In this document: positions 1-47,057 of the stretch, piece by piece
Numbering within the stretch: position 1 is the first letter of the stretch
Layout: every line of letters starts with the position of its first letter
NCBI GenBank assembly: GCA_025935615.1
Contig: JAICUY010000004.1
Coordinates: 1-47,057 of the forward strand
Length of the DNA stretch: 47,057 nt
Direction of reading: 5' to 3'
From: Steroidobacteraceae bacterium
Lineage (GTDB): Bacteria; Chloroflexota; Limnocylindria; QHBO01
The notes under the pieces: generated by a model
What the model was told of the DNA's origin: nothing
The model's database searches: none
The model's input: the letters and a program-made list of their open reading frames with translations, nothing else
Made by a program: the position numbers and the translations under genes

Positions 1-21
1 CCTACCACTAGACGACGGGGC
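1..21 (-). tRNA. partial tRNA, 5' part only, probably tRNA-Glu, cut by window edge
   Basis: Reverse complement GCCCCGTCGTCTAGTGGTAGG resembles the acceptor/D-arm of tRNA-Glu; anticodon is outside the window. Confidence 0.55.
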
Positions 22-44
22 ACCGAATCCGCCGGGCAAAGAAA

Positions 45-120
45 TGGAGCGGAAGACGGGACTCGAACCCGCGACCCTCACCTTGGCAAGGTGATGCTCT
101 ACCAACTGAGCCACTTCCGC
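45..120 (-). tRNA. tRNA-Gly (GCC)
   Basis: Reverse complement GCGGAAGTGGCTCAGTTGGTAGAGCATCACCTTGCCAAGG...GGTTCGAGTCC...CTTCCGCTCCA; anticodon GCC, encoded CCA. Confidence 0.93.
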
Positions 121-153
121 CCGCTCAAACCGATTATGACGCGTCCGCATGCG

Positions 154-229
154 TGGTGCCGAGGGTCAGATTCGAACTGACGACACCCGCCTCTTCAGGG
201 CGGTGCTCTACCAACTGAGCTACCTCGGC
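154..229 (-). tRNA. tRNA-Phe (GAA)
   Basis: Reverse complement GCCGAGGTAGCTCAGTTGGTAGAGC...CCTGAAGAGG...GTTCGAAT...CCTCGGCACCA; anticodon GAA. Confidence 0.92.
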
Positions 230-333
230 CGGCGTGTCCGATGCCGATCGGTGAGCGCTCGCCCACGTTCGCGTATCGGCGTCGGAAGATAGCACACGAC
301 CCCCCGAGCGGCAACCGAAGCGACCGTGCCCGG

Positions 334-909
334 TCAGGTCGAAAGGTTGACCTCGGGGACCACCGCATCGGCCTCGCCGATCTGGAAATACTGTCGTTCG
401 CCGAACCCGAACAAGCCTGCCACCAGCACGTTGGGGAAGGTCTGCACCGACGTGTTCAGCTCGCGCACCGTCGCGTTGTAGTGCTGCCGCGCGAAGCCGA
501 TCTGGTTCTCCGTGGTGGTCAGCTCCTCCTGCAGCTCGAGCACATTTGCGTTGGCCTTCAGCTCAGGATAGTTCTCGACCACCGCGAACAGCGAGCGCAG
601 AGCACCGGTCAGCGCGTTCTCGGCCGCAGCCGCCTCACCTGCCTGCGCCGGACCCCGCGCGCCGGCGGCCACGGCGGAGGCACGCGCATCGGTCACGTTC
701 TGTAGCGTCTGCTGCTCGAACTGCATGTAGCCCTTGACCGCGTTGACCAGGTTCGGGATCAGGTCGTGGCGGCGCTTGAGCTGGACACTGATCTGGTTCC
801 AGGCCTCGTCGACCTGGTTGCGCAGCCGGACCAGCCCGTTGTAGACGAAGATCAGGAACAGGGCGATGACGGCCAGCACGATCAGCAGGATCCAGACGAC
901 GCTGGGCAT
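334..909 (-). CDS. LemA family protein
   Basis: N-terminal TM helix followed by NQVDEAWNQISVQLKRRHDLIPNLVNAVKGYMQFEQQTL, typical LemA. Confidence 0.93.
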   Translation of the reverse strand: MPSVVWILLIVLAVIALFLIFVYNGLVRLRNQVDEAWNQISVQLKRRHDLIPNLVNAVKGYMQFEQQTLQNVTDARASAVAAGARGPAQAGEAAAAENALTGALRSLFAVVENYPELKANANVLELQEELTTTENQIGFARQHYNATVRELNTSVQTFPNVLVAGLFGFGERQYFQIGEADAVVPEVNLST

Positions 910-956
910 GGTCTCCTCCGTCTTCCTCGGTCCCCGGTGCGGCCGGTAGCCGTGGC

Positions 957-1033
957 TGGTGGGCGGTGAGGGACTCGAACCCCCGACCCCCTCGGTGTAA
1001 GCGAGGTGCTCTGACCGGCTGAGCTAACCGCCC
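957..1033 (-). tRNA. tRNA-Val (TAC)
   Basis: Reverse complement GGGCGGTTAGCTCAGCCGG...CGCTTACACCG...GGTTCGAGTCC...ACCGCCCACCA; anticodon TAC. Confidence 0.92.
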
Positions 1034-1059
1034 GGTGCGGGCGATGGTAGCCGAAGGAT

Positions 1060-1144
1060 TGGTGCCCAGGCCGGGACTTGAACCCGGATGAGTTGCCTCA
1101 TACGCCCCTCAAACGTACGCGTATACCAATTCCGCCACCTGGGC
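1060..1144 (-). tRNA. tRNA-Leu (GAG)
   Basis: Class II tRNA with long variable arm; anticodon loop TTGAGGG gives GAG; GCCCAGG/CCTGGGC acceptor, encoded CCA. Confidence 0.88.
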
Positions 1145-1159
1145 CCGATGCTGAGGGTG

Positions 1160-1247
1160 TGGTACCGAGGGAGGGACTTGAACCCACACGACCGTAATGG
1201 TCACTAGGTCCTGAACCTAGCGCGTCTGCCTATTCCGCCACCTCGGC
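1160..1247 (-). tRNA. tRNA-Leu (CAG)
   Basis: Class II tRNA; anticodon arm CTAGG-TTCAGGA-CCTAG gives CAG; encoded CCA. Confidence 0.92.
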
Positions 1248-1257
1248 GCGGAGGGAG

Positions 1258-1263
1258 ATTCTA
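1258..1263 (-). promoter_or_regulatory. candidate -10 box TAGAAT for the tRNA-Leu(CAG) cluster
   Basis: ATTCTA on + strand, 10 nt upstream of the tRNA 5' end. Confidence 0.5.
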
Positions 1264-1313
1264 GCGTACCGGCGCCGGCCCGTCGATCGACCGGCGAGCC
1301 GTTGAAGCGTCGC

Positions 1314-1538
1314 CTACAGACCGCCCTGCGGCAGCAGGTTGAGCAGCGAGAAGACGACGAACAGGACGGCCAGCACGATCGTCAGCCGGAACAGCGTGCG
1401 CTCGATGCCACGCCGGCTGCGGTAGGCGGTCACCTCGCCGCCGAAGGCGCCGCCGAGGCCCGTCCCGCGCTGCTGGAGCAGGATCGAGGCGATGAGCGCC
1501 ACGGCCAGGATCATCTGCGCGATGGTCAGCGGGGTCAT
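1314..1538 (-). CDS. secG: preprotein translocase subunit SecG
   Basis: Two TM helices, LLQQRGTGLGGAFGG motif. Confidence 0.92.
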   Translation of the reverse strand: MTPLTIAQMILAVALIASILLQQRGTGLGGAFGGEVTAYRSRRGIERTLFRLTIVLAVLFVVFSLLNLLPQGGL

Positions 1539-1560
1539 AGGGCGCGGAGTATAGCAGCGG

Positions 1561-3093
1561 TCATTCGATGAGGCTGTGGCCGGTCATCTCCGGCCCCGGC
1601 GGGATGCCGAGCAGCTGGCAGACCGTCGGCGCCACGTCGGCCAGCAGGCCGTCGCGCAGGTGCGCGGCCTCGTACCCGGTCGCCACCAGCGCGAGTGGCA
1701 CCGGCGAGGTGGTGTGCTTCGTCTGCGGCTGGCCGTGCTCGTCGCGCATCTGCTCGATGTTGCCGTGGTCGGCGGTGATGATGAGGGCTGCATCGGTGCC
1801 GAGGGTTGCGCGAACGAGCCGTCCGAGACAGGCGTCGACCACCTCGGCCGCCTCGACCGCCGCGTCCCACACCCCGGTGTGGCCGACCATGTCCGGGTTG
1901 GCGTAGTTGGCGACGATGAAGCCGTACTCGCGTTGCTCGATCGCCTCCACCAGGCGGTCGGTGATCTGCGGTGCGCGCATCGCCGGCGCCTTGTCGTAGG
2001 TTGCCACCTCCCGGTCGGACGGCACCAGGACGCGATCCTCGCCGGGGAACGGCGCCTCCACCCCACCGTTGAAGAAGTAGGTCACGTGTGCGTACTTCTC
2101 GGTCTCCGCGATGTGCAGCTGCCGGATGCCCCGGCGCGACAGCTCGGCGGCCAGCGAGTCGATCCGCAGCGGGGGGAAGGCGACCGCGACCGGCAGCTCG
2201 TCCGGCGACTGATACTCGGTCAGCGTGGCAAACGCCAGTTCGGTGGGCATGGCGCCCCGGTCGAAGGCGTCGAAATCGTCGAGCACGAAGGCCTGCGTCA
2301 GCTGCCGCGCCCGGTCGGCGCGGAAGTTCATGTGAATCACCGCGTCGCGGTCGTGCACCGTCCCTTCGGACAGCACCACCGTCGGCTCGATGAACTCGTC
2401 GGATACGTCGCGCGCATACGATTCGGCGACGGCCTCGCGCGGGGTGTCAGCCGATCGACCGATGCCGTGCACGATCGCGTGCCACGCCCGCTGCGTACGC
2501 TCCCAGCGCTGGTCGCGGTCCATGGCGTAGTAACGGCCGCTGACCGTCGCGATGCGCGCCAGGCCGGCAAGCCGCTGCTCGAGGGCCGGCAGGATCTCGA
2601 TCGCGGACCGCGGAGGCGTGTCCCGACCGTCGGTGAACGCATGCAGGAAGACGCGGTCCGCCGGCAGGCCCCGCGCATGGGCCAGGCGCGCCATGGCGAC
2701 GATGTGCTCATCGACCGCGTGGATGCCGCCAGGCCCCACCAGGCCGAGCAGGTGCAGCCGGCCATCGTGGTGCAGCGCGTGATCGACGGTCGCGTCCAGG
2801 ACCTCGTTCCGAGCGAACGAGCCGTCTTCGATCGCTCGCGTGATACGCGGCAGGTCCTGGAGCACCGGAAAGCCGGCCCCGAGGTTGAGATGGCCCACCT
2901 CGCTGTTGCCCATCTGTCCCGCGGGCAGGCCCACCGCCGTGCCGGACGCCTGCAGCTCGCAGGTCGGCCACTCGTCGACGATGCGCCGCCAGTTCCACAT
3001 CGCGGCGGCCAGCAGCGCGTTGCGCTGCGGATCGTCATTCACGCCGAAGCCGTCCAGCACGCACAGGACGACGCGGTGGACAGCGTCGATCAC
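1561..3093 (-). CDS. gpmI: 2,3-bisphosphoglycerate-independent phosphoglycerate mutase
   Basis: VLCVLDGFG, GLPAGQMGNSEVGHLNLGAG, DGRDTPPRS, ITADHGNIEQM motifs. Confidence 0.97.
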   Translation of the reverse strand: MIDAVHRVVLCVLDGFGVNDDPQRNALLAAAMWNWRRIVDEWPTCELQASGTAVGLPAGQMGNSEVGHLNLGAGFPVLQDLPRITRAIEDGSFARNEVLDATVDHALHHDGRLHLLGLVGPGGIHAVDEHIVAMARLAHARGLPADRVFLHAFTDGRDTPPRSAIEILPALEQRLAGLARIATVSGRYYAMDRDQRWERTQRAWHAIVHGIGRSADTPREAVAESYARDVSDEFIEPTVVLSEGTVHDRDAVIHMNFRADRARQLTQAFVLDDFDAFDRGAMPTELAFATLTEYQSPDELPVAVAFPPLRIDSLAAELSRRGIRQLHIAETEKYAHVTYFFNGGVEAPFPGEDRVLVPSDREVATYDKAPAMRAPQITDRLVEAIEQREYGFIVANYANPDMVGHTGVWDAAVEAAEVVDACLGRLVRATLGTDAALIITADHGNIEQMRDEHGQPQTKHTTSPVPLALVATGYEAAHLRDGLLADVAPTVCQLLGIPPGPEMTGHSLIE

Positions 3094-3905
3094 GAGCGCG
3101 TTGCTTCGGCCGATGGTGTGCGCCGGTGCGCTGCGGCCGCCTCGGCGGCGGCCACGATGGCCTCGAACGAGGCCGCGTCGAGGGAGCCGCCGCCGACCAG
3201 GGCCCCGTCGATGTCCGGGCAGTCGAAGAAGGCGCGCGCGTTGTCGCCGGTGACGCTTCCGCCATAGAGGATCGGCACCTGCGGCGCGGCGTCCGCATCA
3301 ACCGTCCCGAGCAGCTCCCGGATCCTGGCCGCCACCACCTGGGCGTCGGCCGGCGAGGCCGCCTCGCCGCTGCCGATGGCCCACACCGGCTCGTAGGCGA
3401 TGACCAGCCCGCTGCCGTGGATGGCCTCCAGCCGCGACACGGCGGCATGCAGCTGGCGGTCGACGACCTCCTCGGTCCGGCCGGCGCGCCGCTCCTCGAT
3501 CCGCTCCCCGATCGCCGCGATCGGCCGGATGCCGTGCGCCACCGCCGAGGCGACCTTGGCGGCCACGCCCTCATCCGTTTCCCCGTCGTTGGCGCGGCGC
3601 TCGGAGTGGCCCACGATGACGAAGCCGGCAAGGCCGGCGAGCATCAGCGGGGACGTCTCGCCGGTGAACGCGCCGCGTTCCTCGGCGGCCATGGTCTGGG
3701 CACCGACGGCCAGGCGGCTGGGACCCACCTCGGCAGCGACCTCGGCGAGGAACACCGTTGGCGGGCAGATGACCGTGGTGACCGCCTGGTGACGCGCAGC
3801 GGTCGCGGCCGCGGCGCGGGCCAGCATGAGCGCGTCGGAGCGCGCGGTCGGGTTCATCTTCCAGTTACCGGCCACCAGAGGCTGCATCGGACGGGTGCGG
3901 GTCAT
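3090..3905 (-). CDS. tpiA: triosephosphate isomerase
   Basis: VAGNWKMN, GHSERR, AYEPVWAIGSG, ILYGGSV motifs; start MTRTRP at 3905, or MQPLVAGN slightly downstream. Confidence 0.97.
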   Translation of the reverse strand: MTRTRPMQPLVAGNWKMNPTARSDALMLARAAAATAARHQAVTTVICPPTVFLAEVAAEVGPSRLAVGAQTMAAEERGAFTGETSPLMLAGLAGFVIVGHSERRANDGETDEGVAAKVASAVAHGIRPIAAIGERIEERRAGRTEEVVDRQLHAAVSRLEAIHGSGLVIAYEPVWAIGSGEAASPADAQVVAARIRELLGTVDADAAPQVPILYGGSVTGDNARAFFDCPDIDGALVGGGSLDAASFEAIVAAAEAAAAHRRTPSAEATRS

Positions 3906-4834
3906 GTCGCCTCGTCCTGCGCGATCTGGACCAGCCGCCGCAGGCGGTGGTTGACCGCCGAGCGGCTGATCCCGAGCGCCGCGGCCATGTCGTCGAGATC
4001 GGCGTCGGGCTGGAGGCGGCGACGCCGGGCGACCTCGCGCAGCGCCTCGGGCAGGCGCTGCAATCCGCCGCTGGCTTCGAGCCGGCGTATCGCCTGCAAC
4101 TGGCGGTCGGCAGCGCGCACCGTCCGGTCCAGGTTCGCCTCCTCGGCGTTCAGCAGCCGGTTGAGACGGTTGTGGACGTCGCGCCCGACCCGCGCCGTCT
4201 CGAGGTCGAGCACCCCGCGGTTGGCCCCGGTCAGGCGCAGCAGCTCCGCGATCTGCTCCTGGCCTTTCAGGTAGACGACGTGGCGGCCGCGCCGATCGAG
4301 CTGTGCCGCGCCGACGCCGACCGAGGCAAGACGCCGTCGCAGCTCGTTCGCGGTCGACCGACCCGCGAAGACGAACTCGATGTGCGGCCCACGGGCCCCA
4401 AACGAGAGGGACCCGGATCGCAGCAGGACGCCGCGCAGGAAGGCGCGCCGGTCCGCGGCATCGGCGGCATGCCAGTCCCAGCCCTCGGCCAGCGCCGGGT
4501 CGACTTCGACGCGCAGGTGATGACGTCCCGGCGCCGCGGACGTGACCACGGCTCGCGGTGCGCCGACCGTCATGCCCAGCGAGCCGGCCAATGCCACGGC
4601 CGTCCGGGCCGTGGCGTGATCGAGGCTGCTGATGGTTCCGGTCTGGTCGCCATACAGCAGGCCGACCAGCTCGGCACGCCGGCAGCACTCATGGGCGGGA
4701 TGGATGCGGGCCAGCTCTCCCTTGACCTCGCTGGCGACCAGCATCGGGCTCGATGGCGACGTCAGGCGGACAGTGCCGTCACGACGCCGTCGCCGTCGGG
4801 CGGGCGAAGCGCCGCTGGCGGGGACGGTCGCCAC
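3902..4834 (-). CDS. whiA: WhiA family DNA-binding protein
   Basis: SEVKGELARI...CCRRAELVGLL N-terminus, LAGLIDADG-like core, C-terminal HTH DMAAALGISRSAVNHRLRRL; start possibly at 4744 (MLVASEVK). Confidence 0.93.
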   Translation of the reverse strand: MATVPASGASPARRRRRRDGTVRLTSPSSPMLVASEVKGELARIHPAHECCRRAELVGLLYGDQTGTISSLDHATARTAVALAGSLGMTVGAPRAVVTSAAPGRHHLRVEVDPALAEGWDWHAADAADRRAFLRGVLLRSGSLSFGARGPHIEFVFAGRSTANELRRRLASVGVGAAQLDRRGRHVVYLKGQEQIAELLRLTGANRGVLDLETARVGRDVHNRLNRLLNAEEANLDRTVRAADRQLQAIRRLEASGGLQRLPEALREVARRRRLQPDADLDDMAAALGISRSAVNHRLRRLVQIAQDEAT

Positions 4835-6098
4835 GGTCCTCCTGCTGCAGCCGCATCAGGGCCGCGGCCAGCTTGGCGGGATCGTGGCGGTGGGCGTTGG
4901 CGACGTCGATGAGGTCCTCCTCGATGACGACGACCGGCAGCTCCTCGAGGCGCCGTATGTCGAGCTCCACCGGCTCGGCCTCCCAGTGTTGCGGGCGACG
5001 CGCCTTGCGGTTGTCGTTGATCAGGACGTAGTCGATGAGTCCTTCGCCGATGTGGTTGAAGAGCGCCTCGAGGTGCTCGGCGGCCGAGAAATGCTCCGTC
5101 TCGCCCGGCTGGGTCGCGACATTGCAGACGTAGATGCGCAGGCCGCCGGCCGCGGCAATCGCGTCGCGGATATCGGTGATCAGCAGGTTGGGCAGGACGC
5201 TCGAGAAGAGGCTTCCGGGACCGATGACGATCATGTCCGCTTCGAGGATCCGCTCGAGCGCCTCCGGATTGGCGCGCACGTCGGCGGGCTCGATCGTCAC
5301 CTGGCCGATCGGCTCCTCGGCGTGGCTGATCGAGACCTGGCCCTGAAGGTGCCGGCCGGACTCGAGCGTGGCGCCCAGGTTGAGCGGGACGCTCGTGGCC
5401 GGCAAGACCTGGCCGCGCACCGCAAGGACACGGTTCGACTCGCGCACCGCCTCCTCGAAGTCACCGGTCACTGCCGTCATGGCGGCGATGAACAGGTTGC
5501 CGAAGGCGTGGTCGTCAAGCCCGGAGCCGGCCGGGAAGCGGTACTGCATCAGCTGCGTCATCAGCGGCTCGGCGTCGGCCAGCGCTGCGATGCAGTTGCG
5601 GATGTCGCCGGGCGGGATGATCCCCAGCTGCTGGCGCAGCCGCCCCGACGAGCCACCGTCGTCGGCGACCGCCACCACCGCCGTGATATTGGCGCTGTAG
5701 CCCTTCAGCCCGCGCAGCAGCGTCGATAGCCCGGTCCCGCCACCGATGGCCACGATCCGCGGTCCGCGCGCCAGGTAGCGCTTGGTGTAGAGGACCTCCA
5801 TCACCGAGTTGCCGCGGCTGACGAACGGCGATACGACGCTGCGCATCAGGCCCCAGACGCCGACCGCGGTCACGGCCAGACCGATGCCGGCGAAGATCGC
5901 GGCGCGCAGCTCGGGCGGCATCCAGGCACCGGTCAGGGCGTAGATGATCGGGATGTCGTCGCCGGTGGACCGATACAGGTCGCGCACGAAGACGGCGGCA
6001 CCGAGTCCCAGGACCAGGATGCCCATGAAGACGAGCACCAGCCAGCGCTTGAGGTGCATTCCGGGGTACAGCCAGCGCGGGATGCGCAGGCGTCTCAT
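4779..6098 (-). CDS. YvcK/CofD-like gluconeogenesis factor with N-terminal transmembrane extension
   Basis: VAIGGGTGLSTLLRGLK, AVADDGGSSGRLR, GDIRNCIAAL motifs; two hydrophobic segments precede the catalytic domain. Confidence 0.94.
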   Translation of the reverse strand: MRRLRIPRWLYPGMHLKRWLVLVFMGILVLGLGAAVFVRDLYRSTGDDIPIIYALTGAWMPPELRAAIFAGIGLAVTAVGVWGLMRSVVSPFVSRGNSVMEVLYTKRYLARGPRIVAIGGGTGLSTLLRGLKGYSANITAVVAVADDGGSSGRLRQQLGIIPPGDIRNCIAALADAEPLMTQLMQYRFPAGSGLDDHAFGNLFIAAMTAVTGDFEEAVRESNRVLAVRGQVLPATSVPLNLGATLESGRHLQGQVSISHAEEPIGQVTIEPADVRANPEALERILEADMIVIGPGSLFSSVLPNLLITDIRDAIAAAGGLRIYVCNVATQPGETEHFSAAEHLEALFNHIGEGLIDYVLINDNRKARRPQHWEAEPVELDIRRLEELPVVVIEEDLIDVANAHRHDPAKLAAALMRLQQEDRGDRPRQRRFARPTATAS

Positions 6099-7069
6099 CG
6101 CTCCAGCTCCCGGTGGAAGACGGCGACGTTCATGCCGCCCAGGCGCCGGAGGCGCTCGGCCAGCTCCTCGGCCCGCGCGATGGAGCGGTGATAACCGCCG
6201 GTGCAACCCAGCGCGACCATGAGCCGGGACTTGCCCTCGGTGCGGTAGGCCGGCACGGTCAGCTGCAGCAGCTCGACCACCAGCTCCAGGAAGCGGCTGG
6301 CCTGGGGCTGGCCGAGGACGTAGTCGCGCACCGGCTGCTGCAGCCCGGAGAGCGGCTTGAGGTCGGCGACGTAGTAGGGATTGGTCAGGAAGCGGACGTC
6401 GAAGACGAGATCGGCCTCGAGCGGAATGCCGAACTTGAAGCCGAACGTCAGCACGTCGACCTGCAGCACATCGGTGACGCCCTCGCGCGGGACGAGGCTG
6501 AACAGCCGCTCCTTGAGCTGGCCGATCGAGCAGCCGCTCGTGTCGAGGACGTGGTCGGCAACATCGCGGGTGCGGGCCAGGCGGCGGCGCTCCTCGACGA
6601 TGCCGGCCTGGATCCCGCGGCGCGACTGCAGCGGGTGCCGATGCCGCGTCTCGCTGAAGCGACTCACCAGGTTGGCGTCGTTTGCCTCCAGGAACAGGAC
6701 GGTCATCGGCACGCCCCGGGCCGCCAGCGCGTCACGTGCATTCTCGATGGCCGGGGAGGGGTCGCCGGCTCGGATGTCGAGCACCAGCGCGACGTCCCGG
6801 TACCGCTCCGGGTCCTCATCGCGAAGGACGAGAAACCCCTCCAACAGGTCAGGCGGCAGGTTGTCGACGCAGTAGTAGCCGAGGTCCTCGAACAGCTTGC
6901 TCGCCTGGCTCTTGCCGGCGCCGGACAGGCCGCTGATGACGACGACGTTGCCCGACCCGACGGCGGCGTCAGCCGAGCGCGGCGCCGCAGGGCCGGCGGT
7001 GCCTGCCGGCCGGTCGCCGGTTCGGCGCGATCGCGACGTCGTCGCGGCCGATCCCGTTGATCGTGGCAT
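6095..7069 (-). CDS. rapZ: RNase adapter protein RapZ (P-loop nucleotide-binding)
   Basis: VVISGLSGAGKSQASKLFEDLGYYCVDNLPPDLL; DVRFLTNPYYV; GCTGGYHRSIARAEELA. Confidence 0.96.
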   Translation of the reverse strand: MPRSTGSAATTSRSRRTGDRPAGTAGPAAPRSADAAVGSGNVVVISGLSGAGKSQASKLFEDLGYYCVDNLPPDLLEGFLVLRDEDPERYRDVALVLDIRAGDPSPAIENARDALAARGVPMTVLFLEANDANLVSRFSETRHRHPLQSRRGIQAGIVEERRRLARTRDVADHVLDTSGCSIGQLKERLFSLVPREGVTDVLQVDVLTFGFKFGIPLEADLVFDVRFLTNPYYVADLKPLSGLQQPVRDYVLGQPQASRFLELVVELLQLTVPAYRTEGKSRLMVALGCTGGYHRSIARAEELAERLRRLGGMNVAVFHRELER

Positions 7070-7110
7070 CTGCGTGCTTCCTCGGCGAGGTCGTCGTCCG
7101 AGTATAGCCG

Positions 7111-8079
7111 TCAGGCGCCACGCGTCCCGCGCTCGAGCCCGTCGAGCAGTCCCTGGACGGTTGCCGCTGCGGAGGCACGCAGCGCGTCGAGGTCGTATCC
7201 GCCTTCGAGGGTGAGGGCCACCCCGCGAAGCTCCAGCCGCGCGGCCAGCTCGCCGAGCGCGGTGGCCACGTCCCAGTAGCCACGGTCGGTAACCTCGAGG
7301 TCGGCGAGTGGATCGGCCGCGTGGGCGTCGTAGCCGGCCGACACGAGAATCGCCTCGGGCCGGAAGGCCGCGACCGCCGGCAGCAGCTCGCCGGTCCAGG
7401 CCGACACGAACGCCGCGTCGCCGCTTCCCGGGGAGAGGGGCACGTTGTGCTTCGTCCCCGCGCCCGATCCCACGCCCTGCTCGTCCCGATTGCCACTCCC
7501 CGGGAAGAGCGGAACCTGGTGGGTCGAGGCGTAGCACAGGTCCGGGTCCGCGCCGAAGATCTCCTGCGTCCCATCGCCATGGTGCACGTCCCAGTCGACG
7601 ATCGCCACGCGTCGTGCGAGGCCGGCGGCGCGCAGCGCCGCCACCGCCAGCGCGACGTTGTTGAGCAGGCAGAACCCGCTCGCCCGCTCCGCTCCTGCGT
7701 GGTGTCCCGGCGGCCGCACCACCGCGAACGCCACGTCCGCCTCGCCGTGCCCTACGGCGCTCGCGGCCTGGATCGTGGCACCTGCCGCCAGCCGCGCCGC
7801 GCGCATCGAGTCGCGACCGAGGTACGTATCCGGATCGAGCCAGCCGCCGCCGGCCGCGGCCGCCTCGTCGAGCGCGGTCAGGTATCGGTCCGCATGCACC
7901 GGCGTGATCGCCTCATCCCCGACGGGCTGCACCGCACGGCGCTCCAGGCGTGCTCCGGCTGCGGCCGCGCCATTGGCCACCCCGCCCTCGACCGCCGCCA
8001 GCCGTTCCGGCCGTTCCGGATGGTCGGGAGGAGCATGGAGCGCCATGGCCGCATCTGTCAGCAGCAGGACGGTCCGCAT
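7111..8079 (-). CDS. histone deacetylase family protein (AcuC/HDAC-like amidohydrolase)
   Basis: RPPGHHAGAERASGFCLLNNVALA, IVDWDVHHGDGTQEIF, SAGYDAH, EGGYDLDAL motifs. Confidence 0.95.
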   Translation of the reverse strand: MRTVLLLTDAAMALHAPPDHPERPERLAAVEGGVANGAAAAGARLERRAVQPVGDEAITPVHADRYLTALDEAAAAGGGWLDPDTYLGRDSMRAARLAAGATIQAASAVGHGEADVAFAVVRPPGHHAGAERASGFCLLNNVALAVAALRAAGLARRVAIVDWDVHHGDGTQEIFGADPDLCYASTHQVPLFPGSGNRDEQGVGSGAGTKHNVPLSPGSGDAAFVSAWTGELLPAVAAFRPEAILVSAGYDAHAADPLADLEVTDRGYWDVATALGELAARLELRGVALTLEGGYDLDALRASAAATVQGLLDGLERGTRGA

Positions 8080-8085
8080 CGGTCC

Positions 8086-8811
8086 TCAGGGACGAACGCG
8101 GCGCATGACGAACATCGACGCCTCGAACAGGACGTACATGACGCCTGACATGATGAGCGGCGAGAAGATATCGCCGCCGGGCGTGACGATCGTCGAGAAG
8201 ATCACGATGCCGACGATGATCGAGCGCCGGCGGCGTGCCACCGCCCGGTGGTTCAGCACGCCCACCCGCGCCAGACCGATGAGCACGATCGGGAACTCCA
8301 TCACCAGCCCGAACGCGAGCAGCATGGCCCCGGTGAAACCGATGTAGTCGTCGATCGTCAGCAGCGGCGGGAAGTCCTCGCGCGCGAACGACAGCAGGAA
8401 GCCGAGCGCGAAGGGCAGGATGAGGTAGCCGACCACCAGGCCCAGCACGAAGAGGAGGGTGGCGGCGATGATCACCGGCCATACCACGCGTCGCTCGCCG
8501 CGAGTGAGCCCCGGCGTGACGAAGCGCCAGGCCTCGAACAGGATGATCGGCATGGCAAAGGCGATGCCGAGGTAGAAGGCGATCTTCAGCTTGGCGGCGA
8601 AGGCGCCGACCGGGCTGGTGAAGTACAGGACGTCGTACTTGTCGGGCAATGGCGCGCGCAGGAGGTCGATGGCGGCGTCTGACAGGACGAAGCCGAGCAC
8701 CGCGGCAACCACGACCGCGACGACGCTGATGATGAGCCGGGTGCGCAGCTCGGTGAGGTGCTCGACGAGGGTCATGCTCCCCGCGTCATCGGTCACCGCA
8801 ATGTCCCTCAC
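8086..8811 (-). CDS. tatC: twin-arginine translocase subunit TatC
   Basis: HLTELRTRLI, multiple TM helices, FGLVMEFPIVL. Confidence 0.95.
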   Translation of the reverse strand: MRDIAVTDDAGSMTLVEHLTELRTRLIISVVAVVVAAVLGFVLSDAAIDLLRAPLPDKYDVLYFTSPVGAFAAKLKIAFYLGIAFAMPIILFEAWRFVTPGLTRGERRVVWPVIIAATLLFVLGLVVGYLILPFALGFLLSFAREDFPPLLTIDDYIGFTGAMLLAFGLVMEFPIVLIGLARVGVLNHRAVARRRRSIIVGIVIFSTIVTPGGDIFSPLIMSGVMYVLFEASMFVMRRVRP

Positions 8812-8874
8812 ACGATCGGACGGGCGCCGCCCTGCGCGCGCCCGTCCCTTGGTCGGCTGGAGCCGATGGAACTG

Positions 8875-9105
8875 CTAGTGCGTCTGCTCGCCCGGATCCC
8901 GCGTGACCGGCTCCACCGGCTGTGCGGGCTTCTCCTCGCGCTTCGGTTCACCGCGGACCGCGTCCTCGATGTCGGACGATGCGCGGCGGAACTCGCGGAT
9001 CCCCTTGCCGATGGCATTGCCGATGTCCGGCAACTTGCCCGGGCCGAAGATGATCAGCACGATCACCAGCACCAGGATCAGCTCCCATGGTCCGGGAACT
9101 GGCAT
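8875..9105 (-). CDS. tatA: twin-arginine translocase TatA/TatE family subunit
   Basis: WELILVLVIVLIIFGPGKLPDIGNAIGKGIREF; start at 9105. Confidence 0.94.
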   Translation of the reverse strand: MPVPGPWELILVLVIVLIIFGPGKLPDIGNAIGKGIREFRRASSDIEDAVRGEPKREEKPAQPVEPVTRDPGEQTH

Positions 9106-9131
9106 GAAATCGACCTCCGCGACGCGATTGG

Positions 9132-9953
9132 CTAGATCGGGAGTGTAGCACTCACCTCCTGCATTCGATCCGCCAGCGCCTTGGCCGATGCGGCTGCGGC
9201 CTGCCTCCAGTCGCTTCCTGCCGAGGCCGATGCGATCGCCCGCGACACGCTCACCAGCCCCGGCGCCAGGGCACCGTCGCATGCCTCGACGGCGGCCGCC
9301 AGGTCCCCGCCCTGCGCGCCGACACCCGGGACCAGGAACCCCGGATTCGGGACCGCTCGGCGAATGCGGCGCAGCTCATCGGCAGCCGTCGCGCCGACGA
9401 CCAGCCCGACGCGCTCCTCATTCGGCCACCGGCCGACGACCCAGCGCGCGACGCTCTCGTGGAGCGGCGCGTTGCCCACCTCGAGGTCCTGCAGATCGCC
9501 GGCGCTCGGGTTGCTCGTCCGCGCCAGCACGTAGACCACCCGATCGGGGTAGCGCAGGAACGGCTCGATCGCATCACCGCCGAGATAGGGCGATAGCGTC
9601 ACGGCGTCGGCACGCAGCCGCGCGAAGAGTGCCTCGGCATAGCGCTCGGCGGTGATGCCGATGTCGCCGCGCTTGGCGTCGAGCACCACGAATTGCTCTG
9701 CCGGCACGTCGCCGCGGACTCGCTCGAGTGCCGCCACGCCGGCCGAGCCGAACGCCTCGAAGAACGCGACGTTGATCTTGACCGCGATCGCGTGCTCCGC
9801 CGCCGCCTCCAGCAGGCCGCGGGCGAAGCTCTCGATCCCGGCCACGTCGCGGGAAAGCTCGTGGGGCAGCTGATCGGGATGCGGGTCGATCCCGAGGCAC
9901 AGCCGCGTGCCGAGCCGCCCAACGCGCGCCCGCAGCCGCTCGAGCGGGGTCAT
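9132..9953 (-). CDS. pyrF: orotidine-5'-phosphate decarboxylase (PyrF, long type)
   Basis: LCLGIDPHPDQLP, VKINVAFFEAFGSAG, VVLDAKRGDIGITAERYA; 4-bp overlap with recJ. Confidence 0.95.
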   Translation of the reverse strand: MTPLERLRARVGRLGTRLCLGIDPHPDQLPHELSRDVAGIESFARGLLEAAAEHAIAVKINVAFFEAFGSAGVAALERVRGDVPAEQFVVLDAKRGDIGITAERYAEALFARLRADAVTLSPYLGGDAIEPFLRYPDRVVYVLARTSNPSAGDLQDLEVGNAPLHESVARWVVGRWPNEERVGLVVGATAADELRRIRRAVPNPGFLVPGVGAQGGDLAAAVEACDGALAPGLVSVSRAIASASAGSDWRQAAAASAKALADRMQEVSATLPI

Positions 9954-11713
9954 GCCACGCCTGCCACGGCCGCTCCCGCCGCCACCGGGATGGCTGCCAG
10001 ACGTCGCGCCAGCAGCGGGCTGGCGTCCGCGTCGGCGTAATCGAGGACGCGGAGTCGCAGCCGCGGCATGCCCTGGAACAGGTCGCGCTCGAGCGTGCCG
10101 ACCAGGTCGATCGCGCTGCCCGGCTCGGGCAGGGGCCGCTCGCCTGGCGTCCCGAAGGCGATGGCGTCGAAGATCTCGGCTCCGCGCCGCAGTCGGAGGA
10201 GGAGGTGTTGCTCGGCGGCGCCGACACGCCGCGCTTCCCCGACCCGCAGGCCGGTCACTGCGAGGATCGGCTCGACATGGCCCGGCCCGAACGGCGCGAG
10301 GCGCTCGAGCTCTTCGGCGAGCGGCCAGCCGAGGTAGCCGGCGCTCAGAACGAGATCGACGGCGACCCTGCCGGCCGGCAGGACCTCTCCTGTCCCGGCC
10401 GGGTACGGCCGAGCCAATCCGCGGAAGGCCTCGGCAAACGCGGCCCAGCTCCCCGAACGCAGGCTGAAGCCTCCGGCGGCGGCATGTCCGCCGCGGCGCT
10501 CGAGATGCTCGCCGCAGGCGTCGAGCGCCTGCGCCACGTGGAAATCGGCGGGCGCGCGCACCGATCCGCGCAGCTCGCCGTCGAGCTCGGTGACGACAGC
10601 GACCGGACGCGCCAGCCTGTCGCTCAGCCGGCCGGCGACCAGTCCGATCAATCCCGGTGGCCAGGACCCGCGGATGAGCAGTGGACCGGTGCCGTCGTCG
10701 GCGAGTACGGTGGCCTCCTCGACGGCGCTCGTCGTCAACTCGCGACGGCGCAGGTGCACCTCCTCGAGCTCGGCGGCCAACTGCTCGGCGCGCGCGGCGT
10801 CCTCCTCGAGCAGCAGCGCGATCGCCAGCTCGACATCGGCGATGCGTCCGGCAGCATTGATACGCGGCGCGACGCCGAAGCCGAGATCACGGGCGGTCGG
10901 CTGCAGTGGCTCCTCGGCAGCGACGGCAAGCAACGAACGCAACCCGGCGCGCGATGTGGTCGCCAGCTCCGCGAGCCCCAGCCGCACGATGGCGCGGCTC
11001 TCGCCCGTCATCGGCGCCAGATCGGCGATCGTCCCGATCGCCGCCACCGCGGCCAGGTCCGAGGCAGCCCCGCCGCGTCGGGCCAGGAGCGCAGACGCCA
11101 GCTTGTAGGCCACCCCGGCCCCGGTCAGGTCCGGATCGGGATAGCCGCAATCGGCGCGATGCGGGTCGACCACCGCCACCGCCCGAGGCAGCTGCGCGGG
11201 CGGCAGGTGGTGATCGGTGACGATGACCTCCATGCCGAGCGAGCGAGCGACCTCGACCTCGGCCGCGTTCGAGACCCCGCAGTCGCAGGTGACGACGAGG
11301 CGCGCGCCGCGATCGGCCAGCTCGCGCAGGCCCCGCTCCGACAAGCCGTAGCCTTCGGCCAGCCGCGACGGCACGTAGCGCAGCGGGTCAGCACCGAGCG
11401 CGCGGAGCGCGATCATCCAGACCACCACGGCGGTCATGCCGTCGGCGTCGTAGTCGCCCCAGATCGCGATTCGCTCCCCCGCCGACAGCGCCGCCTCCAG
11501 GCGGCGCAGCGCGACATCCGCATCCGCCATGAGCGCCACGTCATGCAGCGAGTGCTCGCCGGCCTGCAGCAGGCGGGCCACGTCCGCATCGGTCCGGTAG
11601 CCGCGGCGAGCGAGCAAGGTGGCGACCGGGGCGCCGAAGCCGTCCAGCCGGGGAGGATCAGGGTAGGGCTCGGGCAGGACCCACGCCAGGCGCGGCACGA
11701 TCACGGCCGCCAT
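9950..11713 (-). CDS. recJ: single-stranded-DNA-specific exonuclease RecJ
   Basis: IAIWGDYDADGMTAV, VTDHHLPP, DLGFGVAPRINAAGRI, RGGHAAAGGFS motifs. Confidence 0.96.
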   Translation of the reverse strand: MAAVIVPRLAWVLPEPYPDPPRLDGFGAPVATLLARRGYRTDADVARLLQAGEHSLHDVALMADADVALRRLEAALSAGERIAIWGDYDADGMTAVVVWMIALRALGADPLRYVPSRLAEGYGLSERGLRELADRGARLVVTCDCGVSNAAEVEVARSLGMEVIVTDHHLPPAQLPRAVAVVDPHRADCGYPDPDLTGAGVAYKLASALLARRGGAASDLAAVAAIGTIADLAPMTGESRAIVRLGLAELATTSRAGLRSLLAVAAEEPLQPTARDLGFGVAPRINAAGRIADVELAIALLLEEDAARAEQLAAELEEVHLRRRELTTSAVEEATVLADDGTGPLLIRGSWPPGLIGLVAGRLSDRLARPVAVVTELDGELRGSVRAPADFHVAQALDACGEHLERRGGHAAAGGFSLRSGSWAAFAEAFRGLARPYPAGTGEVLPAGRVAVDLVLSAGYLGWPLAEELERLAPFGPGHVEPILAVTGLRVGEARRVGAAEQHLLLRLRRGAEIFDAIAFGTPGERPLPEPGSAIDLVGTLERDLFQGMPRLRLRVLDYADADASPLLARRLAAIPVAAGAAVAGVA

Positions 11714-11727
11714 GGTAGTCGCGGGCG

Positions 11728-11755
11728 CTTACCGGCCGCTTACCAATCGGTTACC
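11728..11755 (-). promoter_or_regulatory. triple 11-bp-phased direct repeat upstream of recJ
   Basis: Minus-strand GGTAAC-CGATT-GGTAAG-CGGCC-GGTAAG; units on + at 11728, 11739, 11750 (exact 11-bp steps). Confidence 0.6.
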
Positions 11756-11769
11756 GGGCGAACCTTCGG

Positions 11770-12843
11770 TCAGCGCGAGAGCGGGCGGACGGCGCGCCCA
11801 CCGGTGGCGCGCGCCTGGCGGCGGCGCTGGTCCCACTCCTGCCAGGCGACCAGGATCTGGCTGGCGTTGAAGATTGACGAGTAGGTCCCGCTGACCACCC
11901 CGACCAGCAGCGCGAGGGTGAAGGTCCGGATCGTCGGCGGCCCGAGCAGCAGCAGCGCGCCGAGCGTCACCACCACGGTCAGCGAAGTGTTGATCGAGCG
12001 ACCCACGGTCTGCAGGATCGAGTGGTTGACGATCGCGCCGAACGGCTCGCCGGCGTGCCGGATGCGGTTTTCGCGGATGCGGTCGAACACCACGATCGTG
12101 TCGTGCACGCTGAAGCCGATGATGGTCAGCAGCGCGGTCACGAACAGGGCGTCGAACTCGAGCCCGAAGAAGAAGCCGAGGATCGCGAACATCCCGACGA
12201 CCACCACCACGTCGTGGAGCAGGGCAATGATCGCCGCGGTGCCGAACCGGAACCCGAAGCGGATCCACAGGTAGGCCAGGATGAACAGCTCGCCGACGAT
12301 GATCAGGATCGCCGAGCTGCGGACCAGCTCGGAGCCGATCAAGGGTCCGATCGTGGTCGTCTTGCGGGGCTGCCCGCCCTCTGGCTCGCCGAACCGCTGC
12401 TCGAGTGCCGATTCGAGGTCGTCGAACTTTGTGTTCCGCGGCGTCGCGGCGCCGGGAGCTGGGCTGCCTGCCGGGCTGGCTGCCGGGCTCGCCTCGGGCG
12501 TGGCTGTCGGGGTCGGCGTGGGAGCGGCGCTTCCCGACGCGATCGGGCCGATCGAGGCGGACGCAATCGGCTCCGGCGGCAGGAGGTCGATCGGCTCGGT
12601 CTGGATCAGGAGGTAGCCGTCCGGCAGGGCGCGGACGACCGCTTCGTCATGTCCGAGATCGACCAGCGCGCGCTGCACATCGGTCGGCGATGGTTGGCTG
12701 GCGTACTTGACCTCCCACTCGGTGCCACCGGTGAAGTCGATCGACGGTTTCAGGCCGCCCAACAGGACGAAGATCAGGCCGGGGATCGTCAGCAGGGCGC
12801 TGAGCGTGAAGTACCAGCGCTTGTGCGCGACGAAGTCGAACAT
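11770..12843 (-). CDS. secF: protein translocase subunit SecF
   Basis: SIDFTGGTEWEV, ALLHDVVVVVGMFAI, GFSVHDTIVVFDRIREN. Confidence 0.96.
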   Translation of the reverse strand: MFDFVAHKRWYFTLSALLTIPGLIFVLLGGLKPSIDFTGGTEWEVKYASQPSPTDVQRALVDLGHDEAVVRALPDGYLLIQTEPIDLLPPEPIASASIGPIASGSAAPTPTPTATPEASPAASPAGSPAPGAATPRNTKFDDLESALEQRFGEPEGGQPRKTTTIGPLIGSELVRSSAILIIVGELFILAYLWIRFGFRFGTAAIIALLHDVVVVVGMFAILGFFFGLEFDALFVTALLTIIGFSVHDTIVVFDRIRENRIRHAGEPFGAIVNHSILQTVGRSINTSLTVVVTLGALLLLGPPTIRTFTLALLVGVVSGTYSSIFNASQILVAWQEWDQRRRQARATGGRAVRPLSR

Positions 12844-12846
12844 CGG

Positions 12847-14250
12847 CTAGCGCTCCACGTGGTAGAGCTCGAGGCGCTTGCCCCAGTCGGTGCGCACGAC
12901 GTAGCGCAGCATGGTTCGCGTCACTGTCACGGCGCTGAACATGGAGACGAGCACGCCGACGATGAGCACCAGGGCGAAGCCGCGCACCACGTTGGTCCCC
13001 TGCCAGTAGAGCCAGGAGGCGACCAGGATGGAGCTGACGTTCGAGTCGAGAATGCTCGACCAGGCACGGTTGAAGCCGGCCTCGATCGCCGGTCCCAGCG
13101 TCTTGCCGGCGCGGATCTCCTCTTTCATCCGCTCGAAGATGAGGATGTTGGCGTCGACGGCCATCCCGATCGAAAGGATGAAGGCAGCCACCCCGGCGAG
13201 CGTGAGCGTGACCCCGATCAGCCGGAAGACCGCGTAGCTGACCAGCGTGTAGAAGATGAGCGCCAGCGCGGCCAGCACGCCCGGCAGGCGGTAGTACGCG
13301 ATCATGAAGAAGAGGACCAGCAGGAGGCCGATACCTCCCGCCACCAGCGCCTGGCTCAGGAAGTTGGCGCCCAGCGTGGCGGACTGCTGCGCGACGTCGA
13401 CCTCTTCCAGGGAGACCGGCAGCGCGCCGAAGCGCAGGGTGTTGTACAGGCTGGTGCGCTCGGTCTCGCCCTGCTGGCCGGCACTCCCGACCGTGATGAT
13501 CGTCTGGCCGCCGCAGATCGCGCTGTTGATGTTCGGCGTGCTGATGACCTTGCCGTCGAGGGCGATCGGCCCTGGCTGGTTGACGTGCGCCGTCGTATAG
13601 GCGCACCACGCCTGACTGCCCTGCTCCTTCAGGTTGAAGACCACGCCCAGCTGGCCCTGGTCGCTGCTGGGCGCCACGCTGCCCGGCTCGATCTGACCGC
13701 CGTCGAAGATCACCGGGATGGTGCCGTTGGCGACCTGCTGGCTGATGTCCTGGCCCTCGGACAGCGTCTGGCCGTTGGGATCGATGAACTGGAGCTGGCC
13801 GGTCGAGCCGACCAGCTGACGGACCTGGTCGGCGTTGCTGACGCCCGGCACCTCGACGATGATCCGCCGCTCGCCGTTGGGAGCGGTCTCCGTCCGCACC
13901 TGCGGCTCGGACACGCCGATGCCGCCGACGCGCCGCTCGATGATGTTGCGCGCGGTCTCGAGATCGGCGTCGCTGATCTCTTCGCCACCCGGCTGCGGCT
14001 TCACCGCCAGGGTCACGCGGATGCCGCCCTGCAGATCCAGGCCGAGGACCGTCTTGATGTTGGTGCCGGGAAGCGTGGACGGCAGCCAGTCGCGCGGCAG
14101 GTCGATGTAGACCGCCAGCGCGAGCGTGATGAGGATCACCCAGGGGGCGATGCGGCGCCAGGTCATGCGTTCAGCCGATGATCCTCTTGGCTCGGGAGGC
14201 AAGGCTGCGGCGACGGAATCGGCCGCAGACATGGAACACGCCGCACTCAC
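12847..14250 (-). CDS. secD: protein translocase subunit SecD
   Basis: LGLDLQGGIRVTL, IGMAVDANILIFERMKEE; start may be 14166 (MTWRRIAPW). Confidence 0.96.
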   Translation of the reverse strand: MSAACSMSAADSVAAALPPEPRGSSAERMTWRRIAPWVILITLALAVYIDLPRDWLPSTLPGTNIKTVLGLDLQGGIRVTLAVKPQPGGEEISDADLETARNIIERRVGGIGVSEPQVRTETAPNGERRIIVEVPGVSNADQVRQLVGSTGQLQFIDPNGQTLSEGQDISQQVANGTIPVIFDGGQIEPGSVAPSSDQGQLGVVFNLKEQGSQAWCAYTTAHVNQPGPIALDGKVISTPNINSAICGGQTIITVGSAGQQGETERTSLYNTLRFGALPVSLEEVDVAQQSATLGANFLSQALVAGGIGLLLVLFFMIAYYRLPGVLAALALIFYTLVSYAVFRLIGVTLTLAGVAAFILSIGMAVDANILIFERMKEEIRAGKTLGPAIEAGFNRAWSSILDSNVSSILVASWLYWQGTNVVRGFALVLIVGVLVSMFSAVTVTRTMLRYVVRTDWGKRLELYHVER

Positions 14251-14264
14251 GCGGCGGCGGCGCG

Positions 14265-14270
14265 ATTATA
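14265..14270 (-). promoter_or_regulatory. candidate -10 box TATAAT upstream of secD
   Basis: ATTATA on + strand 14 nt upstream of the ORF start. Confidence 0.45.
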
Positions 14271-14303
14271 GGAGCGCCACTCGGCCCCTGCAACGCGACG
14301 CGA

Positions 14304-16292
14304 CTACGCCAACATCCCCTCGCGCGCCAGCGCGCTCTTCAGCCGCTCCGCCAGCTCGCGGTTGACGCCCGGCGTCTGCGCCACCTCTTCGACCGATGCA
14401 TCGCGGATCCGCCGCACGCTGCCGAACCGCTTCAGCAATGCCTTCTTTCGCGTCGGACCGATGCCCGCCACGTCGTCGAAGACGCTCGCCAGTGCCCGCC
14501 GCCCGCGGACGTTGCGGTGGTAGGTGATCGCGAACCGATGCGCCTCGTCGCGGATGCGCTGCACGAGGTACAGGGACTGGCTGGTGCGCGGCAGGACGAT
14601 GGGCGCGGCCTGACCCGGCACGAACAGCTCCTCGAAGCGCTTGGCCAGCCCGGCCAGCGGGACGTCGCGCAGGTCGAGCTCCTCCATCACCCGCACGGCG
14701 GTCGACAGCTGCCCCTTGCCACCGTCCACGATCACCAGGTCGGGCAGCGCCCAGCCCTCGTCGCGCCGCTGAGGCCGGCCGGTTCGCTCGACCGGCCCGG
14801 CGTTCTCCTCGAGGTTGGCCGGCTCGGCGGTGTCGCCCTCCGGCGCCTCGTCGGCGCCGACCGCGGCCAGCGACAGGTAACCGGTCTGTGCCCGGAGCCG
14901 CGCCGCTCGCCCGAAGCGTCGGCCCAGCACCTCCGCCATCATCCGGAAGTCGTCCGGCGTCTCGCCCGATCGGATCTTGAATCGACGGTATTCGCGCGGC
15001 TCGGGCTTGCCGTTGATGAAGACGACCATCGAGCCGACCGCGCTGGTGCCCTGGATGTTGCTCATGTCGTAGCACTCGATGCGCTCCGGCGGCCGCGGCA
15101 GGTCGAGCGCCTCGGCCAGGCCGGTGAGCGCCTCGTCGCGCTTGCCCACGTCGGCCAACCACTCGGCGCGCTCCTTGGACAGCGCCTCGACCGCGTTCTG
15201 GGTGGCCAGCGCCACCAGGCGGCGCTTGTCGCCGCGCATTGGTACCGAGATCGTCACGCGCGCGCCGCGCCGGTCGGTGAGAAAGGCCGCCAGCGCATCG
15301 GCCTCCGAAGGCAACGACGGGACGAGCACGTCGCGCGGCACCGACTGGGTCGAGGCGTAGTACTGCTGCAGGAAGGAGCCCAGTACCTCGCCGTCGCCAG
15401 CGTCGCGGGCGCCCTCCACGATGAAATGCTCACGGCCGATCATCTTGCCGTTGCGGATGACGAGCACCTGCAGGCACGCCTCGTTCTCCTCGCGCGCCAT
15501 GCCGATCACGTCATGCTCGGCGCGGCTGTAGGCAGCCACCTTCTGCTGCTCGATGGTGCGCTCGACGGCACGCAGCTTGTCACGCGCGATGGCCGCGGCC
15601 TCGAAGCGTAACGCCTCGGCGTCCGTCTCCATCTGGTCACGCAGCTCGGCGGCGATACCCTCCTGCTTCCCCTCCAGAAAGTCGACGATGCGGCCGATGG
15701 TGGCGCGGTAGTCATCCTTTTCGACGGCCTGGATGCACGGTCCCTGGCAGCGTTTGATGTAGTACAGCAGACACGGCCGCTCGAGCACCCGCTTGCCGTC
15801 GGGAATGTCGAGGTTGCAGGTGCGAAACGGGAAGATCTTGCGCAGCAGCTTGAGCGTCTCGTCGACGCTCGATGCGGAGGCGTAGGGCCCGAAGTAGCGG
15901 CTGCCATCGCGGGCCAGCTTGCGGGTGCGCACGATGCGCGGGAAGTCCTCGCCCAGCGTGATCTTCACGAAGGGATAGGTCTTGTCGTCGCGCAGCCGGA
16001 TGTTGAATCGGGGCCGGTGCTCCTTGATCAGGTTGCTCTCGAGCAGGAACGCCTCGCTGACGGTATCGGTCAGGATGTAGTCGATATCGGCAACCTCCTG
16101 CGTCATGCGCAGGATTCGCGCGTCGAGGGCGCCCTTGCTGCCGAAGTAGCTGCGCACCCGGTTGCGCAGCGAATCGGCCTTGCCAACGTAGAGCACCCGA
16201 CCGTCGGGACCCTTCATGAGGTAGACGCCCGGGCTGGTCGGCAGCTGGCGCAGGATGGCGCGAATGTGGTCGTCGCGGGTGGGCTGGGTCAC
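14304..16292 (-). CDS. uvrC: excinuclease ABC subunit C
   Basis: GIY-YIG region LPTSPGVYLMKGPDGRVLYVGKADSLRNRVRSYF; UVR region; IECYDMSNIQGTSAVGSMVVF; GTG start. Confidence 0.97.
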   Translation of the reverse strand: MTQPTRDDHIRAILRQLPTSPGVYLMKGPDGRVLYVGKADSLRNRVRSYFGSKGALDARILRMTQEVADIDYILTDTVSEAFLLESNLIKEHRPRFNIRLRDDKTYPFVKITLGEDFPRIVRTRKLARDGSRYFGPYASASSVDETLKLLRKIFPFRTCNLDIPDGKRVLERPCLLYYIKRCQGPCIQAVEKDDYRATIGRIVDFLEGKQEGIAAELRDQMETDAEALRFEAAAIARDKLRAVERTIEQQKVAAYSRAEHDVIGMAREENEACLQVLVIRNGKMIGREHFIVEGARDAGDGEVLGSFLQQYYASTQSVPRDVLVPSLPSEADALAAFLTDRRGARVTISVPMRGDKRRLVALATQNAVEALSKERAEWLADVGKRDEALTGLAEALDLPRPPERIECYDMSNIQGTSAVGSMVVFINGKPEPREYRRFKIRSGETPDDFRMMAEVLGRRFGRAARLRAQTGYLSLAAVGADEAPEGDTAEPANLEENAGPVERTGRPQRRDEGWALPDLVIVDGGKGQLSTAVRVMEELDLRDVPLAGLAKRFEELFVPGQAAPIVLPRTSQSLYLVQRIRDEAHRFAITYHRNVRGRRALASVFDDVAGIGPTRKKALLKRFGSVRRIRDASVEEVAQTPGVNRELAERLKSALAREGMLA

Positions 16293-16298
16293 GCTCCG

Positions 16299-16304
16299 AT
16301 TCTA
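16299..16304 (-). promoter_or_regulatory. candidate -10 box TAGAAT of uvrC
   Basis: TAGAAT-N6-GTG; the TAG also forms the stop codon of the upstream NUDIX ORF. Confidence 0.45.
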
Positions 16305-16814
16305 GGTCGCGGCGGCGGTCGGCCCTTCGCCGCGCCCCAGGTAGATCGGGTGTTCGGCGCCTTCGGGGATGGCGTCCAGCAGCTGAGCCAGCTTGGGAGC
16401 CGCCCTCGCAACCTCCACCGGCAGCAGCCAGCTCACCTCGGCGATCTCCTCGGGCTGGGGTCGAAGCCGGCCGCCCAGCGGACGACAGCCGAAGACGAAG
16501 TCTGTCGAGCGGGCATGCCGGGCGTCGACCAGCAGGCAGCCCTCGACCACCACCTTGATCCCGGTCTCCTCGGCCACCTCGCGCACCGCCGCTGCTTCCG
16601 GTGTCTCGCGGCCGGTCACCTTGCCGCCAGGCAGGGTCCACTCTCGCGGCGGAAAGAGGGGCCTGACCACCAGGATGCGGCCATCCCCATCACGGACGAG
16701 GCCGTGCGCTCCCTCGAGCCTGGCGTAGCGGCCCGCCAGCATGAGCGACACCTCGCGCAACGCCACGACCAGCAGCCGCGGCAGGTCGAGTGGTCGAATC
16801 CGGTTACGAACCAC
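16302..16814 (-). CDS. NUDIX hydrolase
   Basis: Nudix box GGKVTGRETPEAAAVREVAEETGI. Confidence 0.93.
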   Translation of the reverse strand: MVRNRIRPLDLPRLLVVALREVSLMLAGRYARLEGAHGLVRDGDGRILVVRPLFPPREWTLPGGKVTGRETPEAAAVREVAEETGIKVVVEGCLLVDARHARSTDFVFGCRPLGGRLRPQPEEIAEVSWLLPVEVARAAPKLAQLLDAIPEGAEHPIYLGRGEGPTAAAT

Positions 16815-18009
16815 TGGACGCCGATGCGCCCTGCACCGGCTCAGCCAGCTGCGTGGCCAGGTACTGCTTCAGCGGCTGGTAGTCGGCCGCTGTCTGCCGA
16901 CCGATGACGACCAGGATGTACTCGCCGTCGGTGTTGGTCGTCGCCTCCAGGGCGACGCCCTCCTTCATCTCGATCCGACGGTCCGGGTGCAGATGTCCCG
17001 ACAGCAGGAAGAGGTCGATCGCCGACAGGTCGGTATGCATCCGCCCCGACAGAGCATCCATCAGCGACAGGCCCGGGCCGATGGAGCCGATCCCGCCGGA
17101 ACCGACCTTCGAGCGCAGCGCCGACATGATCCGCTGCTGCCGGATCGAGCGCGCGAAGTCGCTCGACTCGACCGCCAGGCTCGTGTACCGGACGCGCGCA
17201 TAGGCGAGCGCCCGGCGGCCACTGAGGTGCAGGGTGCCTTTCTTGAAGTGGCCGCCGTTCCAGTTCTGCGCGTGGAACGAGTTCGCGTTCCAGGTGTACG
17301 AGAACGCGCGCGGGTTCTTGACGGTGACCCCGCCGACGGCATTGACCATTTCCTTGAAGCCGTCGAAGTCGATCGCCATCCAGTGATCGATGCGCAGCCC
17401 GGTCACATCGCTGAGGATGCGCGCCATCGCCGCCCCCGCTTCGTCAGCGCCGCCCTGCTGCCAGCCGAGGGCGAACGCCTGGTTGATCTTGCCGTTGCCC
17501 GGCATGTCGGCCATGCCCTCGATCCAGAGGTCGCGCGGCACCGGGATGATCGTGGTCGTATCGCTCGCCGGATCGATCGACAGGATGTTGATCGAGTCGC
17601 CCAGGTAGGTCCCGCCGTGCTTTGCCTGGCCCGAGTAGCCGACTATCACCACGTTGACGCGGTCCTTGCCGTTGAGCGGGCCGAACAGGGCGGTCGACAT
17701 GGCCGGCGCGCTGGAGACGGTGTCGTTGAACGAAGCCACCCGGCCCCACAGCAGCACGCCTCCGACGATCACGATCGTCAGCGTGCCGAGCAGCATGAAG
17801 AACAGAATCCGCTTCAGCGGCGGCCCCGACCGTTGCGTGGCTACCCGGTACTCATCGGTGTCGTCGACGGCGGCTGGATCGGGCTCCGGCGACTGGCGAG
17901 CAGCCGCCTCGCGCCGGGCGTCGTCGCGGTCGGCGCCGGCGCGAATCCGGCGGGTGCGCGCCGTGGGCGAGGCCTGGGAACGGAATCGGTCTCGCTCGGA
18001 CGTGCTCAT
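16804..18009 (-). CDS. LytR-CpsA-Psr (LCP) family protein
   Basis: N-terminal TM; DSINILSIDPASDTTTIIPVPRDLWIE; GGVTV; RALAYARVRYTS. Confidence 0.92.
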   Translation of the reverse strand: MSTSERDRFRSQASPTARTRRIRAGADRDDARREAAARQSPEPDPAAVDDTDEYRVATQRSGPPLKRILFFMLLGTLTIVIVGGVLLWGRVASFNDTVSSAPAMSTALFGPLNGKDRVNVVIVGYSGQAKHGGTYLGDSINILSIDPASDTTTIIPVPRDLWIEGMADMPGNGKINQAFALGWQQGGADEAGAAMARILSDVTGLRIDHWMAIDFDGFKEMVNAVGGVTVKNPRAFSYTWNANSFHAQNWNGGHFKKGTLHLSGRRALAYARVRYTSLAVESSDFARSIRQQRIMSALRSKVGSGGIGSIGPGLSLMDALSGRMHTDLSAIDLFLLSGHLHPDRRIEMKEGVALEATTNTDGEYILVVIGRQTAADYQPLKQYLATQLAEPVQGASASSGS

Positions 18010-18018
18010 CGGGCTGGC

Positions 18019-18024
18019 AGGATA
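18019..18024 (-). promoter_or_regulatory. candidate -10 box TATCCT of the LCP gene
   Basis: Minus-strand TATCCT 9 nt upstream of ATG, immediately next to the 11-bp repeat triplet. Confidence 0.4.
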
Positions 18025-18027
18025 GTC

Positions 18028-18055
18028 GATAAGCCAGCGGTAAGCGGTCGGTAAG
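18028..18055 (+). promoter_or_regulatory. triple 11-bp-phased direct repeat between the LCP gene and the UvrD-like helicase
   Basis: GATAAG-CCAGC-GGTAAG-CGGTC-GGTAAG at 18028, 18039, 18050 (exact 11-bp steps). Confidence 0.6.
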
Positions 18056-18077
18056 GACCGATGCGGATGATGGCTCG

Positions 18078-19751
18078 ATGATCGCGACGGTTCCCGCCGG
18101 TCGGGTTGTCAGCCACGGCTCTGAGGTGGACGCTCTGGTCGCCTCGCTCGATCCCGAGCAGGCCGCGGCTGCCACGCTGCCCGATGGCCCGGCACAGATC
18201 ATCGCGCCGGCCGGCAGCGGCAAGACGACGACGCTCATCGCGCGCCTCGGGGTGCTCCTGGCGCGCGGTGTTCCCCCGGCGTCGATCCTGGTCGTCACCT
18301 TCAACCGTGAAGCGGCTCTCGAGCTGTCGGCGCGGATCGGCGTCCGGCTCACGCCGGTCGTCGCGGATGCCGCCCGGATCGAGGTGCGGACCCTCCACGC
18401 CCTGGCGCGCCGCATCCTGCTCGACGCGGGGATCGGCGCTGAGCTCGTCGCCGACCGGCTGCCGCTGCTGCGTGCCGCGCGCCGGCGCTGCCTCAGCGGT
18501 CGCCGCGACGACGCTCCACCCGTCCCCGACGCCGCGGCACTCGATACGATCGTCTCGGCCTGGAAGGTCGAAGGACGGTCTCCACCGGCCGATGCGCTGC
18601 CAGTCGTCCAGCAGTACGCGGCGCTGCTCGCAGCGCGCAACGCGGTCGATTTCGACGACCTGGTGGTGCGCTCGGTCGAGCTGCTTGCCTCGCGCACCGA
18701 GCTTCGAACGCGCTGGCAGTCGCGGTTTCGGCACGTGTGCGTCGACGAGTTCCAGGACGTGGATGCGGCGCAGCTGCGCCTGGTGCGGCTGCTGGCCGCT
18801 CCCGACGACAACCTGTTCGTGGTCGGCGACGACGACCAGACGATCTACGCCTGGCGCCTCGCCGACGTGCGTCGCATCCTCCATTTCGCCGATGACTATC
18901 CCGCAGCCCGACGGGTGCAGCTGGCGACGAACTACCGCTGCCCGTCGCCGGTCGTCGAGGTGTCGCGGCGGCTGATCGACATCAACCGCGAGCGGTTCGC
19001 GAAGCGAATCCAAGCCGCCCCGGCCGCCCTTGCCGACGCTGCGTCCGTCGTGAGCGTGGCCACGGCGTCGCCGGACTGGGCGGACGGCCTCGTCCGGCTG
19101 GCGGTTGCCGCGGCCGAGGCCGGTGGGCGCGCCTGCTTCCTGGCCCGGACCCGCAGCGAGCTCGGCCCGATCTCGGTGGCGCTGATCCGCGCCGGCGTGC
19201 CGCACGCGACCGCACTCCCCGCCCCGGCCGAGGCAGAACCGGTGGTGGCGCTGCTCGACGAACTGCGCAGGGTACCGTCCGCCACAGCGCCGTTCCATGC
19301 GCTGCTCCGGCTGCGCGCCGGCCGCGGCTGGCGCCGTGCCGACATGGACGACAATCTTGGCGACGACGACCACGCCGCCATCGACGCAGCCATGGGTTGG
19401 TCGGTCGGCTACGCGCGAACCGATCGGTTCCTCGAGGGCTATGACGCCGCGCGGGCTCGCCTGGCGGCGCTGCGCGATCCCACGGCGCCGATCGAGCTGG
19501 TCACGGTCCACGGCGCCAAGGGCCGCGAGTGGAATCTGGTCGTCATCCTCGGCTTCGAAGAAGAGCGCTTCCCGAACCGTCGTGCACTCGTCGACGCCGT
19601 GAATCCGGAACGTGCGCTCGAAGAGGAACGCCGGCTCGCGTACGTCGCCCTCACGCGAGCCACGCGGCAGCTCGTCCTCGCCTTCGACCCGGCTCGTCCG
19701 TCGCGCTTCCTGGCCGAGATGACGGCTACAGCCCCACCTCGGGCGCGATGA
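18078..19751 (+). CDS. UvrD/PcrA-like superfamily I ATP-dependent DNA helicase
   Basis: APAGSGKTTTLIAR, VDEFQDVD, GDDDQTIYAWR, NYRCPSPVV, VTVHGAKGREWNLVVI, RLAYVALTRA motifs. Confidence 0.95.
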   Translation: MIATVPAGRVVSHGSEVDALVASLDPEQAAAATLPDGPAQIIAPAGSGKTTTLIARLGVLLARGVPPASILVVTFNREAALELSARIGVRLTPVVADAARIEVRTLHALARRILLDAGIGAELVADRLPLLRAARRRCLSGRRDDAPPVPDAAALDTIVSAWKVEGRSPPADALPVVQQYAALLAARNAVDFDDLVVRSVELLASRTELRTRWQSRFRHVCVDEFQDVDAAQLRLVRLLAAPDDNLFVVGDDDQTIYAWRLADVRRILHFADDYPAARRVQLATNYRCPSPVVEVSRRLIDINRERFAKRIQAAPAALADAASVVSVATASPDWADGLVRLAVAAAEAGGRACFLARTRSELGPISVALIRAGVPHATALPAPAEAEPVVALLDELRRVPSATAPFHALLRLRAGRGWRRADMDDNLGDDDHAAIDAAMGWSVGYARTDRFLEGYDAARARLAALRDPTAPIELVTVHGAKGREWNLVVILGFEEERFPNRRALVDAVNPERALEEERRLAYVALTRATRQLVLAFDPARPSRFLAEMTATAPPRAR

Positions 19752-20289
19752 CGGACAGGTATCGGACCATGCGCGCCACGTGGTCGTCGAAGGCGAGCCC
19801 GATCTCGTCGGCACCGGCCAGCAGCATCTCGCGCGGCACCGCCCGCGCGAAGGCCTTGTCCTTCATTCGCTTGCGGACGTTGGCGGGCTCGACATCGGAC
19901 AGCTTCTTGGAGGGACGCATCAGGGCGACGGCCACCAGGAACCCGGCGAGCTCGTCACAGGCGTAGACCAGGTGGTCGAGGCGGCTCTGGCGCGGGATGC
20001 CGATCGCGTCGTTGTGCGACCGCACGGCGTGGACCACCTCCGGCTCGTAGCCACGCCGCTCGAGCTCGTCCGCGCCGATCGCGCCGTGGGTGGCCGGGTC
20101 CGGATGGCGCTCGTAGTCGACGTCGTGGAGCAGGCCCGCGATCCCCCAGCGCTCGACCGTCGCGGCCTCCAATCCGTCGTCGGCCGCGTAGCCGCGGACG
20201 CCGGCTTCCACCAGCAGCCCGTGCTTGCGCAGCGACGGGTTCTCGTTCCACTCCTCGAGAAGCGCCAGCGCTTCGTCTCGCGTCGGCAT
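19726..20289 (-). CDS. HD domain-containing phosphohydrolase
   Basis: GIAGLLHDVDYERHPDPATHG, VVHAVRSHND; converges with the helicase, 26-bp overlap. Confidence 0.88.
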   Translation of the reverse strand: MPTRDEALALLEEWNENPSLRKHGLLVEAGVRGYAADDGLEAATVERWGIAGLLHDVDYERHPDPATHGAIGADELERRGYEPEVVHAVRSHNDAIGIPRQSRLDHLVYACDELAGFLVAVALMRPSKKLSDVEPANVRKRMKDKAFARAVPREMLLAGADEIGLAFDDHVARMVRYLSVIAPEVGL

Positions 20290-20292
20290 GGC

Positions 20293-23214
<2,922 letters not shown>

Positions 23215-23220
23215 CGGTCC

Positions 23221-23226
23221 ATTCTA
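23221..23226 (-). promoter_or_regulatory. candidate -10 box TAGAAT of uvrA
   Basis: TAGAAT-N6-ATG. Confidence 0.5.
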
Positions 23227-23237
23227 CCAGACCGATA

Positions 23238-23251
23238 CGAACGCCTGTTCG
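23238..23251 (-). promoter_or_regulatory. LexA/SOS-box-like palindrome upstream of uvrA
   Basis: Minus-strand CGAACAGGCGTTCG, 13/14 to the Gram-positive (Cheo-type) consensus CGAACRNRYGTTYC, over the expected -35 position of the uvrA promoter. Confidence 0.65.
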
Positions 23252-23384
23252 ATTTCCACGCCAATTCCCGCACGATTTGGCGGATGAGTGCGGTCGTGTG
23301 CGGACCTGCGCAGTTGGCGCGCCGGCTGGCAACCGGCATGCTTTGCCCAGTACCTCGGTAGTACCAATGGGGCAGGCACACGCA

Positions 23385-23636
23385 ATGATCTCGGTGGCAG
23401 TCAGGGGCTACGGCATCGTCATCTGGGACGAGGAGCAGGGATGGCGCACCTTCAGCGCCAGCGAATCGATGTCGGCGGTGCTTGCCTCGCGGGTCGAGAT
23501 GGCCCTCTCGGGACTCCAAGTCGATACCGAGGACGACGTCGCCGGCGCCCTGCTTTCGCTTCCCGATGCCCACCTGCTGGCGCGCAGCTGCGAGCACGGT
23601 CCCGGCGGCTGCGACGACGAGATCGGCCTGAACTAG
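23385..23636 (+). CDS. small hypothetical protein (~83 aa)
   Basis: ORF MISVAVRGYGIVIWDEEQGWRTFSASESMSAVLASRVEMALSGLQVDTEDDVAGALLSLPDAHLLARSC; no confident family; alternative start 23367. Confidence 0.5.
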   Translation: MISVAVRGYGIVIWDEEQGWRTFSASESMSAVLASRVEMALSGLQVDTEDDVAGALLSLPDAHLLARSCEHGPGGCDDEIGLN

Positions 23637-24265
23637 TACACCAGCGGGTCGTAGTCGCTGGCCACGAAGGTGTTGCGGCAGCGGTCCTCGCGCTCCGGCA
23701 CGCAGTCGGCGGCCGTCGCGTCGTCGAAATGACCCACGAACACGAGCTGCTCCATGGCCGCCGTCCCGCTGCCGATGGGCGTCGCCGGCGGGAACGCCTC
23801 ACCCGTCGGTGACGACAGCCTGATCCCCTGCGCTTCGAGCTGCTGCTGCGACATGCCCGGCGTCGGACGGTCGGCCAGCACGACGCGCAGCGGGCAGTCG
23901 CGCTGCAGCCATGCGACCGAGGCGTCAGCTCCGCCGGTGTCGCCCTGACAGGCCTTGTCGACGGTCACGAACCAGCCGACCAGGCGCAGCTCGTGATCGC
24001 CGAACCGCTCGGCCGGCGCGGTTCCCGAGGTCAGTACGTCGTCCACGCTGACGCGCTGCAGGTCGGGCCGCGTCGGCAGGAAGCTGCTGACCACCATCAG
24101 CGCGAAGACCAGCAGCCCGACACCGACCACCACGGCGGTCCATAGCAGTCGTTCACGGCCCTGCTCGGTGCGTGGCGTGGCAGCCAGGCTGTCGTGCTCG
24201 ACCGGCTCGTCGTGCGTCACAGGCTCGACCACCGCTCGGCGAGCCGCGCCATCCCCTGCCGCCAC
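23633..24265 (-). CDS. hypothetical membrane-anchored protein
   Basis: Single TM near N-terminus (LLWTAVVVGVGLLVFALMVVSSF) and extracytoplasmic domain with several cysteines. Confidence 0.7.
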   Translation of the reverse strand: MAAGDGAARRAVVEPVTHDEPVEHDSLAATPRTEQGRERLLWTAVVVGVGLLVFALMVVSSFLPTRPDLQRVSVDDVLTSGTAPAERFGDHELRLVGWFVTVDKACQGDTGGADASVAWLQRDCPLRVVLADRPTPGMSQQQLEAQGIRLSSPTGEAFPPATPIGSGTAAMEQLVFVGHFDDATAADCVPEREDRCRNTFVASDYDPLVY

Positions 24266-24858
24266 AGCCCGCAGTGCCCGTCATCGTTGAGCCAGGTCGA
24301 CGCGCCCGATGGATGCGGCAGGCACAGGACCGCTGCGCCCGGCGCCGCATCCCAGCTCAGCTCGCGCCCCACCAATCCCTCCAGTCTCGCCCGTGGACCG
24401 AAGGCGAACCGATGCGCCAGCCCGCCCACCAGCAGCACCAGCCTCGGCTCGACCAGGCGCAGCTCGTCGAGCAGGATCGGCCCCCAGCGCACGATCTCGG
24501 CACGCGACGGTGGCCGGTCGACCGATGCGTCCGGCGCGCGACCGGGGTAGCACTTACCGACCGAGGTGACGTACCAGCGCTGCCGGAAATCGTCGACGTC
24601 GATCCCCGCCAGTCCGAGCCAGCCGACGAGTCGCTTGCCCGCGTCCCAGGCGAAGGGCACGCCGGTCTCGATCTCGCGCCAGCCGGGCGCCTGCCCGATG
24701 AGCATGGCCTGCTCGGTGCCGTCCCCTGACAGCACCGGCGCCTGCCCGTCGCAGCCGGGCATCGCGTCCTGCAGCGCGCGCAGCGGCGTGCCGAGCGGGG
24801 CGCGGCGGGGCTCGCCGACGATCCATACGCCGCTGTGGCGGATCCGTTTCGGCGACAC
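24217..24858 (-). CDS. uracil-DNA glycosylase superfamily protein
   Basis: MLIGQAPGWREIETGVPFAWDAGKRL, YVTSVGKCYPGR, VLLVGGLA, CLPHPSGAS; likely GTG start. Confidence 0.82.
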   Translation of the reverse strand: MSPKRIRHSGVWIVGEPRRAPLGTPLRALQDAMPGCDGQAPVLSGDGTEQAMLIGQAPGWREIETGVPFAWDAGKRLVGWLGLAGIDVDDFRQRWYVTSVGKCYPGRAPDASVDRPPSRAEIVRWGPILLDELRLVEPRLVLLVGGLAHRFAFGPRARLEGLVGRELSWDAAPGAAVLCLPHPSGASTWLNDDGHCGLWRQGMARLAERWSSL

Positions 24859-24887
24859 GCCGTCGAGATCCCGGGACGATGGCGTCG

Positions 24888-25499
24888 TCAGCCGCCGTCC
24901 TCGCCACCGCGCAGCCTGTCCACGGCGCGCAGGTCGTCGGCGATCGCCAGGCGCAGCATCCGACGCACGCCGTCGGCGGTCGAGCCGGCGGCGGCCAGCG
25001 CATCGGTCAGGGCCTGGCGGGTCGCGTACAGCCGGTCGACCGGATCGGCCCCGTCGTCGGGGACCTGGCTGCCCAGCGCGCCGACAAAGGCAACGTCCTG
25101 ATCGGCGATCCGGTCGAGGTCCTCGGCCGCCGCCTCGGGTCCGCAGGCATCGAGGGCGTCCGCCAGCTCCTCGCGGGCGAGCTCGAGCCACCGGAGGAAC
25201 TGCTCGTACTCGGTGTCCGAGGGCGGCAGCTCGTCGAGCGAGAACGCAGCGCGCGCATCGGGCGTGGCAGCCGCGCGCTCGACCTCGTACCAGTTGTCGC
25301 CGACGAACTCGGCTGCCTCCTCACCGGCCGACCGCAGCCAGCTCGTGAAGCGCGCCACGCGGCGCGGGATGGCCGCCACCGCATCGGTATCCGAGGAGGC
25401 GAAGGTGGCGCAGCCGGGAAGCTCGGCGGCGTAGGCCGCGAAGCCACCGCCGGGAAGGTCGGTCTCGACGAAGACGGCGTGCGGCATGGTGCCCGCCAT
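24888..25499 (-). CDS. hypothetical protein, possible HicB-like N-terminal segment
   Basis: FVETDLPGGGFAAYAAELPGCATFASSDTDAVAAIPRRV resembles HicB-like strand-turn patterns; alpha-helical C-terminus; start 25499 or 25487. Confidence 0.55.
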   Translation of the reverse strand: MAGTMPHAVFVETDLPGGGFAAYAAELPGCATFASSDTDAVAAIPRRVARFTSWLRSAGEEAAEFVGDNWYEVERAAATPDARAAFSLDELPPSDTEYEQFLRWLELAREELADALDACGPEAAAEDLDRIADQDVAFVGALGSQVPDDGADPVDRLYATRQALTDALAAAGSTADGVRRMLRLAIADDLRAVDRLRGGEDGG

Positions 25500-25503
25500 G
25501 GAA

Positions 25504-27633
<2,130 letters not shown>

Positions 27634-27643
27634 GGGTCGTTCG

Positions 27644-27649
27644 ATTCTA
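27644..27649 (-). promoter_or_regulatory. candidate -10 box TAGAAT of uvrB
   Basis: TAGAAT-N10-ATG. Confidence 0.45.
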
Positions 27650-27684
27650 GCCGTGCGCCTCTCCCACGTGGCCCTCGCGCTCCA

Positions 27685-27730
27685 TCGGTACCGACGCACG
27701 AGTACCCCAAGCGGCCTATATCGGTACCGA
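27685..27730. repeat. two identical 10-bp palindromes TCGGTACCGA in the uvrB/tadE-like divergent intergenic region
   Basis: TCGGTACCGA at 27685-27694 and 27721-27730. Confidence 0.7.
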
Positions 27731-27782
27731 CCGCCCATTTCTATCCTCGCGGCGAGTCCTGGTTTGCCCGTTGCGGAGTCGC

Positions 27783-28406
27783 ATGCGCACCTTCTTTCAG
27801 CCCGTCCCGCGCTACCCGCTGAGCGCCTCGCCGCGCGCTCGGCTGCCGCGACGCGCCTCGGTCCGCGGCCAGGCCATGGTCGAGTTCGCCGCCGTGCTCC
27901 TTCCGGTGCTGCTGCTCGTGGTCGGCATCATCCAGTTCGGCCTGCTGTTCGGCGCGAACGTGACGCTCACCAACGCCGCGCGCGAGGGCGCGCGGGCCGG
28001 CACGGTGGAGGTCTACAACCCGACCGTCAGCCGGGCCGAGAACGACCAAGACCGATGCACCGCGATCCTGGCCGCCGCCAAGAACGAGTTCGGCCTGCTC
28101 AGCGACGGCGCGCCTCACTTCAGCGCCACCAGCCCCTGCCCGCTCACGGCGGGAAGCGCCGACGGCAGCACATGGACCAACGGGGACCTGCTGATCCGAT
28201 ACTGCGACCACGTCACCACGCCCGATGGCGACTGCCCCGACTCGACCGATCCGGACACGGCCTGCGGCGCCGACAGCCGCGAGGGCTGCCTGGTCCGCGT
28301 CGAGCTCAGCTATCGGTCGGACATCATCGTGCCGTTCATCGGGCCGCTCCTCGGCGGCGGCAGCCTCTTCGGACAGCACTCCAGCGCGACCATGGTGGTC
28401 AACTGA
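27783..28406 (+). CDS. TadE-like pilus assembly protein
   Basis: [46 protein letters not shown], typical TadE N-terminal helix. Confidence 0.88.
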
Positions 28407-30349
28407 TGCTGCCCATGCGCCGCTGGGCGGCCGGGACCACCGGCGGGCAGGTGCTCGTCATCTTCGCGCTGCTGATCGTCGTCCTGCTTGGCGCCACCGC
28501 CTTCACCGTTGACTTCGGCCGGCAGCTCGCCGAGCGCCGGCACATTCAGAACGCGGCCGATGCCGCGGCCCTGGCCGGCTGCCGCTCGCTGACCGAGGGC
28601 GACTCCGATGCCACGGCTGCCACCAACGCGCGTGCCATGGCGCTCATCAACATCGAGGGATCGCCGGCCAGCGGGCGCGCCTCGATCGCGTCCGACGCGG
28701 CACGCGAATATGAGGACGGGCACCTCGGCGACCCCGCCTACCTGACCAGCGGCGTGATCGTCAGCGGCAACAGCGTTCGCGTCGCGATCAGCTCGGCGGT
28801 CGATACGACGTTCGGCCGCGTCCTGGGCATCTCTCAGCTCGGCACCAGCGCGCGAGCGCGATGCCAGCTCCAGGGCTCGCCGGCGGTGCCGCTGGTGGCC
28901 AGCCGCTACGCCAACCCGCCGGGGCCAGGGGCCGGCTTCGTCGACCGCATGGCGACCGAGGCGACCAGCGGCAACGGCGTCATGACGCCCAGCGACCCGC
29001 GGGGATACGACGCGCCGAACCGGATGGCCGCGACAGAAATCGAACCCGGGCCGCTCTTCGAGCTGTACGGCACCAACAGCAAGGCCACCAACGCTTCCGA
29101 TTTCCGCGGCTTCGTGGCGCTCGACGTGCGCGACTTCGAGGATCCGACGGCGCGCGACTACTACAACGGGGTGACCTCGGACGACAATGAGCAGACGCTC
29201 AAGGACGTCGAATCGGCGTACTTCGCCGACGGCTACGATGGTCCGCCACTGCCTGCGGTGAGCGACCCCGCGACCGGCGCGACCCAGCTTGGCGTCCTGT
29301 CAGGGCACAACACCTCGTTCGTCGTACAGGAGTTCGACAAGGCGTACGAGGACGGCGACCGGCTCCTGCTCGGCGTCTACGACGGGACGGTCAAGGAGGT
29401 TCCCGACTTCTCGATCTCGCCGCCGTCGGCAGCGATCGTGATCCCGCAGACGACCAGTACGCCGGTGGACGGCCCGTCGTTCAGCGTGTCGCGCAACCAG
29501 AATTTCAGCGCGCAGGTGGCGCTCAGCCTGCTCGGCGACGCGGATGCCAGCAACCCCGCGTATGACCTCGTCCCCGATCCGTCGGTCAACCCGCCGGTCG
29601 CCGGCGACATAAGCGAGCCGCCGCTGTGGTCCAGCACCACCGTCGCGCCCGACAAGAACGGCACCACCGTCACCATGCCGGGCCTGCAGAGCACTGCCGT
29701 CCCGAAAGGCATCTACACCGTCTGGCTCGAGGGCGAGTCGAACGGCACGCCGGTGCAGCGCCGCCGCTACCCGGTGGCGGTGCAGGTGGGCGGCGCGGTT
29801 CGCGACTTCAGCCTCAAGAACTCGATCCTGACCGGATCGACGGACACGGTCAGCGGCACCATCGACCTGCCGGTGTACGTCTCGACCCGCAACTCCGGGT
29901 CGAGCCAGTGGAACACCACCAACCCGGTGACGCTGAGCTGGGACAGCGGGTCGTTCAGCGACTGCAGCCTGCACCCGGTCTCGCTGGGCACGGCCAGCAT
30001 CACCTTCGACACAACGTCGGTCGTGCCGTCGTCAGCCGGCAATGGCGCGCCGGCCACGCTCAGCATCAACACCGGCACGCTGCCCGCCGGCTGCTACGCC
30101 TTCACGCTGCGCGGCACCGGCACCAACGGTGACGGCGAGCCGGTCACCCACCTCCGGACGGTCACCTTCAACGTCGCGACCGATGCGTCGACCGGCCAGT
30201 ACATCGACATCATCGGCTACGGCGTCTTCCAGGTCGATCACGCCGACGCCAACAGCATCTTCGTCAGGGCGGTCTCGGGCGTCTTCGCCGACCCGAGCGC
30301 CCTCGAGCTGCGCAGAGCCCAGGAACCTCGCCTCGTCCCCTGGACGTAG
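28406..30349 (+). CDS. TadG-like pilus assembly protein with long extracytoplasmic beta-rich region
   Basis: GGQVLVIFALLIVVLLGATAFTVDFGRQLAERRHIQNAADAAALAG; ATGA overlap with the TadE-like gene. Confidence 0.85.
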   Translation: MLPMRRWAAGTTGGQVLVIFALLIVVLLGATAFTVDFGRQLAERRHIQNAADAAALAGCRSLTEGDSDATAATNARAMALINIEGSPASGRASIASDAAREYEDGHLGDPAYLTSGVIVSGNSVRVAISSAVDTTFGRVLGISQLGTSARARCQLQGSPAVPLVASRYANPPGPGAGFVDRMATEATSGNGVMTPSDPRGYDAPNRMAATEIEPGPLFELYGTNSKATNASDFRGFVALDVRDFEDPTARDYYNGVTSDDNEQTLKDVESAYFADGYDGPPLPAVSDPATGATQLGVLSGHNTSFVVQEFDKAYEDGDRLLLGVYDGTVKEVPDFSISPPSAAIVIPQTTSTPVDGPSFSVSRNQNFSAQVALSLLGDADASNPAYDLVPDPSVNPPVAGDISEPPLWSSTTVAPDKNGTTVTMPGLQSTAVPKGIYTVWLEGESNGTPVQRRRYPVAVQVGGAVRDFSLKNSILTGSTDTVSGTIDLPVYVSTRNSGSSQWNTTNPVTLSWDSGSFSDCSLHPVSLGTASITFDTTSVVPSSAGNGAPATLSINTGTLPAGCYAFTLRGTGTNGDGEPVTHLRTVTFNVATDASTGQYIDIIGYGVFQVDHADANSIFVRAVSGVFADPSALELRRAQEPRLVPWT

Positions 30350-30373
30350 GCCGCACAAGGAGAACTACCCCTC

Positions 30374-31198
30374 GTGGAACTCGAGTACTCGGACAAGAAC
30401 AGCAAGCGCTCCAAGCTCTACATCGCGGTAGGGCTGGTGATCGCGCTCATCGTCGGGGGGCTCGTCTTCGTGGCCCTGCGCTTCAGCAACATCGGATCGG
30501 GCGAGACGGCCGTCGAGGAGCGCCAGGTGGTCGTCGCCGCGCGTTCCATCGCCAGCCGCAAGCCGATCGAGGAGGGCGACCTGGTGATGCGCACCGTCGC
30601 CGCCGACCCAACCAACGCGACCGCCTTCGCCCGCATCGACGAGGTGCTGGGCCGGATCACCGGCGTACCGATCGCGCCCGGCCAGCTGGTGACGCCAAAC
30701 GTGCTGGCATCGACGACGTCGGGACAGGCGTACTCCATCCTCGAGGCGGGACAGGAGTTCGATCCCAACGGCCCGCCGCTCCGTGCGGTATCGGTCAATG
30801 TCGGCGACGACAAGGCGGTCGCCGGCACGCTGCAGCCGGGCCAGACCGTCGACCTGATCGTGACCCTCAACGTCAACCCGCTGGCCGGGAAGAAGGCGCA
30901 GACCGTGGCGGCCCAGGCCGGCGACCCGATCGCCGGGCCGTCCACCAAGGTGACGCTGCAGAAGGTCACCATCCTCGCCCGCAACGGCGGCAGCTACATC
31001 CTGCGCACCGATCTGACGACCGCGGAGAAAATCATCGAGCTGACGGCCGCGGGCGGGCAGTTCGCCATGGTCCTGCGCCCGGAGCCGGACGACCGGGTCG
31101 CGGACACCCCGGGGTCGACCCTCGACCAGCTGATCGAGGAGTTCGGCTTCCCGCCGCCGCGCGTGGCCGAGATCTCAGACCAGCAGGCGCGACCTTAG
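30374..31198 (+). CDS. Flp pilus assembly protein CpaB (SAF domain)
   Basis: N-terminal TM, VVVAARSIASRKPIEEGDLVMR SAF-like segment, PIAPGQLV, RAVSVNVGDDKAVAGTLQPGQTVDLIVTL. Confidence 0.88.
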   Translation: MELEYSDKNSKRSKLYIAVGLVIALIVGGLVFVALRFSNIGSGETAVEERQVVVAARSIASRKPIEEGDLVMRTVAADPTNATAFARIDEVLGRITGVPIAPGQLVTPNVLASTTSGQAYSILEAGQEFDPNGPPLRAVSVNVGDDKAVAGTLQPGQTVDLIVTLNVNPLAGKKAQTVAAQAGDPIAGPSTKVTLQKVTILARNGGSYILRTDLTTAEKIIELTAAGGQFAMVLRPEPDDRVADTPGSTLDQLIEEFGFPPPRVAEISDQQARP

Positions 31199-31776
31199 TC
31201 CACAGTTCTCCCGAGGAGCGCGGCGAGCGCGGCGGCCACCTGCCGCCGCGTCTCGTCGAGCGTGCCCCGGTTGTCGATCACCACGTCGGCGCGCGCGGCC
31301 TTCTCCTCCTGCGACGATTGCGCAGCGAGCCGCCGTCGTACCGCCGCCGCATCCATGCCCCGCGACGCCGCCAGGCGCCGGACCGCCTCGTCCTCGTCAC
31401 AGATCACCGCCCAGCTCTCATCGAGGGCATCGTTCAGCGGCGACTCGAACAGCTTGATGACCTCCACAGCCGCGACCTCGACACCACCCTCGGCCAGCTC
31501 GGCAAGGCGCTCACGGACGGCGTCGCGGACGCGGGGATGGAGGATCGCCTCGAGGACGCGGAGCGCCGCCTCGTCGGCGAAGACGATCTCGCCCAGGCGT
31601 CGCGCGTCGATCGTCCCGAAGCGGCGCTCGATGGCCCGGCGCGCATCGGCGTCGTTCTGCCGGATCTGGCGCGCCAGCGCATCCGCGTCGATCGTCGCCG
31701 CGCCGAGCTCGCGGAGCATCCCGGCCACGCTGGACTTGCCGCAGCCGATGTTGCCGGTGAGGCCGATCACCTTCAT
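31195..31776 (-). CDS. coaE: dephospho-CoA kinase
   Basis: MKVIGLTGNIGCGKSSVAGML, IDADALAR motifs. Confidence 0.95.
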   Translation of the reverse strand: MKVIGLTGNIGCGKSSVAGMLRELGAATIDADALARQIRQNDADARRAIERRFGTIDARRLGEIVFADEAALRVLEAILHPRVRDAVRERLAELAEGGVEVAAVEVIKLFESPLNDALDESWAVICDEDEAVRRLAASRGMDAAAVRRRLAAQSSQEEKAARADVVIDNRGTLDETRRQVAAALAALLGRTVD

Positions 31777-32666
31777 CGGTCAGGCGGCCCGCCGAATGGC
31801 TGGCAGTGCGCGCAGAAGTGGGTGCTGCGCTGCCCGACAACGATGCGGCTGATGGGCCGGCCGCAACGCAGGCATGGCTCGTCGGTCCGCCGGTAGACCT
31901 TCAGCCGCTCGGCGTTGGCACCCGGCTCACCGTCCGCTCCGACATAGTCGCTGAAGCTGGCGCCTCGGTTGCGCACTCCCTGGCGCAAGACCGACCGGAT
32001 CGACCGATGCAGCCGCCGCACCTCCTCGTCGCTCAGCGAGTCTGCCGGCCGCAGGGGATGCAGGCGCGCGCGCCACAGCGCCTCGTCGGCGTAGATGTTG
32101 CCGATGCCCGCGACGAACGACTGGTCGAGCAGGAGCGTCTTCAGGCGCGCGCGGCGTCCCCGCAACCGCTCCCGGAGCCGATCGCTGCTGAAGGCAGCGG
32201 CGAGTGGCTCCGGCCCGTGGCGCGCGAAGACATCGCCGACCCGCTCGCGCAACCTCGCGGGCCCCTTTCGCCGTGCCGCGCGCTGGCGCAGCCCGCCGCC
32301 CTGCCACAGCCCGATCCGACCGAACTTGCGCACGTCGCGATAGCGCAGCTCGCGGCCGTCGGCGAGGGTGAAGATGACGCGGGCATACGGATCGGGCGCC
32401 GTTCCCGGCGGGCTCACGATCAGCGCGCCGGTCATGCGCAAAGCGACGGTCAGCACGCGGCCGTCCGCAAGGTGAATGAGCACCGTCTTCGCCCGGCGCC
32501 CGACCCGATCGATTCGGGCACCGCGCAGCTCGACCACGAACCGTTCGGGCGGCTGCGGATGGACAATCGTGCGCTCCCATGCGACGGCGGCATCGACGAT
32601 AGTCGCGCCGGCGACCCAGCGCTGCAGGTCGCGGGCGACGGTCTCGACCTCGGGGAGCTCCGGCAT
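31773..32666 (-). CDS. mutM: formamidopyrimidine-DNA glycosylase
   Basis: MPELPEVETVARDLQRWV; LLLDQSFVAGIGNIYADEALW; C-terminal zinc finger CLRCGRPISRIVVGQRSTHFCAHCQ. Confidence 0.97.
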   Translation of the reverse strand: MPELPEVETVARDLQRWVAGATIVDAAVAWERTIVHPQPPERFVVELRGARIDRVGRRAKTVLIHLADGRVLTVALRMTGALIVSPPGTAPDPYARVIFTLADGRELRYRDVRKFGRIGLWQGGGLRQRAARRKGPARLRERVGDVFARHGPEPLAAAFSSDRLRERLRGRRARLKTLLLDQSFVAGIGNIYADEALWRARLHPLRPADSLSDEEVRRLHRSIRSVLRQGVRNRGASFSDYVGADGEPGANAERLKVYRRTDEPCLRCGRPISRIVVGQRSTHFCAHCQPFGGPPDR

Positions 32667-32698
32667 GGCGAGGAGTCTGCCGCATCGGCGCCGGGCGG

Positions 32699-35567
32699 TC
32701 AGACCAGCTCGGCGCTCACCTCTTCGTCGGCCTCTTCACGGGCGACCTCGCCCGCCGACTTCGGCCGGCGCCGCCAGGCGCCATCGACCAGCTCGTATCG
32801 GTCCATCTGCTCCCAGTTCTGTCCGACCTTCAGGTCGACCTCGAGCGGCACGTCGAGCGGCAACGCTCCCTCCATCAGCTCCTTGACGAGAGTGGCGAGG
32901 TCCGGCAGCTCCTCCTCATCGGTCTCGAAGACGAGCTCGTCGTGGACCTGGAGCAGCATCCGCGAGCGGAGGCCGCGCTCGCGGAGCGCCGCGTCGACGC
33001 GAACCATGGCGATCTTCATCCCGTCGGCCGCCGTGCCCTGGATCGGCATGTTGATCGCCATCCGCTCCCCCGCCGATCGCAGCGCGCCATTACGGGCGGT
33101 GAGCTCGGGGAGGTAGCGCCGCCGGCCCAGCAGCGTGGTGACGAACCCCTGGTCGCGGGCCAGGATCTTCATCTCGACCGTGTAGCGCCGAATGCCCTCG
33201 TACGCCGCGAAGTAGTCGGCGATGAAGCGCTGCGCTTCCTCGCGCGGAATCTTCAGCCGCTCGGCCAGGCCGTAGTCCGAGAGGCCGTAGGCGATGCCGT
33301 AATTGATCATCTTGGCCACGCTGCGCTCCTTCGGCCCGACCTGTTCGGGCGCCAGCCCGAGCACCCGAGCCGCGGCGGCGAGATGGATGTCGGAGTGCGC
33401 GTCGAAGTCGGCACGCAGCCCCGGATCGGCCGAGACGTGGGCCAGGATGCGGAGCTCCTGTTGGGAATAATCGGCGCCCAGCAGCAGCTTCCCCGCAGGC
33501 GCCACGAAGGCGCGACGGATACGGCGCCCGAGGCTGGTGCGAATCGGGATGTTCTGAAGGTTCGGATCGGTGCTCGACAGCCGCCCGGTGGCGGCCACCG
33601 CCTGCTGGTAGGTCGTGTGCAGCCGGCCCTCGCCGTCGACCAGCGTCGGCAGCGCGTCGACATACGTCGACTTCAGCTTGGCGACCTGCCGGTGCTCGAG
33701 GATGAGGCCGATCGCCTCGTGCTTGTCGCGCAGCTCCTCGAGGACCGATGCATCGGTCGAATAGCCGGTCCGCGTCCGCTTGGTGGCCGGAAGCTGCAGC
33801 TCGTGGAAGAGCACCTGCTCGAGCTGCTTCGGCGAGCCGATGTTGAACTCACGGCCCACCAGGGCGTAGATGCGTGTCTCCAGGTCATGCAGCGTCGTGC
33901 CGAATTCGTCGCGCATGGCCGCCAGCGCGTCGAGGTCGAGACACACGCCGGCCAGCTCCATGCGGGCCAGGACCGGCACCAGCGGCATCTCGACCTGGTC
34001 GAACAGGTTGGCGAGACCCGCGTCGGTCAGCTCCCGCTCGAGGGCGGGCCGCACGAGCAGCGCCGTCAGTGCCTCACCCGCCGCGCGACGCGCGGACGCC
34101 GCCTCTTCGGCGCCGGTCTCCGGATTCAGCGGCTTCGGCGGCAGCTCGCCGCCGTAGCGGGCAGCGACCAGGTCGTCGAGCGTCTGCGAGCGCAGCGCAG
34201 GGTTGACCATGTACGACGCGACCTGCGTATCGAAGCAGCTGCCGTCGAGCGCCACCCCGCGCGCGCCGAGCATGACCATCAGCTGCTTGATGTCGTGCCC
34301 GACGACGGGACGGTCGCCGCGCGAGAACCACGCCGGCAGTGGACGATCGTCGGTCCACGGGAGGTACCAGGTCGTCCCATCCGCGCCGGCCAGCGCGACC
34401 CCGAACAGATCCCGATCCAACGGACGCCCGGCGCCGGCCGCCCAGCCGAGGCCCACCGCATCCTCGTGCGCCGTCAGCCACGCGTCGAGGGCGACCAGGT
34501 CATCGTCCCCGCGGGCGATCCGCGGGTCGACGTGCTCGATCGCGCCACCCGGATTGCCGAGCGGATCCGGCTGCGATCGCGGGAGCCGCGGCGCATCGGC
34601 CTCGGCCCGCGCGGCGCCACCCAGCAGGTCGAGGCTGAGCTGCAGGCCGCCCTTCGTCTCGCGATCGGTCGGCTCCGGCCCGCTGGGCGCGATGCTCGAC
34701 GCCGGCAGCCGGTCGATCAGGGACCGGAACTCCAGCTCGCGGAAGCGCTGCGCCACGGCGCGGCGGTCGTAACGACCGGTGCGCGCTTCCTCGATCTTCA
34801 GCTCGACCGGCAGGTCGCACAGGATGCGGCCGATCTGGCGGCTCATGAATGCCGACTCGCGGTGCTCGGCCAACCGATCGCGCAGCTTGCCCTTCACCTC
34901 GTCCAGCCGCTCGTAGATTGCGTCGAGCGATTCGAACTGCTGCAGCAGCTGGCTGGCCGTCTTCTCGCCGACGCCCGGGACGCCCGGAATGTTGTCCGAG
35001 GTGTCGCCCTTGAGGGCCTTGTAATCGAGCATCTGGCTCGGCGTGAGGCCGTATCGGTCCATCACCCTGGCTTCGTCATAGATCACCGTCGCCGCCACGC
35101 CCATGCGCGTAGTGAGCAGCCGCACGTGGTCATTGACCAGCTGGAGGCCGTCGAGATCGCCGGACACGATCATCGTGTCGATGCCCGCCGCGGTCGCCTC
35201 CTGGACCAGCGTGCCGATCACGTCGTCGGCTTCATAGCCCTCGAGCTCGCGGATGGGCATCCCCATCATGGTCGCGATCTCGCGGACCAGCGGGAACTGG
35301 CTGCGCAGGTCGTCGGGCATGCTCGGCCGGCCGGCCTTGTACTCCGGGTACGCATCGAAGCGGAACTGCGGCTTGCCCATGTCGAAGGTCACGATGGCGT
35401 AGTCGGGCTTGATGTCCTGCATGCCCCGCAGGACGATCTGCAGGAAGCCGAATGCGGCGTTCACCAGCGTCCCGTCCGAGGTGGTCAGCGGCGGCAGCGC
35501 GAAGTAGCCGCGGTACACCAGGCTGGGACCGTCGATCAGCATCAGCAGGGGTCGTCGTTCAGGCATG
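32699..35567 (-). CDS. polA: DNA polymerase I
   Basis: N-terminal 5' nuclease (LLMLIDGPSLVYRGYFAL), palm motifs LLGADYSQQELRILAH and MLLQVHDELVFE; start at 35567. Confidence 0.97.
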
Positions 35568-35590
35568 GCCGATGGCCAGTCTAGACCGAT

Positions 35591-35609
35591 GCGGCCGGTT
35601 CCCGGCCGC
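35591..35609. repeat. perfect 8-bp stem hairpin/palindrome GCGGCCGG-TTC-CCGGCCGC
   Basis: Read directly in the polA/DnaJ divergent intergenic region. Confidence 0.7.
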
Positions 35610-35633
35610 TGCTCAGCGCCGCTCGGACCGCCG

Positions 35634-35639
35634 TAGAAT
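35634..35639 (+). promoter_or_regulatory. candidate -10 box TAGAAT of the DnaJ-domain gene
   Basis: TAGAAT-N7-ATG. Confidence 0.45.
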
Positions 35640-35646
35640 CGCCGCG

Positions 35647-36153
35647 ATGCCGAACCGCACGCAGGTCGATCCGTACGCCGTCCTGGGCGTTCCGCGCGAC
35701 GCATCGCCGCTGCAGGTGGCGCGCGCTCACCGGCGCCTGGCGAAGCGCTATCACCCGGACCTCGGCGCCGAGGGCGACACCGAGCGGATGCGCCGCATCA
35801 ACGAGGCGTGGGCACTCCTGTCGGTGCCGGCCCGCCGCGCCGAGTTCGACCGGAGCCACCCGCTCGTCGCCGGCGCGACGGCGGGCCACTGGGCCGGCAC
35901 GCGGCGGCCGATTCATCCGAGCGCCCCGTCAACGACGCGCAGCTGGGCCACCTGGCGCGCCACGGCGGCCGAGACGCGCGCCGCGCCCCGCACACGGCGC
36001 ACGCCGGGCGAGGTGCAGATTCCGGTGACGCGGCGGCCGCCGGCGCGCCAGCCGGAGGCGGCGTCGTTCCGCGATTCGGGATGGGCCGCGCTGTTCGTGG
36101 CCGCGGTGCTGCTGCTGCTCCTGTTGAGCGCGATCGTCCTGGGACGGCTCTAG
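35647..36153 (+). CDS. DnaJ domain-containing membrane protein
   Basis: J-domain DPYAVLGVPRDASPLQVARAHRRLAKRYHPDLG (HPD motif) and C-terminal TM helix. Confidence 0.9.
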   Translation: MPNRTQVDPYAVLGVPRDASPLQVARAHRRLAKRYHPDLGAEGDTERMRRINEAWALLSVPARRAEFDRSHPLVAGATAGHWAGTRRPIHPSAPSTTRSWATWRATAAETRAAPRTRRTPGEVQIPVTRRPPARQPEAASFRDSGWAALFVAAVLLLLLLSAIVLGRL

Positions 36154-36154
36154 C

Positions 36155-36760
36155 TCACCCCGCTCGCGGCAGGACGGCGTAGCGCAGCACCAGCGCGCCG
36201 GCGACGAGGACGAGGCCCGCACCCAGCACGACCGGCCACACCACGACGTTGACGGGCGCGGACGGCGGCGTCTGCCCATGCTTGGCGCCGCCGTCAGTGG
36301 CGAGGTTCCGACCACCGTCGTACGCGTCGTAGCCGCTTGGCGCGGGCTGGCCTCCGCCCGAGACTGCTCCCTGGTCGGTCGCGGGCTGCGCCACCTCGGC
36401 CGGCGCGGCACCGCTGGCGGCCATCCCGCTCAGCAGCGACCCGAAGGAGCCGACGCCGCCAGCGACCGCCAGCAGCACCCCTGCCGCCAGCGTCGGCGCG
36501 AACAGCCCGCGCAGCAAGCTCGTGCGGCCGCGACCAGGCTCGGGTGCCGGCGGCAGCAGGCGCAGCGGACGCGGCGGCGTCACATCGGGAAGGGCCGACA
36601 GCGCCGTGCGCAGGGCAGCCAGCTCGTCGACCGTGCGGCGGCATCGGTCACAGCTGGCGACGTGTGCGATCAGCGCCCGGTCGGCGGTCGCCTCCGGATC
36701 GCCCTCCGCCAGCGCCGAGAGCCGCTCGTCGTCGGGATGGCGGTTCGGGTCGTGCATCAT
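36155..36760 (-). CDS. zinc-finger anti-sigma factor-like membrane protein
   Basis: HVASCDRCRRTVDELAALR zf-HC2 motif, TM segments, encoded just downstream of an ECF sigma factor. Confidence 0.82.
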   Translation of the reverse strand: MMHDPNRHPDDERLSALAEGDPEATADRALIAHVASCDRCRRTVDELAALRTALSALPDVTPPRPLRLLPPAPEPGRGRTSLLRGLFAPTLAAGVLLAVAGGVGSFGSLLSGMAASGAAPAEVAQPATDQGAVSGGGQPAPSGYDAYDGGRNLATDGGAKHGQTPPSAPVNVVVWPVVLGAGLVLVAGALVLRYAVLPRAG

Positions 36761-36773
36761 GGATCAGACGCCC

Positions 36774-37406
36774 TCATGGGCGGAACAGTTCCCGCTGCTC
36801 GGCCAGCAGTTCGCGCAGTCGGAGCCGTCCGCGGTGGATGCGTGACTTCACCGTGCCAAGCGCCGACGAGGTCAGCGAGGCGACCTGGTGGTAGTCCATC
36901 CCGTAGACGTCGGCGAGCACGACCGCCGTGCGCTGGTCCTCGGGGAGCAGCCGCAATGCAGCGTCGAGGTGCCGGTACATCTCGCCTCGCGCCGCCTCGT
37001 CGGACGGCGCCGGCAGGCCGTGATCGGCCAGCTCGGCCTCGCCTTCGGCCGGATCGGGAAGCGCCTGCGTCGGTCGCCGCTGGGCGCGGCGCAGGATGTC
37101 GTACGCGGCATTGGCGGTGATGCGCAACATCCACGAACGGAACGCGCCGCCGCGGTATCGGTCGATGGCGTCGAAGGCGTGCACGAAGGCGTCCTGCGTC
37201 GCATCGGCCGCCATTTCCGCATCGTTGAGCAGCCGCCAGGCCAGGCCATAGCAGGCGCTCTGGTAGTGCTCGACCAGCCTGGCGAAGGCGCCGCGATCGC
37301 CGGCGACGGCACGTGCCACGAGCGCCTCCTCGTCGGGAAGCGGCGCGGTGCGCCGGGTGGCCGCTGGCTGGGGCTCGGGCATCGGCTGCCTATAATGACG
37401 CGGCAC
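36774..37406 (-). CDS. ECF-type RNA polymerase sigma factor
   Basis: Region 2 DATQDAFVHAFDAIDRYRGGAFRSWMLRITANAAYDILRR; region 4 LPEDQRTAVVLADVYGMDYHQVASLTSSALGTVKSRIHRGRLRLRELL; start possibly 37382. Confidence 0.93.
   Translation of the reverse strand: MPRHYRQPMPEPQPAATRRTAPLPDEEALVARAVAGDRGAFARLVEHYQSACYGLAWRLLNDAEMAADATQDAFVHAFDAIDRYRGGAFRSWMLRITANAAYDILRRAQRRPTQALPDPAEGEAELADHGLPAPSDEAARGEMYRHLDAALRLLPEDQRTAVVLADVYGMDYHQVASLTSSALGTVKSRIHRGRLRLRELLAEQRELFRP
37391..37396 (+). promoter_or_regulatory. -10 box TATAAT of tRNA-Leu(CAA)
   Basis: Consensus TATAAT 13 nt upstream of the tRNA 5' end; no clear -35 seen. Confidence 0.55.
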
Positions 37407-37409
37407 TGT

Positions 37410-37496
37410 GCCGGAGTGGCGGAACAGGCAGACGCGACGGTCTCAAACACCGTTGAGGGAAACCTCTTGTGGGTTCGACCCCCACCTCCGGTACCA
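37410..37496 (+). tRNA. tRNA-Leu (CAA)
   Basis: GCCGGAGTGGCGGAACAGGCAGACGCGACGGTCTCAAACACCGT...GGTTCGACCCCCACCTCCGGTACCA; class II, anticodon CAA. Confidence 0.94.
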
Positions 37497-37550
37497 GCCC
37501 TGCTAGGCTGGCGCGGCCCAACCGTCGCTTGAGGGAGTGCGGACCGATCC

Positions 37551-38234
37551 ATGACCGGCGACAGCGTCGAGTGCTTCAACTGTGGGCGCCCGAATCCTGC
37601 CTGGGCGCGCGTCTGCCGATACTGTGGCGTCCCCCTTGTCGCCGGTGACGCCGCCGCCGTCAACAGCGGTCCATTCCCCACCGACCAGCATTCGCTGCTC
37701 TCGATGGGCGCCGCCATCGCCACCATCGTGGCGGCGGTGATCGTCGGGGTGATCTTCTCGAACATCAACCCGACCGATCCAACGGTGGGCCTGGCACCCA
37801 GCCCCACGCCGCAGGCCTCCCAGCCGGTGCCGTCGGCCTCGACCGAGCCGAGCGCCGAGCCGACCAAGACGCCCAAGCCCACGCCCAAGCTGCCCGGCAC
37901 GGTTGCCTTCGGGACCGGGGTCGACTCGTCGTCCTGCAAGCTCACCGACGAGACCAACACGTTCGGGCCGGGGACCGGATTCGCCCACGTCATCACCCTG
38001 GACGAGCCCTTCGGCGTCAACCAGCTCACCGAGCGCATCAGCCGGATCCGCAAGAACGGCACGACCAAGGTCGTGGAGGAAGGGGCGAACCGCGCACCGG
38101 CTGACGAGCATGTCGTCTGCTACGCGGTCCGCAGCAACGACGTCATCTCCAACTGGGGCACCGGCCGCTTCCTGATGCGCGTCTACCGCGGCGACGAGGA
38201 GATCGCCTCGGCGAGGTTCCGCCTCACCGACTAG
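37551..38234 (+). CDS. zinc-ribbon membrane protein, function unknown
   Basis: CFNCGRPNPAWARVCRYCG zinc ribbon, TM helix, Pro/Ser/Thr linker, extracytoplasmic domain. Confidence 0.8.
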   Translation: MTGDSVECFNCGRPNPAWARVCRYCGVPLVAGDAAAVNSGPFPTDQHSLLSMGAAIATIVAAVIVGVIFSNINPTDPTVGLAPSPTPQASQPVPSASTEPSAEPTKTPKPTPKLPGTVAFGTGVDSSSCKLTDETNTFGPGTGFAHVITLDEPFGVNQLTERISRIRKNGTTKVVEEGANRAPADEHVVCYAVRSNDVISNWGTGRFLMRVYRGDEEIASARFRLTD

Positions 38235-39102
38235 CGGGTTCGTCCCGGCGGCTGCCGTCCACCGTCGCGATCTCCGACCAGGCGCCGGCATACAGATCGG
38301 CACGGATCGGCAGGTAGCCCGGATACTCGGTTCGGTTCTGCGCGATGACTCGCGAGTCGAGCGTGACGAGGGCGACGGGATCGGTCGTCTCGACGAGCAT
38401 CTCGCCGTCCGGGTCGACCGCTACCGATGGCCCGCCGATCAGGACACCCTCCTCGGGGTGCGGCCGGTTGACGCTGATCACGTACACGCAGCTCGTCAAC
38501 GCGATGGCACGGAAGACGATCCGCCACCGCGCATAGGTCGCTTCCTCGGTGGCACGTGGCGCCAGGACGGCGTGCACGCCCTGGGCGCCCAGGAGGTGCG
38601 ACCCCTCCGGGCGGTTGATATCGCTGCAGATCTGGACGCCCACGGGCAGCCCGAACACATCGATGCGCCGGGGCGCCTGTGTCCCCGGCCGGTAGTGGCT
38701 CGTCTCCCAGAAGCCGGGCTCCTCGGGCAGATGCAGCTTCTCGTAGGTCGCGCACAGCTCACCGGTGCGGTCAAAGACGAGCGCGCGGCTCGTTCGCCTG
38801 CCGTCGTCAGCCCGGTGGATGATGCCGCCCACCAGACCGATGCCGGCCTCGCGCGCGGCGTACGCCTGCGTCTGCATCCGCGGACCACCCATCGGTTCGG
38901 CGTCCGCCTCGACAGCATCCTTTGTCGCCGGCCGCCACGGGTTGAGCGGAAGCTCGGGAAGCACGGCGACGTCGGCACCCTGCTCGGCAGCTTCGGTCAG
39001 TCGCTCGCGGAGCCGCTGCTGGCCGTCCGGTTCCCAGAAGACCTCCGAAATGAGCGCGACGGTGAGCTTGCCATCGGTCCGAGGCGCGGGCGTATCGGTC
39101 AT
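38224..39102 (-). CDS. carbon-nitrogen hydrolase (nitrilase superfamily)
   Basis: Glu in LPELPLNPW, Lys in YEKLHLPEEPGFWE, Cys in VGVQICSDINRPEG catalytic triad pattern. Confidence 0.92.
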   Translation of the reverse strand: MTDTPAPRTDGKLTVALISEVFWEPDGQQRLRERLTEAAEQGADVAVLPELPLNPWRPATKDAVEADAEPMGGPRMQTQAYAAREAGIGLVGGIIHRADDGRRTSRALVFDRTGELCATYEKLHLPEEPGFWETSHYRPGTQAPRRIDVFGLPVGVQICSDINRPEGSHLLGAQGVHAVLAPRATEEATYARWRIVFRAIALTSCVYVISVNRPHPEEGVLIGGPSVAVDPDGEMLVETTDPVALVTLDSRVIAQNRTEYPGYLPIRADLYAGAWSEIATVDGSRRDEPASR

Positions 39103-39147
39103 GCGCGGAGCCTACCCGCTCCGTGGCTCGCCCGCCCAGTCGCGCGC

Positions 39148-39181
39148 CGAACCGTTCGGATTCACGCCAGGCGACCATTCG
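39148..39181. repeat. direct repeat copy A (34 bp)
   Basis: CGAACCGTTCGGATTCACGCCAGGCGACCATTCG; 30/34 identical to copy B. Confidence 0.75.
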
Positions 39182-39318
39182 GGCGCGCGCTTGTTGCTTC
39201 GAAGGTACGGTCGCTGAACATGACGCGCTGTCCGTGAGGTTCGCCCTTCGCGGGCGGGCAGCACAGGCTTGGGTCCGTCGGCCTTCGGGCGCCCTGCCGA
39301 GCGGTCTCTTGTGGTTCG

Positions 39319-39352
39319 CGAAACGTCCCGATTCACGCCACGCGACCATTCG
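39319..39352. repeat. direct repeat copy B (34 bp)
   Basis: CGAAACGTCCCGATTCACGCCACGCGACCATTCG; 171 bp after copy A. Confidence 0.75.
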
Positions 39353-39381
39353 CAGCGGACGCCGAGCCTGCGAGCCTCCGA

Positions 39382-39400
39382 ATTCACGCCTCACGTGAAT
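39382..39400. repeat. inverted repeat ATTCACG-CCTCA-CGTGAAT
   Basis: 7-bp arms, 5-bp spacer. Confidence 0.8.
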
Positions 39401-39451
39401 GGGAACTCTTCTACCGCAGAATGAGCGCGAGGAGAGCACCCGTATGGGAGC

Positions 39452-39474
39452 GATTTCACGCCTGACGTGAAATC
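39452..39474. repeat. inverted repeat GATTTCACG-CCTGA-CGTGAAATC
   Basis: 9-bp perfect arms, 5-bp spacer; abuts the stop codon of the minus-strand ORF 39473-39811. Confidence 0.82.
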
Positions 39475-39811
39475 AGCCCTTTGGATGCGAACCGCCGCCA
39501 TCGCCATTCGAAGGACCGCCGTCGACAGCGGCCCGGAGCAGACCGATGTAGTAGGAGGCGTTCCGCGTGACGTCGGCGTAGTCGGATGGGCGCAGCGAGC
39601 CGAGCTTGTTATAGCGCTCGACGAATCGCTCGGCGGCCTTGCGGCCATCGGTCTGGCCCCAGCCACTCGACTCGGGCGTGAAGAACGGGCAGTTCTCAAC
39701 CGTCGATACGCCGACGGTGAATCCCTTGCCACGGACCGTCTCGAGCCGCTGCCCCTCGAAGCGGCGCGCGAGGTCCAGCAGTCCCTGGTACGTCATCGAC
39801 GAGCGCCCCAC
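39473..39811 (-). CDS. conserved-looking small hypothetical protein
   Basis: ORF with VENCPFFTPESSGWGQTDGRKAAERFVERYN and RPSDYADVTRNASYYIGLL; sits just downstream of the Rieske oxygenase. Confidence 0.65.
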   Translation of the reverse strand: MGRSSMTYQGLLDLARRFEGQRLETVRGKGFTVGVSTVENCPFFTPESSGWGQTDGRKAAERFVERYNKLGSLRPSDYADVTRNASYYIGLLRAAVDGGPSNGDGGGSHPKG

Positions 39812-39815
39812 CGCC

Positions 39816-40901
39816 CTACTCCCCCAGGAACTCGCGGATCAACGACTGGAAGTGATAGACGCCGTTCTCGCGCTTCGCGCTGAATCGGCCGGTGTCGTAC
39901 GAGCGCGAGCGCAGGCCGCGCTGCACCTGCTCGCAGATGACGATGTCCTCCTGCTGGATCTCGTCCGAGAAGGCGATCGTCTGCTGCATGCTCTCCCAGC
40001 CCGGCCCGGTGCCTGGCTCGGCGAAGAACCACTCGAAGATGGTCAGGGTCCTGTCCGGACCGACAGGCAGGATCACGTTCGACGACATGTTGTCCTGGTA
40101 GATGTTGAACATCGTGTTGGGAAAGAGCCAGTAGTAGAGCGCCGACTCCTCCGCTCCTGGCTGCCGCAGGTAGCGACGGTCGACCCCGATCTCCTGCCCC
40201 GGCTTCAGCTCGCGGATGGGGGCGTGCTGCTTGGAGTAGAAGCGAAACTCTTCCACCCGGTAGTTGTCGTAGTCGAGCTCCTTGAACAGGCTCGGGTGCG
40301 CGATCGGCAGGTGGTAGCCCTCGAGGTAGTTGTCGACGTAGACCTTCCAGTTGCAGTCGATCAGATAGTCGCGGCGCTCGACCAGGCGCATGGACTCGAC
40401 GTCGTAGCCCGCGGCCGCCACCTCGTCCGGAATGGCGCCCATCACCTCGCGCAACGGCGGAGCCGAGTCGGAGAGATTGACGAAGACGAACGGCCCCCAT
40501 CGGTCGACCCGCACCGGCATGAGCCCGAAGTCCTCCTTGCGGAAGCCATCGCTCTCCTCCATCTCCGGCGCGGCACGCAGGCAGCCGTCGAGTCCGTAGG
40601 TCCAGCCGTGGTAGCGGCATTGCAGCGACTTGCGGTTCCCCTTGGTCAGCGCCACCTGGCCCGCCCGATGGCGGCACACGTTGTAGAAGGCGCGCAGCTC
40701 CTCGTCGAGGCCGCGCGTGATCACGATCGGCTCGTCGAGGACGGTCACCGGCACGAAGTCGCCGACGCGCTGCAGCTCGTCGACGCGGGCCACGAGCTGC
40801 CAGGTCGCGCCGAAGACTCGCTCCTTCTCGTCCTCGAGGTAGGCAGGGTCGAGGTAGTAACGCGACGGCAGCGTTCGCGCGCGCGCCAACGGGATCGACA
40901 T
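39816..40901 (-). CDS. Rieske [2Fe-2S] aromatic ring-hydroxylating oxygenase alpha subunit-like protein
   Basis: Rieske motif CRHRAG...CRYHGW; mononuclear iron site DNYLEGYHLPIAHP; start 40901. Confidence 0.93.
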   Translation of the reverse strand: MSIPLARARTLPSRYYLDPAYLEDEKERVFGATWQLVARVDELQRVGDFVPVTVLDEPIVITRGLDEELRAFYNVCRHRAGQVALTKGNRKSLQCRYHGWTYGLDGCLRAAPEMEESDGFRKEDFGLMPVRVDRWGPFVFVNLSDSAPPLREVMGAIPDEVAAAGYDVESMRLVERRDYLIDCNWKVYVDNYLEGYHLPIAHPSLFKELDYDNYRVEEFRFYSKQHAPIRELKPGQEIGVDRRYLRQPGAEESALYYWLFPNTMFNIYQDNMSSNVILPVGPDRTLTIFEWFFAEPGTGPGWESMQQTIAFSDEIQQEDIVICEQVQRGLRSRSYDTGRFSAKRENGVYHFQSLIREFLGE

Positions 40902-41016
40902 GCGCCGAGTGTATCGGTCGAGCAAGCGCCTGACCGATGCAGTAGCGGCATCGGATGCAGTAGCCTTGTCCACAATCGCGCCCGGACCTACGCGACCCGG
41001 GGCCACTGGAGGATCC

Positions 41017-41964
41017 ATGTTCCGCGCCACCCGTCCGATCACCGTCCTGGCGACAGCCATCCTGGCTCTGCTCACGGCGTGCAGCGGCACGTCGCCGAGC
41101 CCGACAACATCGCTTCCCACGGGTGCACCGAGCGGCAGCAATGTCGTCTCGCCGAGCACGGCCCCCGGTCCCGTCGCAACCGTGCCCGATGACCAGCTCG
41201 CGTTTCCCGGCAAGCTCGTGGTCTGTTCGGATATCCCCTATCCGCCGCAGGAGTTCTTCGACGACAGCGGCAAGGCGGTGGGTTCCGATATCGAGATCGC
41301 CGAAGGGATCGCCACCAACCTCGGCCTCGAGCCGCAGATCGAAAACTCCGTCTTCGACACGATCATCGCGGCCGTGACCAGCGGCAAGTGCGACATCATC
41401 GTCAGCGCGCAGAACATCACATCCGACCGGGTGAAGCAGGTCGACATGATCCCGTACTTCCAGGCCGGCCAGTCCTTCGTGGTCGCCAAGGGCAACCCGG
41501 CCGGGATCAAGACCGAGGACGACCTGTGCGGCAAGTCGGTCGCAGCGGAGACCGGCACGACCGAGATCGACTACCTGAAGGGCACCGGCGATTACGAGGG
41601 CAAGGGTCTTACCGCCGCCTGCCAGAGCAAGGGCAACGAGCCCATCGATATCAAGGAGTACCCGAAGGACAGCGACGCGCTGGCGGCCCTGATCAGCGGG
41701 AACACCGATGCCTACTTCGCCGACTCGCCGGTCGCCGGTTATTACACCGTCCAGCAGCCCGATAAGTTCGAGCTCTCCGGTCTGACGTTGGACGTGGCTC
41801 AGGAGGGCATCAGCGTCCCGAAGGACAAGAACGAGCTTCGTGACGCCGTTGCGACCGCCCTGAAGTCGATGATGGACGACGGCACCTATGGGCAGATCCT
41901 CGACAAGTACGGCGTCGCCGACGGCGCGCTCGAGTCGAGCGACGTGGTGCCGGTGACGAAGTAG
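41017..41964 (+). CDS. amino-acid-type ABC transporter substrate-binding lipoprotein (SBP family 3)
   Basis: Lipobox LLTACSG, then VCSDIPYPPQEFFDDSGKAVGSDIEIAEGIA; ends KYGVADGALESSD. Confidence 0.92.
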   Translation: MFRATRPITVLATAILALLTACSGTSPSPTTSLPTGAPSGSNVVSPSTAPGPVATVPDDQLAFPGKLVVCSDIPYPPQEFFDDSGKAVGSDIEIAEGIATNLGLEPQIENSVFDTIIAAVTSGKCDIIVSAQNITSDRVKQVDMIPYFQAGQSFVVAKGNPAGIKTEDDLCGKSVAAETGTTEIDYLKGTGDYEGKGLTAACQSKGNEPIDIKEYPKDSDALAALISGNTDAYFADSPVAGYYTVQQPDKFELSGLTLDVAQEGISVPKDKNELRDAVATALKSMMDDGTYGQILDKYGVADGALESSDVVPVTK

Positions 41965-41977
41965 TCACCCGCGTCCC

Positions 41978-42877
41978 GTGCGAACCGCACCAGGAGAATC
42001 ACTGATCGGAACCCGGCCGGCACGATTGCTGGCCGGGTTCGTCGTCCTGGTCCTCCTGCTGTCGGCGTGCGAGAGGAACGTCTCCTACCAGTACCGCTGG
42101 GACCTCTTCTTCAAGTCCGTCTTCACACCGAGCCCCTTGATCCTGGGCGGCCTTGGCCTGACGGTCGCTATCGCCGTCGTCAGCCAGGTGGTTGGCGTGA
42201 TCCTCGGCGTCCTTGGTGCGCTCGGCCGCCTTTCGTCAGCGGCCCCCATTCGGTGGCTGGCCGGCTTCTACGTGTGGATCTTCCGCGGCACGCCTTTGCT
42301 TGTGCAGATCACGTTCGTGTACTTCGGCCTGGGCGTTGCCGGCATCTATGCCTGGGATCGTCATCCGCTGTTCGGGATCGCCGGCGCCATCCAGGCCGGG
42401 ACCGTAGCGCTGGCGCTCAACGAGGGTGCCTACATGACCGAGATCGTGCGCGCCGGCATCCTGTCGGTGGACATCGGGCAGATGGAGGCTGCCAAGGCGC
42501 TGGGCATGACGTATCGCCAGGCGATGCGTCGGATCGTGCTTCCGCAGGCGGCGCGGATCATCGTTCCGCCGCTCGGCAACGAATTCAACAACATGCTCAA
42601 GACGACCTCTCTGCTGGTCATCCTCGGCGTCGGCGAGCTGTACGTGACCTTCTCGCGACTGAACGGCACGCTGTTCGCCCCGTTTGAGCTGTTCCTGGCC
42701 TGCGCGCTCTGGTTCCTGCTGCTGACGACCATCTGGAGCTTCATTCAGAGCTGGATCGAACGGCGGCTGGGCCGTGGCTTTGCACCGACCGACAGCGGGC
42801 CGGGCTGGCGCGGCCGCCTGTTCGGCAGCCGCCTCCGACCGATCGAGGATCCGAGCCAGGTCAGCGGCGGCCGCTGA
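41978..42877 (+). CDS. amino-acid-type ABC transporter permease
   Basis: EAA loop [37 protein letters not shown] start at 41978 or a later start after AGGAG. Confidence 0.93.
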
Positions 42878-43692
42878 TGACGCAGATTTCGCCGCACATC
42901 CTCGACGCGCTGGGCACCGTCGGTCCGGCCTCGGGCACCGTGGTTCAGGCGACGGACGTCCACAAGTGGTTCGGTCGGCTGCACGTGCTGAAAGGCGTTT
43001 CGCTGGAGGTGGCTCGCCGCGAGGTGGTCGTCATCATCGGTCCGTCCGGCTCGGGGAAGACGACCTTCATCCGCTGCATCAACCATCTCGAGAAGATCCA
43101 GCAGGGGCGGATCTTCGTGAACGGCCATCTCATCGGCTACCGCGAGGCGAACGGCAAGCTGGTGGAGGATCGCGAGAAGAACATCGCGCGCCAGCGGCAG
43201 GAGATCGGCATGGTCTTCCAGCGCTTCAACCTGTTCCCGCACCTCACCGCGCTGGGCAACGTGGTCGAGGCGCCATTGCGGGTTCGACACATGCCCGAGC
43301 ATGAGGCGCGCGACATGGGCCGCGACCTGCTGACCCGCGTCGGGCTCGCCGGCAAGCTGGACGCGTATCCGGCTCAGCTGTCCGGCGGCCAGCAGCAACG
43401 GGTCGCGATCGCCCGCGCGCTGGCGATGAACCCCGCGCTCCTCCTGTTCGACGAGCCGACCAGCGCCCTCGATCCGGAGATGATCGGCGAGGTGCTCGAC
43501 GTGATGAAGGCGCTGGCGGCGGATGGGATGACGATGATCGTCGTCAGCCACGAGATGGGATTCGCGCGGGAGGCCGCCGACCGGGTGGTGATGGTCGACG
43601 ACGGTCAGATCATCGAGCAGGGATCGCCCGACGAGGTATTCGGCAGTCCCCGACACGAGCGCACGAAGGCGTTCCTCTCCAAGATCGTCTGA
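42877..43692 (+). CDS. amino-acid-type ABC transporter ATP-binding protein
   Basis: Walker [43 protein letters not shown]. Confidence 0.96.
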
Positions 43693-43816
43693 GGCCGGCA
43701 TCCGAGGCAGCGGTGGCTTGCCGGGCGTGCAACCTTTCGGACGACGCGATCGTCCTGTCAGTCAAATCCGGCACGCGGCGTGCATCGAGGGCGCCATCAC
43801 CTTATCGAGGGGATCC

Positions 43817-44008
43817 ATGGTCACGCGAAGCTGCACTCATTGTGAGGCCGAGATCGAGGTGCTCGACGAGGCTCGGACGGTGTGCCCCATCTGCGGGCTC
43901 GACCCGGACCAGCCGAAGCTCGGCTTCGACGACGCCCCGGCGTTCTTCTTCTCCCCATACACTCGCCTGGAGCCGATCCCGGTGCCCGTCGAGGGTCGCC
44001 TCTTCTAG
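43817..44008 (+). CDS. small zinc-ribbon protein (63 aa)
   Basis: CTHCEAEIEVLDEARTVCPICG; compact ORF ending before a convergent hairpin. Confidence 0.65.
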   Translation: MVTRSCTHCEAEIEVLDEARTVCPICGLDPDQPKLGFDDAPAFFFSPYTRLEPIPVPVEGRLF

Positions 44009-44060
44009 GCTCTTCCGCTCCTCACCCCCGACCGGCACACTCTTCGGACCGGCAACCGAT

Positions 44061-44088
44061 GCGCCGCTCCCTTCCGCGGGAGCGGCGT
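44061..44088. terminator. hairpin terminator candidate between convergent genes
   Basis: CGCCGCTCCC-TTCCGC-GGGAGCGGCG, 10-bp perfect stem; weak T tract. Confidence 0.55.
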
Positions 44089-44098
44089 CGTTGGTGCC

Positions 44099-44554
44099 TC
44101 AGCGGGAGCCGTAGACCTGGGCTCGAGGCAGTCGCGCGGCCTCGTCCTCGGCCCGGACCCGGTCGGTCGCCGGCTGGAGCGCTGCGGGCACATCCTGCGG
44201 CTGGCCGCCTTCGTGGCGGATCAGCCAGCGCAGCCCGGCTTGGGTGAGCTCGCCACCGCCGGCCGTGCCGGGCTCGATGAACGGCGCGTTCAGCAGCCGT
44301 CGACCCGCCAGCCGTTCGACGGAGAGCTGGAGCTTGAACGGGTCGATGCCGAGCTCGTCGGCGAGCGGCGCGAGATCGACGAAGCGGTTCGGGAAGAGGC
44401 GCAGGAAGCGCAGGATAGCGGCGTCGAGGGCGTCCCCTTCCGCTGATCCACCGGGCGCGACCTTGGACGCAGCCCCGGCCGATGGCGTGATGGCGAGATC
44501 CGCGTCGGCGGGCTGCGGAGGGCGACGGCGACGCCGCGGTGGTCGGCTGCTCAC
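44099..44554 (-). CDS. hypothetical protein, possible winged-helix segment
   Basis: ILRFLRLFPNRFVDLAPLADELGIDPFKLQLSVERLAGRRLL; probable GTG start at 44554. Confidence 0.6.
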   Translation of the reverse strand: MSSRPPRRRRRPPQPADADLAITPSAGAASKVAPGGSAEGDALDAAILRFLRLFPNRFVDLAPLADELGIDPFKLQLSVERLAGRRLLNAPFIEPGTAGGGELTQAGLRWLIRHEGGQPQDVPAALQPATDRVRAEDEAARLPRAQVYGSR

Positions 44555-44571
44555 GTGGACAGGATAGCCGC

Positions 44572-47057
44572 TCAGCCCAGCTCGACGCGGACCGGCACTC
44601 CGGCGGCGAGCCGGACGACCTCGCTCAGACGCTCGTCCCACGCCACCCTGTCGGGGAGCCGAACCTGGCGCGTCTCGCCCGCCACGGGGATCGACAGCAC
44701 GACGGGCAGCGGCCCGGGACGGCCGGCCAGCGCGCCCTTCACCGACTCGATCGCGCGCAACAGCTGGTCGGACGGCACCTCCGTTCCGATCGACACGCTC
44801 ACCGTGGCGGCGCCGTCGACAGGCGCCGATTGGAGTGGAACCGCTTCGGGCGGCGCCTCGGGCTCGTCGTCATCCTCCGATCCGACCGACACGGCGACCG
44901 AAACGGGTGCGACCACCGGAACGGCCGCGCGGCCATTGGCCTGGCCGTTCTGTCCTGCATTGGCTCCGTTTCCAGCGTACGGTCGGCCGCCCCGCGCCCG
45001 CAGCAGCCGATCACGCTCGGCGGTGAACGCCTCCATGCCCATCCGCACGGCGTCGTCCCAGGCGTGAACCGCCTCGCACAGCAGCTGGGTGGAGTCGTCG
45101 CGATGGTCGACGCGGCCGGTGACGAGGACGCGAGTGTCATCGGCCCAGGCATTGGCGGTCTGCTCGAAGACCTTCGGAAAGACCACGACCTCGATGCTTC
45201 CCTGCAGGTCCTCGAGCGTGGCGACCAGCATGGTCGATCCAGCGCGGGTGATGACACGCCGCGACGTCTGGATGATGCCGCCCAGCGTGACCTTGGCCTG
45301 GTCCGTCTCCTCGGCCAGCTCCCCGGTGTAAGCGGTGACGTAGTCGGGCAGCAGACCGGCGATGTCGCCCAGCGGATGCTCCGAGAGGTACAGCCCGATG
45401 AGCTCCTTCTCCCAGCGAAGCCGCTCACGGCGCGGGATCTCGTCGCCGTCGTCAAGGAAGGTGATGTCGGGTCCGGTCTCGGCCGGCGCGAAGAGGTCGA
45501 ACAGGGTTCCCTGTCCCGCCGCGACGTCGCGCTGGTGTCGCGCGCCGGTCTCGAGCGCCAGATCCAACCGTGCCAGCAGTGCGCCGGGCGTCCCGAGCGA
45601 CGCGAGCGCACCGGCTTTGACGAGCGACTCGACGACTCGCTTGTTGACGGTGCGCAGGTCGACGCGCCGGCACAGGTCGTCGAGCGAGCGGAAGAGACCC
45701 GGCTCCTCGCCGCCGTCGCGCACCCCGACGATCGCCTCGATCGCTCCCTCGCCGACGTTCTTGATTGCCGCGAGGCCGAACCGGATGGCGCGGGTGCCGT
45801 CCGCATCGGTTTCGACAGTGAAGAGCGCATGCGACTTCTGGACGTCAGGTGGCCGCACCTCGATGCCCAGCCGCCGGCACTCGGCGATGACCGCCGCCAC
45901 CTTCTCGGCGCGCTCGCGAAAGCCGTTGAGGACGGCGGTCATGAACTCGATCGGATAGTTGGCCTTGAGATACGCCGTCTGGTATGCGATCAGGCCGTAG
46001 CACGTGGCGTGGGCCTTGTTGAAGCCGTATCGGGCGAATGGCTCGAACTCGCTGAAGACCTTGTCGACGATGGCCGCAGAGATCCCCTTGCGGCGGGCGC
46101 CTTCCTTGAACTTCGCCTCGTGCTGGCGGAGGACGTCCTCCTTCTTCTTGCGGATGGCGTAGCACAGGTTGTCGGCCTCGGGACCGGTGTAGTCGGCCAT
46201 GGCGATGGCCGCGGTCATGATGTCTTCCTGATAGACGAAGATGCCGTACGTGTCCTTCAGCGCGGGCTCGAGCGACGGATGGAGGTACGTCACCGGCTCC
46301 TCGCCGTGTTTGCGCCGGATGTAGGCGGGGATGTTGGCCATGGGTCCGGGACGGAAGAGGGCGACCATGGCCGCCAGGTCGCGCACCTCGGTCGGCCGCA
46401 GCTCCTTGACGTAGCGGCGCATGCCGCCGCCCTCGAGCTGGAAGATGCCGGTCGTCTCGCCGGTTGACAGCAGCTCGAAGGTCCTGGCGTCGTCGAGGGG
46501 CAGAGCATCGACGTCGAGCTTCACGCCCTGGTGCTTCTCGACCAGCTCGACCGCATCGGCCAGGATGGTGAGGTTGATGAGGCCCAGGAAGTCGAACTTC
46601 AGCAGGCCCAGCGCCTCGCAGGCGTGCATCTCGAACTGGGTCATGGTGGTCCGGCCGTCGGTGGCGCGTTGGAGCGGCATGATCTCGGTCAGCGGCTCGC
46701 GACTGATGACGATGCCGGCGGCATGGGTCGACGCGTGGCGCGAGACGCCCTCGACCTGCTTGCCGATATCGATCAGCTTCGCGACGCGATCGTCGCCGGC
46801 CATCAGTTCCCGCAACTGCGGGCTGGTCTCCACCGCCCGATCCAATGAGATGTTCAGCTCGTTGGGGACCGCCTTGGCCACGCGATCCGCCTCGGCGTAG
46901 GTCAGGCCCATGGCCCGCCCGACGTCGCGGATGGCGGCCTTGGCGCCCAGGGTCCCGAAGGTGATGATCTGCGCCACCCGGTCGTCGCCGTACTTGCGGG
47001 TGACGTACTCGATCACCTCGTCGCGGCGGCTGTCCTGGAAGTCGATATCGATGTCCG
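44572..47057 (-). CDS. dnaE: DNA polymerase III alpha subunit, partial (N-terminus outside window)
   Basis: Frame runs to window end (DIDFQDSRRDEVIEYVTRKYGDDRVAQIITFGTLGAKAAIRDVGRAMG); GRP MANIPAYIRRKHGEEP; OB-fold region; ends VRVELG. Confidence 0.96.
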   Translation of the reverse strand, partial: DIDIDFQDSRRDEVIEYVTRKYGDDRVAQIITFGTLGAKAAIRDVGRAMGLTYAEADRVAKAVPNELNISLDRAVETSPQLRELMAGDDRVAKLIDIGKQVEGVSRHASTHAAGIVISREPLTEIMPLQRATDGRTTMTQFEMHACEALGLLKFDFLGLINLTILADAVELVEKHQGVKLDVDALPLDDARTFELLSTGETTGIFQLEGGGMRRYVKELRPTEVRDLAAMVALFRPGPMANIPAYIRRKHGEEPVTYLHPSLEPALKDTYGIFVYQEDIMTAAIAMADYTGPEADNLCYAIRKKKEDVLRQHEAKFKEGARRKGISAAIVDKVFSEFEPFARYGFNKAHATCYGLIAYQTAYLKANYPIEFMTAVLNGFRERAEKVAAVIAECRRLGIEVRPPDVQKSHALFTVETDADGTRAIRFGLAAIKNVGEGAIEAIVGVRDGGEEPGLFRSLDDLCRRVDLRTVNKRVVESLVKAGALASLGTPGALLARLDLALETGARHQRDVAAGQGTLFDLFAPAETGPDITFLDDGDEIPRRERLRWEKELIGLYLSEHPLGDIAGLLPDYVTAYTGELAEETDQAKVTLGGIIQTSRRVITRAGSTMLVATLEDLQGSIEVVVFPKVFEQTANAWADDTRVLVTGRVDHRDDSTQLLCEAVHAWDDAVRMGMEAFTAERDRLLRARGGRPYAGNGANAGQNGQANGRAAVPVVAPVSVAVSVGSEDDDEPEAPPEAVPLQSAPVDGAATVSVSIGTEVPSDQLLRAIESVKGALAGRPGPLPVVLSIPVAGETRQVRLPDRVAWDERLSEVVRLAAGVPVRVELG

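What the first reader, a model, noticed from the sequence alone, without database searches (positions are those of the whole stretch)
686..40940. Over-represented 9-mer GACCGATRC (GYATCGGTC) across the window
Reading both strands I count 22 copies of GACCGATGC/GCATCGGTC. Starts: GACCGATGC at 2457, 5879, 14391, 14456, 18056, 22860, 24520, 28050, 30178, 32002, 33743, 35584, 38834, 40932; GCATCGGTC at 686, 8076, 11586, 21866, 23211, 25000, 33750, 36641. A further 10 are GACCGATAC/GTATCGGTC (5968, 7882, 16063, 23230, 30788, 32795, 35051, 37155, 39092, 40911). A rough single-base model at ~68% GC predicts about one copy in total. The copies lie on both strands, in several reading frames and in intergenic DNA, and often use codons (GAT, GGT) less expected in a GC-rich genome. 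Two copies (8076, 23211) contain a start codon. This looks like a DNA-level signal analogous to HIP1, DNA-uptake or Chi/KOPS-type words, though none of those families has this sequence as far as I know.
Basis: partly seen in the sequence, partly recalled or inferred. Interest (0 to 1): 0.75.

Follow-up and report, generated by a model that had tools for sequence, protein, structure and literature searches.

The report
Family-wide repeated DNA word, purpose unknown
One family of uncultured Chloroflexota bacteria has filled its genomes with a short asymmetric DNA word (core GACCGATG), placing it in about half of the spots its proteins allow, much as bacteria with DNA-uptake tags do; I found no report of anything like this in the phylum, and what reads the word is not yet shown.

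Summary
In detail: 32 GACCGATRC sites in the window against 1.8 expected, and 1206 in the 1.88 Mb draft genome against 10 for the word read backwards. It is a DNA-level signal. In 756 genes there are 438 sites against 46±6 in synonymous-codon shuffles, with excess in all six frames. It tops the coding 8-, 9- and 10-mer lists and the intergenic 8-mer list. Where the protein allows GACCGATGC, 51% of windows carry it, against 4.6% expected; even the proteome is bent (tripeptide TDA 1.8x). All 22 family members (9 genera) have the core GACCGATG at 0.19-0.71/kb; 144 other Chloroflexota have at most about 0.10/kb. Flanks differ between genera like dialects. There is no strand polarity, which excludes KOPS and ordinary Chi, and it is not palindromic, unlike HIP1. 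The best reading is an uptake-signal-like self-marker kept up by biased gain; its reader is unknown. ComEC and DprA are present but PilT is not, so a Tad pilus would have to serve (inference). Certain as a signal; function about 45%.

The parts
686..694 (-). GACCGATGC site
2457..2465 (+). GACCGATGC site
5879..5887 (+). GACCGATGC site, 89 bp from the next one on the same strand
5968..5976 (+). GACCGATAC site
7882..7890 (-). GACCGATAC site
8076..8084 (-). GACCGATGC site; its ATG is the start codon of the histone-deacetylase-fold gene 7111-8079 (-)
11586..11594 (-). GACCGATGC site in the recJ-like gene 9950-11713 (-)
14391..14399 (+). GACCGATGC site
14456..14464 (+). GACCGATGC site
16063..16071 (-). 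GACCGATAC site
18056..18064 (+). GACCGATGC site, intergenic between divergent genes
21866..21874 (-). GACCGATGC site in uvrA (20293-23214, -)
22860..22868 (+). GACCGATGC site in uvrA
23211..23219 (-). GACCGATGC site; its ATG is the start codon of uvrA
23230..23238 (+). GACCGATAC site, intergenic, upstream of uvrA
24520..24528 (+). GACCGATGC site
25000..25008 (-). GACCGATGC site
28050..28058 (+). GACCGATGC site
30178..30186 (+). GACCGATGC site in the TadE/G-like gene 28406-30349 (+)
30788..30796 (-). GACCGATAC site in the RcpC/CpaB-like gene 30374-31198 (+)
32002..32010 (+). GACCGATGC site
32795..32803 (-). GACCGATAC site in polA (32699-35542, -); codons GAC CGA TAC shared with four relatives
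33743..33751 (+). GACCGATGC site in polA, overlapping the next one as GACCGATGCATCGGTC
33750..33758 (-). GACCGATGC site in polA; relatives keep one orientation, the other, or both at this place
35051..35059 (-). GACCGATAC site in polA
35584..35592 (+). GACCGATGC site upstream of polA
36641..36649 (-). GACCGATGC site
37155..37163 (-). GACCGATAC site
38835..38843 (+). GACCGATGC site (reader gave 38834)
39092..39100 (-). GACCGATAC site in the carbon-nitrogen hydrolase gene 38224-39102 (-)
40911..40919 (-). GACCGATAC site
40932..40940 (+). GACCGATGC site

Best explanation
GACCGATRC (core GACCGATG, with flanks that differ by genus) is a genome-wide, orientation-independent DNA recognition word of one Chloroflexota family. 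Shown: it is read as DNA, not protein; about half of the places where coding allows it carry it; it belongs to this family only; it has dialects. Inferred: it behaves like a DNA uptake or self-recognition sequence. A surface or recombination protein would prefer DNA that carries the word, so alleles that gain it are imported and recombined more often, and the word spreads by biased transformation (molecular drive) and marks kin DNA. With no PilT-type retraction ATPase over the family cut-off, uptake would have to use the Tad/Flp pilus plus ComEC and DprA.
For: Density 0.64/kb in G000, both strands equal. Excess over codon shuffles in all six frames, 6-25x. 51% of permissive windows for GACCGATGC are occupied in G000, 33% for GACCGATG in G008 and 22% in G005, against about 5% expected; outgroup families are at background. 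One-substitution neighbours are less depleted (0.54-0.78) than two- or three-substitution ones (0.40, 0.19), and windows 4-5 steps away (probably AGC serine, my reading) escape more (0.66-0.78): conversion by single substitutions with decay products. Peptides that encode the word are over-represented (TDA 1.8x, DRY 1.9x, GPM 2.2x). Intergenic density is higher than coding in G000 (1.00 and 0.59/kb). Same core, different flanks in relatives: RCG after the core in G000, C[AT] before it in G008. At one polA spot relatives use the + copy, the - copy or both. ComEC in 20 of 22 and DprA above the cut-off in 21 of 22 family genomes; Tad genes in the window. Known uptake sequences show dialects (PMC3630211), high conservation in permissive sites (PMC2397512) and a preferred coding orientation (PMC2346458).
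Against: No uptake or transformation data exist; these are draft genomes known from sequence only. ComEC and DprA occur throughout the class, so they do not explain why only this family has the word. No PilT over the cut-off in the family, and characterised uptake sequences work with type IV pili (established knowledge). DUS are absent from recently acquired genes (PMC2397512), whereas here compositionally atypical genes carry as many copies as typical ones. No terminator-like inverted pairs; convergent intergenic regions are the poorest in G000. No receptor candidate was found.
Confidence: 0.45

Rival explanations
1. The word is the binding site of a family-specific chromosome protein (nucleoid, repair or partition protein) or of an orphan methyltransferase, and is kept up by ordinary selection for many sites, as is suspected for HIP1. 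No uptake is involved.
For: Genome-wide even spread including atypical genes; near-random spacing; sites kept in orthologs; strands slightly more balanced than chance in G000.
Against: A type I/IIG methyltransferase (PF02384) is absent from G000 and from most family members, including G001 and G004 at 94% completeness; no NPPY/DPPY-type DNA methyltransferase stood out in the sampled 45% of G000. Over-represented methyltransferase-linked words described in cyanobacteria are palindromes (PMC4390886). Selection on each of about 1200 sites strong enough to change amino acids would be unusual.
Confidence: 0.33
2. A context-dependent mutation or mismatch-repair bias (Vsr-like, or methyl-C deamination) creates the word.
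For: The one-transition precursor GACCGACGC is depleted (33 seen, 83 expected); a neutral bias also predicts excess in all frames and in intergenic DNA.
Against: Windows two or three substitutions away are depleted even more (0.40 and 0.19) than one-transition windows (0.54), which a single-step bias does not predict. Tolerated positions are graded as in a recognition motif.
Confidence: 0.12
3. It is a polar chromosome word: a Chi-like recombination hotspot or a KOPS/AIMS-like segregation guide.
For: High copy number; non-palindromic 8-9 bp.
Against: No strand bias on contigs: a 75% skew is disfavoured by 45 ln units; 37 and 41 copies along 280 kb of G008.
Confidence: 0.07
4. Codon usage, peptide repeats or composition make the word frequent by chance.
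For: Some copies lie in coding repeats (L186); TDA and ASV peptides hold many copies.
Against: Synonymous shuffles, order-1 to order-4 Markov models and intergenic DNA all leave an excess of six-fold or more; most control words are near expectation.
Confidence: 0.01

Closest known systems
DNA uptake sequence (DUS) of Neisseriaceae
   Same: Asymmetric word of about 10 bp, hundreds to thousands of copies, both strands, coding and intergenic, dialects by genus around a shared core (PMC3630211).
   Different: Different sequence and phylum; no ComP or PilT-driven type IV pilus shown; no terminator-type inverted pairs; not poorer in atypical genes; uptake untested.
Uptake signal sequence (USS) of Pasteurellaceae (H. 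influenzae, 9 bp)
   Same: Similar density; proteome shifted towards word-encoding peptides (established knowledge); biased coding orientation (PMC2346458).
   Different: No AT-rich flanking tracts; unrelated sequence; uptake untested.
HIP1 (GCGATCGC) of cyanobacteria
   Same: Lineage-wide saturating word of unsettled function, with derivatives in some genomes (PMC4390886).
   Different: HIP1 is palindromic and co-occurs with CGATCG methyltransferases; this word is asymmetric and no type I/IIG methyltransferase is conserved.
Chi and KOPS words
   Same: Short asymmetric over-represented words.
   Different: Those are polar along the replichores; this one is not.

Membership tests
DNA uptake sequences (DUS/USS) | Strong genome-wide over-representation, both strands equally | tested here: met
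   607/599 copies, controls 4/6; 438 against 46 in shuffled CDS
DNA uptake sequences (DUS/USS) | Family-restricted, with dialects sharing a core | tested here: met
   22 of 22 family genomes high, 144 others low; flanks differ between G000, G005 and G008
DNA uptake sequences (DUS/USS) | DNA with the word is preferentially taken up and transformed | not testable with these tools
   needs a culture or population data
DNA uptake sequences (DUS/USS) | Competence channel and processing genes (ComEC, DprA) | tested here: met
   present in nearly all family genomes, but also in other families of the class
DNA uptake sequences (DUS/USS) | Type IVa pilus with retraction ATPase and word-binding minor pilin | tested here: not met
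   TIGR01420 (PilT) below cut-off in all 22 family genomes, best about 62 bits against a cut-off of 319; minor pilin not searched
DNA uptake sequences (DUS/USS) | Depleted in recently acquired DNA | tested here: inconclusive
   no difference by coding score or by presence of a family ortholog, coarse proxies only
HIP1-type highly iterated palindromes | Palindromic word | tested here: not met
   GACCGATRC is asymmetric; overlapping inverted pairs are rare (one in 840 kb)
HIP1-type highly iterated palindromes | Cognate methyltransferase conserved with the word | tested here: inconclusive
   PF02384 absent from most members; other methyltransferase families only sampled by motif
Chi | Skew to the leading strand | tested here: not met
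KOPS/FtsK guide | Strong polarity switching at ori and ter | tested here: not met
   strand counts on contigs are balanced

The most novel reading that the evidence does not exclude
An independently evolved DNA uptake/self-recognition word outside the Proteobacteria, used by a Tad-pilus rather than a type IVa-pilus system, and driven so hard that it occupies about half of all protein-permissive sites and alters the proteome.
Probability: 0.35. Interest if true: 0.88.

Novelty: new variant of a known kind. Interest (0 to 1): 0.72.

Why it matters
To my knowledge saturating uptake words are established in only two proteobacterial families, and how they arise (drive or selection) is disputed. An independent case in Chloroflexota, with graded strength (0.19-0.71/kb) and dialects across nine genera, gives a natural series for testing drive models and would point to natural transformation in this lineage. 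If it is not an uptake word, then an unknown DNA-binding system has reshaped these genomes and proteins. Practically, the word could help to bin contigs and detect foreign DNA in this family.

Tried and rejected
Codon or composition artefact: rejected by synonymous shuffles, permissive-window occupancy, intergenic DNA and Markov models. Repeat family or CRISPR: copies have no shared flanks beyond the word; only a few clusters are tandem repeats. Chi/KOPS polarity: rejected. Promoter or start signal: upstream copies have no orientation preference (63 and 60) and no distance peak. Terminator pairs as in Neisseria: convergent regions are poorest in G000. Single-step mutation bias: disfavoured. 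Strong positional conservation: first looked 6-fold, but once saturation was taken into account it was only mildly significant in G008 (Fisher p = 0.047), so I do not claim it. Strand alternation in G000 was not reproduced in G008. A comparable word in other families of the class: codon-shuffle scans of G022, G026 and G051 found none. Literature: no paper describing the word was found; the library holds open-access papers only.

Full report
Observation. All 32 GACCGATRC sites are in the window (one coordinate off by one); dinucleotide shuffles give 1.76 on average. In the window's genes alone there are 25 sites against 2.5±1.5 in synonymous shuffles. The window is contig 99 of a 115-contig, 1.88 Mb draft genome (G000, 68% complete) with 607 forward and 599 reverse copies; the word read backwards occurs 10 times.

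Which organism. UvrA from the window is 85% identical to MAG JAPSGM010000013.1 (Chloroflexota bacterium BS_bin.023), then 67-70% to Limnocylindrales-type MAGs. The genome is therefore a Chloroflexota member of or near class Limnocylindria. The family (f1) holds 22 genomes in 9 genera in this collection. I could not fix its GTDB name; P2-11E or QHBO01 (clades named in PMC13212565) are guesses.

It is a DNA-level signal. I called genes in 840 kb of G000. There are 562 sites: 446 in genes, 85 between genes, 31 on gene edges. In 756 genes, 438 copies compare with 46±6 (maximum 61 in 30 shuffles) after shuffling synonymous codons within each gene. All six frame and strand classes are in excess, 6- to 25-fold. 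The word and its overlaps top the 8-, 9- and 10-mer lists against codon shuffles, and the intergenic 8-mer list: 78 copies of the 9-mer against about 4 expected. Third-order Markov expectation is 44.7 + 6.8 against 422 + 140 seen.

Near saturation. Of all peptide windows that could encode GACCGATGC by synonymous choice, 333 of 652 (51%) do, against 4.6% from codon usage; for x-T-D-A it is 155 of 221 (70%). Ala-Ser-Val is GCA TCG GTC in 83 of 212 cases against 3 expected. GACCGATAC fills 25% against 2%. Most control words lie near expectation. Encoding tripeptides are themselves in excess (TDA 1.8x; 104 per 100,000 residues against 59 in G008), so amino acids have probably changed too and the 51% is partly inflated by that. 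33 of 485 ATG start codons sit inside GACCGATG, and GACCG is the commonest 5-mer before a start.

Shape of the word. Against codon shuffles, CCGAT is strict. Position 1 takes G > A,T; position 2 A > G; position 8 A,G > T > C; position 9 prefers C, followed by G. No longer flanking motif is seen. By distance from the word, permissive windows are depleted to 0.54 (one transition), 0.78 (one transversion), 0.40 (two), 0.19 (three), then 0.78 and 0.66 for four and five differences, which I read as mostly AGC/AGT serine windows that cannot convert by single silent steps. This is what biased fixation of single substitutions gives; a one-step mutational bias would deplete one-step precursors most.

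Distribution. GACCGATG runs at 0.19-0.71/kb in all 22 f1 genomes and at most about 0.10/kb in 144 other Chloroflexota genomes, including four other families of the class. Occupancy of permissive windows is 33% in G008, 22% in G005, 18% in G007, 12% in G001, and at background in G022, G026 and G051. Dialects: G000 prefers GACCGATRCG; G008 prefers C[AT]GACCGATG with no RC preference; G005 [AT]GACCGATG[AC]. The share of GACCGATG followed by C (computed) is about 67% in G000, 46-52% in G004, G009 and G020, and 32-36% in G003, G005, G006 and G008. GACCGATAC is abundant only in G000 (306; 37-120 elsewhere).

Positions. In orthologs with identical peptides the word is kept at 61 of 113 places against 10 expected from codon retention, while most control words give ratios near 1. 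Much of this is saturation: where G000 lacks the word at a permissive place, relatives still have it in 16% of cases, and in G008 alone the association is only p = 0.047. In polA the peptide STDASVL carries the + word, the - word or both in different genomes, which suggests orientation does not matter.

No polarity. Strand counts on contigs are not skewed; a 75% skew is disfavoured by 45 ln units, and 280 kb of one G008 contig has 37 and 41. Upstream copies have no orientation or distance preference.

Candidate machinery. ComEC and DprA are present in nearly all f1 genomes but also across the class. PilT (TIGR01420) is below its cut-off in every f1 genome; the weak matches look like Tad-type CpaF ATPases (that identity is inference). 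The window has TadE/G-like and CpaB-like genes. The type I/IIG methyltransferase family PF02384 is absent from G000 and most f1 genomes, and motif scans of sampled proteins showed no convincing DNA methyltransferase of the NPPY or C5 kind; the sample covers about 45% of G000.

Interpretation. The facts match uptake-sequence biology: asymmetric word, equal strands, dialects with a shared core (PMC3630211), conservation at permissive positions (PMC2397512), biased coding orientation (PMC2346458), and a bent proteome. They do not match polar words or palindromic HIP words (PMC4390886). Against uptake stand the lack of PilT, no lower density in atypical genes, and no functional data. I give uptake-type drive 45%, other DNA-binding selection 33%, mutation or repair bias 12%, polar words 7%.

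Limits.

Noticed in passing
G000 sampled contigs (window, L009-L028, L149-L188): Neighbouring sites alternate strand more than chance (58% against 52.6±2.0%) and per-contig strand counts are under-dispersed (chi2 19.9 on 39 df); same-strand pairs are depleted at 300-1000 bp. Not seen in G008.
   Followed up: partly
G000 gene starts, e.g. window 8076-8084 and 23211-23219: About 7% of ATG starts lie in GACCGATG; GACCG is the commonest 5-mer before start codons.
   Followed up: partly
window 27783-31198: TadE/G-like and RcpC/CpaB-like genes of a Flp/Tad pilus locus.
   Followed up: no
L186:14634-14750; L149:6430-6480: Tandem repeats containing the word: an 18-bp coding repeat (SPTDAP type) and three 20-bp intergenic copies.
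   Followed up: no
G000 genes: GGCCGATGC, encoding A-D-A, is also raised (26% of permissive windows against 10%), so position 2 tolerates G.
   Followed up: partly
L134-L138 (G051): CCAACCCCGA occurs 8 times against 0.2 expected in 100 kb of another family; cause unknown.
   Followed up: no
L257 (G041): The only genome of the 46 searched with a PilT over the family cut-off (440 bits).
   Followed up: no
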